From an uncultured Lachnoclostridium sp. (lineage in GTDB: Bacteria; Bacillota; Clostridia; Lachnospirales; Lachnospiraceae), in NCBI GenBank assembly GCA_946415315.1, contig CAMKRZ010000024.1, positions 1 through 52,053 of the forward strand: a DNA stretch of 52,053 bases, written 5' to 3'. This document shows positions 1-52,053 of this stretch, piece after piece; position 1 is the stretch's first letter, and each line of letters starts with the position of its first letter. Made by a program: the position numbers and the translations under genes. The notes beneath the pieces were generated by a model. That model worked only from the letters and a program-made list of their open reading frames with translations. It was not told the origin of the DNA and did no database searches.

Positions 1-86
1 AACGGAACACATAACATGCCTTTCCAAAGAGGAATGGCAGTCTGTCAGATAACTTTCGGCATATCGGGATAGGCGGAAATAGGGAT

Positions 87-275
87 ATGAACGAAATGAT
101 TTATATCAGATGTGATGGTGCAAATGAAGATTTCATCGAGAACTGTCGGCTGCTTGACATGGACCTCGACGCAAGGGTCGGGAGAGTGATCAAGCGTGAC
201 AAGTATGCCCGGTTTAATTGTTTGGATGAATACTACCAAAACAATGGGTATTATAACGAAAAGACAGGTATATAA
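87..275 (+). pseudogene. GNAT acetyltransferase remnant (N-terminal fragment)
   Basis: This 62-codon frame starts like the N-terminus of small GNAT N-acetyltransferases: IYIRCDG, then a segment with NCRLLDMDLD, then FNCLDE. It stops after about 50 residues, before the beta-strand and acetyl-CoA loop (R/Q-x-x-G-x-G/A) that make the fold work. The last 14 residues (NNGYYNEKTG) could be the original C-terminus joined by an internal deletion, but that is a guess. A weak AGG-rich ribosome site precedes the ATG. It is followed at once by a bidirectional terminator. I regard it as a decayed gene; a genuine small protein is the alternative. Confidence 0.45.
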
Positions 276-280
276 GACAA

Positions 281-318
281 CGGAGCGGCCGTATATGCGA
301 CCGCTCCGATTTCGTTTT
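281..318. terminator. Bidirectional rho-independent terminator
   Basis: An 11-bp stem (281-291 pairing with 298-308, one G-U pair) with a 6-nt loop is followed by a T-rich run on the plus strand and a looser one on the minus strand. It separates the GNAT remnant from the convergent ABC-class ATPase gene. Confidence 0.75.
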
Positions 319-2047
319 ATGCGTTTTTCAAAGTAATCCCGCGCATCCGGCTCAGGCAGCAGATCACGTCGATCGGCCGGATCTCCTCGTACCAGCGGTT
401 GGCGGCCGTGAGCATCCGCTCGAAGCCTGTCCTCGGTCTTGTGTCGTCAGAGACGATGTCGCCGGTGATCTGTTCCGCGGCCTCGCGGATCTCAAAGTCC
501 TCCGTGCGGGAGAGCATGAGCTCCATCGCGCAGGCGAGCGAGTTCAGCTGCTCGGTGCTCGCGATCGCCGACAGCGGAAGGACGTCGGCGCGGTAGTGAT
601 CCAGGATGATCATGCGGTTATTTTCCGTGTTGACGGTCCGGAAGAAGCACTGCGAAAGACCGTCCGTCTTCTCACAGTACCGTCTCGGCGTCCACGCGGA
701 AACGCTCACGGGATCGGTGTTCCTCGTGATCGGGAGTTTGTCCGTCACGTTGCGCACTTTAAACCGCTCGACGAGCAGCAGTGTGTCCGCGTACTCGAAG
801 TACGAGCTGATCGCACCGACGACGATGATCACGGAAGCCCCGCAGGACTCCGTCAGCTCGCGGATCCGGTCAGTGAACGGGATGATCGGATCGTTCGGGT
901 TGATCGCGCGGATGAGCGCGTCTTTCGTAAGAAAATTGGTCGCCGATTTGTCCTCGTCGACGAGAAGCAGTTTACTGCCGGCGTAGAGGCCCTCCACGAT
1001 GTTGGACGCCTGCGAGACGCTTCCGCTGGCGCTGTCGGTGTAGAAGCAATCGACGCTCTGATTCAGGAAATTGTCCTTGAAAAACGGGGAAATGTCGAGG
1101 TTGTTCACAAGCCTCCCGTCCTCGGCGTACGCCTTCAGCGCCGTGTGGTTGGTTACGACATACTCCCTTCCGTCCCCGGGGATGTGCGGGTAGATCCCGC
1201 TCTCAATCCCGTCAAGGATCGTGGTCTTGCCGGAGTATCCGCCTCCGGTGATGACCGTCACGCCCTTCGGAAGAGCCATGCCCGTGATCGAGCGGCCGCC
1301 GCCGAGAGGGATAGTGATCTCATTTTCCGAGGGAGAGGCGAACGGAACGGCACCCTGCAGTGGCTCCTGCTCCGTGTCGCCGCGCGCGATGACCGAGCCG
1401 TTGCCGATGAAGCTGCAGTAGCCGTGGTCATCGAGATACGCGAGGATCTCGCGGTAGTCGTTGTACACGCTGGTCTCCTCGGAAAGCCCTTCCGCGGAAA
1501 ATCGCTCCGCCCAGTCGGTGACCGTCTGCAGAAGCCCCTTGAGGAAGCGGATGCAGAGTTTGCCGCAGATCCGTGTCATGCCCATCAGCGGCATCCGGCA
1601 CATCAGACTCATCTGGAAATAACCACCCGCATAGCGGATCGCAGATCTGCGCAGGATCCGGTTGTCGTAGGACGGCAGTTGGATCTCGCCGCGCGTGCGG
1701 TTTTCGTCGGAGCGCGGATTGATGGCGCGCTTGAGGGAATTCGTATACTGCTGCAGCACCGGGTGCAGCTTTCGCAGCACAAAATCCTCACAGCACACCG
1801 GGTCCTCGACTGCAAAAGCCTCGTCGAACAGAAGCTCCTTCGGAAAGGAAAGCGTCAGCTGCAGATTCTGGGGCAGCCGGTAGTTGATCATGCGAAAGCT
1901 TAGCAGGATCCCGTTGAAGTGTTCGTACTCCGCACCGGTGATCTCGCAGAAACCTGTCTTAGACGCCCCGTCAAGACTTCCCTTGCCTTTGAACCGGGCC
2001 AACAGCCCGCTGGTTTTACAGATTGTTTTTTCATTCGTATTCGTCAT
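317..2047 (-). CDS. ABC-class predicted ATPase (PF09818-like)
   Basis: The 576-residue soluble protein matches the stand-alone 'ABC-class ATPase' family, which is distinct from transporter and ABC-F ATPases. A P-loop GGGYSGKTT has its lysine near residue 274, and a Walker B strand SKLLLVDED lies about 100 residues later. The N-terminal 240 residues hold the family's conserved region, including a basic LPSYDNRILRRSAIRYAGG stretch. No membrane segment is visible. The biochemical role of the family is not established, though RNA or nucleic-acid-linked roles have been proposed. The start has a GAGGTGAT ribosome site. A 24-codon upstream ORF overlaps the start, and a promoter-leader-terminator unit lies further upstream on the same strand, so expression is probably attenuated. 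Confidence 0.85.
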   Translation of the reverse strand: MTNTNEKTICKTSGLLARFKGKGSLDGASKTGFCEITGAEYEHFNGILLSFRMINYRLPQNLQLTLSFPKELLFDEAFAVEDPVCCEDFVLRKLHPVLQQYTNSLKRAINPRSDENRTRGEIQLPSYDNRILRRSAIRYAGGYFQMSLMCRMPLMGMTRICGKLCIRFLKGLLQTVTDWAERFSAEGLSEETSVYNDYREILAYLDDHGYCSFIGNGSVIARGDTEQEPLQGAVPFASPSENEITIPLGGGRSITGMALPKGVTVITGGGYSGKTTILDGIESGIYPHIPGDGREYVVTNHTALKAYAEDGRLVNNLDISPFFKDNFLNQSVDCFYTDSASGSVSQASNIVEGLYAGSKLLLVDEDKSATNFLTKDALIRAINPNDPIIPFTDRIRELTESCGASVIIVVGAISSYFEYADTLLLVERFKVRNVTDKLPITRNTDPVSVSAWTPRRYCEKTDGLSQCFFRTVNTENNRMIILDHYRADVLPLSAIASTEQLNSLACAMELMLSRTEDFEIREAAEQITGDIVSDDTRPRTGFERMLTAANRWYEEIRPIDVICCLSRMRGITLKNA

Positions 2048-2105
2048 TACACATCACCTCGCTGTTTCTAATGTCTGTCTGTCGGAACAATGGATAGAGT
2101 TGCAT
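2031..2105 (-). CDS. 24-residue upstream ORF overlapping the ATPase start
   Basis: An ATG at 2105 (minus strand) sits about 8 nt after a strong AAAGGAG ribosome site. It opens a 24-codon frame beginning MQLYPLFRQTDIRN that stops at 2031, 17 nt inside the ATPase gene in another frame. Overlaps of this kind usually couple translation of the downstream gene to that of the leader. The peptide resembles nothing I know. It could also be a chance frame, but the spacing and ribosome site are better than those of many real genes here. Confidence 0.4.
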   Translation of the reverse strand: MQLYPLFRQTDIRNSEVMCNDEYE

Positions 2106-2212
2106 GTTACTTCTCCTTTCGCTTGGGATATGTAACCGCAGGTGAAGACATTATTTGCAGCGCGATGCGGCGGAAAATGAGGGACAACCTCACGGGCAGG
2201 TTCCCCGGGAAA

Positions 2213-2241
2213 TAAAAAGGCGCACCCATGCCGGATGCGCC
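2213..2241 (-). terminator. Intrinsic terminator, likely attenuator, upstream of the ABC-class ATPase
   Basis: Read on the minus strand, a 9-bp stem (GGCGCATCC pairing with GGGTGCGCC, one G-U pair) with a 5-nt loop runs straight into TTTTTA. It lies downstream of the 22-codon leader ORF and about 165 nt before the ATPase start. Transcription from the promoter at 2377-2405 would therefore end here unless antitermination occurs. Confidence 0.75.
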
Positions 2242-2268
2242 GATATTTGATCGTGTTCGTAATCGTAA

Positions 2269-2337
2269 TCAGATAATATTACGGGTGATCAACTTCCACT
2301 CTGACATGCTGTTTAACAATGAATTCAATTGTAACAT
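2269..2337 (-). CDS. 22-residue leader peptide or small protein
   Basis: ATG at 2337 (minus) follows AAAGGGGTG by about 8 nt and opens a 22-codon frame, MLQLNSLLNSMSEWKLITRN plus two isoleucines. The ORF lies between a good promoter and an intrinsic terminator, so the transcript looks purpose-built. The segment GGGTGATC at the ribosome site (2348-2341) is perfectly complementary to GATCACCC at the end of the ORF (2290-2283), so folding would hide the ribosome site. It may be a regulatory leader peptide for the ATPase gene, a small protein, or only a structured RNA. Confidence 0.4.
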   Translation of the reverse strand: MLQLNSLLNSMSEWKLITRNII

Positions 2338-2376
2338 AGAGATCACCCCTTTCGTTTATATTCGGTTACGCACGTT

Positions 2377-2405
2377 ACGATACCATATCGGACATGCGAA
2401 GTCAA
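2377..2405 (-). promoter_or_regulatory. Sigma-A-type promoter for the leader/ATPase transcript
   Basis: On the minus strand TTGACT (2405-2400) and TATCGT (2382-2377) are separated by exactly 17 bp. Transcription would start near 2369, about 30 nt before the 22-codon leader ORF. Confidence 0.6.
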
Positions 2406-2440
2406 TACGTGTTTTTTCGCGAAGTTGCGCACGGTTTCGG

Positions 2441-2469
2441 TTCCCATTACGCCCCGGATGTGGTACAAT
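2441..2469 (+). promoter_or_regulatory. Extended -10 promoter for the acetyltransferase genes
   Basis: TTCCCA and TACAAT (2464-2469) are 17 bp apart, and a TG precedes the -10 box (TGGTACAAT). The transcript would start about 43 nt before the ElaA-like gene. Confidence 0.5.
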
Positions 2470-2518
2470 GCGAAGAAGAGTGCGGTACGCACGTATTGAG
2501 GATGAGAAGGTATTGACT

Positions 2519-2959
2519 ATGAAGACATTTGTGATCAAGAAATTCGATGAGTTGTCCGGGCGGGAAGTCTACGAGATCCTCAAAGCGCGCTCGGCAGTGT
2601 TTACGATGGAGCAGAACATCCACTACATGGACATGGACGATGTCGACTATCGGAGTGTTCATTTTGCGGAGGTTGATGATGACGGGCACGTGATCGCGTA
2701 CCTGCGCATGTTTGCCGCGGAGGAGGCCGAGTCGGTCAACGTTGGCCGTGTGCTGGTGCTCGAGCGCGGGCAGGGAAACGGGCGCGAGCTCGTGAATCTC
2801 GCGATCGATTACGCAACGCAGAAGGGGTACCGGTACATCTTCTGCAACGCGCAGAAGCAGACGGTCGCATTTTACGAGAGATGCGGATTCGAGACGATCT
2901 CGGAGGAGTTCATCGAGGCCGGGATCCCGCATGTGAGGATGCGGAAAGAGCTGGTGTAA
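2519..2959 (+). CDS. GNAT family N-acetyltransferase, ElaA-like
   Basis: The 146-residue protein has the ElaA pattern: an N-terminal ELSGREVYEILKARSAVFTMEQ helix, the strand V-NVGRVLVLE, then the acetyl-CoA loop ERGQGNGREL (variant of R/Q-x-x-G-x-G/A) and the terminal AFYERCGFE. Such enzymes transfer acetyl from acetyl-CoA to an amine; the substrate cannot be read from sequence. I start at 2519 because GAGAAGG lies 8 nt upstream and the upstream in-frame extension has no domain content. It is followed closely by another acetyltransferase-like gene and a kinase-like gene on the same strand, probably one transcript. Confidence 0.85.
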   Translation: MKTFVIKKFDELSGREVYEILKARSAVFTMEQNIHYMDMDDVDYRSVHFAEVDDDGHVIAYLRMFAAEEAESVNVGRVLVLERGQGNGRELVNLAIDYATQKGYRYIFCNAQKQTVAFYERCGFETISEEFIEAGIPHVRMRKELV

Positions 2960-3017
2960 AGTGACGCCGTGAATGGGGGAGAAGGAGACCGGCGACGGTA
3001 AGAATGGTGTTTGGAAA

Positions 3018-3824
3018 ATGATCACGGTAATTGATAATTTGGAAGCTTATACAGGCTTTATCGAAAGGCTTGCGGCGGATCCGCGCTACTCGGATCCCCA
3101 TTTTTCGTACGATCCGCAGAACCTGTACTCGGCGCTTCAGGCACCAGATCACAAGGCATATGCATCAGTAGACGGCGGCGCGGCGAACGGTGTTTTTGCG
3201 TGGGTGATCCTCCCGGAGGATCGGTACGCGGAGCTGATCGTCGGCTTCTCGGAGTCCGAGGACGCGTGGGAGGAGATGTTTACGCTCATTGAACGCGAGA
3301 ACCCCGGGTTCCAGCTTGACTTCGTGATCAACCCGAGGCACGATGTGCTCCGCGGAATATTGCAGCGAAAGGGCGCTATGTTCGAGAAGGAGCAGAAGAA
3401 GTTTCGGCTTGTCCGTGAGACGGCAGCGGCGGAAGCTCCCGGAGTCGACGTGCTGCAGCCGGAGTACGAGGAACAATACTGCGCGGCACACACGAAGGAC
3501 ACGTACTGGACCGCGGAGCGGATCCTCGAGGCTCGTGACCGCTTTCGCGTACTGGCGGCAGTTGAGCAGGGAAAGTTGGTCGGCTACCTTGATATCACGA
3601 CCGGTCATTCGGAAAATGAACCCTACGACCTTTGGACGGCCCCCGGCTTTGACCGGTACCGTAAACCCTTGCTGGCAGCGGCGATCCGGCGGAACCGCCC
3701 GAACGGCATGATGGTGGTGATCGACACGGACGATGCGGCGGAGATCGCGCTGTACGAGTCGGTCGGGTTCGAGGCGATCGAGAATTCGGAGAGTGTCTAC
3801 GCGACATATCAGGCGGGGGATTAG
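3018..3824 (+). CDS. Tandem-GNAT-like acetyltransferase
   Basis: About 268 residues with two GNAT-like halves. The first (residues 1-130) covers MITVIDNLEAYTGFIERL to an acidic helix. The second (about 140-268) includes GKLVGYLDITTG, an arginine-rich helix and the terminal ALYESVGFEAIE typical of GNAT ends. The canonical Q-x-x-G-x-G loop is not obvious in either half, so the acetyl-CoA site may be degenerate. Neither of two possible starts has a convincing ribosome site: 2973 adds 15 hydrophilic residues, while 3018 begins at the fold, so I prefer 3018. It lies 14 nt before the next gene and is likely cotranscribed. Confidence 0.7.
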   Translation: MITVIDNLEAYTGFIERLAADPRYSDPHFSYDPQNLYSALQAPDHKAYASVDGGAANGVFAWVILPEDRYAELIVGFSESEDAWEEMFTLIERENPGFQLDFVINPRHDVLRGILQRKGAMFEKEQKKFRLVRETAAAEAPGVDVLQPEYEEQYCAAHTKDTYWTAERILEARDRFRVLAAVEQGKLVGYLDITTGHSENEPYDLWTAPGFDRYRKPLLAAAIRRNRPNGMMVVIDTDDAAEIALYESVGFEAIENSESVYATYQAGD

Positions 3825-3837
3825 ACGGAGGTAAATT

Positions 3838-4875
3838 ATGTCTGAGGAGAACAAACCGACCGGGGAGATTCGGGACATTTTCCGACTCTTCTTCGATGAG
3901 GAGCCGGTGGACGCGAAGGTGATCGTAACGAGCCGCGGCGAGGAGGATTTCCGGAACGCGGTGATCCTTGAGACCGCTGAGGGAACTAAGTATGTGCTCA
4001 AGATCACAGCCAATGATTTTACGAATGATGAGAGGATCCGCGTGTGGCAGCGGACGATCGAAGAGTACCGGGCGCTGGGGTACTACTGCCCGATGATCTA
4101 CAGCGACAAGACGGGCGGGTTCCCGACGGTTACATACGAGGGGCACGAGTGCGTCGCGTACGTTGAGGAATTCGCGAAGTACAAGACGGTGGAGGACCGC
4201 GCGGCCGCGGACAAGAACGGACAGAACGCGGACTGCGAGGCGTATTTTGAGGATATGTGGGCGATGACTGCGAAGATCGCGGCGAAGAAGTTTCAGTACT
4301 CGAAACATCCGTCGGCGTACTGCCTGTTTGAGCTGTTCTGCCCGAGCGACGAGATTGACGAGGTTTTGGAAAATGCTCAGGACTGGAAAGAGACGGCGGA
4401 CGAGTTGCCGGAGGAATTCGCGGAGCAGGTTGCGCGGATCTGGAAACTGTGGAGCGACAACCGCGAGGCGCTGAAGGAGCCGTACGGGAAGTTGCCGACG
4501 TCCGTGTTCCAGGCGGATCTGAACTCCACCAATCTTCTGGTGGACGAGGACGGAAAGTTTGCGGGCGTCTGTGATTTCAACCTCTGCGGCAGGGACGTGT
4601 TCCTGAACTACCTCATGCGCGAGAATTTCGACGATTTTGAGGAGGAAATCGAGGATATCCGTCGGGCGTTGACGGTCGCGAGCCGGTATTACACATTTTC
4701 CGGGGAAGAGAAGGCGATCGCGCTCTCGCTGTACCGCTGCCTGAAGCCGCTTTGGTACATTCGCGTGGAGGAGCTGAGGAAAGCGGGGACAGACCGCGAG
4801 GCCGTGAAGCGATGCCTCGACCGGATCGAACACTATCTGACGGCGGACATCGATTTTACGAGTTATATGGGATGA
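3838..4875 (+). CDS. APH/choline-kinase-fold phosphotransferase
   Basis: The 345-residue protein has the aminoglycoside phosphotransferase fold. A glycine-poor N-lobe carries the strand YVLKITAND, whose lysine should bind ATP. The Brenner motif is QADLNSTN, with the catalytic Asp near residue 227 and Asn near 232. The metal-binding motif is CDFNLCG, with Asp near 246. The usual HGD is replaced by QAD. Families with this fold phosphorylate small alcohols, amines or antibiotics; the substrate here is unknown. A perfect GGAGGTAA ribosome site lies 6 nt before the ATG, and the gene follows the acetyltransferase by 14 nt. Confidence 0.75.
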   Translation: MSEENKPTGEIRDIFRLFFDEEPVDAKVIVTSRGEEDFRNAVILETAEGTKYVLKITANDFTNDERIRVWQRTIEEYRALGYYCPMIYSDKTGGFPTVTYEGHECVAYVEEFAKYKTVEDRAAADKNGQNADCEAYFEDMWAMTAKIAAKKFQYSKHPSAYCLFELFCPSDEIDEVLENAQDWKETADELPEEFAEQVARIWKLWSDNREALKEPYGKLPTSVFQADLNSTNLLVDEDGKFAGVCDFNLCGRDVFLNYLMRENFDDFEEEIEDIRRALTVASRYYTFSGEEKAIALSLYRCLKPLWYIRVEELRKAGTDREAVKRCLDRIEHYLTADIDFTSYMG

Positions 4876-4926
4876 TGAACGGCGGAGCGGCCGGCTGTGA
4901 ATATTGCAGACAGGAGATCGGGAACT

Positions 4927-6210
4927 GTGGATGACAGGATCAGTGTTGATGTTTTCATCAGCTATTCGTCGAAAAATAAAAATGTGGCGGATGCCGTTGT
5001 TTCCGATTTTGAGCAGAACGGGATCCGATGCTGGTACGCGCCGCGGGATATCCTTCCGGGGAAGGAATGGGTGACGGCCATCAAGGAGGGCATCTATTCC
5101 GCGAAGGTCTTCGTCCTTCTGTTCACGGAGGAGTCCAACACCTCGCGCCAGGTGATGAATGAGGTGGCAATGGCGTTCAATGCCGAGAAAACCATCGTCC
5201 CGTTCAAGCTGACGAAGGAGGAGATGAGCGACGAGCTGGAATACTACCTCACGCGCGTCCATTGGCTGGATGCGGTGTCCGAGCCGTTGAGCGCTCACAT
5301 CGAGGAGCTTCGGAGGTTTGTCGGGATCATCCTCAGTGGTTCCGATCCGCAGGCGACGCGGAGACGCGGGATGGCCGACCGTGATGCGGACAGAGGAAGC
5401 GATGAAAACAACAGGGACAACAGAAGAGACAGCAATATTGACCGTGGCAGCAACAGCGGAATCCGCTCCGACGCCGGTCGCCGCAGGCGCTTCCTTATCT
5501 TCGCGAGCGTTGTTGCCGTCCTGGTGATCGCGGCGGTCATTTTACTTGTCGTGAAGCCGTTCGGCTCCGGCAAGAATGCGGGGACCGAGGGCGGAAACGG
5601 CGGGCAGGAGCAGGAGGAAGAGAAGGGGCAGGAAAAGAAACAGGAGCCAAAGAAGGATGCATTTTCCGAGGCGAAGGAACTGGGAGATGCCTGCTTCGAT
5701 AAGGGCGATTACGAAAATGCCCTTGCGAACTATCTGAAATCGCTGGAACTCGGCAACACGGACACCGCCACGTATTACCGGATCGCGAAGATTTATCTCG
5801 ACGGGAAATCCGGTGACGGGACGAGCGAGGAAAACGGACTGAAATACCTGGAACTGGCGTACAAGGGCGGCAGCGGAGCGACGCTCACGGGCGACGAGTA
5901 CTATCTTCTCGCTTATAAGTATGATTCGGATCTGTCCGGCTCCGATCCCGCGAAAGTGTTTGAGTTTGCGGAGAAAGGCGCTGAGGCGGGATCGCTGCCC
6001 TGCATGATCCTGGTGGGAGAGGCGTACTGGTACGGACGCGGGACCGAGCGGGATTATGAACTGGTTTTGAAATGGTTCGGCAAGGCGCTCGACAGCGGAG
6101 CGGAAGGATACACGCGAAACTATTGCATTGCCGGCATCACGTCGCTTGTCGAGGAAGGGCATGTGACTCGCGAGGCAGCGGAACGATGGATCGGAGACAG
6201 TAACCGGTAA
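4927..6210 (+). CDS. TIR domain - transmembrane - Sel1/TPR repeat protein
   Basis: Residues 7-135 form a TIR domain (VDVFISYSSK, then CWYAPRDILPGKEW, then VFVLLFTEES, ending VHWLDA). An Asp/Asn/Arg-rich linker leads to one membrane helix at about 189-211, then an acidic/Lys/Gln segment and Sel1/TPR-type helical repeats at about 250-420 (KYLELAYKGG; FEFAEKGAEAGSLPCM; YGRGTERDYELVLKWFGKAL). The predicted topology puts TIR inside and repeats outside. TIR domains can cleave NAD or act as adaptors; a Glu in SRQVMNEV sits where the NADase glutamate is expected. GTG at 4927 follows AGGAGA by 10 nt; an in-frame GTG at 4897 is the alternative. Confidence 0.8.
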   Translation: MDDRISVDVFISYSSKNKNVADAVVSDFEQNGIRCWYAPRDILPGKEWVTAIKEGIYSAKVFVLLFTEESNTSRQVMNEVAMAFNAEKTIVPFKLTKEEMSDELEYYLTRVHWLDAVSEPLSAHIEELRRFVGIILSGSDPQATRRRGMADRDADRGSDENNRDNRRDSNIDRGSNSGIRSDAGRRRRFLIFASVVAVLVIAAVILLVVKPFGSGKNAGTEGGNGGQEQEEEKGQEKKQEPKKDAFSEAKELGDACFDKGDYENALANYLKSLELGNTDTATYYRIAKIYLDGKSGDGTSEENGLKYLELAYKGGSGATLTGDEYYLLAYKYDSDLSGSDPAKVFEFAEKGAEAGSLPCMILVGEAYWYGRGTERDYELVLKWFGKALDSGAEGYTRNYCIAGITSLVEEGHVTREAAERWIGDSNR

Positions 6211-6235
6211 CACCGGGCGGACAGGATTGAGGATT

Positions 6236-7186
6236 ATGGACAAAAACAAGAAACAAGGGATTCTGTTTATCATCGGGGCAGGCTTCTGCTTTGCTTTGAT
6301 GACGTTTTTTGTCCGGAAATCGGGCGATCTTCCGACGATCCAGAAGGCGTTCTTTCGCAATGTGGTGGCGGTGTTCGTAGCGTTTGTGCTGCTTGTGAGG
6401 AGCAAGCAGGGATTCCGTGTTCAGAAGGGGAGCATCCCGGGCCTGCTGGCGCGCAGTTTCTTCGGAACCTGCGGCATCTTGTGCAACTTCTTCGCGGCGG
6501 ATCATTTGCATATCGCGGACGCGAGCATGCTCAACAAGCTCTCGCCGTTCTTCGCGATCGCGGTGTCCTACATCATCCTGAAGGAGCGTGCCAACGCGGT
6601 GGAGTGGCTGTCCGTTGTGATCGCGCTGATCGGCGCGGCTTTCGTCGTCAAGCCGACGGGCGGTGTGACTACGCTCTACGGTCTTATCGGCCTCGCGGGC
6701 GGTCTGGCGGCGGGCCTTGGGTACACGTTCATCCGGTACCTCGGAAAACGCGGCGAGCGCGGCCCGGTCATCGTGCTGTGGTTCTCGCTGTTCTCGTGTC
6801 TGGCTACGGCGCCGGCGCTGATCTTCGACTACCATCCGATGAGCGGACAGCAACTGGCGTTTCTGCTGCTCACCGGACTCTCGGCGACCGGCGGTCAGCT
6901 GTGCATCACGAAGGCGTACACGAAGGCAGCGGCGCGCGACATCTCGGTGTTCGATTACTCCCAGATCCTGTTCGCGGCAATCCTCGGCTGGATCTTCCTC
7001 GCGGAGCTGCCTGACATTTTCAGTTGGATTGGCTACGTTATCATCATCGGCACCGCCATCGCCAAATGGCGCTACATGATGTGGCGGGATCGCAAGGAGA
7101 AGGTTGACCGGGAGAGGGAGGAGCAGGTCAGTGAACCGGGCAGGGTAGAGGCAGTGGCTTCTGCGAGCCGGGCGGTTGAAAGGTAA
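6236..7186 (+). CDS. EamA/DMT-superfamily membrane transporter
   Basis: About 316 residues with ten hydrophobic segments in two EamA repeats, beginning GILFIIGAGFCFALMTFFV and ending IGYVIIIGTAIAKW. The second repeat carries the typical GGQLCITKAYTKA and QILFAAILGWIFLAELPD. EamA proteins export or import small metabolites such as amino acids; the substrate cannot be assigned. A basic/acidic hydrophilic tail of about 40 residues follows the last helix. I use the ATG at 6236 rather than the TTG at 6227. It is 25 nt after the TIR gene and 12 nt before the SIMPL gene. Confidence 0.85.
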   Translation: MDKNKKQGILFIIGAGFCFALMTFFVRKSGDLPTIQKAFFRNVVAVFVAFVLLVRSKQGFRVQKGSIPGLLARSFFGTCGILCNFFAADHLHIADASMLNKLSPFFAIAVSYIILKERANAVEWLSVVIALIGAAFVVKPTGGVTTLYGLIGLAGGLAAGLGYTFIRYLGKRGERGPVIVLWFSLFSCLATAPALIFDYHPMSGQQLAFLLLTGLSATGGQLCITKAYTKAAARDISVFDYSQILFAAILGWIFLAELPDIFSWIGYVIIIGTAIAKWRYMMWRDRKEKVDREREEQVSEPGRVEAVASASRAVER

Positions 7187-7198
7187 AAGGAGGTATTT

Positions 7199-7879
7199 AT
7201 GGAGAGAGAAGCAACGATCCGCGTGACGGGCAAAGGGATGCTTCGGCTGAAGCCGGATGTCACGCGCATTACGATCACCCTGACGGGGTGCTACAAGGAG
7301 TACGCGGAGTCCCTGAAGCGTTCATCCGAGGATACGGAGAGCCTGAAGGACGTCATCGTGGGACTCGGATTTGAGAAGACGGATCTGAAGACGCTGATGT
7401 TCAACGTTCAGACCCGCACGGAGAGCTATCAGACGAAGGACCACGAGTGGAAAGAGCGCTTCGTCGGGTACGAATTCCGCCACATGCTGAAGCTGGATTT
7501 TCCGTCGGACAATGAGAGACTCGGAAAGATCCTCTATGCGCTCGCGCATGCAAAGGTGAAGCCGGAGCTGCAGTTCAGCTACACGGTGAAGGATCCCGAG
7601 GCTTCGAAAAATGCGCTTCTCGCCGCGGCGATGGCGGATGCGAGAACGAAGGCGACGATCCTGGCCGGCGCGTCCGGCGTGAAGCTGGGGGATATCCTGC
7701 GTATCGACTACTCGTTTGCGCAGATTGATTTTACGTGCCGTCCGATGAACGGCAACCTGATGATGGCAAAGGCGTACGGAGCGGTCGACGAGTGCGCGCG
7801 GAGCTACGACATGGACATCGAGCCGGACGACATCGAGGTGTCGGACACGGTGACGGTGGTGTGGACGCTGAAGAAATGA
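7199..7879 (+). CDS. SIMPL domain (DUF541) protein
   Basis: The 226-residue protein starts REATIRVTGKGMLRLKPDVTRI, the hallmark opening of SIMPL/DUF541 proteins. It continues with YEFRHMLKLDF and ends with the paired AAMADARTKATILAGASGVKLGDIL and the strand DTVTVVWTLK. No signal peptide is visible, unlike many periplasmic family members, so it is probably cytoplasmic. The molecular role of the family is poorly defined. AAAGGAGG lies 8 nt before the ATG, and the gene probably shares a transcript with its neighbours. Confidence 0.85.
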   Translation: MEREATIRVTGKGMLRLKPDVTRITITLTGCYKEYAESLKRSSEDTESLKDVIVGLGFEKTDLKTLMFNVQTRTESYQTKDHEWKERFVGYEFRHMLKLDFPSDNERLGKILYALAHAKVKPELQFSYTVKDPEASKNALLAAAMADARTKATILAGASGVKLGDILRIDYSFAQIDFTCRPMNGNLMMAKAYGAVDECARSYDMDIEPDDIEVSDTVTVVWTLKK

Positions 7880-7902
7880 CATGTGAAATGTGAGGAAAGG
7901 GT

Positions 7903-8466
7903 ATGAATCCTGCAGGATTGGCAAGAAAGATTTTTTGGAAACGGGCGTGCATCTATGTGTGCGCGGTTGCGATCGCCGTGGTTTTCCTTGTGCTGGCGCA
8001 CGTCGCCGCGGCAGTGGAGATCGGGTATCTTTCAATGTTGGAAAATGGGGAGAAACTCGCGGATGAGCTCGCGCAAAATCAGGCGCTCGAGTTGTTCCTG
8101 TACATTCTGACCTTCCTGATCGTTCCGACGGCTGCGCTTGCGTTTTTTACGAACACGGCACTCGCCGGCAGCGAGAAGAAGCTTCGTCTGAAGCTGAATG
8201 AATTGCCTACGGAGCAGAGAATGGACGGATATCGCGTATTCCGCCGGCAGTACCTCTGGTATCTGCTCGGCTGTCTTGCCCTCGGCGGAGCATCTATTGC
8301 GTTTGCCGCATCCTTCCAGGTGTATTGGGTCGCGGTTTCCGCTACGTCGCTCATGCTTGTGCTGGCGATCACGCTGCTCATGGTTGCGTTCCTTCCGGAT
8401 CCGCATCGGCAGAAGAAACCGCCGAAGGATGAGGAGCCGAAGGAGCGAAAGGAGCTGATCCTCTGA
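7903..8466 (+). CDS. Four-helix membrane protein, unknown function
   Basis: 187 residues with hydrophobic segments at about 15-36, 63-84, 113-133 and 137-163, a charged cytoplasmic loop (GSEKKLRLKLNELPTEQR) and a Lys/Glu/Pro tail. I recognise no family. A GAGGAAAGG ribosome site precedes the ATG. It closes the rightward run that began with the ElaA-like gene and is followed by a strong terminator. Confidence 0.6.
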   Translation: MNPAGLARKIFWKRACIYVCAVAIAVVFLVLAHVAAAVEIGYLSMLENGEKLADELAQNQALELFLYILTFLIVPTAALAFFTNTALAGSEKKLRLKLNELPTEQRMDGYRVFRRQYLWYLLGCLALGGASIAFAASFQVYWVAVSATSLMLVLAITLLMVAFLPDPHRQKKPPKDEEPKERKELIL

Positions 8467-8538
8467 TTTTCGGGCCTCGGAGACGGAGAGTCGGAGGGGC
8501 GAGGTTGAAAAAGGCAATCACGTTTTTCGTAAGAAAAT

Positions 8539-8577
8539 ACGACGGGCAGAAGCAACCTGCCCGTCGTTTGTTTTTTG
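8539..8577. terminator. Bidirectional terminator between convergent genes
   Basis: A perfect 11-bp stem (ACGACGGGCAG with its complement, loop of 7 nt) is followed by TTGTTTTTTG on the plus strand and ATTTTC on the minus strand. It serves the membrane-protein gene and the convergent GH5 gene. Confidence 0.85.
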
Positions 8578-8626
8578 TATGAAATGTTGTCCTGCGCGGA
8601 TCGCGAGAAATACGCGAAGCAATCGG

Positions 8627-9667
8627 TCACTCGTGCCTGATCAGCGAAAGCAGTTTGTCGCGCACGCTGTCCATGCGCTCGTCGTCGATGCCGAAGTCCA
8701 TGCGGCGGTAGCTCCATGCGGCGGAGCCGATTCCGTAGCGCTTCATCACGGTGTGGAAAGCCTCGTACCACAGGAGCACCTCCTCCGGGTCAACAAGGTT
8801 GATCACGCCGTACTCACCGCAGTAGAGAGGCACGTTGCGCTCCTCGGCAGCGGCGATCGCGTCGGCGAACAGCGTCTCAAAATAGCGGTCATCCGGAACG
8901 GCGTCCGGGTCAAACCGGTCGAAGGATGCGGAAAATGCCGCGCCCAGCTGCTCGACGCTCCCCTTCGCGTACTCGCGGTACGTCTGCCGGAACGGGCAGC
9001 GGAAATCGTGAGCCATCGAGGAGATCCAGTAGGCGCCCTGGTGCGTGAACAGCAGGGGCTCATAGCAGTGGAAGTTGTAGATGATGTGCTCGTCGTGCGG
9101 CAGTGCGAGGTCGCGAACTGCCTCCACACTGTTGTTCCAGTAGCCGCCGACCAGGATCGGGATGTCCGGCGCAACGCGGCGGATCCGCTCGATGCAGTTG
9201 CCTGCGATGCGGTTCCAGGTGTCGCAGTACTCCTTTGCAGTGACTTCGTTCAGCAGCTCAAACGCAAGGAAATCCGAGCAGTCGGCGTAACGCTCTGCGA
9301 ACCGGTCCCAGATCCGGTAGAACATGTCCTGGTAGAACTCGCTGTCGAAAAATCCGTTCTCGTGGACGGCCGGATCGAAGGAGAACCCCGGCGTGCGGTG
9401 CAGGTCGAGGATCATGTTGAGGCCGTTCTTGCGGCACTCCTCAATCGCGAAGTCGATGTAGCGGAAGCCTCTCTCTAGGAAAATGCCTCCGTTGTCCATG
9501 ATCAGGTCGTAGTCGACCGGAACGCGGATGTGGTCGAGACCCCATTCCTTCACCTTTGCGAAATCCTCGGGCTGAATGAAAGAGTCATAGTGACTGATCG
9601 TGTGGTCGCATTGCGACAGCCAGCCGCCGAAATTGATGCCGTGTTCATAACCGGGCCAATGCTTCAT
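8627..9667 (-). CDS. Glycoside hydrolase family 5 enzyme
   Basis: The 346-residue single-domain enzyme has the GH5 (beta/alpha)8 pattern: GINFGGWLSQCD at the start, WGLDHIRVPVDYDL, LDLHRTPG, the acid/base glutamate in FELLNEV (E141) and the nucleophile in YCGEYGV (E285). GH5 enzymes hydrolyse beta-linked glucans, mannans or related glycosides with retention of configuration. No signal peptide is present, so it probably acts on imported oligosaccharides in the cytoplasm. It follows ispE on the same strand, with 99 nt between. Confidence 0.9.
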   Translation of the reverse strand: MKHWPGYEHGINFGGWLSQCDHTISHYDSFIQPEDFAKVKEWGLDHIRVPVDYDLIMDNGGIFLERGFRYIDFAIEECRKNGLNMILDLHRTPGFSFDPAVHENGFFDSEFYQDMFYRIWDRFAERYADCSDFLAFELLNEVTAKEYCDTWNRIAGNCIERIRRVAPDIPILVGGYWNNSVEAVRDLALPHDEHIIYNFHCYEPLLFTHQGAYWISSMAHDFRCPFRQTYREYAKGSVEQLGAAFSASFDRFDPDAVPDDRYFETLFADAIAAAEERNVPLYCGEYGVINLVDPEEVLLWYEAFHTVMKRYGIGSAAWSYRRMDFGIDDERMDSVRDKLLSLIRHE

Positions 9668-9766
9668 GTGAGTGTCCTTTCTGTGGGCATACTTTGTATT
9701 TGCAGTATGTGATCGAATTGCCGCGCGTTCACGGGATGCGGAGCAGCGGTTGCATTTTCCTGTTGA

Positions 9767-10630
9767 TCAGGGCTGCAGCGGCCGCACGAGGTACGTCTCG
9801 CTGCCGTAAGGACCGACGCGGAAGTGCGTGTAGGCGAAAGATGCCGCTTCCTTCGTCGGGAAAATGCCGTAGACCGTCGGGCCGGAGCCGCTCATGAGAA
9901 CGCCGTCGGCACCAAGCTGATGCATTTGTGACTTGATGGTTGCGATCTCCGGGCAATGCTCGAGCGTGACCGTCTCCAGAACGTTGCCGAGTTTGGAGAC
10001 AACGCCGATGTAGCTGCCCCGTTTGATCGCGTCGATCATTCCGTCGACATCGGGGTGCGTCAGAGCATCCATGTTGAGGTTCTTGTACACGAAGCCGGTG
10101 GATACGCCTGCCGGAGGTTTTACCAGCAGGATCCGGCATCCGGGCATCGCCGGCAGCGGGGTGATGATCTCTCCGATGCCTTCCGCGAGGGCGGTCCCAC
10201 CCATGATGCAGTAGGGAATGTCCGCGCCGAGCGTCACGCCGAGGTTGCACAGCTCCGTGGAGGAGAGCCCGAGCTCATAGAGCCGGTTGATGCCGCGAAG
10301 CGTGGCTGCAGCATCCGAGCTGCCGCCCGCAAGACCTGCGGACATCGGAATTCTCTTGTCCAGCTCGATGTAGAGGCCGCCGGGAAGCTCATACTTGTCA
10401 AACAGCAGTTTCGCGGCGTCGTAGACAAGGTTGCCCGGGCCGGCCGGCAGCGGTGCCGTGCCGACGGAAAGTGTGATCCCCGGGGCGTCCGTCTTCGTCA
10501 GTTTCAGGGTGTCATGCAGGTCAACGGACTGCATGATCATCCGCACATCGTGATAACCGTTATCGCGCACGCCCGTGACATCGAGCGCTAAGTTGATCTT
10601 CGCATAGCCGTATTCGGTCGTGGATTTCAT
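9767..10630 (-). CDS. ispE: 4-diphosphocytidyl-2-C-methyl-D-erythritol kinase
   Basis: IspE phosphorylates CDP-ME in the non-mevalonate (MEP) isoprenoid pathway. The 287-residue protein has the GHMP-kinase signature: AKINLALDVTG at the N-terminus, the ATP loop PMSAGLAGGSSDAAATL, LGADIPYCIMGGTA, and the C-terminal MSGSGPTVYGIF. The start at 10630 has an AAGGAG ribosome site; a longer in-frame extension upstream adds 48 residues outside the family and is rejected. A promoter lies 38-66 nt upstream. It is divergent from ddl, so two cell-envelope-related genes share this intergenic region. Confidence 0.95.
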   Translation of the reverse strand: MKSTTEYGYAKINLALDVTGVRDNGYHDVRMIMQSVDLHDTLKLTKTDAPGITLSVGTAPLPAGPGNLVYDAAKLLFDKYELPGGLYIELDKRIPMSAGLAGGSSDAAATLRGINRLYELGLSSTELCNLGVTLGADIPYCIMGGTALAEGIGEIITPLPAMPGCRILLVKPPAGVSTGFVYKNLNMDALTHPDVDGMIDAIKRGSYIGVVSKLGNVLETVTLEHCPEIATIKSQMHQLGADGVLMSGSGPTVYGIFPTKEAASFAYTHFRVGPYGSETYLVRPLQP

Positions 10631-10667
10631 AGCCCTTTGTCTCCTTCCCGATATTCTTTCTCCTTTC

Positions 10668-10696
10668 AGTATAAGGAGGAACAACGGAAAATGCAA
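10668..10696 (-). promoter_or_regulatory. ispE promoter
   Basis: On the minus strand TTGCAT (10696-10691) and TATACT (10673-10668) are spaced by 17 bp, giving a start near 10660 and a 5' leader of about 30 nt before ispE. Confidence 0.65.
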
Positions 10697-10812
10697 GGGA
10701 GGAAAACAAGCCGAAATTCGTGAAAAACTCTTTCCCGCGCTGTTTGCGTGCAATCGGTACGGAATTTCATACATTTTCCGAGCAGGCAGATCGTGGCGGA
10801 CTTGAAAAATCT

Positions 10813-10840
10813 TTCACTATCCGAAGGATTGTGGTACAAT
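10813..10840 (+). promoter_or_regulatory. ddl promoter, extended -10
   Basis: TACAAT at 10835-10840 is preceded by TGTGG, giving an extended -10. The best -35 is TTCACT at 10813-10818 with a 16-bp spacer. Confidence 0.55.
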
Positions 10841-10913
10841 AACAAAAGCGCGGGGGTTTCGCCGTACAGAGAAAGGATGCGCGGATGCGTGTCCGCATAA
10901 CGGAGGTTTTTCC

Positions 10914-11966
10914 ATGAATAAGACAGTAGCGATCCTGTTCGGAGGTCAGTCGTCGGAGCATGATGTGTCGTGTGTGTCCGGCGCAACGGTCATCCGGAAT
11001 CTGGATACGGAACGATATGATGCGATCCTGATCGGAATCACGAAGGACGGGCGCTGGCTCGCCGTGGATTCCCTGAAGGAAGTTGAGAACGGCAGCTGGA
11101 AGAACGGCAAGAAGACAGCGATCATCTCGCCCGACCGCAGCCGCAAGGGCGTGCTGATCATCGAGGGCGACCAGGTGACGTTCCGCCCGGTGGATGTCGT
11201 GTTCCCGGTGCTCCACGGACTGTACGGGGAGGACGGCACGGTTCAGGGTCTGTTCACGCTCGCGGGCATTCCGTACGTGGGATGCGGCGTGCTCTGCTCG
11301 GCGGTTTCGATGGACAAGTTGTACACGAAGATCGTTGTGGATACGCTCGGGATCCGGCAGGCAAAATATGTCTCGGTGTTCGGGCATGAGCTTGCGGACA
11401 TGGACGCGTGTGTGGCGCGCGTGGAGGAGAGCCTTCCGTACCCGGTGTTCGTAAAGCCTTCCAACGCGGGCTCCTCGAAGGGCGTCAACAAGGCGCACAA
11501 CCGCACCGAGCTTGTGTACGCGCTCAAGGAAGCGTCGTACCATGACCGGAAAATTCTCGTTGAGGAGACGATCGTCGGCCGCGAGATCGAGTGCGCAGTG
11601 CTCGGCGACGGCATCACCGTAGATGCGAGCGGTGTCGGAGAGATCCTGGCGGCGGACGAATTCTACAGCTACGATGCCAAGTACAACAACGAGGATTCGC
11701 GCACGGTGATCGGACCGGAACTGCCGGACGGCAAGGAGGATGAGTTCCGCGAATGCGCGAGGAGCATTTTCCGTGCGCTGGACGGTTTCGGACTTGCGCG
11801 CGTGGATTTCTTCCTGGAGAAAGGCACGGATGAGGTCGTGTTCAACGAGATCAACACGCTGCCCGGGTTTACATCGATCAGTATGTACCCGATGCTCTGG
11901 GGCGACAGGGGACTGGACAAGACGACGCTGATCACGAAGCTGATCGAACTGGCGCCGCGGCGGTGA
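10914..11966 (+). CDS. ddl: D-alanine--D-alanine ligase
   Basis: Ddl joins two D-alanines using ATP to make the dipeptide end of peptidoglycan precursors. The 350-residue protein has the N-terminal AILFGGQSSEHDVSCVSG, the middle VFPVLHGLYGEDGTVQGL, and the ATP-grasp elements VFVKPSNAGSSKGVNKA, ILVEETIVGREIECAVLG and ARVDFFLE...VFNEINTLPGFTSISMYP. All are intact. GGAGG lies 10 nt before the ATG. A DUF1934 gene follows 4 nt later and is surely cotranscribed. Confidence 0.95.
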   Translation: MNKTVAILFGGQSSEHDVSCVSGATVIRNLDTERYDAILIGITKDGRWLAVDSLKEVENGSWKNGKKTAIISPDRSRKGVLIIEGDQVTFRPVDVVFPVLHGLYGEDGTVQGLFTLAGIPYVGCGVLCSAVSMDKLYTKIVVDTLGIRQAKYVSVFGHELADMDACVARVEESLPYPVFVKPSNAGSSKGVNKAHNRTELVYALKEASYHDRKILVEETIVGREIECAVLGDGITVDASGVGEILAADEFYSYDAKYNNEDSRTVIGPELPDGKEDEFRECARSIFRALDGFGLARVDFFLEKGTDEVVFNEINTLPGFTSISMYPMLWGDRGLDKTTLITKLIELAPRR

Positions 11967-11970
11967 TTGC

Positions 11971-12405
11971 ATGGATGTGTTGTTGAAGATAAAAGGGATC
12001 GTCCGGTCGGACACGGAGGATGTGACGGAATCCATGGTGTGCGGATCGTACTACCGGAAGGATGATTCCATCTACATTTTCTACGAAGGTGTGGACGAGG
12101 AGACGCCGGAACTGATCACGCGCCACCGGATCGTTGTGACCGGTGACCGCGTCGAGGTGCAGCGGACCGGAGCGATCCGGTCGTCGATGCTCATCGTTCC
12201 GGGCGAGCTCAACCAGTGTGAGTACGAGACGCCGTACGGTGTTCTGCAACTCGACTTCTACGGAATATCCGTGGAGGCGGAGGCCGGGGAAACGTCGGTG
12301 CGGATCCGCATGACCTATGAGATCCGACTCGCCGACTCGCCTGTCTCGGAAAATGAACTGATCATCGAGGGGAGCGGCGTGCCGTCCCCGGAGGACACAC
12401 AGTAA
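11971..12405 (+). CDS. DUF1934 (YwiB-like) beta-barrel protein
   Basis: 144 residues matching the DUF1934 family: IKGIVRSDTEDVTESMVCG, IYIFYEGVDEETPELI, RIVVTGDRVEVQRTG, then SSMLIVPGEL and a C-terminal run of beta strands ending VRIRMTYEIRLA. The family is a small lipocalin-like barrel without an established function, commonly next to envelope or translation genes in Firmicutes. It lies 4 nt after ddl and is followed by a strong bidirectional terminator, so ddl and this gene form a two-gene transcript. Confidence 0.85.
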   Translation: MDVLLKIKGIVRSDTEDVTESMVCGSYYRKDDSIYIFYEGVDEETPELITRHRIVVTGDRVEVQRTGAIRSSMLIVPGELNQCEYETPYGVLQLDFYGISVEAEAGETSVRIRMTYEIRLADSPVSENELIIEGSGVPSPEDTQ

Positions 12406-12424
12406 GCTGTTTTACGGAAATCAA

Positions 12425-12472
12425 AACGCGGTTTCGGGATGATTCGAAACCGCGTTGTTTTCGTTATTTTTT
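12425..12472. terminator. Bidirectional terminator
   Basis: A perfect 12-bp stem (AACGCGGTTTCG and its complement, loop of 8 nt) is followed by GTTTTCGTTATTTTTT on the plus strand and by TTGATTT on the minus strand. It ends both the ddl transcript and the leftward hypothetical gene. Confidence 0.85.
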
Positions 12473-12488
12473 GATTTGTTCCGAGGCA

Positions 12489-12968
12489 TCACTTGCCGCG
12501 GAGACGGGCGAGCAGGCCGCGCTTCTTCGGTGTCTCATCCTTCTGCAGGGCACCGCGGATCCCGCGGACCTCCATGATGTAGATACCGCTGAGCATCGCC
12601 TTGCACTCCTTCTTGATGGGGATCAGATCGAAGATCTTCTCATCGCACATCAGGGAGAGGATCTGCGGACCGATCTTCGCCTTGACTACCGGCACTTTCG
12701 CGCGGCGCGCGTACTTCGGTGTCTGGTCGACGACGATCTGCGGGAAGCCGGCATCTTTCAACGGCATTCGTTTCTTGTCGATAACGAGCATCGTAGCGGG
12801 ACGCGCGGCGGCCTTCATCTCGGCCATGGCTGCGTCATTTTTCTTCTGAAGCTTCTTGCTGTAAAAATACAGAACGATAAACAGCGTGATCACGACAACC
12901 GCGATGATCGCCAGCGTGATCCAGAGCCACTTGAGCGAAAGAAGCGGAAGTAAGGAAGACGGAATCAT
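12489..12968 (-). CDS. Membrane-anchored hypothetical protein
   Basis: 159 residues with one N-terminal membrane helix (about residues 14-36, WITLAIIAVVVITLFIVLYF) followed by a basic cytoplasmic domain rich in Lys/Arg and a strand pattern (MLVIDKKRMPLKDAGFPQIVV; PVVKAKIGPQILSLM), ending in an Arg/Lys/Gly tail. I do not recognise the family. A promoter at 13090-13118 gives it a leader of about 115 nt. The coding pattern and ribosome site (AGCAGGT) support a real gene. Confidence 0.65.
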   Translation of the reverse strand: MIPSSLLPLLSLKWLWITLAIIAVVVITLFIVLYFYSKKLQKKNDAAMAEMKAAARPATMLVIDKKRMPLKDAGFPQIVVDQTPKYARRAKVPVVKAKIGPQILSLMCDEKIFDLIPIKKECKAMLSGIYIMEVRGIRGALQKDETPKKRGLLARLRGK

Positions 12969-13089
12969 ATATCATACCTGCTTTCTGTAGTATAGTCTGC
13001 GGCGGGGTATATTCGCGGGGGGCAAGCCCCGAACCACCCCACACATCACGGGCATATCCCTCACAACGTGCGAGCCACACAGTGTGACC

Positions 13090-13118
13090 ATTGTAACACG
13101 GAACCCCGCGGAAATCAA
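13090..13118 (-). promoter_or_regulatory. Promoter for the membrane-anchored hypothetical gene
   Basis: On the minus strand TTGATT (13118-13113) and TACAAT (13095-13090) have a 17-bp spacer. The leader RNA contains a GC-rich hairpin with a GGGGC stem. Confidence 0.6.
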
Positions 13119-13204
13119 CGGAAAATGAAGGCATTCCTCACGCCGTCGCATGGACTGACGGTCCGCCGGTGTCAGGATGGAAAAATCCCGCGGGAAGACG
13201 GCGG

Positions 13205-13966
13205 TTACGCTTTCGCTTCCTCCGGCTCCGGGCAGGAGACGCCGTGTGCGGCGAGCATTTCGACGATGCGATCGCGGACAACGCCGGGCAGGGCCACTTT
13301 CTCGTCGCGCGACAGCTCCGCCGTCGGGATCGGTTCTCCGATGATGACGGTGACGCGGGAAGCGCGGATCTTCGGATAATGCTTCTCCAGAATGTCGTCC
13401 GTGCCGATCATGGCGACCGGAACGACGGGACAGCCTGTGCGCTCGGCAATCTTGAGGCTGCCGGCCTTGAACGGCATCACACCCTCGCCGCGGTTGCGGG
13501 TTCCCTCAGGCATGATGAACATCGAGAAGCCGACTTTGACATCCGCGATGGCGGACTGGATGGTCTTAAGACCTTCCTTCGGGTCCTTGCGGTTTAGGAA
13601 TTTGCAGTTGAGGATGCGCATCCACCAGCTGAGGAACGGCACATGGCGTATTTCGTGCTTGGAGATAAATCCGGTGCTGTGCAGAGCGGGAATTGCCAGG
13701 TATCCCGCGAGAATGTCATACATGCTCCGGTGATTGCCCGCGAACAGCACGGGCTCCTTCGGTATGTTCTCCCTGCCTTCAACCTTGAGCCGCGCGCCGG
13801 AGAGCAACATGATCGGCCGGAACGCCGCGTAGTAGGCAAACGGCTGACCGAGTTTCGAAGCGGCCTTCGGGGAGATCAGGCGAAGCAACAGCAGAAGCAG
13901 ACAGACCGGCGTGAAAAGCAGCGCGCCGACACCAATATATAGCAAAACAAAAAAGGTTCGTATCAT
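13205..13966 (-). CDS. plsC: 1-acyl-sn-glycerol-3-phosphate acyltransferase
   Basis: PlsC acylates lysophosphatidic acid to phosphatidic acid at the inner membrane face. The 253-residue protein has an N-terminal hydrophobic anchor (residues 4-30), the catalytic NHRSMYDIL (H-x4-D), the substrate motif MPEGTRNRGEG, and the later block GCPVVPVAMIGTDDIL. A short C-terminal extension rich in Asp/Glu/Pro ends the protein. A near-consensus promoter lies 120-148 nt upstream. It is divergent from the DUF951 gene. Confidence 0.93.
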   Translation of the reverse strand: MIRTFFVLLYIGVGALLFTPVCLLLLLLRLISPKAASKLGQPFAYYAAFRPIMLLSGARLKVEGRENIPKEPVLFAGNHRSMYDILAGYLAIPALHSTGFISKHEIRHVPFLSWWMRILNCKFLNRKDPKEGLKTIQSAIADVKVGFSMFIMPEGTRNRGEGVMPFKAGSLKIAERTGCPVVPVAMIGTDDILEKHYPKIRASRVTVIIGEPIPTAELSRDEKVALPGVVRDRIVEMLAAHGVSCPEPEEAKA

Positions 13967-14085
13967 CCTGCGAACGTCCTTTCTACCTTATCTGTATGCG
14001 AACGCGGACGGATTGCGACCGGAATACCGATGCGCAGCCGGCCCGTCGTTTTCGTAAACAGGAGAGATGGCTTTTAACACCGCAT

Positions 14086-14114
14086 ATTGTAATCGAACGC
14101 ATCCGGTTTGTCAA
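14086..14114 (-). promoter_or_regulatory. plsC promoter
   Basis: On the minus strand, a consensus TTGACA (14114-14109) and TACAAT (14091-14086) have a 17-bp spacer, predicting a leader of about 113 nt before plsC. Confidence 0.75.
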
Positions 14115-14183
14115 CGCGGAAAAGGTTGCGACGCGGCCTGTGTTTGTGCTATGATATCGGAAAATGTGACGGGAGGGATCACG

Positions 14184-14519
14184 ATGGATATTCGGTTGGG
14201 AGACGTGCTGCGGTTGAAGAAGGGACACCCCTGCGGCGGCAATGAGTGGGAAGTGCACCGCGTGGGAATGGATTTCCGTCTTCAGTGCCGCAAATGCGGC
14301 CGCATGATCATGGTGCCGCGCAAGCAGGCGGAGAAGAACCTGCGGCTTCTGGTCCGCGACGGTGTCTCGTACAAGCCGATGGATCTTGTTCCGGTACGGG
14401 CAGCGGTCGACGCAGAAGCCGGCACGGGAGTCTGTACCGAGGTCAACGCAGAGGCAGGTGCAGAAGTCAACGCAGAGGTCAGCGCAGACGCAAAGCAGGC
14501 AACCTCGGCGGAGGAGTGA
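14184..14519 (+). CDS. DUF951 protein with an acidic Ala/Glu/Val tail
   Basis: The first 65 residues match DUF951: DIRLGDVLRLKKGHPCGGNEWEVHR, then LQCRKCGRMIMVPRKQ, including a conserved Cys pair. Family proteins are small, about 65 residues, and of unknown role. Here about 45 extra residues follow, built from near-repeats of (A/S)EVNAEAG and VSADA. The ATG at 14184 is preceded by GGGAGGG; upstream in-frame sequence lacks similarity. The tail looks like a low-complexity expansion added to an otherwise normal gene. Confidence 0.8.
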   Translation: MDIRLGDVLRLKKGHPCGGNEWEVHRVGMDFRLQCRKCGRMIMVPRKQAEKNLRLLVRDGVSYKPMDLVPVRAAVDAEAGTGVCTEVNAEAGAEVNAEVSADAKQATSAEE

Positions 14520-14712
14520 TCTTCCGGCAGGGGAGAAGCAGCAGATGAGATGCGTTCGCGGCGGGTGTGAAAGAGCGTAAATGCTGTCTTCGGACACGTT
14601 GCACAAAATCACGGGGGCATTTTGTACGGATCGGGACACCGATCTTCGAAAAGCGGCATAAAAACGGGTCCGGGAGGATAATTCAAAGCGTTTATTTTGT
14701 GGAAAATACTGC
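14520..14712. other. Gap before the rpsF promoter
   Basis: About 190 bp between the DUF951 stop and the rpsF promoter. I see no ORF with a ribosome site and no clear terminator; short frames in the region lack coding character. Confidence 0.4.
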
Positions 14713-14741
14713 TTGCAATTCCGGAAAAGCTATGGTACAAT
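14713..14741 (+). promoter_or_regulatory. Promoter of the rpsF-ssb-rpsR transcript
   Basis: TTGCAA (14713-14718) and TACAAT (14736-14741) have a 17-bp spacer, and TGG directly precedes the -10 box. The leader would be about 145 nt. Confidence 0.7.
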
Positions 14742-14797
14742 GCAAATCCGTGATATGTTACACATTTTTCAAAACCCTGTTTCGGCGGGGTGCGAAA

Positions 14798-14861
14798 GAA
14801 CGCTGCGTTTCCGGCAAAACGGGAGCGCGAAACCAATTCCTTGCTCTTGCATGAAGCAAGG
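14798..14861 (+). promoter_or_regulatory. Candidate S6:S18-type autoregulatory leader
   Basis: The rpsF leader contains a hairpin whose loop holds CCGG (CGTTT/AAACG stem near 14805-14820) and then a 7-bp stem CCTTGCT/AGCAAGG (14839-14861), just before the AAAAGGAGG ribosome site. In many bacteria the S6:S18 complex represses this mRNA by binding a structured leader with a conserved CCG. The match here is by general shape only; the second hairpin could equally be unrelated. Confidence 0.35.
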
Positions 14862-14891
14862 GCCAGAGACCAAAAGGAGGTGCACGCAACT

Positions 14892-15182
14892 ATGAAGAAG
14901 TACGAGTTAGCGGTAGTTGTGAATGCGAGAATCGAAGACGAAGCCAGAGAAGAAGTCCTCGGTAAAGTGAAGGCTCTCATTGAGAGATTCGGCGGTGTGA
15001 TCACCGAAGTTATCGACGGCGGCAAGAAGCGTCTGGCGTATGAAATCCAGAAGATGAACGAGGGTTTCTACTACTTCATTCAATTCGAAGCAGAAACCAC
15101 GGCTCCGGCCGAGATCGAACATCGCATGAGAATCATGGATAACGTTCTTCGGTATCTTTGCGTAAGTCGCGAAGAGGAGTAA
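14892..15182 (+). CDS. rpsF: 30S ribosomal protein S6
   Basis: 96 residues of typical S6: MKKYELAVVVNARIEDEAR, GGVITEVIDGGKKRLAYEIQK, NEGFYYFIQFEAE, and HRMRIMDNVLRYLCVSREEE. S6 binds S18 on the platform of the 30S subunit. AAAAGGAGG lies 11 nt before the ATG; an in-frame upstream extension is rejected because S6 starts at this methionine. It is the first gene of the S6-SSB-S18 operon. Confidence 0.98.
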   Translation: MKKYELAVVVNARIEDEAREEVLGKVKALIERFGGVITEVIDGGKKRLAYEIQKMNEGFYYFIQFEAETTAPAEIEHRMRIMDNVLRYLCVSREEE

Positions 15183-15195
15183 GGAGGAATCCTTT

Positions 15196-15624
15196 ATGAA
15201 CAAGATTATTCTGATGGGTCGTCTCACGAGAGACCCTGAGATGAGATCTGCCGGTTCCACTACGGTCTGCAGATACACGCTTGCCGTGGATCGCAGATTC
15301 CGCAGAGAGGGTGAGCCGGAAGCAGATTTCTTTAACTGCACCGCGTTCGGCAAGAGCGCGGAGTTTGCTGAGAAATACTTCCGTCAGGGCACCAAGATCC
15401 TGATTTCCGGACGTATTCAGAGCGATAATTACACCAACAAGGATGGACAGAAGGTCTATTCCTGGCAGGTGATCGTTGATGATCAGGAGTTTGCTGAGAG
15501 CAAGAACGCTTCGGGTGCACCGGCAGGCAGCGCATCGTCGCAGCCCAGACCGGACGCTTCGAACGCCGGCTCCGGATTTGTTGACATCAAGGACGGCATC
15601 GAGGAAGATCTGCCGTTTATCTGA
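15196..15624 (+). CDS. ssb: Single-stranded DNA-binding protein
   Basis: The 142-residue protein has an OB fold (MNKIILMGRLTRDPEMR, YTLAVDRRF, FFNCTAFGKSAEFAEKYF, GTKILISGRIQSDNYTNKDG) to about residue 105, a Ser/Ala/Pro linker and the acidic tip EEDLPFI. The tip is the docking site for replication and repair partners; here it ends in one extra hydrophobic residue after the usual Pro-Phe. It coats single-stranded DNA in replication and recombination. TAAGGAGG precedes the ATG, 13 nt after rpsF. Confidence 0.97.
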   Translation: MNKIILMGRLTRDPEMRSAGSTTVCRYTLAVDRRFRREGEPEADFFNCTAFGKSAEFAEKYFRQGTKILISGRIQSDNYTNKDGQKVYSWQVIVDDQEFAESKNASGAPAGSASSQPRPDASNAGSGFVDIKDGIEEDLPFI

Positions 15625-15703
15625 CAGACGGAGCGCGGACAGCGCCATCCGTAAAACGGTCGGGCAGGAAACTGTCTGACGCAATCGAACAGGAGGTAAC
15701 ACC

Positions 15704-15976
15704 ATGGCTTTTAATAAAACCGACAAGGGCGAGCGCAGCGAAGCTCCGAGAAAGAGACCGATCCGCAGAAAGAAGAAAGTATGCGCATTCTGCACGGAGC
15801 CTTACGATGAATTCACCGTATACAGAGATGTTAAGTCTCTTTCGAGATTCATCTCCGAGAGAGGAAAGATCCTTCCCAGACGGATCACCGGTACCTGCGC
15901 AAAGCATCAGCGTCTTCTCACGACTTCCGTGAAGAGAGCTCGCCACATCGCACTTCTGCCTTACACGGTAGAGTGA
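15704..15976 (+). CDS. rpsR: 30S ribosomal protein S18
   Basis: 90 residues with the S18 core [38 protein letters not shown] and [19 protein letters not shown]. The N-terminus is a basic, flexible extension. It partners with S6 in the 30S platform. AGGAGG precedes the ATG by 7 nt. A very strong terminator ends the transcript 30 nt downstream. Confidence 0.98.
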
Positions 15977-16005
15977 TCTGCGGTACAATTACAGATTATT
16001 ATGAG

Positions 16006-16052
16006 GTCCGGCTCGGGCGTGAAAACGTCCGGTCCGGATTTCTTTTCGTTTG
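16006..16052 (+). terminator. Terminator of rpsF-ssb-rpsR
   Basis: A 15-bp stem (16006-16020 with 16025-16039, one mismatch and three G-U pairs) closed by a GAAA tetraloop is followed by TTCTTTTCGTTT. It separates the ribosomal transcript from gdpP. Confidence 0.85.
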
Positions 16053-16141
16053 CTATTGCGAGGGTTTTGTGATAGTATATCAATATGGTTTGGGAAAGGC
16101 TGATCGGACAGCGTTTTCAGAAAATGACGAGAGGACAGGGT

Positions 16142-18202
16142 ATGAAGAAGAACGCGAGCGGAAAATTGATCACCTACATGCTGTGGCCGGTTCTGCTTAC
16201 AGGCTGGTGGCTGATCGTGGATGTTGTGCTTTTTCTCGTCACGAGGAGCCGCCGGGCGCTGGTGATCGGCATCTGCGCAACAGTGCTGTATCTCGGTGCC
16301 GTGCTGGCGATGTTCCTGATTCGAAGGAAGCGTATCCTCCGGGATTACATCGCATTTTCCGCGGGCTACGACGAGGTGGAAAGCCGTCTGCTGACCGAGA
16401 TGGACATTCCGTACGCGGTGCTGGACAGCGAGAGCGAGATCCTGTGGTGCAACAAGGCATTTTCCTTCGTGTGCGGACACAAGGGAATCGGGATGAATTT
16501 CCGGGATTTAATGCCGGAAATCAAGGCCTACACGCTTCCGAAACATGAGTCGGAGGAGCGCTCTTACCACTCGCGGATCAACGGGAAAATGTACAAGATC
16601 GTCATGCGTTCGCAGGAGACTCCGGAGTTTGACGCGCAGCTGAAGCGGATTTCCCGCGGAGCGAAAGTCAAGCTGACGAGAACCGTGTCCGCATTCCTGT
16701 ACGATGAGACCGAACTGACAGCGCTGCGCCAGGAGAACTCCGACATCCGGCTGGTTTTCGGCCTTCTGTATATCGACAATTACGACGAAGTTCTGGACAG
16801 TTACGAGGAAGTGAAGCGATCGCTGCTCACAGCCCTGATCGACCGGAAGATCACGACGTACATGCACGGCATCGACGCGGTCATCCGGAAACTGGAGAAG
16901 GACAAGTATTTCTTCATTTTCCAGAACCGTTATCTGGAACAGCTGCAGGATGACAAGTTTTCCATCCTCTACGATGTCCGTTCCGTCAACATCGGCGGAC
17001 CGAGCGAGGTCGGCCTGACGATCAGTATCGGCCTCGGCGTCAATGGCAAGACGTATGAGGAGGGCTATGAGAGCGCCCGCGCGGCGATGGATCTGGCGCT
17101 CGGGCGAGGCGGCGACCAGGCGGTTGTCCGCGACGGCGAGATGATCACTTACTTCGGCGGCAAGAGCGAGTCCATCGAGAAGAACACGCGAGTGCGTGCC
17201 CGCGTGAAAGCGCATGCGCTCAAGGAACTGATCGAGGCGAAGGAAAATATCTTCATCATGGGGCACACGAACCCCGACGTCGATGCGATCGGCGCGGCGA
17301 TCGGCGTGTACCGTATCGCGAAGCATTGCAATAAGAATGCGTATATCGTGCTGAACGAAGTCGGCAACGCGGTGAGGCCGACCGTCAACAATTTCCTGAA
17401 CAATCCGGAGTACGAGTCGACGATGTTCATCAGCGCGTTCCACGCGAGGGAGCTTGCGTCGGAGGATGACCTCCTCGTGATCGTGGACGTCAACCGACCG
17501 AGCTACACGGAGTGCCCGGAGCTGTACGACCTGATCAAGCAGGTCATCGTTTTGGATCACCACCGCAAGACGACGGACTCCGTCGACAATGCGGCGCTTT
17601 CGTACGTGGAGCCGTACGCATCCTCGGCGTGTGAGCTGGTTGCGGAAATCCTGCAGTACATCGGCGAGGGACTCAAGCTCCGTCCGATCGAGGCGGAAGC
17701 CATGTACGCGGGCATCATGATCGATACGAACAACTTCCTCACGAAAACCGGTGTGCGCACGTTTGAAGCGGCGGCGTATCTGCGCAGAAACGGCGCGGAG
17801 GTCACGCGGATCCGCAAGGCGTTCCGCTCCGACAAGAAGGAGTATATGGCGCGCGCGAAAGCGATCGCGGGGATGGAAATGTACCTGAACGACTATGCAT
17901 TTGCCGAATGTCAGGCAGAGGGACTGGAGTCGCCGAACGTGCTCGGCGCGCAGGTTGCGAACGAGCTGATGGAGATCGACGGCGTGAAGGCTTCGTTCGT
18001 GTTCACGATGTTCCAGAACCAGGTGTATGTCAGCGCACGTTCCATCGATGAACTGAATGTGCAGCTTGTGATGGAGAAACTGGGCGGAGGCGGTCATATG
18101 ACGGTAGCCGGCGCGCAACTCGCAGGTGTGAGCATTGCCGAGGCGAAGCAGAAAGTCAAGGAAGTGCTTCGGTCGATGCTGCAGAGCGAGGCTGTGAACT
18201 GA
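16142..18202 (+). CDS. gdpP: Cyclic-di-AMP phosphodiesterase GdpP
   Basis: GdpP hydrolyses c-di-AMP and so tunes potassium and osmotic balance. About 686 residues: two membrane helices (about 10-60), a PAS-like segment ([16 protein letters not shown]), a degenerate GGDEF domain ([14 protein letters not shown] ... [11 protein letters not shown], no GGDEF motif, as is normal for the family), then the DHH domain ([41 protein letters not shown]) and DHHA1 ([13 protein letters not shown]). All catalytic metal ligands appear present. I start at 16142 with AGGACAGGG upstream; an earlier ATG at 16085 adds 19 residues. rplI follows 43 nt later. Confidence 0.95.
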
Positions 18203-18245
18203 GCGGCCGCAACCGAAATTTACGAAAAAACGGAGGAAACGATAC

Positions 18246-18695
18246 ATGGATGTAATACTGTTGCAGGATGTTAAGGCACTGGGCAAGAAGGGACAGATCG
18301 TGAAAGCGAGCGACGGCTACGCGAGAAATTTCCTGTTCCCCAAGAAGCTCGGCGTGGAGGCAACCCCGAAGAATCTCAACGATCTGAAACTGCAGAAAGC
18401 GGCGGAGGCGAAACATGAGCAGGAAGTGCTCGAGGCCGCACAGCAGCTGGCAGCGCAGTTCGAGGGCAAGAGCGTTACCGTTCCGATCAAGATCGGCGAG
18501 AACGGCCGCGTGTTCGGTTCGGTTTCCGTGAAGGAGATCGGCGAGGCCATCAAGAGTCAACTGGGGATCGAGATCGACAAGAAGAAAATTTCCCTTCCGA
18601 TCGCCATCAAGAACGAGGGTGTCGTTCATGCAGCGATCCGCCTTCACCCGCAGGTGAGCGCGGAGCTGGAAGTCAAGGTGGAAGGTGTTCGGTAA
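18246..18695 (+). CDS. rplI: 50S ribosomal protein L9
   Basis: 149 residues: [22 protein letters not shown] start, [17 protein letters not shown], a long connecting helix with [21 protein letters not shown], and the C-terminal domain [29 protein letters not shown]9 sits at the base of the L1 stalk and helps keep the reading frame. GGAGG precedes the ATG. A terminator-like hairpin directly follows, before dnaB. Confidence 0.98.
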
Positions 18696-18708
18696 TACGG
18701 GCTAAGGA

Positions 18709-18756
18709 GTCCGACGGCGTACGGGGAAAGAACGGAACGCTGTCGGACGGATTTTT
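18709..18756 (+). terminator. Terminator-like hairpin between rplI and dnaB
   Basis: A 12-bp stem (18709-18720 with 18737-18748, one G-U pair) is followed after GG by ATTTTT. The dnaB ATG is only 18 nt past the T-run, leaving no room for a promoter in between. dnaB should therefore depend on read-through, which would lower its level relative to rplI. Confidence 0.75.
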
Positions 18757-18773
18757 CTACGGAGTGCAAGGGA

Positions 18774-20132
18774 ATGGAAGAGACAGTCAGCCGAAAAGGC
18801 ATGCCTCACAATCTCGATGCGGAGCGGTCGGTTATCGGGTCCATGCTGTTGGACAAGGAAGCGATCGGCCTCGTGACGGGAGTCATCACGCGTGAGGATT
18901 TTTATGATGAGACGCTCGGCATTTACTTTGAAGTGCTTGTCGAGATGAACCAGCAGGGGCTGGAGACCGATGAGGTGACGGTGCAGGAGCGCATGCGCGC
19001 TCGTCATGTGCCGGAGGCGCAGTGCTCGACGGAGTATATGCTGGATCTGATGAACAGTGTGCCGTCGTCGGTCAACACGATGGACTATGCTGCTATTGTG
19101 CGCGACAAATCACGCCTTCGCCGGTTCATCCGCATAAGCGACAAGCTTGCCGGGGACTGCTACAAGGACGATGAGCCGGTCGAGGATGTCTTCGGTCGCG
19201 CGGAAGAGCAGATGTTCCGTCTGTTCCAGGAGGGTCAGGCGGCGGAGACGATGCCGATCAGCCGGATTGTTGTTGAGGCGCTGAATAATATTGAGAAGGC
19301 TGCGAAGAGCGGCGGACAGACAACGGGCATTCCGACAGGATTTTACGACCTGGATTACCGTACGGCGGGACTTCAGCCGTCGGATCTGATCCTGATCGCG
19401 GCGCGTCCCTCCATGGGTAAGACCGCATTTGCTCTGAATCTCGCGGAAAATATCGCTGTGCGCAAGCACGTTCCGACCGCGATCTTCAGCCTTGAGATGA
19501 GCCAGGTACAGCTGGTCAACCGTATTCTGTCGCTCGATTCCGGTGTGAATCTGCAGAAGATCCGCACGGGCAAGCTCGAGGATCACGACTGGGAGGATAT
19601 GATGATCGCAGCCCGCCGTGTCGGCGAGGCGCCGCTGTACATCTTTGACACGCCGGCGGCTTCGGTCCAGGAAGTCCGTTCGAAGTGCCGCAGGCTCAAA
19701 CTGGATCACGAGTTGCAGCTGGTCATGATCGACTACCTGCAGTTGATGGAGTCGAAGGGAACAAAACGCAATGAATCCCGCCAGAATGAGGTCTCGGAGA
19801 TCAGCCGTTCCCTGAAGGCTCTTGCGCGTGAACTGAACTGCCCGGTCATCGCGCTGTCGCAACTCTCGCGTCAGCCCGATACCCGCGAGGACAAGCGGCC
19901 GGTACTCTCGGACCTGCGTGAGTCCGGCGCCATCGAGCAGGATGCCGACGTGGTCATTTTCCTGTATCGTGACGAGTACTACACGAAGGAAAAATGTAAG
20001 GAGCCCGGCATCACCGAGGTCATCATCGGCAAGCAGCGCAACGGTTCCACCGGCACCGTGAAACTGGCATGGATCGGGGAGCAGACGAAGTTCAACAACC
20101 TGGAGAGCAACCGCGGACAGGCGACAACCTAA
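18774..20132 (+). CDS. dnaB: Replicative DNA helicase DnaB
   Basis: The hexameric fork helicase. 452 residues: N-terminal domain MPHNLDAERSVIGSMLLDKEAI to about residue 110, linker helix, then the RecA-like domain with Walker A ARPSMGKTAFALNLA (about 205-219), SLEMSQVQLVNRILS, Walker B QLVMIDYLQLM, ALSQLSRQPDTREDKRPVLSDLRESGAIEQDAD and the C-terminal IIGKQRNGSTGTVKLAW. All motifs are intact. The ribosome site is modest (GGAG about 10 nt upstream). A terminator shared with the convergent ferredoxin gene follows. Confidence 0.98.
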   Translation: MEETVSRKGMPHNLDAERSVIGSMLLDKEAIGLVTGVITREDFYDETLGIYFEVLVEMNQQGLETDEVTVQERMRARHVPEAQCSTEYMLDLMNSVPSSVNTMDYAAIVRDKSRLRRFIRISDKLAGDCYKDDEPVEDVFGRAEEQMFRLFQEGQAAETMPISRIVVEALNNIEKAAKSGGQTTGIPTGFYDLDYRTAGLQPSDLILIAARPSMGKTAFALNLAENIAVRKHVPTAIFSLEMSQVQLVNRILSLDSGVNLQKIRTGKLEDHDWEDMMIAARRVGEAPLYIFDTPAASVQEVRSKCRRLKLDHELQLVMIDYLQLMESKGTKRNESRQNEVSEISRSLKALARELNCPVIALSQLSRQPDTREDKRPVLSDLRESGAIEQDADVVIFLYRDEYYTKEKCKEPGITEVIIGKQRNGSTGTVKLAWIGEQTKFNNLESNRGQATT

Positions 20133-20170
20133 GCGGACAGAAAGAAGAACTTACAAGATACATGATGCAA

Positions 20171-20203
20171 AGAAAAGGGGGCGCTGCGAATCGCAACGCC
20201 CCC
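20171..20203 (-). terminator. Terminator of the ferredoxin gene
   Basis: On the minus strand a 12-bp stem (GGGGGCGTTGCG with CGCAGCGCCCCC, one G-U pair) with a 3-nt loop is followed by TTTTCT. On the plus strand the T-run is weaker, but the stem may also end dnaB transcription. Confidence 0.8.
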
Positions 20204-20224
20204 TGCTGTTGGTTTGTTTGTGTT

Positions 20225-20395
20225 TTACTCCTCTACGATGGAACCGGTAGGGCAGGTAGCAGCACAGGTGCCGCAGCCGAGGCAAGCATCCTGATCGATC
20301 TCGTACTTGTCTTCACCCTCGGTGATCGCTCCAACGGGGCACTCGCCTGCGCAAGCGCCGCACTTAACACAACCGTCATTGATAACAAATGCCAT
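20225..20395 (-). CDS. 2[4Fe-4S] ferredoxin
   Basis: A 56-residue clostridial-type ferredoxin with two cluster motifs: CVKCGACAGECPVGAI (C-x2-C-x2-C-x3-CP) and CLGCGTCAATCPTGSI. Each cluster is bound by three cysteines of one motif plus the last cysteine of the other. It carries electrons at low potential for enzymes such as pyruvate:ferredoxin oxidoreductase or hydrogenase. The ribosome site AGGAGG is 8 nt upstream; a promoter and a terminator frame it as a single-gene transcript. This supports an anaerobic lifestyle. Confidence 0.95.
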   Translation of the reverse strand: MAFVINDGCVKCGACAGECPVGAITEGEDKYEIDQDACLGCGTCAATCPTGSIVEE

Positions 20396-20448
20396 TGTTT
20401 ACATCCTCCTGTCAGAACTCATGAGCCCATGGTCGGCTCACTGCGTAT

Positions 20449-20477
20449 AGTGTACTTCATTCATGATAGGAATGCAA
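20449..20477 (-). promoter_or_regulatory. Ferredoxin gene promoter
   Basis: On the minus strand TTGCAT (20477-20472) and TACACT (20454-20449) are 17 bp apart. The leader contains a small TGAGCC/GGCTCA hairpin. Confidence 0.55.
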
Positions 20478-20526
20478 GCGATTTTTAAAAATACGTAAAT
20501 AATATTGAACTTTTGAATTGCCATGA

Positions 20527-20555
20527 TTGACATGAGAGAAGGAATCGTCTATAAT
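20527..20555 (+). promoter_or_regulatory. Perfect-consensus sigma-A promoter for the DUF1858 gene
   Basis: TTGACA (20527-20532), an exact 17-bp spacer and TATAAT (20550-20555). This is the only 12/12 consensus promoter I found in the window. Confidence 0.9.
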
Positions 20556-20609
20556 CAATCGCGCGCGGGATGTTTGCCGCGAACTAGTTCAGTCAGGAGG
20601 TATACGACA

Positions 20610-20810
20610 ATGGTTGTTAACAAAGATATGAAGATCGGAGAGATTCTCCGCGCGGATATCGAGGTTGCCCCGATTCTGATGGGTGCCGGAATGCATTGTG
20701 TCGGATGTCCGTCCGCTCAGGGCGAGACGCTGGAGCAGGCATGCATGGTACACGGAATTGATGTGGATATGCTTGTTGAGGAGATCAATACATATTTCCA
20801 GTCCAAGTAA
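20610..20810 (+). CDS. DUF1858 small protein
   Basis: 66 residues matching DUF1858: [20 protein letters not shown], then [34 protein letters not shown]. The C-x2-C and the small helical fold resemble domains found near hybrid-cluster proteins and in sulfur or redox contexts. AGGAGG precedes the ATG by about 9 nt. The perfect promoter and its own terminator indicate a strongly expressed single-gene unit. A role in redox or metal-cluster chemistry is plausible but unproven. Confidence 0.88.
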
Positions 20811-20833
20811 CAGGAAACCCAGCAAAAAGAATA

Positions 20834-20869
20834 CCCCGGAAAGCCGATTGGTTTTCCGGGGATTTTTTC
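20834..20869. terminator. Bidirectional terminator (DUF1858 and mecA)
   Basis: A 9-bp stem CCCCGGAAA/TTTCCGGGG is followed by ATTTTTT on the plus strand and, on the minus strand, by TATTCTTTTT. It serves both convergent genes. Confidence 0.85.
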
Positions 20870-20870
20870 G

Positions 20871-21704
20871 TTATCGAACCGAGCGAAGTTTCTCCAGCGC
20901 ATCGTCCTCGGCGATGCAGCGGAAATACTCGCGGTAATACGGGATCGAGTAGTCAAACAGCCTTGTGCCGTATTCGTCAGCCAGTTCACCCGCGTACCGC
21001 AGGTCGGCATCGTTGCTGTTCTCTCGGCTGATCAGCAGCACATAGCAGCGGTCAATAGCCCCGTAGAAGAGTGTGCTCGAGAGCCGGAGCGGGCCGGTGA
21101 TGTCGGCAAATGACATCAGATTGTCCAGTTTGCGGAAACAGATGACAACGTCCTCTGTCTCTTCTGCGGCGGGCGGTGCGGCAGTTGCGGCGTTATCCTG
21201 ACCGAGGATGTCGTTACAGCTCATCAGCAGCCGGGTGTTGCGGAAGGTTTCCTGCTCCCGCCCGGAATGTCTGCGCCCGCGGTGCGGAGCGCCGGTTCGG
21301 CCGGAGCAGGCACGTTTCGCCTGTGAAAGAAAATCGTCGAAAGCCCCTCCCTGGGTGCCGTCACCGTCTTCCGACCGCGAATCCTCGGGATCCATATCGT
21401 CACAGTCGTCGTATTCCTGCTCAGACTGGTCGCTCTCCCCGAACAGATCGGAGAAGAACGGCGGTTGTCCGTTGGAAAATGTCAGAACCATACGGTCTTT
21501 GGCGAGAGGCACAGCCTCGATCAGTGTGTTGCCCGCGCAACAGAAACCGTAGCGTCTGCGGGCAGTCTCAATGAACTCCTGCAGCATCGGACGCGAGGAT
21601 TCCGGGTGGATCACAAAATCCAGCATCGTCAGATTATGCCGGTCCAGATCGGACTGGCCGATGACACAACGGATCGCGCCGTTGTCCAGCAATTCCATTT
21701 CCAT
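20871..21704 (-). CDS. mecA: MecA-type adaptor protein
   Basis: MecA proteins hand substrates such as ComK or other regulators to the ClpC chaperone. The N-domain starts MEMELLDNGAIRCVIGQSDL and continues MLDFVIHPESSRPMLQEFIETARRRYGF. The C-domain holds EDVVICFRKLDNLMSFADI, LRLSSTLFYGAIDRCYVLL and FDYSIPYYREYFRC. Between them is an unusually long acidic then basic linker (about residues 100-170), making 277 residues against about 220 usually. The ATG at 21704 has GAGAGGAGG; a long upstream in-frame extension is rejected. A promoter is present, and a GCGGC hairpin sits just before the ribosome site. Confidence 0.85.
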   Translation of the reverse strand: MEMELLDNGAIRCVIGQSDLDRHNLTMLDFVIHPESSRPMLQEFIETARRRYGFCCAGNTLIEAVPLAKDRMVLTFSNGQPPFFSDLFGESDQSEQEYDDCDDMDPEDSRSEDGDGTQGGAFDDFLSQAKRACSGRTGAPHRGRRHSGREQETFRNTRLLMSCNDILGQDNAATAAPPAAEETEDVVICFRKLDNLMSFADITGPLRLSSTLFYGAIDRCYVLLISRENSNDADLRYAGELADEYGTRLFDYSIPYYREYFRCIAEDDALEKLRSVR

Positions 21705-21759
21705 ACGCAGGCCTCCTCTCCCGCGGCTAAAGCCGCGTAATACGCACCTTATGGACGTG

Positions 21760-21788
21760 AGTATAAGAGAAATGTGCACGAAAGTCAA
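21760..21788 (-). promoter_or_regulatory. mecA promoter
   Basis: On the minus strand TTGACT (21788-21783) and TATACT (21765-21760) with a 17-bp spacer. The leader contains the stem CGCGGC-TTTA-GCCGCG immediately before the ribosome site, which might modulate translation. Confidence 0.7.
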
Positions 21789-22185
21789 TGATTGAAATTG
21801 TGAAAAAAGTATATCCAACTCGGGGTTTCCGCGTTTTTTCGCGTAGATGTCGTAAAATCCGAAACCGTATCTTTGGCGGGTCTGCCGATAGTATTTTACG
21901 GGACGGTCCGCTATACTGAACGCATCGGAAATCGGAACGGAACAACCTGACTCCGGCGCGGATCGACGGTCAAAACGGTGCCTGAGCGCGGATGCGGAAG
22001 AGGATGTGTACATATCACGGTGTTACCCCTGTTCGAAAACAATCGAGTGCACCTTCGAACTGACGGAAAGGTTGTCGGCGATATGCCGAGTGAACTGCGG
22101 AGAAACCCTGCAGAGAACGTAAGACACGCTTCATACAGCACTGAGCGAAGAAAAAAGCAGGGTTTCTTTTCCGCGGAAATTGTGA
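21789..22185 (+). other. Gene-free region, possible structured RNA ending in a terminator
   Basis: About 400 bp without a credible ORF. It holds a 7-bp stem GTTCGAA/TTCGAAC (22031-22060) and TCGGC/GCCGA (near 22076-22090). It ends with a perfect 11-bp pair AGAAACCCTGC (22101-22111) with GCAGGGTTTCT (22157-22167) running into TTTT, spanning a 45-nt loop with its own small stem. A TATACT box lies at 21912-21917, but no -35 box is convincing. It could encode a small RNA ending near 22170; I cannot name it. Confidence 0.3.
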
Positions 22186-22191
22186 TACAAT
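22163..22191 (+). promoter_or_regulatory. Extended -10 promoter of the GH18 lipoprotein gene
   Basis: TACAAT (22186-22191) preceded by TGTGA forms an extended -10; the -35 region is poor (TTTCTT). The leader to the ATG is about 58 nt. Confidence 0.5.
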
Positions 22192-22255
22192 GGTCGCTGC
22201 GGGGGCTCTGGCGGTATCGTACAGGGCCTGATACTTGACGGATCGGGAGGATTCC

Positions 22256-23986
22256 ATGTCTAGGAGAAGTATATGCGCGATCATGATCGCGATCGTTGCG
22301 GTCTGCTTGCTGGTTGGATGCAGCCTCGGCAATCAGACGAAGAATGAAACAACCGAGGAGGAACCGAAGGGACCTTCGACCGAGAAGTCCGACCTGAACA
22401 AGTTTTACGGACTCGGATCGAACGATGTTATGCTGATGGTCAATGCCAGACTGAGCGAAAGCAAGGGCGTGCTCAGCAATGGAAAAAAATATGTGCCCCT
22501 CTCGCTTGTCAGCGAGCTTGACAGCTGTTTTTACTGGAACGCAAATGAGAAGCAGATGATCATTACGGATGCTGCCAATCAGTATTTCTTCCAGGCTGAT
22601 CAGGCCGGCTATCGGGTTAATGATACCGCGAAGACAAGCGATGCCCCGATGGTGATCAGCAAGAACAATGAGGTCTATGTGTGTACCGAGGTTCTGCAGG
22701 AGCACGGGAGACTGGAAGTGACCGAGTCATCCTCGCCGGAGCGGGTCACGATCTTCACGAACGGTAAGCAGGTTTATAAATCCACCGTAAAGGCAGAGGA
22801 CGGCACGATCATGCGCGAAGGACTCGGTGAGACGAATCCGATCGTCGCGGAACTCGAAAAGGACACAATACTGTATCTTGCGGAAGATCTGACCGGCAAT
22901 GTCTGGTCGAAAGTAATGACCGCCGACGGACGCTGGGGGTATGTCAGCAATCTGGATACGTACCCTTATACGCAGAACACGTGTACTGTCAAGACCAGAG
23001 GGGAAGCCTATACAAGGCATGCTCTCAGCGGGAATGTCTGCATGGTATGGCATCAGCTTGGCGGCGCGATCGGCGACGCTGATTTCAAGGCTGCCGTTAA
23101 GGACACCAAGGGATTGAATGTGATCTCGCCCACCTGGTTCGGCTTCGCGGACACGGACGGAGGCATCACGTCGCTTGCCAGCGAATCCTACGTCAAGGCA
23201 GCGCATGCGGCCGGCATGAAAGTCTGGGCGCTTGCGGATGATTTCGCCAAGAATGTCAAGGGTCTGGACGTGCTTTCCCATACGGAATCCCGTCAGGCGC
23301 TGATCAAAAATCTGGTAGCTGAGGTGACGCGCGTCGGAGCGGACGGAATCAATATTGACTTCGAGTATATCACGAAGGAGTCCGCGCCTCATTTTCTGCA
23401 GTTTTTACGTGAGCTGTACCTTGCCTGCAAAGAGTACGGCCTTACGATCTCCACGGACAACTACTATCCGAATCAGTTGAATGCGCACTATCGTCTCGAG
23501 GAGCAGTGCGAGTTTGTGGATTATATCATTTTCATGGGTTATGATGAGCATTACTCCAAGTCGAAAGAGGAAGGCTCCGTAGCGTCGATCGGCTTCGTCA
23601 AGGGCGGTGTTGAAGCGATGCTGAACAAGGTTCCGGCAAATCGTCTGATCCTCGGCGTTCCGTTCTTCGCGCGCAAGTGGATGGTCAACGAGCCGCATGC
23701 GGAGGGCGATCCTGTTCCGAATGAGGCGGCCGGAATGGACACGATCAAGAAGTTCATCAAGGACAACGGAGGAACCGCTGAGTGGGACGAAACGTGCGGT
23801 CAGAACTACGCGGAAGTGACCGTGGAGGGCAAGCTCGTCAAGATCTGGGTGGAAGACACGGAGTCCATGAAGCTCAAGCTGGATGTGATGAAGGACAACG
23901 GTTTGGCGGGATGCTCCGCGTGGAGACTCGGAATGGAGTCGAAGGATGTGTGGACGTTGATCCAGTCGTATTTTACGAAGGACTAA
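22256..23986 (+). CDS. GH18-family lipoprotein with SH3-like region
   Basis: About 576 residues. The N-terminus is a lipoprotein signal (RRSICAIMIAIVAVCLLVGCS, lipobox LVGC), so the protein should be anchored outside the membrane. Residues about 45-165 resemble a copper-amine-oxidase-like N-domain (VPLSLVSELDSCFYW). About 170-250 look SH3-like (EKDTILYLAEDLTGNVWSKV). The rest is a GH18 barrel with DGINIDFEY (catalytic Glu near residue 370), TISTDNYYPN, VDYIIFMGYDEHY and the terminal GCSAWRLGME. The closest known types are YdhD/YaaH-like cell-wall glucosaminidases. A wall-remodelling role is likely; the bond cut is not certain. Confidence 0.88.
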   Translation: MSRRSICAIMIAIVAVCLLVGCSLGNQTKNETTEEEPKGPSTEKSDLNKFYGLGSNDVMLMVNARLSESKGVLSNGKKYVPLSLVSELDSCFYWNANEKQMIITDAANQYFFQADQAGYRVNDTAKTSDAPMVISKNNEVYVCTEVLQEHGRLEVTESSSPERVTIFTNGKQVYKSTVKAEDGTIMREGLGETNPIVAELEKDTILYLAEDLTGNVWSKVMTADGRWGYVSNLDTYPYTQNTCTVKTRGEAYTRHALSGNVCMVWHQLGGAIGDADFKAAVKDTKGLNVISPTWFGFADTDGGITSLASESYVKAAHAAGMKVWALADDFAKNVKGLDVLSHTESRQALIKNLVAEVTRVGADGINIDFEYITKESAPHFLQFLRELYLACKEYGLTISTDNYYPNQLNAHYRLEEQCEFVDYIIFMGYDEHYSKSKEEGSVASIGFVKGGVEAMLNKVPANRLILGVPFFARKWMVNEPHAEGDPVPNEAAGMDTIKKFIKDNGGTAEWDETCGQNYAEVTVEGKLVKIWVEDTESMKLKLDVMKDNGLAGCSAWRLGMESKDVWTLIQSYFTKD

Positions 23987-24038
23987 GACGGTAACAATCG
24001 AACCGTCCTCACAGACGCAAAATCTTGATATTGCATAC

Positions 24039-24072
24039 GGAGGACCGGCCTGCAAGCCGATCCTCCTTTTTA
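24039..24072 (+). terminator. Terminator after the GH18 gene
   Basis: Stem GGAGGACCGGC/GCCGATCCTCC (one mismatch) with a 6-nt loop, followed by TTTTTA. Confidence 0.8.
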
Positions 24073-24159
24073 CAGATACGGTCTTTTTCAGGGTGAAACC
24101 GATCGGTTGAAAGATCGGAAAACTACAGAAATAATTCTGTCGGAGGTGCTGAGACAGAG

Positions 24160-25413
24160 ATGAATAACGATACGGTAAAATGGTATGACGGTGACGCGTA
24201 CGCGACGGAATTCGACGCCACGGTGCTTGCAGTTGAAGAGGTTTCGGACGGAACAGGCGTATGGCTGACGCTGGACGGTACGCTGTTCTTCCCGGAGGAG
24301 GGAGGTCAGTCCCCGGACCGCGGCACGATCGACGGCTGTGCTGTGACAGACGTGCAGATCACCGACGGTGTGATCCGTCACAAAGTGGCGTCTACCGGTG
24401 GGGAGGATACTTCCTGCGACGACGGCAGCCGATTCTCCGCCGGCTCCCGCGTACATGGCAGGATTGACTGGGAATACCGGTACCGCAATATGCAGATGCA
24501 CACCGGGGAACATATATTTTCCGGGCTTGTCCATTCGATCTTCGGCTATGACAATGTCGGATTCCATCTGAGCGACCGCACGGCGACGATGGACTATAAC
24601 GGAAAGATTTCAGAGGAACAGCTGCTCGAGCTGGAGGAGCGGGCGAACCGCGTGATCACGGACAACCGCGAGGTCAACGCTTGGTATGCTTCCGAGGAGG
24701 AGCTGGCGCGAATGTCCTACCGCAGCAAGAAAGTGATCGACGGAGCTGTCCGGCTTGTGGAGATCGACGGTGTTGATCTGTGTGCCTGCTGTGCACCTCA
24801 TGTCCGGAAGACCGGCGAGGTCGGCTGCTTCAAACTGATCGGTTGGGAGAACTATAAGGGCGGCGTCCGCGTGTCTTACCGGTGCGGATTCCGGGCGATG
24901 GAAGACTACGGGGAACGGATCGCACTTCTGACGAAACTGTCGCAGCTGCTTTCGGTGAAGACGGACGACCTCCTTGCGACAGTGGAGAAACTGCAGGAGG
25001 AGCGCAAGCGCCTTGCCTACGAGCTGGTCGCGAAGGATCGCGCCATCGCTTGCTCGCGCATCGAGGAGGCCGCTGCGGCGTACGGCGTTTCGACAGAGGC
25101 AGACGGGCGTGCCCCGGTGTCTTGCGTACTGTTCTTCGACAAGGTGGACGTGTCCCTGTTGAGGTACATCACGGATGAGATGAAGGCGCGGTTCGCGGGT
25201 GTGGTCTGTGCGGTGATCCCGGCGGATGATACTCTGACGGTATGGCGGTATCTGATTGAGCGGGACGGCGGCGATGTCAGTGTGTGGCAGCAGACTCTGC
25301 GGGAACGGTTCGGCGCGAAAGGCGGCGGTCCGAAGAATTCCGTGCAGGGCAGCGTGACGGCCGCGGAGCCGGCGCTCAGGGAAGTCCTGGAGGCGCTTGC
25401 CCGTGAGGCGTGA
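24160..25413 (+). CDS. Alanyl-tRNA editing protein, AlaX-L type
   Basis: A free-standing editing enzyme that removes mischarged serine or glycine from tRNA-Ala. 417 residues: a small barrel at the N-terminus (TLFFPEEGGQSPDRGTIDG), the zinc site HTGEH (H114, H118) and CACCAPH (C210, H214), then GVRVSYRCGFRAMEDY, a coiled segment near 270-300 and a DHHA1-like C-terminal domain ending RFGAKGGGPKNSVQG. The C-terminal domain matches the AlaX long form. The ribosome site GGAGG lies about 12 nt before the ATG. It stands between the terminator of the GH18 gene and the YdcF-like gene. Confidence 0.92.
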   Translation: MNNDTVKWYDGDAYATEFDATVLAVEEVSDGTGVWLTLDGTLFFPEEGGQSPDRGTIDGCAVTDVQITDGVIRHKVASTGGEDTSCDDGSRFSAGSRVHGRIDWEYRYRNMQMHTGEHIFSGLVHSIFGYDNVGFHLSDRTATMDYNGKISEEQLLELEERANRVITDNREVNAWYASEEELARMSYRSKKVIDGAVRLVEIDGVDLCACCAPHVRKTGEVGCFKLIGWENYKGGVRVSYRCGFRAMEDYGERIALLTKLSQLLSVKTDDLLATVEKLQEERKRLAYELVAKDRAIACSRIEEAAAAYGVSTEADGRAPVSCVLFFDKVDVSLLRYITDEMKARFAGVVCAVIPADDTLTVWRYLIERDGGDVSVWQQTLRERFGAKGGGPKNSVQGSVTAAEPALREVLEALAREA

Positions 25414-25508
25414 GAATGACGTCCGGGAAGGTGCGACGTGCTTCGGGATTGTAAATAGTGGAATTGTTCAGAAAGTGAAAGGACGGGCATTTTCGCCCGA
25501 TCAAGCGT

Positions 25509-26267
25509 ATGTGGCATTGGATTCGTATGGCAATATATCTGGTACTGGGGTGCTGCAGCATCGGGTACGGGTGTTTTGTGCGCTCGGCCGGCGCGGGCAA
25601 TACGTTCTACCGGATCTGGTTTGTGCTGGGGGCCGTTTTGTTCGGACTGGCGGCCGCAGTGTACTTCCGGGTGTGGGGACGGATGCCGCGCCCGCTTCGC
25701 TATGTGCTCACGGACATTACGGTGTTTGGATTTGCCGTGTACGTGGCACTGATGGCGAGGGTCGCGAGCTCATTTTCCGCGGAACAGGGCGAACCGGAGT
25801 ATTTGATCGTGCTCGGCGCTCAGATGCGGGAGGACGGTCCGAGTGTTGTGCTTCGGTATCGTCTGGAGACGACGACGGAGTACCTTACGGAGCATCCCGG
25901 AGTGAAGTGCATCGTCTCGGGAGGACGCGGCGCGAACGAATCGGTGTCGGAAGCGGAAGGCATGCGGGACTATCTGGTTGCCCACGGCATCGACCCCGCG
26001 CGGATCATCCTGGAGGACCGATCGACCGACACCTCGGAAAATCTCCGGTTTTCCCTGGAGTTGATTCCGTCTCCGGAGACCCAGGTCGGCATCGTGACCA
26101 ACAATTTTCATATGTACCGCGCGAAGGGGATTGCCAAGAAATGCGGGTATCAAAACGTCACGGCCGTGCCTGCAAAATCCACGGCAGCGTATCTTTTGCA
26201 TAACATGACGCGCGAGGTTGTCGGTGTTTTGAAAGATGTCCTTACGGGAAATATGGCGCTGCGGTGA
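25509..26267 (+). CDS. YdcF/SanA-like (DUF218) membrane protein
   Basis: 252 residues with three N-terminal hydrophobic segments (about 4-26, 34-52, 66-85), then a DUF218 domain: EYLIVLGAQMREDGPSVVL, LTEHPGVKCIVSGGRGANE, DPARIILEDRSTDTSENLRFS and VGIVTNNFHMYRAKGIAKK. Family members are linked to envelope integrity and vancomycin sensitivity in other bacteria, but the chemistry is unresolved. No strong ribosome site precedes the ATG. A small hairpin (CGGGC/GCCCG) sits 12 nt upstream and could affect initiation. Confidence 0.85.
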   Translation: MWHWIRMAIYLVLGCCSIGYGCFVRSAGAGNTFYRIWFVLGAVLFGLAAAVYFRVWGRMPRPLRYVLTDITVFGFAVYVALMARVASSFSAEQGEPEYLIVLGAQMREDGPSVVLRYRLETTTEYLTEHPGVKCIVSGGRGANESVSEAEGMRDYLVAHGIDPARIILEDRSTDTSENLRFSLELIPSPETQVGIVTNNFHMYRAKGIAKKCGYQNVTAVPAKSTAAYLLHNMTREVVGVLKDVLTGNMALR

Positions 26268-26292
26268 CGGACGGTTCGGCGTTGTGTTTCGG

Positions 26293-26321
26293 TTGACTTT
26301 TCACCTCAATGAGAGTAGTAT
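26293..26321 (+). promoter_or_regulatory. Promoter of the DUF937-like gene
   Basis: TTGACT (26293-26298), 17-bp spacer, TAGTAT (26316-26321); TATGAT 3 nt further is an alternative -10. Confidence 0.5.
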
Positions 26322-26379
26322 GATTTTATAGGGCTGACTCGCTTAGTCGGTCGAAAAATGCGTGAGAAGGAGACAGTGT

Positions 26380-27024
26380 ATGGATATCAAAGAGATCACC
26401 AAATCGTTGCTCAGCACAGCCAATGTGAAGGAGATTGCGGGCAAGTCCGGAGCGACTGCGACGCAGGTCAAGAACGTTCTGACGACGGCGCTTCCTTCGC
26501 TGCTCGGCGGCAAGGACACCTCGGCGGACGAGATTTCCAAGGAAGCCGGTGTCAGCAAAGCGAAGACGAACAATATCCTGTCCGCAGCGGGTCCGCTTCT
26601 CTCGGGACTTCTCGGCGGTGGTTCCTCGCAGAACAACAACTCCTCGTCCTCGAACGGAACGGCTGCATTGCTCGGCAGCCTGCTCGGCAGCGTGAATATC
26701 TCGAGTCTCGCTTCCGGTCTGTTCAGCCTTGTCTCGGCCGACAGCACGGATGATAAGAAGGAAGAGGAAGAAGAGAAGGAAGAGAAACCGAAGAAGCCGA
26801 AGACCGGCAAGAAGACGGATTCCAAGAAGACAGACTCTAAGAAGACAGACTCTAAGAAGAAGACGGACTCGAAGAAGAAAACCGAATCGGGCAAGAAGAC
26901 GGATTCCGCAAAGAAGAAGACATCTTCCAAGAAGACCACTTCGACCAAGAAGACCGCTGAGAAAAGCGAGAGCAGTTCTCCGCTTGACACAGTGACGAAT
27001 CTGCTCGGCGGATTGTTCAAGTAA
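26380..27024 (+). CDS. DUF937-like protein with lysine-rich histone-H1-like tail
   Basis: 214 residues in three parts. Residues 1-70 are helical (MDIKEITKSLLSTANVKEI, TQVKNVLTTALPSLLGG, KEAGVSKAKTNNILSAAGPL) and resemble DUF937/YidB-type repeats. Residues 70-120 are Gly/Ser/Asn-rich with LLGSLLGSVNISSLA. From about 120 an acidic stretch is followed by some 65 residues of lysine repeats (KKTDS units), ending SSPLDTVTNLLGGLFK. Such tails bind DNA or RNA in bacterial H1-like proteins. GAAGGAGA precedes the ATG. The gene has its own promoter and a downstream hairpin. DNA or polyanion binding is inferred. Confidence 0.75.
   Translation: MDIKEITKSLLSTANVKEIAGKSGATATQVKNVLTTALPSLLGGKDTSADEISKEAGVSKAKTNNILSAAGPLLSGLLGGGSSQNNNSSSSNGTAALLGSLLGSVNISSLASGLFSLVSADSTDDKKEEEEEKEEKPKKPKTGKKTDSKKTDSKKTDSKKKTDSKKKTESGKKTDSAKKKTSSKKTTSTKKTAEKSESSSPLDTVTNLLGGLFK
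26806..26868 (+). repeat. In-frame tandem 15-bp coding repeat (KKTDS units)
   Basis: Four near-identical 15-18 bp units (type TCTAAGAAGACAGAC) encode KKTDS-like pentapeptides inside the DUF937-like gene. Length variation by slippage is likely between strains. Confidence 0.8.
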
Positions 27025-27071
27025 GCAGGGATTTCAGGACGCGATCTCTCAACAGAAGGAAAGAAAGACGC

Positions 27072-27105
27072 ACGCAGGGGACGGACATCCCCTGCGTGAT
27101 TTCGA
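27072..27105 (+). terminator. Hairpin after the DUF937-like gene
   Basis: A perfect 11-bp stem CACGCAGGGGA/TCCCCTGCGTG with a 6-nt loop, followed only by ATTTCG. The stem is strong and the T-run weak. Confidence 0.6.
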
Positions 27106-27177
27106 TAAACATGGCAATACCATGCGCGGAGGGGGCGCGTGACCCGCGCAGGAACAGAGAAAAGGAGAGAAAACGAA

Positions 27178-28782
27178 ATGGCAATGAAGGAACAGCCCGC
27201 GGTCGTGTCCCGGGCAAACGGCGGAAAATGTTGGGAGCACACGTTTGAGCATTTTACTGCGAAGGTGTATGTGCCTGCGCAGGATCTCCCGGACGATATC
27301 ATCAACTACGGATTCGAGGCTCCGTATCTGATCGTGCTGGAGGAGACGCCCCGCACGGTGGAAGAGGCAGCAGCATGGGCGGACGGAAACGGTCTTGCAG
27401 CGATCGCGGCGCGATTCGGCGGAAGTGTCGTGTTTGTGAGCCCGACAGCGGGCGGATGGGCCGATTCAGACGAGTCGCTGTTTCAGGAACTGATCGCGAA
27501 TTCGAAGATCCACCAGTACCATACGGACGGTTATGTGACGCTTCGCAACCGCTTTACGGGAGGGACGGAAGGTTACAGCATTCGCGGAGCCATTTTCCGA
27601 ACCTGTCTGTACGGCTACGGCGCATCGGCGGATTATATCGCGAAGCACCTGCTTAAGACGGTGAACGGCGAGTTCCTGTGGGGGCCCGGTGAGATCACGC
27701 CGGCTGTGTGCATCCTGGAGAGACTCTCGGTTGTTCCGAAGCCGGAGCGGAGAGACATTCCGGTTGTGTCGATCGGGAATACGACGGCCGTAAACAGGGC
27801 GCTTGCAGAGGGCTGTGACCGGTTCCTCGCGAGAGACAAGGCAGACTATGCCTGGGAGTTTGATACGTTTGTGCGCAGATACCGTCGCTGGTGCGGCAAC
27901 ACGGAGATCGAGACGGTGCTTCCGGAGATCGGTATGGTGCGGGAGGAGCGTTTTGAAATCCTTCCGACCTCGCCGGACAACAACGGCGATGACCGCGGAA
28001 CGAGCGAGCATCGCATCGGATACGTCGCTTACTATAACACAGACCTGTTTGACAACGGGCCGGTTCCGCTTGTGCTCACGTTCCACGGCGGCGGAGACTC
28101 CGCGATGTATATTGCGAACATTTCCGGCTGGTACCGCATTGCGAACCGCTATCATTTCCTGCTCGTCTCCATCGAGGATCATCTGAACAGCACGGCGACG
28201 GAGATGGTTGCGCTCATCGACCGACTGGTGGCGCGCTACAATATCGATCGGACGCGCATTTACGCGAGCGGATTTTCCATGGGTGGCTGCAAATCGTGGG
28301 ATCTTTATCAGGAGTATCCGGGCGTATTTGCCGGACTGGCACCGATGGATGCGACGTTCGAAGTCGGCTTTAATTCCTACGGAAAGCCTGCTCCGTGCGA
28401 GATCAACCGCGATACGCCGGTGCCGGTCTTCTACACGGGCGGTGAGATCACGCCGCTTCCGGAGCTTCCGTTCCAGGCGGAAAAATGCTGGGATCGCATT
28501 CGGTATGTATTCGACGTTAACCGCGTGAAGAAACCGTATGATGTGACGTTCGAGGGACGGGAGAACTGGGCCAACAAGATCTGGGGAATCGACGGCGACC
28601 GCACGGAGAAGATTTATGATCCGACACGCGACAGCACGCTTACGTTGCAGTATTTTGACAGCGAAGACGGCGTGTGCCGCACGGTTCTCGGAAGCATCAG
28701 CGGACAGGGGCATGAGTGCCGTCAGCACACCTGCGAGCAGGCATGGCTGTTCCTGTCGCAATTCCGGAGAATTTCCGATTAG
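27178..28782 (+). CDS. Large alpha/beta hydrolase (esterase/depolymerase-like)
   Basis: 534 residues. The C-terminal half is an alpha/beta hydrolase: oxyanion strand PLVLTFHGGGDS, helix TEMVALIDRLVARYNID, nucleophile elbow YASGFSMGGCKSWD (Ser near 367) and a C-terminal GQGHECRQHT that probably supplies the histidine. The N-terminal half (about 1-250) contains VYVPAQDLPDD, WADGNGLAAIAARFGGSVVF and GYGASADYIAKHLL and looks like a second, partly degenerate hydrolase-type domain. No signal peptide is present. It resembles PHB-depolymerase/feruloyl-esterase-like proteins; the substrate is unknown. Confidence 0.75.
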   Translation: MAMKEQPAVVSRANGGKCWEHTFEHFTAKVYVPAQDLPDDIINYGFEAPYLIVLEETPRTVEEAAAWADGNGLAAIAARFGGSVVFVSPTAGGWADSDESLFQELIANSKIHQYHTDGYVTLRNRFTGGTEGYSIRGAIFRTCLYGYGASADYIAKHLLKTVNGEFLWGPGEITPAVCILERLSVVPKPERRDIPVVSIGNTTAVNRALAEGCDRFLARDKADYAWEFDTFVRRYRRWCGNTEIETVLPEIGMVREERFEILPTSPDNNGDDRGTSEHRIGYVAYYNTDLFDNGPVPLVLTFHGGGDSAMYIANISGWYRIANRYHFLLVSIEDHLNSTATEMVALIDRLVARYNIDRTRIYASGFSMGGCKSWDLYQEYPGVFAGLAPMDATFEVGFNSYGKPAPCEINRDTPVPVFYTGGEITPLPELPFQAEKCWDRIRYVFDVNRVKKPYDVTFEGRENWANKIWGIDGDRTEKIYDPTRDSTLTLQYFDSEDGVCRTVLGSISGQGHECRQHTCEQAWLFLSQFRRISD

Positions 28783-28837
28783 TGTTCTGAACAAGGGGTA
28801 TGCAACAGAAGGCATATGTACAGAGAAGGGGGATAAC

Positions 28838-29929
28838 ATGAGGGAGAAGGTAATCGAACAGCTTTGCGGGAGCGGATTCGAAGAAGTTCCGCTCAATGAG
28901 AACGGGATGAAACTGTACCGGTATCTGAATGGCGCAAGGCAGCATATCGTGTGGCTGATCGAAGAAAGCGCGGTCGCCGGTATGAACAAATATCAGTACC
29001 GTCAGTATGTGAACGCAATACAGACGCTGCGTCCGGAGGGCGTTTATTCCACGACGATCTTCACCGTTTTTTTCTCCTCCAGGCAGGAGCGGTGCCGTAA
29101 ACTTTGCAGTGAGGACGGGAGTCGGGTGAATTCGTATTGGATCGTGGATACCACACGGAAAATGGTTGTCATCGACGAGGGGCAGCCTGACGATTATGCG
29201 GGACTGCGAAGAGTGCTTGCGGATTTTCAGTTTGAGAGGGGAATCTGTACAAGCGGTTTCCTCGGTTTCCTTCACCGTTTTCGAAACATCGGGTATGTGA
29301 CGATCGGATTGGCTGTGGCCAATGTGCTGATCTTTATATTTTCCGCGATCAAGGGACTGGAAGATACCGCGATGAGTTTCGGCTGCAGCTGGCACCTTGT
29401 TTTTGAAAAAGGCGAAGTATATCGATTGTTTACCGCTGTATTTCTTCATGCGAGTATCTCTCACATAGTGGGCAATCTTACCGCGCTTGTCATCTTCGGA
29501 ATGGTTGTGGAACGCTGGCTTCGATCAAGCCGTTTTCTGTTGATGTATTGCATTGCGGGAATCGGATCATTCGTTGCATCCGCGTGCGGCTGGAAGTATA
29601 TCGCGGGCGCCGGAACGCAGTATTCTGTCGGAGCCTCCGGAGCGATCTACGGGATCATCGGCGCAACGATCGTGCTGTGGACGGTACGGCCGGAGACGAG
29701 AAAGAGCTCGGGAGGCGTATCGCCGTGGCTTGCCGTGCTGTATGTGCTTGTAAGCAATGGGGTTGGAATCGTGAATGCTGCTATTTACCGGGCTACATGG
29801 CATATATCATGGGGCAGAGCGCTGGTGAAGCAGGGCGTTGATATTTTCGCGCATCTGGGCGGAGTTGTGATCGGCGCGTTGATTTTTTACATTATGTACA
29901 GGCGGGTCGAAAACCGGCGCGATGAGTAA
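28838..29929 (+). CDS. Rhomboid family intramembrane serine protease
   Basis: 363 residues. A cytoplasmic N-terminal domain of about 145 residues (MREKVIEQLCGSGFEEVPLN ... VVIDEGQPDDYAGLRRVL) precedes the rhomboid core. The core has six or seven membrane helices, HASISHIVGN, the catalytic GASGAIYG (S267) and FAHLGGVVIG (H339). Rhomboids cleave transmembrane helices of client proteins; the client is unknown. The ribosome site AGAAGGGGG precedes the ATG. It lies 55 nt after the hydrolase gene and may share its transcript. Confidence 0.9.
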   Translation: MREKVIEQLCGSGFEEVPLNENGMKLYRYLNGARQHIVWLIEESAVAGMNKYQYRQYVNAIQTLRPEGVYSTTIFTVFFSSRQERCRKLCSEDGSRVNSYWIVDTTRKMVVIDEGQPDDYAGLRRVLADFQFERGICTSGFLGFLHRFRNIGYVTIGLAVANVLIFIFSAIKGLEDTAMSFGCSWHLVFEKGEVYRLFTAVFLHASISHIVGNLTALVIFGMVVERWLRSSRFLLMYCIAGIGSFVASACGWKYIAGAGTQYSVGASGAIYGIIGATIVLWTVRPETRKSSGGVSPWLAVLYVLVSNGVGIVNAAIYRATWHISWGRALVKQGVDIFAHLGGVVIGALIFYIMYRRVENRRDE

Positions 29930-30004
29930 TGATGCTGGCATTTCGCTGAACAGTGTCGACAAGGTTTTTTGCATATTTTTTTTACACTTTCGGGACATTT
30001 TCCG

Positions 30005-30033
30005 TTGACACGAATACCGCGTAAAGGTACAAT
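30005..30033 (+). promoter_or_regulatory. Promoter of the DUF4234-DUF2752 pair
   Basis: TTGACA (30005-30010), 17-bp spacer, TACAAT (30028-30033), close to consensus; GAGGAGG follows before the ATG at 30064. Confidence 0.85.
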
Positions 30034-30063
30034 GAAATAAATCATTACACGAGGAGGTATTTT

Positions 30064-30687
30064 ATGTTCTGTCAGAATTGTGGTGCTCAAATCTCTAAGG
30101 ATTCCAAGGTCTGCCCTATCTGCGGGGTTGCTATTCAGGCTGCGAACAGTTCATTCACCAACGATGTGAATCGTGCTGCCAATGATGCCAACCAGTTTTT
30201 CAACTCGGCGGAGTCTTCGCTCGGCCGTGCGTTCGATGATATCCACGCAGGTCTCGGAAGCGGAAATCTCGGTCCTAACGGTCCCAGACTCGCTACGGAT
30301 CGCTCGCTGCTTACGTACATTATCCTGACGATCATCACCTGCGGTATTTATGGCTTCTGGTTCATTTACACGATGGCGAGAGATGTCAACGTCGCATGTG
30401 AGGGTGACGGCAGTGATACAACCGGTCTTGTCGGTTTCATTATTCTTTCCTACCTGACCTGTGGTCTGTATCAGTATTACTGGCAGTACAAGCTCGGTAA
30501 CCGCCTCGCTGACAATGCGTATCGTTATGGCATGCATTTCCAGGAAAACGGTACCACCGTTCTTCTGTGGGATATCTTCGGCGCGATGCTCTGCGGTATC
30601 GGTCCTCTTGTTGCCATGAGCATTCTGATCCGGAATACCAATACGATCTGCGGTGCGTACAACCGCGCACACGGTTATGGTGCCTGA
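30064..30687 (+). CDS. Zinc-ribbon DUF4234 membrane protein
   Basis: 207 residues: an N-terminal zinc ribbon (CQNCGA ... CPICGV), an Asn/Ala/Ser-rich helical linker, then DUF4234 with three hydrophobic segments (TYIILTIITCGIYGFWFIYT; VGFIILSYLTCGLYQYYWQY; LLWDIFGAMLCGIGPLVAMS) and the terminal NTNTICGAYN. DUF4234 proteins are common in Clostridia and have no assigned role. It has a strong promoter and overlaps the next gene by 11 nt, so the two are translationally coupled. Confidence 0.85.
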   Translation: MFCQNCGAQISKDSKVCPICGVAIQAANSSFTNDVNRAANDANQFFNSAESSLGRAFDDIHAGLGSGNLGPNGPRLATDRSLLTYIILTIITCGIYGFWFIYTMARDVNVACEGDGSDTTGLVGFIILSYLTCGLYQYYWQYKLGNRLADNAYRYGMHFQENGTTVLLWDIFGAMLCGIGPLVAMSILIRNTNTICGAYNRAHGYGA

Positions 30688-31099
30688 TCCGAAAGAAAAC
30701 AAGTTTAAACGCTTATACAATGCGGTTGTCGCGGTTGCGGCAATCGCATTGCTGTATGCATTTCTGTCTTTCGTCGGAATCGGTTGTCCGATCAAGTACC
30801 TGACAGGCGTGTCGTGCCCAGGATGCGGGATGACGCGCGCATGGAAGTCGGTCCTGCATCTGGATTTTGCGGCAGCATTTTCCTACCATCCGCTGTGGAT
30901 CTTGCCGGTGCCCGGCGTGTTTCTTCTTCTGTTCAAGGACCGTATGCCGAAGTGGTTGTACCGCCTGATGCTGGGATTGATCATAGTTGCGTTTCTTGTG
31001 GTTTATGCAATCCGCATGGCATCCGGGGACAGCGAGGTCGTTGTGTTCAGGCCGTCAAAAGGCCTCATCGGGCGGATTGTTCTGCGGCTGCTCGGGTGA
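30677..31099 (+). CDS. DUF2752 membrane protein
   Basis: About 140 residues with the DUF2752 core GIGCPIKYLTGVSCPGCGMTRAW, a cysteine-rich signature at the membrane surface, then FAAAFSYHPLWILPVPG and two or three membrane helices. Function unknown. The ATG at 30677 overlaps the end of the DUF4234 gene; an in-frame GTG at 30653 is the alternative. No separate ribosome site is evident, which fits coupling. Confidence 0.85.
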   Translation: MVPDPKENKFKRLYNAVVAVAAIALLYAFLSFVGIGCPIKYLTGVSCPGCGMTRAWKSVLHLDFAAAFSYHPLWILPVPGVFLLLFKDRMPKWLYRLMLGLIIVAFLVVYAIRMASGDSEVVVFRPSKGLIGRIVLRLLG

Positions 31100-31126
31100 G
31101 ATAAATACAGGGTTTTGTTCGTAACG

Positions 31127-31153
31127 CCGCCGTCTTCGGACGGCGGATTTTTT
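31127..31153 (+). terminator. Terminator after DUF2752
   Basis: A perfect 8-bp stem CCGCCGTC/GACGGCGG with a TTCG tetraloop and ATTTTTT. It marks the boundary to the Tad locus. Confidence 0.9.
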
Positions 31154-31298
31154 GTGCGCGTAAATAAGTCGTTACAGTGAAAAAACGGGGGTTCAGTCGG
31201 AGCGCAAAAGGGCATGTAAGAATAATTGTCAAATAGAAGAAAAATTGTAAAAGATCGTACAAATGATTATTTTTTATGCATCGAAAAGGCTCATTTCA

Positions 31299-31327
31299 TT
31301 GACAAGAATTTCCTTTTGCGGTATATT
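31299..31327 (+). promoter_or_regulatory. Promoter of the Tad pilus locus
   Basis: TTGACA (31299-31304), 17-bp spacer, TATATT (31322-31327). The 140 bp upstream are A/T-rich and could act as an UP element. The leader to the first gene is about 85 nt. I see no riboswitch in it. Confidence 0.8.
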
Positions 31328-31418
31328 GTTCATAGATTTTTCACAATTTGCCCGTTTGGGAAGTGCTCGGAATTAGGAATAATTGCAGATGTAGTTTTAC
31401 ACGGATAGGAGAGCTGTC

Positions 31419-32516
31419 ATGAAAGTAATTATTTTGGATTCAAACACTGAGTATTCGACAAGAGTCAAATATTTCATGGAGAAAAAGCATCCGATGCTGC
31501 AGATATTTGCGTGCGACAATTATCAAGCGGCGAAGGAAACAATTGAAAATGAAAAATGCGAGGTAGCTTTGTTTGATGCGGCCTTTGATTCGATTGATGC
31601 GAAGGAACTGGCTGCATTGGAGGATAAGGTTGCCTTTTCTTTTTTTTCCGAGCGGAATGAGATCGTCTGGGACAGAGAGGCATTTTGCAAATATGTTCCG
31701 ATCAGTGAGCTGTATGCACGCATTATTTCCCTCTATGAGAAGAAGAAAAACCGTATTTTGAAAGAAAACGGAAAGAATGAGGAGAGCGAGAGCGCGAAGA
31801 TCATAACATTTCTTCCCATCTGCGGCGGTGCCGGAAGCTCAACGATGGCGGCGACCTGTGCAATTGCACTTGCAAAGGATGCGAAAGTTCTGTATCTCAA
31901 TCTGGAGCAGGACTCCTCCGACACTTCCTTCTTTGCTTCCGAATGCAAGAAGACCATATCCGACGTCATTTCCATGCTGAAGACAAAGTATACGGATGCA
32001 GGTATATATAATTTGCTGAAGGAAATCATTGCGAAGGATACAAGCCAGAGGTACGCGAATCCGGATTATGTCCGGGGATATCGGAATATCCCCGATTGTC
32101 TTGATTTTGCTCCGAACGGAATTGAGGCGATGCTTCGGATCATCAAGCGTCAGTTCGATTATCAATTCATTATCATTGACACCGGGTTTATTGCGGGACC
32201 GTTCCTCAACAAGATCATTACGCTTTCCGATTCGGTTGTCTTTGTATCGAACGGTTCGGATGTTGCCAATGCGAAAATGCAGCGGATCAGACGGTACTTT
32301 GAGATCATCGGTCAGAACAGCCAGGCAAAAATGCCGAAAGAGTATGTGATCTTCAATCAGTATTACGGAGTGAAGGACGAGGCGATCATCACCAGGGATA
32401 TGACGGTAATCCTGCGAATTCCCAGATTCCGCACGGATGATAAACAGCACATTTCATCCCAGACAGTGATCAACCAGGTTCTTCGGGAGGCTGCGGCGTT
32501 CGACGTTCTGAAGTAG
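31419..32516 (+). CDS. TadZ/CpaE-like localisation ATPase
   Basis: 365 residues. Residues 1-105 form a receiver-like domain (MKVIILDSNTEYSTRV; CEVALFDAAFDSID) that pairs with a C-terminal MinD/ParA-type ATPase starting IITFLPICGGAGSSTMAATCA, where the P-loop is atypical (GGAGSST, no GKT lysine), as is common in TadZ. Further features are VLYLNLEQDSS, YQFIIIDTGFI and VVFVSNGS. TadZ marks the cell site for pilus assembly. GGAGAG precedes the ATG. It is the first gene of the locus, followed 27 nt later by the assembly ATPase. Confidence 0.85.
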   Translation: MKVIILDSNTEYSTRVKYFMEKKHPMLQIFACDNYQAAKETIENEKCEVALFDAAFDSIDAKELAALEDKVAFSFFSERNEIVWDREAFCKYVPISELYARIISLYEKKKNRILKENGKNEESESAKIITFLPICGGAGSSTMAATCAIALAKDAKVLYLNLEQDSSDTSFFASECKKTISDVISMLKTKYTDAGIYNLLKEIIAKDTSQRYANPDYVRGYRNIPDCLDFAPNGIEAMLRIIKRQFDYQFIIIDTGFIAGPFLNKIITLSDSVVFVSNGSDVANAKMQRIRRYFEIIGQNSQAKMPKEYVIFNQYYGVKDEAIITRDMTVILRIPRFRTDDKQHISSQTVINQVLREAAAFDVLK

Positions 32517-32543
32517 AATCGGCATAAAGGCAGGTGAAGCGCA

Positions 32544-33914
32544 ATGAAGGATGTAATTGAAGAACTTGTCGGAAAAATATGTTATATGATCGACCAGGGT
32601 ATGGTTGACGGTGAGGGGTATTCAGAAGGCAGCAGCGGTGTGCTTGGTATGGAAAAGGCCAAGATGAAGGCTGAGGGAAGTCAGAAATACCGCGACGCAG
32701 ATGACGAAACATATCGAAAGTACATATGGACGTTGCTTGATTCGCTTTTGAACGAAAACGGGGACTATGTCTGCGAGGATGGATCCTGCGTATATCTTTC
32801 ACCGGCGGACAAAGCAAGCGTTGTCGAGAAAGTATTCGGTAATTATCGAGGACTCGGTATTCTCGATGCCATCCTTCTTGATGAGAGTATCACCGAGGTC
32901 ATGATCAACGGACCGGACAATATCTTTGTTGAGAAGTCCGGCAGAGTCATGCGAATTGACGAGACCATCGGAGACCGGAATAATCCGGAAGACGGACGGA
33001 TGAAGCTTCGAAAGATCATCCATCGGATCGTGGATATCTGCGGCCGGGAGGTTAACGACGCGAATCCTATCGTCGACGCCAGACTGAAGGACGGATCCCG
33101 AGTTAATATTGTACTCAGCCCGATCGCGATGCACGGGGATACGGTTACCATCCGTAAGTTTTCGAAGAAACCCATGAGCATCGAAAAACTGATCGAATAC
33201 GGTTCGATAACCCGGGATATTGCAGAAACACTGCGGTTGCTCGTCGTCGCAAAATACAACATTTTCATCAGCGGAGGAACCGGCTCCGGCAAGACAACGT
33301 TCCTCAACGCACTGTCAAACTACATCCCGCATGACGAGCGTGTCATTACCATCGAGGACTCTGCTGAGTTGCAGATCACAGGCGTCGATAACCTCGTAAG
33401 TCTTGAGACGAAACAGGCCAATGCAGAGGGTAAAGGCGCAATCACGATCAAGGATCTGATCAAATCCTCTCTTCGAATGAGACCGGAACGGATCGTCGTC
33501 GGTGAGGTTCGTGGCGAGGAGGCGCTGGACATGCTTCAGGCCATGAATACCGGCCATGACGGATCCCTTTCAACCGGCCATGCGAACTCCTCGCGCGATA
33601 TGCTTTCCCGTCTGGAGACCATGGTTTTGCAGGGAGCATCGGGATTGCCGTTGGATGCGGTCCGCCGCCAGATCGGATCCGCGCTTGATCTGATCATTCA
33701 TCTTTCGCGAATGAGAGATCACTCGAGAAAGGTAGTTGAGATTACGGAAGTATTGGGATATGAGAAGGGCGATATCCTGTTGAATACGATTTATAAATTC
33801 GAGGAAGACGAGAAGTCTACGAAGGAAAAGGTTTCGGGACAACTCAGGCGCACGGCTAATCCGTTGCATAATGTTGAGAAACTGCAGATGGCAGGAATCA
33901 GAGAGACGATTTAA
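32544..33914 (+). CDS. tadA: Tad pilus assembly ATPase TadA/CpaF
   Basis: 456 residues of a GspE/CpaF-type secretion ATPase. The N-terminal helical domain is followed by [38 protein letters not shown], Walker [15 protein letters not shown] (about 245-257), the Asp box [13 protein letters not shown], Walker [19 protein letters not shown] and the His box [15 protein letters not shown]. It powers pilin polymerisation and retraction at the cytoplasmic face. All motifs are intact. tadB begins 10 nt later. Confidence 0.95.
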
Positions 33915-33924
33915 GGTGTGACGC

Positions 33925-34716
33925 ATGAAGAAGGGAAAAACAAAAAAGGAAAAGGTTGTCCTTAACCGGGGAATAACCGGTGCCGGAATAGACTATTCGG
34001 TATATGTGCTGACGCCGGCGGAAAAAATATTTGCCATGGTGGTCGGATTGGTGGTCGGATTCGGCGCGTGCTATCTGTATTTCGGAGTAACCTCAGTCAG
34101 CCTGGTTGTGGGTATTATTAGTGCACTTGTGGCAATCAGGGTGTTTCGAAAGCACTGGCAGGACAAGCGCGCCAATGATCTGCGAATTCAGTTCCGTGAT
34201 ATGCTGGAGTCCCTCAGCAACTCATTTACCGTAGGAAAGAATGCTTCGGGAGCGTTTCGTGGCGCATATGATGATATGCTTGTTGAGCATGGCCATAAAG
34301 CGATCATCACCCGTGAACTTGCGCTGCTGAATGCGGCTCACAGCAACCAGGGGTATGAGATCGTGGAGCTTCTGGATGATTTCGCCGACCGCAGCGGTTC
34401 AGATGATATCCGGAGCTTCGCCGGGGTTTTTCGTGTTTGTACGGAACTTGCCGGTGACGTTGGTAAGGTTGTCCGCGAGACGCGTGATATGATCAATGAC
34501 AAGATCGAGGTCGAGCTGGAAATCCAGACGATGGTTACCGGCGAGAAGAACCAGCTCAGGATTCTCGCGATCATGCCGGTTCTGATGGCGGTGCTCCTTC
34601 GTCTGATGAACCTCGGTTCAAGCGGGACACTGGTTACGGTAGTGAAATTTATCGCACTGTTTATCTTCGTATTTGCTTATTGGCTTGGTACCAGAATAAC
34701 GGACATCAAGGTATAA
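33925..34716 (+). CDS. tadB: Tad pilus inner-membrane platform protein TadB
   Basis: 263 residues. Two hydrophobic segments at about 35-75, a T2SF-type cytoplasmic helical domain (FRDMLESLSNSFTVGKNASGAF; ELLDDFADRSGSDDIRSFAGVF; VVRETRDMINDKIEVELEIQT) and a C-terminal pair of helices. TadB and TadC together form the platform on which TadA works. The ribosome site AAGGTG is modest. tadC begins 13 nt later. Confidence 0.9.
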   Translation: MKKGKTKKEKVVLNRGITGAGIDYSVYVLTPAEKIFAMVVGLVVGFGACYLYFGVTSVSLVVGIISALVAIRVFRKHWQDKRANDLRIQFRDMLESLSNSFTVGKNASGAFRGAYDDMLVEHGHKAIITRELALLNAAHSNQGYEIVELLDDFADRSGSDDIRSFAGVFRVCTELAGDVGKVVRETRDMINDKIEVELEIQTMVTGEKNQLRILAIMPVLMAVLLRLMNLGSSGTLVTVVKFIALFIFVFAYWLGTRITDIKV

Positions 34717-34729
34717 CAGGAGAGATACT

Positions 34730-35623
34730 ATGTACGCATTGATGATATTATCTGTGCTGATCGCTACGGCAATGATGGTTGTCTGGATCGTGTTCTGGCG
34801 AAAAGCGGGAGACCAGTATGATGAACTGCTGTCGATGGCGGACAGCAAGATTTTTGCATGGAAAGACTTGTACAGCATCGGATTGTGCATCATCGAGGCT
34901 TACGAGACAAAGACCAAACGCAAGCTTACGGAGACAAAGGGCTCCGCGGACAAGATCAAGGAACTGGCCGAGGTTTTCGGACGTGACAATGCGGAACTTT
35001 ACTTTTACATTTATCGTTCTGCGCAGGTGTCACTGATCCTCACGTTTGTTCCCATCGGACTGTTTACCGGATGCGCGTTCGCATCCCTGATGGGATTCCT
35101 CATCGGCGGTGCGGTTGCTTTCGCGATCATCTACGGACTGCAGTCCTCCGTGAATACGGCGATGATGCAGAAGAAAGCCGCTATCCTGAGTGAGTTCCCG
35201 CAGATGGTTTCCAAACTGACGCTTCTGGTAAATGCAGGCATGCTTGTCCGGAAGGCGTGGGATCTGGTCGCAAATTCCAACACGGAAAAAGATCTTTACC
35301 GTGAAATGCGGGCCACATCAACCGATATCCGTGAGGGAATGTCCATCGAGCAGGCGATGGAATCGTTTGCAGACCGTTGCGGCATCAAGGAAATGAGAAA
35401 ATTCTCCTCGATTTATGTTCAGGCTGTAAACCGAAGCGCAGCTGAGGCAGTTCATTCGATGAAAGCGATGGCGACCGAGGCTTGGGAGCAGAAGAAAGAA
35501 ATTGCCAAGCAGCAGGGTGAGATCGCGTCACAAAAGCTTTTGATTCCCAATTTGATCATGTTTTTGGGAATTCTGATAATTGTTGTTGTCCCCATGGTAG
35601 TATCCATGATGGGGTCATTATGA
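34730..35623 (+). CDS. tadC: Tad pilus inner-membrane platform protein TadC
   Basis: 297 residues. An N-terminal membrane helix, a soluble stretch (YETKTKRKLTETKGSADKIKELAEVF), two central helices (ILTFVPIGLFTGCAF; FLIGGAVAFAIIYGL) and the T2SF domain FPQMVSKLTLLVNAGMLVRKAW ... IKEMRKFSSIYVQAVNRSAA, ending in a hydrophobic helix. It completes the platform with TadB. CAGGAGAG precedes the ATG. Confidence 0.92.
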   Translation: MYALMILSVLIATAMMVVWIVFWRKAGDQYDELLSMADSKIFAWKDLYSIGLCIIEAYETKTKRKLTETKGSADKIKELAEVFGRDNAELYFYIYRSAQVSLILTFVPIGLFTGCAFASLMGFLIGGAVAFAIIYGLQSSVNTAMMQKKAAILSEFPQMVSKLTLLVNAGMLVRKAWDLVANSNTEKDLYREMRATSTDIREGMSIEQAMESFADRCGIKEMRKFSSIYVQAVNRSAAEAVHSMKAMATEAWEQKKEIAKQQGEIASQKLLIPNLIMFLGILIIVVVPMVVSMMGSL

Positions 35624-35651
35624 GAAATCTTTCGGAAAGGAGGTGGAGTCG

Positions 35652-35918
35652 ATGTTGAAGAAACTTGAGAACCTCTGGCTGAGATTTACGCTGGGCCTTA
35701 AGCAGCGCATTGAGCAGTTGGAGAAGGATGAGAGCGGAATGGCAACAGTCGAGATGGTTATCCTGATTGTAGTGGCAGTTCTGATCGTCGGTCTGGTAGT
35801 TAACTTCTTGACCAAAGAAGGATTTGAGCTCAGCAACGGCGATAAGGGTGGTCTTATTCAGTGGCTTTTTGATAAGATCAAGACCAGCCTTACGGGAACA
35901 GTTGATTCCGTCAAGTAA
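35652..35918 (+). CDS. Flp-like type IVb pilin
   Basis: 88 residues. A charged leader ends at G29, followed by MATVEMVILIVVAVLIVGLVV, giving the Flp pattern: cleavage after Gly, Glu at +5, then a hydrophobic helix. The mature part is about 59 residues, as expected for a major pilin. The leader is longer than the classical Flp leader. The C-terminus has GGLIQWLFDKIKTSLTG. AAAGGAGG lies 8 nt before the ATG. A strong hairpin follows, probably raising pilin mRNA over the distal genes. Confidence 0.85.
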   Translation: MLKKLENLWLRFTLGLKQRIEQLEKDESGMATVEMVILIVVAVLIVGLVVNFLTKEGFELSNGDKGGLIQWLFDKIKTSLTGTVDSVK

Positions 35919-35950
35919 GCATTTGGACAAAGACAAGACCATTTCATCGC

Positions 35951-35974
35951 GGCAGGGGGGACTCACCCCCTGCC
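35951..35974 (+). promoter_or_regulatory. Hairpin after the pilin gene
   Basis: A perfect 9-bp stem GGCAGGGGG/CCCCCTGCC with a 6-nt loop, without a T-run. It is placed to stabilise the upstream pilin mRNA end or to limit read-through. Confidence 0.65.
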
Positions 35975-35997
35975 CGGATGGGATGAGGAGAACAATT

Positions 35998-36723
35998 ATG
36001 ATGCGAAAAATCTGGCGCGATGAAAGAGGAGCAGCACTGATCGTCGAGGCAGTTATTCTGTACCCGATAGTTTTTTTGTGTGTGTTCTTTCTGATTTTCA
36101 TCGGCCTGTTTTTTATACAGAATTCAATGCTGGAAGCGTGTGCGCAGAAAGTTGCGATCGTTACGGCGAAAGAGGTTGCTTACCCGGGCTTTTTGGATGT
36201 CACGGGAATGGAAGCGTATTCTGACGGCGCGGTAGAACTGAAACGTCTGTCCAAAGAATATGATAATGCATCGGCAATTACGGTTGAATTTGATACCGGT
36301 GCAGTTGATGCCCAGGCTTACCGTTATTGGAGTTCTGATCCGCTTTCCGCATATGCAAAGGGAAGGATCGTTGAAATCATTACAGAGGCATCAAAGAAGG
36401 GGTTGGTATACAGCCAGTCTCTGATCGGAAAGAAGAATATTGAAGCGAAGGTTTCCTGTACCAATCACGTTATTGCTCAATACGTTAAGGTTGAAATAAC
36501 ACAGGAGGTTATGGATATCGGAGTTTTGAAGTATTTCGGAATTTCAAATCCGACGATCAAGGCGACTGCCATGGCCGCGGTCAACGACACGGATGAGCTT
36601 GCCAGAAACGCAGATTTTGTAAAGTATGCGATTAACTGGTTGCTGAAGAAAATCGGCATTGATTTGAGCAGTTTACGTAAAACTGTGACAAATGCGCTTG
36701 GGAAGATCGGAATCAAATTCTGA
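35998..36723 (+). CDS. TadE-like pseudopilin
   Basis: 241 residues. WRDERGAALIVEAVILYPIVFLCVFFLIFI places a short basic leader before a hydrophobic helix with the TadE pattern (RGAALIVEA). The rest is an extracytoplasmic domain with YPGFLDVTGMEAYSDGAVEL and a C-terminal region of predicted strands and helices. TadE/F are minor pilins processed by the same peptidase. GAGGAGAAC precedes the ATG at 35998; an overlapping in-frame extension upstream is rejected. The next gene begins 18 nt later. Confidence 0.8.
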   Translation: MMRKIWRDERGAALIVEAVILYPIVFLCVFFLIFIGLFFIQNSMLEACAQKVAIVTAKEVAYPGFLDVTGMEAYSDGAVELKRLSKEYDNASAITVEFDTGAVDAQAYRYWSSDPLSAYAKGRIVEIITEASKKGLVYSQSLIGKKNIEAKVSCTNHVIAQYVKVEITQEVMDIGVLKYFGISNPTIKATAMAAVNDTDELARNADFVKYAINWLLKKIGIDLSSLRKTVTNALGKIGIKF

Positions 36724-36741
36724 TTACGGAGGATCGCTATA

Positions 36742-39700
36742 ATGAAGATACAGTGGTTTACAAAACGAACGCAAGGTTCCATTTCCATAATGCTTTGTGT
36801 TTTGATGCTGCCAATGGTGCTTTTTTCATCTTTGGTGGTTGATGCTTCACGTCTTCATTCGGTCAAAACGACCATCAGCGGAGCAGGCGATCTGGCATTA
36901 AATGCACAGCTGTCTGAGTATGAGCAGGTATTGTACGATATGTATGGCCTTTTTGCCTCGGTACAGTCAACCAATGAGCTTCAGGCAGCGTTGAAAGATT
37001 ACTTTAAGCAGACTATTGAGAAAAGCGTTACCGATGAGGAAGAATCCAAGATTGACGCAATTGCTGATCAGCTTGTGGATTTTGTTTTCCAAACAGGAGC
37101 GTCAGGAGCGACCGATTTTGATAACCTGATATCACTGGAATGTGTGGATTTTTCCACCGAAGGCGTTCCTTCGTCGGCACTGTCCAACCCTGCAGTGTTG
37201 AAACGGCAGATAATCGAGACGATGAAATATCGTGGACCGGTTTCTGTTGTTTCCACGATCCTCAGCAAGTTAAACATTTTCAAAAACAGCAGCAAACAGG
37301 CCGAAGTAGTTGAGAAAAAGATGGATTATCTCACTTCTCTTGACGGCCTTACAGAGGCGTGCCTGGAGGCATATTACGAGATTCAGCGCAGGCCGCAATA
37401 TGATGAGAAGGGAAACCTCAAGAGCAAAGAGTATGACGAACCGGGATATAACCTTGCGGCAGAGAAATTCAACACGTTTCGCAACGGCGATGATAAAGAG
37501 GGTGAACAGTTAGAGAAAACGTTCATCGAGAGAATCCCTGAGTGCCTGACGTGGGCCATAACGGCAGTTCAGGTAAAGAAGGAACTGGAAGAGGGAGAAA
37601 AGGGAAACAGTATCGAATACGGAAAGTTGCAGGACTTAGACCGGGAAATCGCGGAGATAGAGATTCCGAAACCGGATATGAACGAGCTGGCGAATCAGTT
37701 TGATACTGCGGTTCAGACTACCATACCCCAGGAAGTTGTTGATGCGATCAATGAGTATCGTGATAAGTTCGCTGAAGTTTATGATGAAATGCTGCGTATC
37801 GTTAGCATGGATTCGTATGTGGAACGCGGCCTTTTGGAACGTGTACTCGGTGGAGATTGGGATACCATTGGCGAAGACGTAGTCTTTTCCGGCAATCCGG
37901 CAGGCGGTTATTATGTGTCCGCAGACGGAAAAAACATTAATTTTGAAGATATCAGAGTGTTTATTTCTGAAGCGTCAATAATTGAAGGTTATCTTCCCCA
38001 TGCCGGCTCCTGGACCAATAACCTGGCAAATTGGGAATACTGTGAGTCCTATATGGAAGACCTGATGAATTATCAGCAGGTTGCTTTTGGCGGTTGGAAA
38101 GAGAAGATCAATTTACTGTTTGAAAAATACCAGGAGGGATATAACACACTATCTTCACTTTACAATAAGTACGATGCTTCCTATTCCACGATGATCGACG
38201 AGTTCCCTATCGACAACGAAGATTTGGAGAAGGTTGAAACGCAATATCAGAATGTTTCCGAACAGTGGGAGCTGGTAAAGAAAACATATAATGCTCTGCA
38301 TGATGTCACGGAGACCGTAGCATCATTTTATACTTGTGCAACCGATTATTCGAAGGTGCAGAAGATACGTGATGCATGTTTTACGGTGCCTTCCAACCGG
38401 GTATTTATAAGGTATCGCGCATCATTGCTGGATTCATACAACAGAGCGATTTCCGCTGAAAACAGATTGCAGGATATCCTCAACCTTTTGGATGAGATTG
38501 AAGCGAGGAAAAAGGAGTGGGGAGATTCCCTGAACGGCGTGGATGACGGAGCGATCAAGTCGTCCATGAAAAGCGATTATTCAACAACGACAGAGGCTTA
38601 TGATAAGAAGGAAATCGAAAACCTGAAGAAAAATATCGAGAACAAGCGTCGAAAGGTTGCGCGATATCTCGAATTGGTTGAGAAATCCGCAACTTTCTGC
38701 GAAAGAAAACTCGGAGAGTTCAAAGATGTTCCGGACGGTGAAATTCTCCATGAGATGTCGCTGTATAAGCTCCAGACAGTTCCGAAGAATTTATCCAGTT
38801 ATAAGCAGGCCGCCAAGAAGTTCGCATATATAGAATACGAATGTGACAAAAACCTTACAGGTTTGTCGGATTCGAAGCTGTCCGAGGGGGCAAAGTACAA
38901 AAAGAAGAATAAAGACTTAGTTGATCTGGGGTATGTTGACGGATATAAAGACTCTGAGGACTACAAGAAACTGAGCACTAAGTTAGAGGATGAGGAGAAA
39001 TTCTGGTTTATTCTGAAGGAAATCGGAGAGGGAGAACGGGAAGAACAGGACCTCAATGAGGACCAGCAAAAACAGAAGGACAATATCAACGAGGCTGTCG
39101 AGAACAATAAATCTGATGAGATTGGCAAGGTAGAAGAAGATAAAAAGGAAACAAAGGAGCAAAGGAATAAAGCAAAAGAAGTAGGGGACATTTACGACAG
39201 GATCAAGACTACAAATGCCAAGGTTAAGGAGCAGAATGAAGATGACGGCAGTACAGACGCCGTAAATGATTCAAACGGCAATACGGTTCCTGGAAAACAG
39301 AAAAGTTATAAGGATCAGGGAAATAAATCCAAGAAATCTGTTTCCGCCGGCAAAGGCTTTTTGGCGACTCTTGCAAATATCGGGAAGACTGTCGGTGAAT
39401 ACACGTTTGAGGAAGAGTACTTTACCGAATTGTTTTCCTGTGATTACGATTCCGTAATAACCAAGAAAAACGGAAGTATTAAGACCGATCTGTTCGGGAA
39501 TTCCCTGAAGAGAGGTGCGGAGGGACTGTACGGCAGAGAGATTGAGTACATCTTATGGGGTGACAGCAATCTTGATTCGAATGTCTCTTCGACGTATACC
39601 AGAATCTTTTTGATCCGTTTGGTTATCAACACAATATATGCTTTTACGGCTGCGGACATTCAGTCCTTTGCACTGGAAGTAGCCACAGCCATAGCAGGAT

Positions 39701-41031
39701 GGACTGTGTTTGGAGTGCCGATCGTACAGGCTATTATTACCATTGCGCTTGCGCTTGCCGAGAGTGGAGTGGATGTAGGAAAACTTAAGAACGGCGAAGA
39801 TGTTGTAATACTGAAAAGCACTACAACGTTTGTGTGTTCGCCGACTGGTCTTGTCACTAACGGAGTTAAGAAACTTGCCACGGAAGCAGCGAAACAGATT
39901 ACCGATTATGCTGTCGGAAAACTGGGACAGTTTATGTCGACACTTAAGGGAACGATTGGAGACAATATTGATAAACTGAATTCATATGTCAACAGTTATG
40001 TCAGTACCCAGATAAAAGGAATTAAAGATCAGGTCTCCAGTTTGATAGAGAAACCGCTGGTTGAATCACTGAATTCGATCAGCCTGAGAATGCAGGCAGG
40101 GATTGAAGCGACCGAAGCGGAACTTGACCAGGCGATTGATAATGGAATTGAGCGGGTTAAAGAGAGCATTGACGAGCTGCCGGATTCCATGACGAAAGAA
40201 TTGGCCGGTAATGCGTTCGAGTATTTAAAAACAAACTTAGTCGGAGAACTGAAAAACTCAATAAAGACTAAGGTCGCGGAACTCGGGAAAAAACCGCAGA
40301 ATGTTATCTCTGAATTGATTAAGGTTATTGACGCGAAAATCGATAAGGTGATGGGCGGAATAGAAAGTACCATCACATCGAAAACAAACGAATTAGCTTC
40401 GAAGGCAAAGCAGGAACTGAATGAGTTGGCAGATAAGCCGGTCGAATACTTCGAATCATTTATGAATGAGAAGATGGGCGAGGTCGCTGATAAGGTCAGT
40501 GGTTCCATTACCGAGCATCTGAGTAGTTGGATCGGCGACAGTGTCGGAAATGCGGTTTCCAGCGCGATTGACAGTACGTCGGGCGGATTGGGAATCACGA
40601 TGAATTATCGTGAGTATTGTAAGTTGTTTGTGTTCGTGGAGCTTGCCCTGGGACATGAGTCCGGTATGCTTCAGCGTACAGCCGCTTTGATCGAAATGAA
40701 TGTTAAACACGGGCAAGGGAAGAATTCGTCTAAAAACACAACCTTCGACATTACTAAGGCATATACGCTTTTGTTTGCCAAAGGAACAGTCAAGGTGAAG
40801 ACAATCTTTCCTTGGGGAACTGTTGTAAACATGGATGAGACCGGTGGCGCTGGTGATGAGACCAAAACCGTGGTTTCGGATTATGCAGCGGATGCGGATC
40901 CGCAAGGGACATCCACAGAGAACGAAGGGACTGACGATAAGAAAACAGATAACAATGATCTGTACAGGTGGCTTTCTGAGGAGAATACACCTGAAGTAAC
41001 GATTCAGTACCGGGCTATTAACGGGTATTAA
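36742..41031 (+). CDS. Giant TadG/DUF5702-like coiled-coil protein
   Basis: 1429 residues. The N-terminus (TQGSISIMLCVLMLPMVLFSSLVVDASRL) is a TadG-type anchor, with GAGDLALNAQLSEYEQVLYDMYGLFA, a signature I associate with DUF5702 of Firmicute Tad loci. A large extracytoplasmic body follows, rich in Glu/Lys heptads (about 620-690 and 730-850). A hydrophobic block at about 955-1010 may be membrane-associated. Then come amphipathic helices (about 1050-1280) and a C-terminal domain with FVFVELALGHESGMLQRTAALIEMN. It is far larger than usual TadG. It could be a stalk or tip adhesin. CGGAGGATC precedes the ATG. Confidence 0.75.
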   Translation: MKIQWFTKRTQGSISIMLCVLMLPMVLFSSLVVDASRLHSVKTTISGAGDLALNAQLSEYEQVLYDMYGLFASVQSTNELQAALKDYFKQTIEKSVTDEEESKIDAIADQLVDFVFQTGASGATDFDNLISLECVDFSTEGVPSSALSNPAVLKRQIIETMKYRGPVSVVSTILSKLNIFKNSSKQAEVVEKKMDYLTSLDGLTEACLEAYYEIQRRPQYDEKGNLKSKEYDEPGYNLAAEKFNTFRNGDDKEGEQLEKTFIERIPECLTWAITAVQVKKELEEGEKGNSIEYGKLQDLDREIAEIEIPKPDMNELANQFDTAVQTTIPQEVVDAINEYRDKFAEVYDEMLRIVSMDSYVERGLLERVLGGDWDTIGEDVVFSGNPAGGYYVSADGKNINFEDIRVFISEASIIEGYLPHAGSWTNNLANWEYCESYMEDLMNYQQVAFGGWKEKINLLFEKYQEGYNTLSSLYNKYDASYSTMIDEFPIDNEDLEKVETQYQNVSEQWELVKKTYNALHDVTETVASFYTCATDYSKVQKIRDACFTVPSNRVFIRYRASLLDSYNRAISAENRLQDILNLLDEIEARKKEWGDSLNGVDDGAIKSSMKSDYSTTTEAYDKKEIENLKKNIENKRRKVARYLELVEKSATFCERKLGEFKDVPDGEILHEMSLYKLQTVPKNLSSYKQAAKKFAYIEYECDKNLTGLSDSKLSEGAKYKKKNKDLVDLGYVDGYKDSEDYKKLSTKLEDEEKFWFILKEIGEGEREEQDLNEDQQKQKDNINEAVENNKSDEIGKVEEDKKETKEQRNKAKEVGDIYDRIKTTNAKVKEQNEDDGSTDAVNDSNGNTVPGKQKSYKDQGNKSKKSVSAGKGFLATLANIGKTVGEYTFEEEYFTELFSCDYDSVITKKNGSIKTDLFGNSLKRGAEGLYGREIEYILWGDSNLDSNVSSTYTRIFLIRLVINTIYAFTAADIQSFALEVATAIAGWTVFGVPIVQAIITIALALAESGVDVGKLKNGEDVVILKSTTTFVCSPTGLVTNGVKKLATEAAKQITDYAVGKLGQFMSTLKGTIGDNIDKLNSYVNSYVSTQIKGIKDQVSSLIEKPLVESLNSISLRMQAGIEATEAELDQAIDNGIERVKESIDELPDSMTKELAGNAFEYLKTNLVGELKNSIKTKVAELGKKPQNVISELIKVIDAKIDKVMGGIESTITSKTNELASKAKQELNELADKPVEYFESFMNEKMGEVADKVSGSITEHLSSWIGDSVGNAVSSAIDSTSGGLGITMNYREYCKLFVFVELALGHESGMLQRTAALIEMNVKHGQGKNSSKNTTFDITKAYTLLFAKGTVKVKTIFPWGTVVNMDETGGAGDETKTVVSDYAADADPQGTSTENEGTDDKKTDNNDLYRWLSEENTPEVTIQYRAINGY

Positions 41032-41048
41032 AGAAACGGAGTGTCAGC

Positions 41049-41915
41049 ATGACGAAGCGGATTGACAATCGGGAGAGTGGAGCGATAGCCATTGATGCGA
41101 TCCTTGGTATTACGGTCTTTTTGATTTCGATGTGTACCATAATGTTCCTGTCATTCATTATACGCATCGAGGCGAAAATGCAGTATGCGGTCAATCAAAC
41201 GGCGAAGGAGATTTCTTCCTACTACTATGTGTTGGACACGGTAGGCCTTGCAAAATTTACTAGCAGCGGGTCATCCGAAGATAAAAAAGCGATCAACTCG
41301 ATCTTGGACGGCGTGTCGGATCTGGCCTCTGCAACAGGAGGAACTCTCTCAAGCATTGATATCGATCTTAAAGATCTGCCGGGAACCCTCAGCAGGGCGG
41401 CAGCAAGCCGTGATGAGCTTGTCGCGAATTATCAACAGGCCCAGAGTTTGTATGCCAAGATCAAAGATGCAGGCAAAAACCCGATGGGACTGATGAAAGG
41501 AGCATTGTTGGCCTGTGCCCATTCATTTTCCAACCGGATGATCGCACCGTTTTTGTGTCGTATGATAATGCCGAAGTACATAGAAAGCGACGATGCCAAG
41601 AGGGAACGGTATTATAAGACACTCGGATTGGAACACGGGATCGATGATATCGATTTTTACCGTTCTTCCCTGATGGATGATAACAGAACAGTGAAAATTG
41701 TCGCAGTCTATCAGGTTAACCTGAAGGAGTTGTCTTTCGGACTGCTTGATATTGATATGACTTTTTGCAAAACAGCGGTTACCGCAGCCTGGTGTAAGCC
41801 GGATGGGAAGTATGTTTACACATTGGCGGAAGCATATAAAAAGAGAGGCGGCGGGCAGAAGGCTGAAGCCGATAAAGGGAAAGACGAAAAGGAAAGCGGA
41901 AAAGACAAAGAATAA
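41049..41915 (+). CDS. TadE/F-like pseudopilin with acidic-basic tail
   Basis: 288 residues. RESGAIAIDAILGITVFLISMCTIMFLSFII gives the short leader and hydrophobic N-helix of a TadE/F-like minor pilin. The exterior part has helical segments (ASRDELVANYQQAQSLYAKI) and SFGLLDIDMTFCKTAVTAAWC. The tail is Gly/Lys/Glu-rich. It starts 17 nt after the giant gene and is probably made together with it, perhaps as a partner. Confidence 0.75.
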   Translation: MTKRIDNRESGAIAIDAILGITVFLISMCTIMFLSFIIRIEAKMQYAVNQTAKEISSYYYVLDTVGLAKFTSSGSSEDKKAINSILDGVSDLASATGGTLSSIDIDLKDLPGTLSRAAASRDELVANYQQAQSLYAKIKDAGKNPMGLMKGALLACAHSFSNRMIAPFLCRMIMPKYIESDDAKRERYYKTLGLEHGIDDIDFYRSSLMDDNRTVKIVAVYQVNLKELSFGLLDIDMTFCKTAVTAAWCKPDGKYVYTLAEAYKKRGGGQKAEADKGKDEKESGKDKE

Positions 41916-41954
41916 CAGAGATGCCGACGAGGCTGTCGTGCAGAAGGTGGAAAA

Positions 41955-42620
41955 ATGCTGCTTAAATGCATTGTTATTATCATTGCGATCGCAAGTGTCA
42001 TCCTGATGATCCCGCAATATGCGGCGTTTGTGTCCGAGAAAAACGAAGAAAAAACAGGTTTCAAGGAAGCAATCGTCAAATATAAGCGGTTTATCATCGT
42101 TGCAGCGATCGGTTGTATCGGGTTTGCGGTATACAGTTGTCTGCTGCATTATGAGTCATGGATGGGCGCAGTTCTGGTGGTTCATAACCAATTGCTGTGG
42201 AACATTTGCTTTCTGATTGCTGCAATTGATTTTAAAGTGAAAAAGATTCCGAATCGAACGGTAATCGCAATACTTTTGGTTCATACGGCATATCTGATCG
42301 TACGTGTTTGTGCAAATCCGGGACAGTGGAAAGAAGCTGTTTTCCCATCGCTGATTGGATTACTTGCGGGCACGCTGTTTATGGCAGTATGTTTTGCCGT
42401 ATCCCGAGGAGGAGTCGGCGGAGGAGATCTGAAGCTGTATTCTTCGCTGGGATATTGTTACGGACTTGTAGGAATTGTCGCAATCCTTCTCTACTCGCTT
42501 CTTCCGGCGATCATTGTCGGGGTTGCGCTTATGGTTATGAAAAAAGCCAAATTCAAGACCATGATGCCCATGGCGCCGTTTATTCTGTTGGGATTGACTT
42601 TATATCTGGTTTTGCGATAG
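41955..42620 (+). CDS. Prepilin peptidase (A24 family, TadV/CpaA-like)
   Basis: 221 residues and about six membrane helices. The two aspartates of A24 peptidases are in AAIDFKVKKIPNRT (D92) and GVGGGDLKLYSSLG (D158, GxGD motif). The N-terminal part lacks the zinc/methylation domain of large PilD enzymes, though it has one extra helix. It would cleave the Flp-like pilin and pseudopilins of this locus. AGAAGGTGG precedes the ATG. Confidence 0.88.
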   Translation: MLLKCIVIIIAIASVILMIPQYAAFVSEKNEEKTGFKEAIVKYKRFIIVAAIGCIGFAVYSCLLHYESWMGAVLVVHNQLLWNICFLIAAIDFKVKKIPNRTVIAILLVHTAYLIVRVCANPGQWKEAVFPSLIGLLAGTLFMAVCFAVSRGGVGGGDLKLYSSLGYCYGLVGIVAILLYSLLPAIIVGVALMVMKKAKFKTMMPMAPFILLGLTLYLVLR

Positions 42621-42682
42621 TACGGTATATCCGTTCGACATTGAATTTGTCGTCGTGATACGGCGGCGGAATGGAGAATCCT

Positions 42683-43993
42683 ATGAAAAAAATGCTGCCG
42701 ATCGTTTTTCTGATGGTGTTAGTCGGATTGGCGATCATCTCCTGGAGCAATGTGCTTTCGTATGCAGGAAAGGAAAAAAAGGAATACGAGGGTTACATTT
42801 CCCAAGGCGAGGCGTTGGAGGAGAAAGAAATCTACGTCGATGCCGTAAAGCAGTATGAAAAGGCTTTGGCGATGAGACCGAAGAATTATGATCTTGCGGT
42901 TCGGATTGCCAAACTTTACGCGAGTGATAAACTTGCAATCGACGGGAAATACATCTCGGCATGCAAGAAGGCAATCAGTATTGATAAGAGCAAGGAAGAG
43001 CCTTATGACATGTTGATCGCATACTATTGCGAACGCGGTTATACAAGCAAGGAATACGAGATTCTGATGGCAGCTGCGGAAGCGGTTGACACGGACAAGT
43101 ATACCGCCCGGATCACGGAACTTCGCGGATTGTATAACGAGGCGGTTCTGCGGTACGATACGATCTCCGATTGCTACTACGATGCTTCCGGGACGGGATA
43201 CTACATTGTGAAGAAGGACGATATCGTTTCGGTTATCTCTGCCGAGGAGGAAACCGTTCTGAGCGGGAAATACGATGAACTCGGGTTTTACAGCGAGTTT
43301 GTCGCGCCGGTTTCGGTCGACGGCGAATGGTTCTATATAACCAAGGAAGGATACCGTAAATTGGTCCCGGATGAGCCTGCAGAGTATCTCGGGCCGTTCG
43401 TGAGCGGATTTGCTCCGGCGAAGATCGGCGGAAAATACGGGTATCTTAACAAGAAAATGCAGAAGCTGCATTTTGAGTTTGATTATGCGGGTCCGTTCTG
43501 CAACGGTCTTGCCGCTGTGAAAAAGGGTGATACGTGGATGGTTATCACCACCGCGTTCAAGAAAGTCGGTGACACAACATTCGATGATGTTCTGCTGGAT
43601 TCCTTCGGAATCTGCTCGGCGAGGGGAGTATTTTTCGCGAAGAAAGACGGAAAGTATTACCTGTACAACAAAGCCGGCAAGCGCATCTCCGACGGCTTTG
43701 ACGAAGCGAAGGTATTTGTCTCGGATGAGCCGGCGGCTGTAAAAAGCAGCGGAAAATGGGGCTTCCTCGGCAAGGACGGTAAGCTCACAAGAGAACCGGA
43801 ATATGAAAATGCAGATTCCTTCTGTGCGGGATATGCGCCCGTGTACGCGAACGGAAAATGGGGCGTTATGGATGTTGATTACAACATTGTGATCGAGCCG
43901 AAATATGACAAGATGGAGGCATTTGAGAAAGATGCTTCCGCGATGGTAGAGCTGGAAGGCAAGCAGTTGAGGATCCGAATGAGAATTAAATAG
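42683..43993 (+). CDS. Membrane-anchored TPR / WG-repeat protein
   Basis: 436 residues. One N-terminal membrane helix (LPIVFLMVLVGLAIISWSN). TPR-like helices (about 35-160) include YVDAVKQYEKALAMRPKNYDLA. Then a beta-propeller-like set of WG repeats follows (GGKYGYLNKK; DGKYYLYNKAGKRI; SGKWGFLGKDGKL; NGKWGVMDVDYNI). Tad loci often carry a TPR protein (TadD) that helps pilin secretion; this may fill that place. The WG part may bind the cell wall or partner proteins. I start at 42683 because GGAG is 7 nt upstream; 42671 is possible. Confidence 0.8.
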   Translation: MKKMLPIVFLMVLVGLAIISWSNVLSYAGKEKKEYEGYISQGEALEEKEIYVDAVKQYEKALAMRPKNYDLAVRIAKLYASDKLAIDGKYISACKKAISIDKSKEEPYDMLIAYYCERGYTSKEYEILMAAAEAVDTDKYTARITELRGLYNEAVLRYDTISDCYYDASGTGYYIVKKDDIVSVISAEEETVLSGKYDELGFYSEFVAPVSVDGEWFYITKEGYRKLVPDEPAEYLGPFVSGFAPAKIGGKYGYLNKKMQKLHFEFDYAGPFCNGLAAVKKGDTWMVITTAFKKVGDTTFDDVLLDSFGICSARGVFFAKKDGKYYLYNKAGKRISDGFDEAKVFVSDEPAAVKSSGKWGFLGKDGKLTREPEYENADSFCAGYAPVYANGKWGVMDVDYNIVIEPKYDKMEAFEKDASAMVELEGKQLRIRMRIK

Positions 43994-44078
43994 ACACATT
44001 TTCCGATGACACCGGAACGGTAAAAGAGGAAAAGGGCTCGAATGAGCCGGGAATGATGAAAAATGAGGAGGCAACAGT

Positions 44079-45461
44079 ATGCTGGGATTAATCAGTAAGG
44101 GCAATAATATGTATGCGGCGTATCAGATCGCACCCGGACAGGAAATTGACGCGGTCAGCGTAGCCATGATCAACAGTAATATAGAGAAGAAGACTTCATT
44201 TGCACCGATCAGTCTGGAGACGTTCAACGGTGTGTACAGCGGTGTTTTGTTTGACATCACCGGGAAAAAGACGGTTCGGGATTTTATCAGCGGGAATCTT
44301 ACGCAGTTTATGTTTCGCAAACTGATGGAAGGGCTTGTGAATGCCATCGACAGTACGGAAGAGTACATGATCAATATTACGCAGGTGCTTCTTCAGCCGG
44401 ACACAGTGTTTATCAACGAGTTTGACTACAGTGTTTCCCTGATCTGCCTCCCGATCAAGAACATTGAAATACAGTCCTCGCTGTACGGTTTCTTTGCAGA
44501 TGTTGTGAAAAGCAGCAGAGTGACGGTGTTGCCCAACGAACACAGTTACTTTAACAGTGTATACAACGTGATTGCCACCGAGGGAAGTTTCTCGCTTGCC
44601 AACATCCGCATTGCCATCCAAATGGACGAACAACCGGGCGGTGTTGGGGGAAATAATGTTGCGGGCGGAAACATCGCGAGCGGACAGCCGGGTGTGAAGA
44701 CCGTGCAGGCCGCGCAGGAACATGAGAGAGTAAACCAGCAGAAACCTTTCGTTCCGGAGCCGGTGCAGGAGGAAGCACCGAAAGGATTCTTCGGAAAACT
44801 TATGGGTAAATCATCCAAAAAAGAAAAAGAACCTGCAGTTGGTCTGGCAGGCTTGAAAAACGGAAATAAGGGAAAAGCATTCCAGGGCAACGGAGCGGCT
44901 GTGCCTAACGAAAACGGTCCTGCTGTTCAGGGACAGCCGGGCGGCAATATGGGACCGGCGGGTGTTAATGCGGGGCCTGTAAGCGGCAGACCTGCAGGCG
45001 GTAATATGGGCTATGCGGGCGGCAATGTGACGCCCGGCGGCAACGGCGCACCGATCGGCGGAAATGTAGGCCGGCCCGGTGACAACGGCGTGATAATCGG
45101 CGGAAGCGTAAATCTGCAGGGCGGCAATTCAGTCAGCTTCTTCGGAAACAATGGTCCCGGTAGATTTTGGCTGACTCGTGTTAAGAACAATGAGAGGATT
45201 TTGATAAACAAACCGCGTTTCGTAATCGGGCGTGAAGAGAATTGTGACTACTGTACAGGGCAGGAAAACCTCTCGGTCAGCAGAACCCATGCGACGATCC
45301 TGATGGATGCCAACGGTTGTCGGATTATGGATAATAATTCCGCTAACCACACAATAGTTGAAGGTGTACGAGTGATGCCCGGAACAGAGATTGCACTGAA
45401 GGACGGTGTGAGGATCCGGATTGCGAATGAGGAATTCATTTTCACTGAAATCACTGTATAA
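44079..45461 (+). CDS. DUF6382-like / FHA domain protein
   Basis: 460 residues. Residues 1-180 resemble DUF6382 (MYAAYQIAPGQEIDAVSVAM; TVRDFISGNLTQFMFRKLMEG). A long linker (about 185-355) is Gly/Asn/Pro-rich with GGN repeats. The last 100 residues form an FHA domain: FVIGREENCDYC, LSVSRTHATI and MDNNSANHTIVEG. FHA domains bind phosphothreonine, so it is a likely substrate or reader of the kinases downstream. GAGGAGG precedes the ATG. It follows the WG gene by 85 nt and starts the signalling block. Confidence 0.85.
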   Translation: MLGLISKGNNMYAAYQIAPGQEIDAVSVAMINSNIEKKTSFAPISLETFNGVYSGVLFDITGKKTVRDFISGNLTQFMFRKLMEGLVNAIDSTEEYMINITQVLLQPDTVFINEFDYSVSLICLPIKNIEIQSSLYGFFADVVKSSRVTVLPNEHSYFNSVYNVIATEGSFSLANIRIAIQMDEQPGGVGGNNVAGGNIASGQPGVKTVQAAQEHERVNQQKPFVPEPVQEEAPKGFFGKLMGKSSKKEKEPAVGLAGLKNGNKGKAFQGNGAAVPNENGPAVQGQPGGNMGPAGVNAGPVSGRPAGGNMGYAGGNVTPGGNGAPIGGNVGRPGDNGVIIGGSVNLQGGNSVSFFGNNGPGRFWLTRVKNNERILINKPRFVIGREENCDYCTGQENLSVSRTHATILMDANGCRIMDNNSANHTIVEGVRVMPGTEIALKDGVRIRIANEEFIFTEITV

Positions 45462-45485
45462 ACGCGGAAACGAGGAACATTCAGG

Positions 45486-46217
45486 ATGCAATTAACATAC
45501 GCAATGCTAACCAATGTCGGAAGCCGTTCCGTAAATGAAGATTCCGCACGGGCACAGATTGTCGGGGACAAAGCCTGCTTTGTTGTCTGTGACGGTCTCG
45601 GCGGGCATGGAATGGGTGATATTGCTTCATCGTTGGTTGCCGATGTTTTTATGCAGAACTTTAACGAAACGATCGATGCAGGTACTTTTCTTGAGGACGT
45701 GTTTCCCGTTGCACAGGATGCTTTGATCGAGGAGCAGAAGCGATGCGGGGCCCAGAAAAAGATGAAGACAACCGCTGTTGTTCTGGTTGCCGACGAAAAA
45801 TACGCGTACATCGGCCATGTCGGTGATTCGCGGGGGTATTATTTTCGGAGAGGCAGGTACAAGAGCCGGACAAAAGATCACAGCATTCCGCAGATGCTTG
45901 TGCTTTCCCGCGAGATCAAAGAGAGCGAGATACGCAATCACCCGGACAGGAATATCGTGCTCCGCGTAATGGGAGTCGAGTGGGAAGATCCCCAATATGA
46001 GTTGGAAAAGCCGATCCCGTTGAAAAATAAACAGGCATTTCTGCTGTGCTCGGACGGTTTCTGGGAACTGATCGAAGAGAAGCAAATGTGTCAGTTGTTG
46101 AAAAAGGCGAAAAATGTTCAGGAATGGCTTGATGGGATGAAAAACATCGTTATCAATAACGGTGTCGGACGTGAGATGGATAACTTTACGGCGGTAGCCG
46201 TGTGGTGTTCCAAGTAA
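45486..46217 (+). CDS. PP2C-family Ser/Thr phosphatase (first)
   Basis: 243 residues with the full metal-binding set of PPM/PP2C enzymes: SRSVNEDS, VCDGLGGHGMG, AYIGHVGDSRGYYFRRG, TKDHS, LLCSDGFWEL and EMDNFTAVAV. It should remove phosphate from Thr/Ser placed by the downstream kinases. No membrane segment. It lies 24 nt after the FHA gene and 11 nt before the second phosphatase. Confidence 0.93.
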   Translation: MQLTYAMLTNVGSRSVNEDSARAQIVGDKACFVVCDGLGGHGMGDIASSLVADVFMQNFNETIDAGTFLEDVFPVAQDALIEEQKRCGAQKKMKTTAVVLVADEKYAYIGHVGDSRGYYFRRGRYKSRTKDHSIPQMLVLSREIKESEIRNHPDRNIVLRVMGVEWEDPQYELEKPIPLKNKQAFLLCSDGFWELIEEKQMCQLLKKAKNVQEWLDGMKNIVINNGVGREMDNFTAVAVWCSK

Positions 46218-46228
46218 GGAAAAAGATT

Positions 46229-47032
46229 ATGCAGAGCGGACAGGATTACGAAAAACAAATAGGTGAGAACAATGAATTTTCCTGCGCGTTTCAGATGGTA
46301 ATCGGTGATCGGAGCGAACAGCAGGACAACTTCGGCTATGTCCTTTATCCGAACGAAGGGCTTATTGTTATCTGCGATGGTATGGGTGGAATCAACGGCG
46401 GAAAGAGAGCAAGTGAAGCGGCTGTCAGCAGCATAATTGCGGAGTATACCGCTAACCGTCTGAATGATGATGTGAGTGGTTTTCTCACCGAAGCGGCAAT
46501 CCATGCGAGTACGGTTGTTCACGATCTGAAAGACGAGACAGGAAAGTTGCTCGGTGCCGGGAGCACCATGGTTGCAATAGTGATCAAAAATCGGAAACTG
46601 TACTGGAACTCGGTAGGTGACAGCCGTGCATATCTGATGCGAGACGGACAGTATATTCAACTTACGACGGATCATACCTACCGAACGGTATTAAACGGGC
46701 AGTTGAAGGAGGGAATGATCGGGCAGGAGAAGTTCTCAAGAGAAAACAGCGGTCGGCAGGCGGAGGCTCTTTTGAGTTATCTCGGCTCCGTTCCTCTCGA
46801 ACTGATTGATTTCAATGAGGAACCGATTGATCTGCAGAGTGGGGACCGGCTCATTCTTATGACCGATGGTTTGTACAAATATGTTGAGGAGAAGATTGTC
46901 AGCGGCATTTTGGAGAATTTCCATAGTTTGGAAGATTCGCTTCAGGCGCTGGAGATGCAGGCATCCAGAATCTCCCATAAGGAGGAACGACCCCGCGATA
47001 ATATGACAGTTGCCATTATTCAGATGAAATAG
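46229..47032 (+). CDS. PP2C-family Ser/Thr phosphatase (second)
   Basis: 267 residues. Motifs are GDRSEQQDNFG, VICDGMGGINGGKRASE, YWNSVGDSRAYLMRDG, TTDHTY, LMTDGLYKYV and RPRDNMTVAII, all intact. It differs strongly from the first phosphatase, so the two are not recent duplicates. The ATG at 46229 has TAAGGA upstream; an earlier in-frame GTG at 46202 would overlap the first phosphatase. It lies 34 nt before the zinc-ribbon/FHA gene. Confidence 0.93.
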   Translation: MQSGQDYEKQIGENNEFSCAFQMVIGDRSEQQDNFGYVLYPNEGLIVICDGMGGINGGKRASEAAVSSIIAEYTANRLNDDVSGFLTEAAIHASTVVHDLKDETGKLLGAGSTMVAIVIKNRKLYWNSVGDSRAYLMRDGQYIQLTTDHTYRTVLNGQLKEGMIGQEKFSRENSGRQAEALLSYLGSVPLELIDFNEEPIDLQSGDRLILMTDGLYKYVEEKIVSGILENFHSLEDSLQALEMQASRISHKEERPRDNMTVAIIQMK

Positions 47033-47066
47033 ATTAACAATTTACGGAAAACGGAGGGCTTTTTAG

Positions 47067-48437
47067 GTGGGCAAAGAGATTGTGAAAAAACTATGTATGA
47101 ACCAACATTATTTTGACGGGGCCACGTATACGAACTGTCCGGTTTGCGGTGCGCCTGCAATGATGAATGCGGAGCCTGCGGACCCCAGACCGAATTTTGC
47201 TCAGAGTGTTGGTACACAGGACAAAAAGGAGAAGAAGAGCGGGTTGTTTGGCTGGCGCAAGAAACTCAAGGAAGATCAGCAATCAATGCCCGACAATCCT
47301 GTTGGACCGGGAGGATACAATCCTTCTGTGCAGCAGCATGCCGCGCCGCAGGGCAACCAGTGGAGTTCACCTACGGTACCGCTTGAATACGGCGAAATCA
47401 ACGGGAATGTTTCGCCCGAACCGGTCAGGGATCCCAACGTGACAGTTCCGTTATTTGTCGATGCAAACAATGGCAATAACGGATCAGCGCCTTATCCGCA
47501 GGGAGTACAAAATGCTCCGAACGGAGCGGGGCCGCAATACGGTGCAATGCCTCAGGGAGTTCCGCAGGGAATTCCGCAGGGAATGCTGATTCCTCCGAAT
47601 GGCGCAATGCCGCAAGGAGGGGCGGTTCCGCCGCACGGCACTGCTCCTCAGAGGATGCCTGGCCCTCAGAACGGTTCGTTGCCGCAGGGAATGCCGGTGT
47701 CTCCGAACGGAGCTTCCGTACAGCACGGTGCAGGAACTCCGCAGATAACGCCGCTTGTTCAAACACCTCCGATGCCACAGAATCCTTCTGCGGTTTCCGC
47801 AGGGGCATCAAACCGGATCGATCCCGGAAATACTGTCCCGACACCGGCGGTCGGAAGTGCGGGTGCTCCCGCAGCACAAAGTGAAAACTCCGGTATCACC
47901 GATGCCTCCGGCCAGGATTTGGAAGGTACGATCAAAAGGGCTGTCGCCAATAACGAAGAGAGAACAATAAGCTTCTTTACCACGAAGGTAACTCCGCAGC
48001 AGCCCAATGAGCAGACAGCTGAGCATGCGACTGAAGATGTTCCGGCAGCAGCTCCGCAGACCGGGATGCAGGATCCTGTTTGCGGTTGGATCGTATGTGT
48101 CGCCGGTATGCATTTCGGAGAGTTCTTCCCGATATGTGCCGGAAAGAACTCCATCGGAAGAAGTCCGTCGAACCGGATCGTTCTGTACAAGGATAAATCC
48201 GTATCTAGAGAGCGCCATGCCTCTATTGTATATGAACCTCAAAAACGTCACTTTTATCTCCAGCCGGGCAACGGTGACAACACCGGATTGACATACCTCA
48301 ACGAAGAGTACATTGATTCATCGAAACAGTTGAAAGAATACGATGTGATCGGACTGAACACGACGTGCAAATTTGTCTTCGTACCTCTCTGCGGCGAATC
48401 ATTTTCCTGGGAGGAATATCTTAGTAAGGAGACCTGA
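47067..48437 (+). CDS. Zinc-ribbon-like / Pro-Gln-Gly linker / FHA protein
   Basis: 456 residues. The N-terminus (LCMNQHYFDGATYTNCPVCG) offers Cys/His ligands for a zinc site. A basic patch and a very long disordered linker (about 75-330) follow, with PQGVPQGIPQGM-type and PNGAxPQ-type repeats. The C-terminal FHA domain (about 350-445) has NSIGRSPSNRIVL, SVSRERHASIVY and TGLTYLNEE. It should read phosphothreonine. It starts with GTG after GGAGGG, and ends 5 nt before the kinase gene, so the two are coupled. Confidence 0.85.
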   Translation: MGKEIVKKLCMNQHYFDGATYTNCPVCGAPAMMNAEPADPRPNFAQSVGTQDKKEKKSGLFGWRKKLKEDQQSMPDNPVGPGGYNPSVQQHAAPQGNQWSSPTVPLEYGEINGNVSPEPVRDPNVTVPLFVDANNGNNGSAPYPQGVQNAPNGAGPQYGAMPQGVPQGIPQGMLIPPNGAMPQGGAVPPHGTAPQRMPGPQNGSLPQGMPVSPNGASVQHGAGTPQITPLVQTPPMPQNPSAVSAGASNRIDPGNTVPTPAVGSAGAPAAQSENSGITDASGQDLEGTIKRAVANNEERTISFFTTKVTPQQPNEQTAEHATEDVPAAAPQTGMQDPVCGWIVCVAGMHFGEFFPICAGKNSIGRSPSNRIVLYKDKSVSRERHASIVYEPQKRHFYLQPGNGDNTGLTYLNEEYIDSSKQLKEYDVIGLNTTCKFVFVPLCGESFSWEEYLSKET

Positions 48438-48442
48438 ATACC

Positions 48443-50419
48443 ATGAAATGGTGCTATTCCTGCTTTCGTCAGTATGATGATCAATTAGAAATGTGTCCCT
48501 ATTGCGGCTATGTGGGAAGTCGTGAGTCCAAGAACGCGATTTTCCTTCCTCCGGGGACTCTTTTGGCCAATCGATATGTTATCGGCGAGGGAATCGGATC
48601 CGGTGGATTCGGTTTCGTTTACAAGGCATGGGATAGTAAACTGGAGACAGTAGTTGCTGTCAAGGAGTTTTTCTCCAGCCGTTTAATGAACCGCGCTCCG
48701 GGCACGAAGGAAGTAATCGTCGTTTCAAAGATGGAGGAGGAATACAAATACCGGAAAGAGCGTTTCCTTGCGGAAGCGCGCTATATGGCAAAATTCAGCT
48801 CCCATCCTAACATTATAAACGTGTTCGAGTTTTTCCAGGAGAACGGAACCGCATATATCGTTATGGAGTATATGAACGGGATCCGCCTGGATGAGTATCT
48901 CAAGCAGCACGACGGTAAGATTGACAGGGAATTTGCCCTGTATATCACCAATGAAGTCGGTAAAGCTCTGACTGCGATGCATAAGGAGAATATTATCCAC
49001 AAGGATGTTGCACCGGATAATATTTTCATCTGTACGGGACATGAGACTAAGGTCAAGCTCTACGACTTCGGCGCAGCCAAGCTTGCAAATGCACAGGAGC
49101 AGGTAATCGATATCATCATGAAGGTCGGATACTCGCCGAAAGAGCAATATGTTCCCAACGGTAATATCGGACCGTGGACCGATGTATATGCCCTCGGTGC
49201 AACGCTTTACGTAATGCTCACGGGAATCAAGCCAACAGAATCAACCAACCGCGCACAGAATGATTCCGTAGTTCCGCCGATGGAGTATGATCCTTCCGTC
49301 AGCGAGAATCTCAGCAATGCAGTCATGAGAGCGATGGCAATCGATATTCCGCTCAGATACAAGAGTGTGCAGGAGTTTCTGAATGCCATCAACGGAGACC
49401 GGAAGGTGTTGTCGGTTCAGGCGGAGAAAAAACGCCGGAGCGTGAGACGGGTGTCCGGGATTATTATTGCTGCGCTTGTACTTGCTGTAGTGGGTGTACT
49501 TGTCGCGGGGCTGTTTAAAAACCGCAAGTCCGAGGATGAACTGAAAGCGGCAGAGATTACCGTGTGGTTCTGTGTGAAGGAAGGAACCTCCGAAGAGGAG
49601 GCCATGAAGACGGTAATTAGCGATTTTGAAAATAAATATCAGGGGGTCAAGATCGATTACAAGGCGATTCCCGAGGCAGAGTATGAAACAAAACTGGAAG
49701 ACGCCGCAAAATCGGGCAATCTGCCGAATCTCTTTGAGAGTACGGGAGTTTCCGGGGATATTCTGAAGAAGGCAGAGAATCTTGATGAGGTCCTGAAGTC
49801 CGAACAGAGCAAAGAATGCCTGTTCCTGGATCAGTATGACAGTTATTATTCCGATAAGAAACAGATTCCGCTGGGAATTGAGATCCCTGTCGCATATGTG
49901 ATCACTTCCGGAGCTGTGGACATCGAGTATGCAGATTCTTATTTTTCGAATCTTGAGCAGTTCGGAAGTCTCGAAAATGTTGCGTTCGACGGACGGTATG
50001 AGGAGATCCTCCGCAGGAATTTCGGATCGGAAGCATATGGTTCGGAGAAAGATTTTCTGAACAGCGAGAGTAACACCAAGGCAGTGCTGATCTCCAGCTC
50101 TATGGCGGTCAACGATGTCCGTGCATTGCCGTACGCGAAAAAGTATGTCTACTATAACGCGGACGAGGTTATCTGCAAATTCACATATGAATGGAGCGTC
50201 GGCGGAGGGTCCAAAGCACAGATTGCAGCGGCCGAGAAATTGCTGTCCTGGATGCTCGGCAACGTGTACCAGCAGAATTTGATGGTGAATACCGGGGGAA
50301 CCAATCAGGTGCCGGAAATACCGATCAATAAAGAGTGTTTTGAAACGAAGATCAAGTATCTTTCGAATCTTTCGCCAATCGGGGGAATTTATAGCAAATT
50401 TGTTTTCAAAGGTCGGTAA
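48443..50419 (+). CDS. Ser/Thr kinase with extracellular solute-binding-like domain
   Basis: 658 residues. A zinc ribbon (C4, C7, C18, C21) is followed by a kinase domain (about 45-315) with GEGIGSGGFGFVYKA, ATP lysine K74, catalytic HKDVAPDN (D188, N193), DFG (D208) and VGYSPKEQY. The HRD arginine is Lys, and the usual DLKPxN lysine is Ala. A membrane helix at about 339-360 leads outside to a domain of about 285 residues like an ABC sugar-binding protein (AEITVWFCVKEG; VISDFENKYQGVKIDYKAIP; LPNLFESTG). The domain order suggests a one-component sensor with signal sensing outside and phosphorylation inside. Confidence 0.88.
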   Translation: MKWCYSCFRQYDDQLEMCPYCGYVGSRESKNAIFLPPGTLLANRYVIGEGIGSGGFGFVYKAWDSKLETVVAVKEFFSSRLMNRAPGTKEVIVVSKMEEEYKYRKERFLAEARYMAKFSSHPNIINVFEFFQENGTAYIVMEYMNGIRLDEYLKQHDGKIDREFALYITNEVGKALTAMHKENIIHKDVAPDNIFICTGHETKVKLYDFGAAKLANAQEQVIDIIMKVGYSPKEQYVPNGNIGPWTDVYALGATLYVMLTGIKPTESTNRAQNDSVVPPMEYDPSVSENLSNAVMRAMAIDIPLRYKSVQEFLNAINGDRKVLSVQAEKKRRSVRRVSGIIIAALVLAVVGVLVAGLFKNRKSEDELKAAEITVWFCVKEGTSEEEAMKTVISDFENKYQGVKIDYKAIPEAEYETKLEDAAKSGNLPNLFESTGVSGDILKKAENLDEVLKSEQSKECLFLDQYDSYYSDKKQIPLGIEIPVAYVITSGAVDIEYADSYFSNLEQFGSLENVAFDGRYEEILRRNFGSEAYGSEKDFLNSESNTKAVLISSSMAVNDVRALPYAKKYVYYNADEVICKFTYEWSVGGGSKAQIAAAEKLLSWMLGNVYQQNLMVNTGGTNQVPEIPINKECFETKIKYLSNLSPIGGIYSKFVFKGR

Positions 50420-50435
50420 TCAAATGCCGACCTTT
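50408..50435 (+). terminator. Hairpin spanning the stop codon of the kinase gene
   Basis: A perfect 9-bp stem AAAGGTCGG/CCGACCTTT encloses the TAA stop. No T-run follows, so it may only slow read-through into the next kinase gene. The following 140 bp to the next ATG contain no clear promoter. Confidence 0.4.
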
Positions 50436-50576
50436 CCCCGCTTTAGAAAGGACACCGGCCGGTTTTGCGATTGTATGGTGCAGGCAGGTGTATGCTTTAC
50501 GGGGTGGCGTAGTTTATGTGGGTTTAAGTCTTGAAAATAAGGCTTATCAGCAGGAAAGACTGTGAGGGGTGGCGCA

Positions 50577-52053
50577 ATGAGTAAGCGGTGTCTCGGTTGC
50601 ATGGAAACGTACGATGACGGCCTGGCTGTATGTCCGTATTGCGGGTATATCGAGGGGACGTCTGCAGATGAAGTAATTCACATGGTTCCCGGAACGGTTC
50701 TTCGGGATCGCTATATCATCGGCCGTGTCCTCGGATACGGCGGATTCGGTGTGACGTACATCGGCTGGGATGCCCGTCTTGAGCACAAGGTCGCCATCAA
50801 GGAGTATCTTCCCGGCGAGTTTTCCACCCGTGCGCCCGGCCAGACGCAGATCACGGTGTTCAACGGCGTCCGCAGCGAGCAGTTCCTGGAGGGCATGAAG
50901 AAGTTCGTCGAGGAAGCGAAACGCCTTGCGAAGTTCCAGGGCGAGGACGGCATCGTGCGCGTGTTCGACAGCTTCGAGGAGAACGGGACAGCGTACATCA
51001 TCATGGAGTACCTGGACGGGGAGACCCTGACTGCCTACCTGAAACGGGAGAAGACGGTCCCGGAGGATGTGGCGGTGCAGATGCTGACGCCGGTGATGAA
51101 GTCGCTGCAGGTGGTGCATGCGGAGGGACTGCTGCACCGGGATATCGCGCCGGACAACATCTTTCTGACAAAGACCGGGGAAGTGAAACTGATCGATTTC
51201 GGTGCTTCCCGGTATGCGACGACCTCGCACAGCCGGAGCCTCACGGTCATCATCAAGCCGGGGTATTCACCGGAGGAACAGTACCGGAGCAACGGCGACC
51301 AGGGACCGCACACGGATGTGTATGCATTAGCGGCCACGATGTACCGGATGATCACGGGAAAGACGCCGCCGGATGCGTTCGAGCGGCGGGCGAAGTATGA
51401 GAACGAGAACAAGGATATCCTGGTGGAGCCGCATAAGATCGTGAAGGGGATCTCGGCGAACCGTGAGAACGCCATCTTGAATGCCCTGAACGTGCGGATC
51501 GAGGACCGTACGCCGACAGTGGAGCAGTTCATGGAGGAACTGGAAGCGGACCCGCCGGTGAAGCGTCGGTACGGCAAGATCCGGAAACTGGACTTCTATA
51601 CGTGGCCGTTGTGGCTGAAGATCGCGCTGCCGGCAGTCCTGACAGCGCTGCTGGTGTTCGGCATCCTTCTGCTGACGGGAGTGATCAGTTTCTCCCGGTA
51701 TACGACGAAGGTGGTCGTGCCGGAGAACATCGCGATCGTTCCGGATGTGGAGGGTTTCCAGCGGGAGGAAGCGGTCGTGCGGCTGGAGGAGAGCAGCCTG
51801 ATCGGTACCATCGGAGGGAGCGTGCGGTCGAAGTATGTGTCGGGCGGAAGCATTGTCCGCCAGACCCCGGTCGGCGGAGCCTTCCTGGAGAAGAACCAGA
51901 GGGTGCAGCTGACCATCAGCACGGGCGTCGGCGCAGTGGCACCGATGGACGGAATCTCCATCATCCCGCCGTTGGTGGGACTGACGAAGGAGGAGGCACT
52001 GGAGCAGCTGCAGATCGCCGGTCTGGGAACACCGGAGATCGCGGAGATCTATG
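50577..52053 (+). CDS. Ser/Thr kinase with PASTA repeats (partial, runs off the window)
   Basis: At least 492 residues; no stop before the window edge. A zinc ribbon (C5, C8, C19, C22), then a kinase domain with GRVLGYGGFGVTYIGWD, VAIKEYLPGEF, catalytic HRDIAPDN (D189, N194), LIDFGAS and PGYSPEEQY. A membrane helix near 349-370 is followed by at least one PASTA-type repeat (VPDVEGFQREEAVVRLEESSL) and the start of a second (IPPLVGLTKEEALEQLQIAG). PASTA domains bind muropeptides or nascent wall. Only GAGGGG precedes the ATG. Codon use turns sharply GC-rich from about 50750, unlike the previous kinase. Confidence 0.9.
   Translation, partial: MSKRCLGCMETYDDGLAVCPYCGYIEGTSADEVIHMVPGTVLRDRYIIGRVLGYGGFGVTYIGWDARLEHKVAIKEYLPGEFSTRAPGQTQITVFNGVRSEQFLEGMKKFVEEAKRLAKFQGEDGIVRVFDSFEENGTAYIIMEYLDGETLTAYLKREKTVPEDVAVQMLTPVMKSLQVVHAEGLLHRDIAPDNIFLTKTGEVKLIDFGASRYATTSHSRSLTVIIKPGYSPEEQYRSNGDQGPHTDVYALAATMYRMITGKTPPDAFERRAKYENENKDILVEPHKIVKGISANRENAILNALNVRIEDRTPTVEQFMEELEADPPVKRRYGKIRKLDFYTWPLWLKIALPAVLTALLVFGILLLTGVISFSRYTTKVVVPENIAIVPDVEGFQREEAVVRLEESSLIGTIGGSVRSKYVSGGSIVRQTPVGGAFLEKNQRVQLTISTGVGAVAPMDGISIIPPLVGLTKEEALEQLQIAGLGTPEIAEIY

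Follow-up and report, generated by a model that had tools for sequence, protein, structure and literature searches.

An over-represented, unoriented octamer as a candidate DNA uptake signal in a Gram-positive gut genus

Why should a single octamer, GGAAAATG, recur so often and on both strands alike in one stretch of a gut bacterial genome? The window, that is, the whole stretch of 52,053 bases analyzed here, holds 36 exact copies of GGAAAATG/CATTTTCC (18 on each strand; Table 1), the first at 1321 and the last at 48400-48407, with 31 of them inside the first 31 kb. This is ~26-fold over the expectation from base composition (1.39) and 12-fold over dinucleotide shuffles (mean 3.05; highest of 100 shuffles, 8). 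The initial annotation of this DNA had counted about 36 copies, equal in both orientations, with roughly one copy per kb up to 31 kb, and some 20-fold over chance. The count and the density were reproduced, and the excess lies within the 6.3- to ~26-fold obtained here, its size varying with the null model chosen.

Table 1. Positions of the octamer and of the longest octamer-free stretch in the window
Feature	Position	Strand	Basis
GGAAAATG copy	1321..1328	-	exact match
GGAAAATG copy	2172..2179	+	exact match
GGAAAATG copy	3013..3020	+	exact match
GGAAAATG copy	3611..3618	+	exact match
GGAAAATG copy	3876..3883	-	exact match
GGAAAATG copy	4368..4375	+	exact match
GGAAAATG copy	4694..4701	-	exact match
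GGAAAATG copy	5660..5667	-	exact match
GGAAAATG copy	8040..8047	+	exact match
GGAAAATG copy	8930..8937	+	exact match
GGAAAATG copy	9478..9485	+	exact match
GGAAAATG copy	9753..9760	-	exact match
GGAAAATG copy	9859..9866	+	exact match
GGAAAATG copy	10686..10693	+	exact match
GGAAAATG copy	10772..10779	-	exact match
GGAAAATG copy	11765..11772	-	exact match
GGAAAATG copy	12348..12355	+	exact match
GGAAAATG copy	13120..13127	+	exact match
GGAAAATG copy	14159..14166	+	exact match
GGAAAATG copy	16353..16360	-	exact match
GGAAAATG copy	16458..16465	-	exact match
GGAAAATG copy	16584..16591	+	exact match
GGAAAATG copy	16915..16922	-	exact match
GGAAAATG copy within DnaB helicase gene	19955..19962	-	exact match
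GGAAAATG copy	21474..21481	+	exact match
GGAAAATG copy	25771..25778	-	exact match
GGAAAATG copy	27223..27230	+	exact match
GGAAAATG copy	27591..27598	-	exact match
GGAAAATG copy	29157..29164	+	exact match
GGAAAATG copy	29996..30003	-	exact match
GGAAAATG copy	30876..30883	-	exact match
GGAAAATG copy	41524..41531	-	exact match
GGAAAATG copy, WG-repeat gene, in-frame Gly-Lys-Trp	43751..43758	+	exact match
GGAAAATG copy, WG-repeat gene, in-frame Gly-Lys-Trp	43853..43860	+	exact match
GGAAAATG copy	43997..44004	-	exact match
GGAAAATG copy	48400..48407	-	exact match
Longest interval lacking GGAAAATG in the examined parts of G000 (10.6 kb, 46% GC), with a Tad-type pilus locus	30884..41523		

The excess is genome-wide. 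The whole genome (G000) carries 890 + 873 = 1763 copies, one per 1.7 kb, versus 18 + 17 = 35 copies of the reversed word used as a control. The reading that we favor, with a probability of roughly 60% as judged from sequence comparison, is that GGAAAATG works like a DNA uptake signal, its abundance being kept up by biased uptake and recombination. Depletion in acquired DNA is expected of such signals. The excess is 6.4-fold in the quarter of genes least typical in codon use and 17-fold in the most typical, but the densities by codon-typicality quarter are 0.44, 0.68, 0.70 and 0.57 per kb. The last 23.3 kb of the window hold eight of its 36 copies, yet the first 6.2 kb hold a further eight, both parts being unaligned to the retrieved part of a relative, G005.

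On contig C5, at 65001-85000, G000 encodes a type IV pilus locus. ATPases for both extension and retraction belong to it, as do five proteins bearing a pilin signal, and the genome also codes for ComEA, ComEC and DprA. In the favored reading, GGAAAATG on free DNA would be bound by one of the pilus proteins, presumably a minor pilin; retraction would bring the DNA to ComEA and ComEC, and recombination of the strand taken in would follow. A chance mutation creating the word would tend to spread through recombination because word-bearing fragments would be imported more often, and copies would therefore build up without each being needed. Changes in the receptor may in turn shift the favored word and give rise to lineage dialects. 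For known uptake signals the receptor is ComP or, by prediction, ComN. As a candidate for such a receptor, one G000 pilin matches PF16732 (ComP_DUS) weakly, at an E-value of 0.0058 and 17.9 bits, which is below the family cut-off of 27.3; a gene-by-gene comparison of the pilus loci pointed to no single receptor. Two genomes of the genus, G006 and G017, retain ComEC, ComEA and the pilus locus despite a near-absent word excess, and DprA, searched in 25 genomes that include G006 and not G017, is retained in G006. ComEC was also found in 18 of the 19 relatives searched outside the genus, which lack GGAAAATG at this level. These competence-bearing genomes without the excess were counted against the uptake reading, together with the modest conservation of sites, the pilus loci pointing to no single receptor, close pairs at chance frequency, the small excess in non-coding DNA and the weaker dialect signal in raw counts and by the reversed-word control.

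Chi and KOPS, which are likewise short over-represented words, are oriented to the leading strand of replication. GGAAAATG, unlike them, is barely oriented. With respect to genes, 127 copies are sense, 130 antisense and 37 outside genes; by GC skew, 155 lie on the G-rich and 121 on the C-rich strand (56%, p 0.047), less bias than the 71% found for other orderings of its letters; and a 20-kb stretch of contig C1 has six and five copies on the two strands. Identity with Chi or KOPS was rejected on the skew comparison. The lack of orientation bias described in the initial annotation thus held up, and its preference for uptake signals over Chi and KOPS is supported by the strand and whole-genome tests.

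An intracellular site without orientation, such as a recombination-stimulating or nucleoid-organizing word bound in the cell and kept by selection, is the alternative to be weighed next. The spread over the genome would suit any sequence-specific binder, and so would the sharply graded core: variants with a single mismatch at position 1, 2, 3 or 8 reach 1.8- to 6.0-fold over a second-order Markov model and those at positions 4-7 only 0.55- to 1.9-fold, so that the ends of the word tolerate mismatches and its core does not. The missing excess in the competence-bearing G006 and G017 is equally compatible with such a site and with uptake. Against it stand the weak strand bias given above, a spacing that is random and not even (CV 1.02 over 282 gaps), and the rapid turnover of sites. 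The initial annotation had suggested examining conservation in relatives: 29 of 82 sites pooled over six relatives are kept versus ~24% for octamers of the same letters, which is modest conservation only, and in G002 alone the figure (2 of 13) falls under its own control. Taken together, we consider an intracellular site unlikely.

A methylation word of the HIP1 kind, read by an orphan methyltransferase and kept frequent by repair or replication, appears improbable. GGAAAATG is non-palindromic, not being its own reverse complement, and it has lineage forms and inverted close pairs, neither of which is a known feature of HIP1. Pairs closer than 60 bp are inverted in 22 of 26 cases over 11 genomes, including 11 of 12 in G000 (two-sided p 0.0005), and close pairs are no more frequent than chance (10 under 50 bp versus 9.4 expected). 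Inverted close pairs are common among uptake signals without defining them. What speaks for the comparison is that cyanobacterial HIP1 (GCGATCGC) is also a single octamer far over expectation and, in the excerpted text of PMC4390886, is tied to orphan methyltransferases; GCGATCGC differs in being a palindrome with linked methyltransferases. Both analogies, uptake signals and HIP1, had been offered at the outset; the former fits better and the latter less well, because the word is non-palindromic, has one-base lineage forms, tolerates mismatches at its ends and occurs together with a pilus and ComEA/ComEC/DprA.

The excess could also arise indirectly, from biased mutation, from the choice of codons or from peptides that occur often, and a few copies probably are peptide-driven. 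Those at 43751 and 43853, spaced 34 codons apart in an open reading frame at 42671-43993 (Pfam WG_beta_rep; frame assigned by hand), are probably protein-driven through the Gly-Lys-Trp of the WG-repeat gene. For the excess as a whole we regard this explanation as highly improbable. Synonymous-codon shuffling of 312 predicted genes in a 452-kb sample gave 24.1 ± 5.2 copies (highest of 100 shuffles, 38) versus 226 observed, or ~9-fold, and a cruder stop-to-stop gene set of 445 kb gave 261 versus 41.5 expected (6.3-fold). The word occupies all six phases in the genes of the 452-kb sample and is also present in non-coding DNA, which makes up 74.8 kb of the 452 kb and holds 60 of the 294 copies, a small excess. 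Other orderings of its letters are much rarer: the 279 of them have a median of 12 copies and never exceed 70 in the 492 kb where GGAAAATG has 305. Codon use prefers GCG (47%) over GCA (21.5%) and TTC (60%) over TTT (40%), yet 58 of 116 [ASTP]-Phe-Ser tripeptides are spelt NCA TTT TCC, compared with 1.7 expected if codons were chosen independently. Peptide frequencies gave no clear footprint of the word at the protein level. When all octamers were ranked by z against synonymous-codon shuffles, GGAAAATG came first in G000, G014, G009, G005 and G019 and second in G002. The initial annotation had noted copies in every reading frame and the spelling GCA TTT TCC in genes otherwise preferring GCG and TTC, had proposed a force acting on DNA and not on protein, and had suggested a codon-aware count. 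The first two observations were borne out, that count came out far from expectation, and the codon-aware, strand and whole-genome tests agree with the proposed force.

If GGAAAATG were what is left of an insertion target or a short mobile element, dispersed copies in both orientations would be accounted for; this is hardly credible given that flanking conservation is slight past one base on each side and that 44 of 53 changed sites at homologous places differ without gaps. Comparison of homologous DNA shows copies appearing and disappearing chiefly through substitution. Immediately next to the word, C most often precedes and G rarely follows.

Returning to the uptake reading, published systems offer close parallels. 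The USS of the Pasteurellaceae has an extended A/T-rich flank. No such flank was seen for GGAAAATG, whose sequence is also unrelated and whose host differs in lineage and envelope; the two words are alike in having a similar density, in being unoriented and in occurring in coding and non-coding DNA. In the excerpts of the published work considered here, uptake words reach thousands of copies and form dialects (PMC3630211), show no orientation bias (PMC1939737), and occur in Haemophilus influenzae at about one USS per kb (PMC7811141). The neisserial DUS shares with GGAAAATG about a thousand or more copies in both orientations, one-base lineage forms, tolerant and invariant positions, and the presence of a type IV pilus with ComEA/ComEC/DprA. 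It differs in its unrelated sequence and longer core (counted as a 10-mer in the excerpt of PMC3630211), while GGAAAATG has a Gram-positive host, less clean dialects and only the sub-threshold ComP_DUS match as a receptor candidate. Veillonella has been screened by others, with no word named in the excerpt of that report (PMC5397411). As far as their excerpted text goes, none of the matches listed for uptake words or iterated octamers concerned Lachnospiraceae or other Clostridia, and none of those listed for the GGAAAATG octamer itself concerned a bacterial genome word.

At this level GGAAAATG is found in one Lachnospiraceae-related genus only, and within it one-base lineage forms are observed, GGCAAATG being the form of a sister lineage, more weakly so in raw counts and by the reversed-word control. 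In coding samples, GGCAAATG has an excess of 3.6-7.8 versus 2.4-3.4 for GGAAAATG in all six mixed-lineage genomes with more than 30 kb (G001, G004, G012, G016, G008 and G018). In the other lineage, with more than 80 kb each and G007 set apart, GGAAAATG has the larger excess in all six (G000, G005, G009, G014, G019 and G002). G011 (33 kb) is a member of neither lineage and stands outside these counts, as do G013, G020, G003, G010, G021 and G015 with less than 20 kb of genes each; the genus tree was built without G015, for which no DnaB stretch had been retrieved. The top codon-aware octamer is GGCAAATG in G001 and G012, CGGCAAAT in G007, a genome that the tree places among those rich in GGAAAATG, and neither GGAAAATG nor GGCAAATG in G004, G018 and G011; this ranking was made without G008 and G016, both covered by the cruder gene set. 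The intervals for GGAAAATG and GGCAAATG overlap in G004, G008, G018, G019, G002 and G007. By raw counts, GGCAAATG exceeds GGAAAATG in G012 only, and relative to the reversed word it is enriched to no lesser degree in G000 (334 versus 96) than in G001 (424 versus 137). In G023 a further form, GGTAAATG, is weak: 77 kb hold 15 versus 2.6, and the whole genome 361 versus 154. The genome-wide control shows a stronger rise of GGTAAATG in G000 (160 versus 30). G006 and G017 have almost no excess of GGAAAATG or GGCAAATG (0.7- to 1.5-fold) and no other word of this kind, their top codon-aware octamers being unrelated.

These patterns suggest a wider proposal, to which we would give even odds: the genus may possess a self-DNA uptake code that is independent of those of Neisseria and Haemophilus, would be read by the pilus, and has dialects that may partly fence gene exchange between co-resident species. 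If experiments confirm a role in uptake, self-recognition tags on DNA would extend to bacteria where none is known, as a third, independent case of an uptake word, in a Gram-positive lineage. Lineages that have the word, lineages in which it is shifted and lineages showing no excess occur next to each other in this genus, and a third case would for that reason bear on the long-standing question of whether such words are selected because they favor mating with conspecifics or simply result from biased uptake. If the reading is true, this anaerobic gut genus would exchange genes by transformation, and word-carrying DNA may be the route to transform it.

The initial annotation had counted about 36 copies of the octamer GGAAAATG in the window, equally in both orientations, and an exact count gave the same number, 18 on each strand; no other octamer is as frequent there, and dinucleotide shuffles of the window contained a mean of 3.05 copies and at most 8. 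The whole genome (G000; 2.93 Mb in 42 contigs, 97.5% complete) holds 1763 copies vs 35 of the reversed word, that is, the octamer read backwards. The proposed excess beyond codon use is borne out in a larger sample of the genome. When synonymous codons were shuffled inside each gene for 100 rounds, using 312 genes predicted on the window and 20 stretches of 20 kb, 24.1 ± 5.2 copies were expected (maximum 38) and 226 were observed; a cruder stop-to-stop gene set gave a smaller excess (261 vs 41.5). GGAAAATG ranked first among all octamers against codon shuffles in a 411-kb coding sample of G000 (233 vs 26.1), and over 492 kb it occurred 305 times, whereas the 279 other orderings of its letters had a median of 12 and reached at most 70. 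The suggested preference for GCA TTT TCC was also recovered, with NCA TTT TCC spelling 58 of 116 Phe-Ser pairs that follow Ala, Ser, Thr or Pro (1.7 expected). Two window copies, read as Gly-Lys-Trp in a WG-repeat gene, are probably protein-driven. A small non-coding excess is present as well, 60 of 294 copies lying entirely outside predicted genes, in 74.8 of 452 kb.

The lack of orientation bias noted earlier was confirmed for transcription, with 127 sense and 130 antisense copies in genes. By GC skew, the G-rich strand carries 155 copies and the C-rich strand 121 (56% on the former, p 0.047), whereas other orderings of the same letters are 71% on the G-rich strand; the orientation is therefore weaker than composition predicts, which sets GGAAAATG apart from Chi and KOPS.

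A close examination of 293 copies identified C directly 5′ in 58%, G directly 3′ in only 9%, and a slight pyrimidine bias 3 and 4 bases upstream, so flanking bases contribute little. Under a second-order Markov model, single-mismatch variants are enriched at positions 1, 2, 3, and 8 (1.8-6.0-fold) and not at core positions 4 to 7 (0.55-1.9). This end-tolerant, core-strict pattern looks like graded recognition, because mutational decay of old copies alone would not affect ends and core so unequally. Copies are randomly spaced (282 gaps with a mean of 1479, CV 1.02), and pairs under 50 bp are not above chance (10 vs 9.4 expected). Pairs less than 60 bp apart are mostly inverted: 11 of 12 such pairs in G000, 11 of 14 in ten other genomes, and 22 of 26 (two-sided p 0.0005) in the pool of these 11 genomes, which belong to the GGAAAATG-rich part of the tree and include G007.

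The closest named relatives by DnaB are Lachnospiraceae MAGs, the nearest being RGIG2905 from goat omasum (74%). The 22 genomes of the genus that were counted carry 221 to 1763 copies, or 99 to 648 per Mb. Two wider samples, with a few genomes in common, covered 293 other members of the order and 397 of the phylum; there the highest count spotted by eye was 727, in a 2.5-Mb genome (G268; 129 for the reversed word). In a DnaB tree, midpoint-rooted for drawing, the 11 GGAAAATG-rich genomes group together with support, G007 nested among them; the sister of this group is a mixed lineage of G001, G021, G004, G012, G016, G008, and G018, while G006 and G017, paired with weak support (84/63), and likewise G011 fall outside. 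By codon-aware z, GGAAAATG tops the ranking in G000, G014, G009, G005, and G019 and comes second in G002, and the one-base-different form GGCAAATG ranks first in G001 (38 vs 4.4) and G012 (17 vs 2.2); G007 has CGGCAAAT at the top, followed by GGAAAATG, and neither GGAAAATG nor GGCAAATG is first in G004, G018, G011, G006, G017, G024, and G040. Under a uniform gene rule, the GGCAAATG excess is the larger in 6 of 6 mixed-lineage genomes with more than 30 kb of genes sampled (3.6-7.8 vs 2.4-3.4) and the GGAAAATG excess in all 6 other-lineage genomes with more than 80 kb, G007 being treated separately (5.2 vs 4.0), with overlapping intervals in G004, G008, G018, G019, G002, and G007. The whole-genome GGAAAATG:GGCAAATG ratio runs from 7.8 (G014) down to 0.8 in G012, the only genome with more GGCAAATG, and the reversed-word control for GGCAAATG does not separate the lineages (334 vs 96 in G000, 424 vs 137 in G001).

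Other words were also observed. GGTAAATG ranks first in G023, of another genus (15 vs 2.6, small sample), and was not counted as a further lineage form, being weak genome-wide there (361 vs 154 reversed) and raised more in G000 (160 vs 30). Two GATC-centred palindromes recur in the window, GCGATCGC, the HIP1 octamer (20 vs 4.6 expected, second-order model), and GCGGATCCGC (10 vs 1.0). Repeats rich in GGGGACGGGGT (G004, L123-L127) and CAATGGATGG (G006, L113-L117) are conspicuous among 10-mers.

In blastn alignments of G000 to six relatives (76-81% identity), 29 of 82 GGAAAATG sites are exactly retained vs about 24% of same-letter octamers, pooled over sites that are non-independent because the relatives are kin to each other; G002 retains 2 of 13, under its control. 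A window-only count over ten relatives, overlapping these data, gave 31 of 79 vs 16-28% of all aligned octamers. The difference is gap-free at 44 of 53 changed sites. Density is thus maintained while single sites appear and vanish, which fits a biased process better than a need for each individual site. The excess rises from 6.4-fold in the least codon-typical gene quarter to 17-fold in the most typical, partly because the expectation falls (0.44, 0.68, 0.70, and 0.57 copies per kb across quarters). The first 6.2 kb and last 23.3 kb of the window, unaligned to the part of G005 compared, hold 8 copies each. No copy-free stretch of the sample is longer than the one that carries a Tad-type pilus locus (see table).

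Features of the window and of two G000 stretches
Location	Feature	GGAAAATG copies
Window 30884-41523	Tad-type pilus locus: TadZ-like protein, secretion ATPase, T2SSF protein, 1429-aa protein (Tad-like start below threshold)	0
Window 42671-50419	Beside Tad locus: WG-repeat protein, two FHA-domain proteins, Ser/Thr protein kinase	
L217:1-20000	Type IV pilus stretch	6
L217:5856-6422	Pilin, candidate receptor	
L218:1-20000	comEA/comEC stretch	5

The type IV pilus locus of G000 (contig C5) encodes PilT and PilM above curated cut-offs, PilB-like and PilC-like proteins that pass the Pfam cut-offs but not the NCBIfam equivalog ones, along with a prepilin peptidase and five proteins carrying a pilin signal; ComEA, ComEC, and DprA are also present. 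One pilin matches the Neisseria receptor family ComP_DUS under the family cut-off (E 0.0058) and is at most a tentative receptor candidate. Searches detected ComEC in 38 of 41 genomes, ComEA above cut-off in 27 of 31, DprA in 22 of 25, and pilin signals in 23 of 31; relatives that lack the GGAAAATG excess thus commonly have the machinery too, and G006 and G017 retain the pilus locus. It is compatible with uptake and no proof of it. The octamer is sparse in the pilus and comEA/comEC stretches, compared with about 13 per 20 kb over 20 stretches. The comEC match is split in two in the genus members G015 (C63) and G016 (C57, with stop codons), which still carry 374 and 807 copies.

Published uptake words reach hundreds to thousands of copies and have dialects that differ by one base (PMC3630211). 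They show no orientation bias, with about 10% lying as inverted repeats (PMC1939737), or often form inverted repeats (PMC12616744), and genomic islands carry them less densely (PMC7371117). GGAAAATG clearly matches in copy number and orientation, partially in its close pairs, and in dialects with reservations over interval overlaps and the reversed-word control; on depletion in islands, the gene-quarter and window-end counts point both ways. In the proposed mechanism, a receptor on the pilus would bias the import of DNA, and the word may then spread through recombination.
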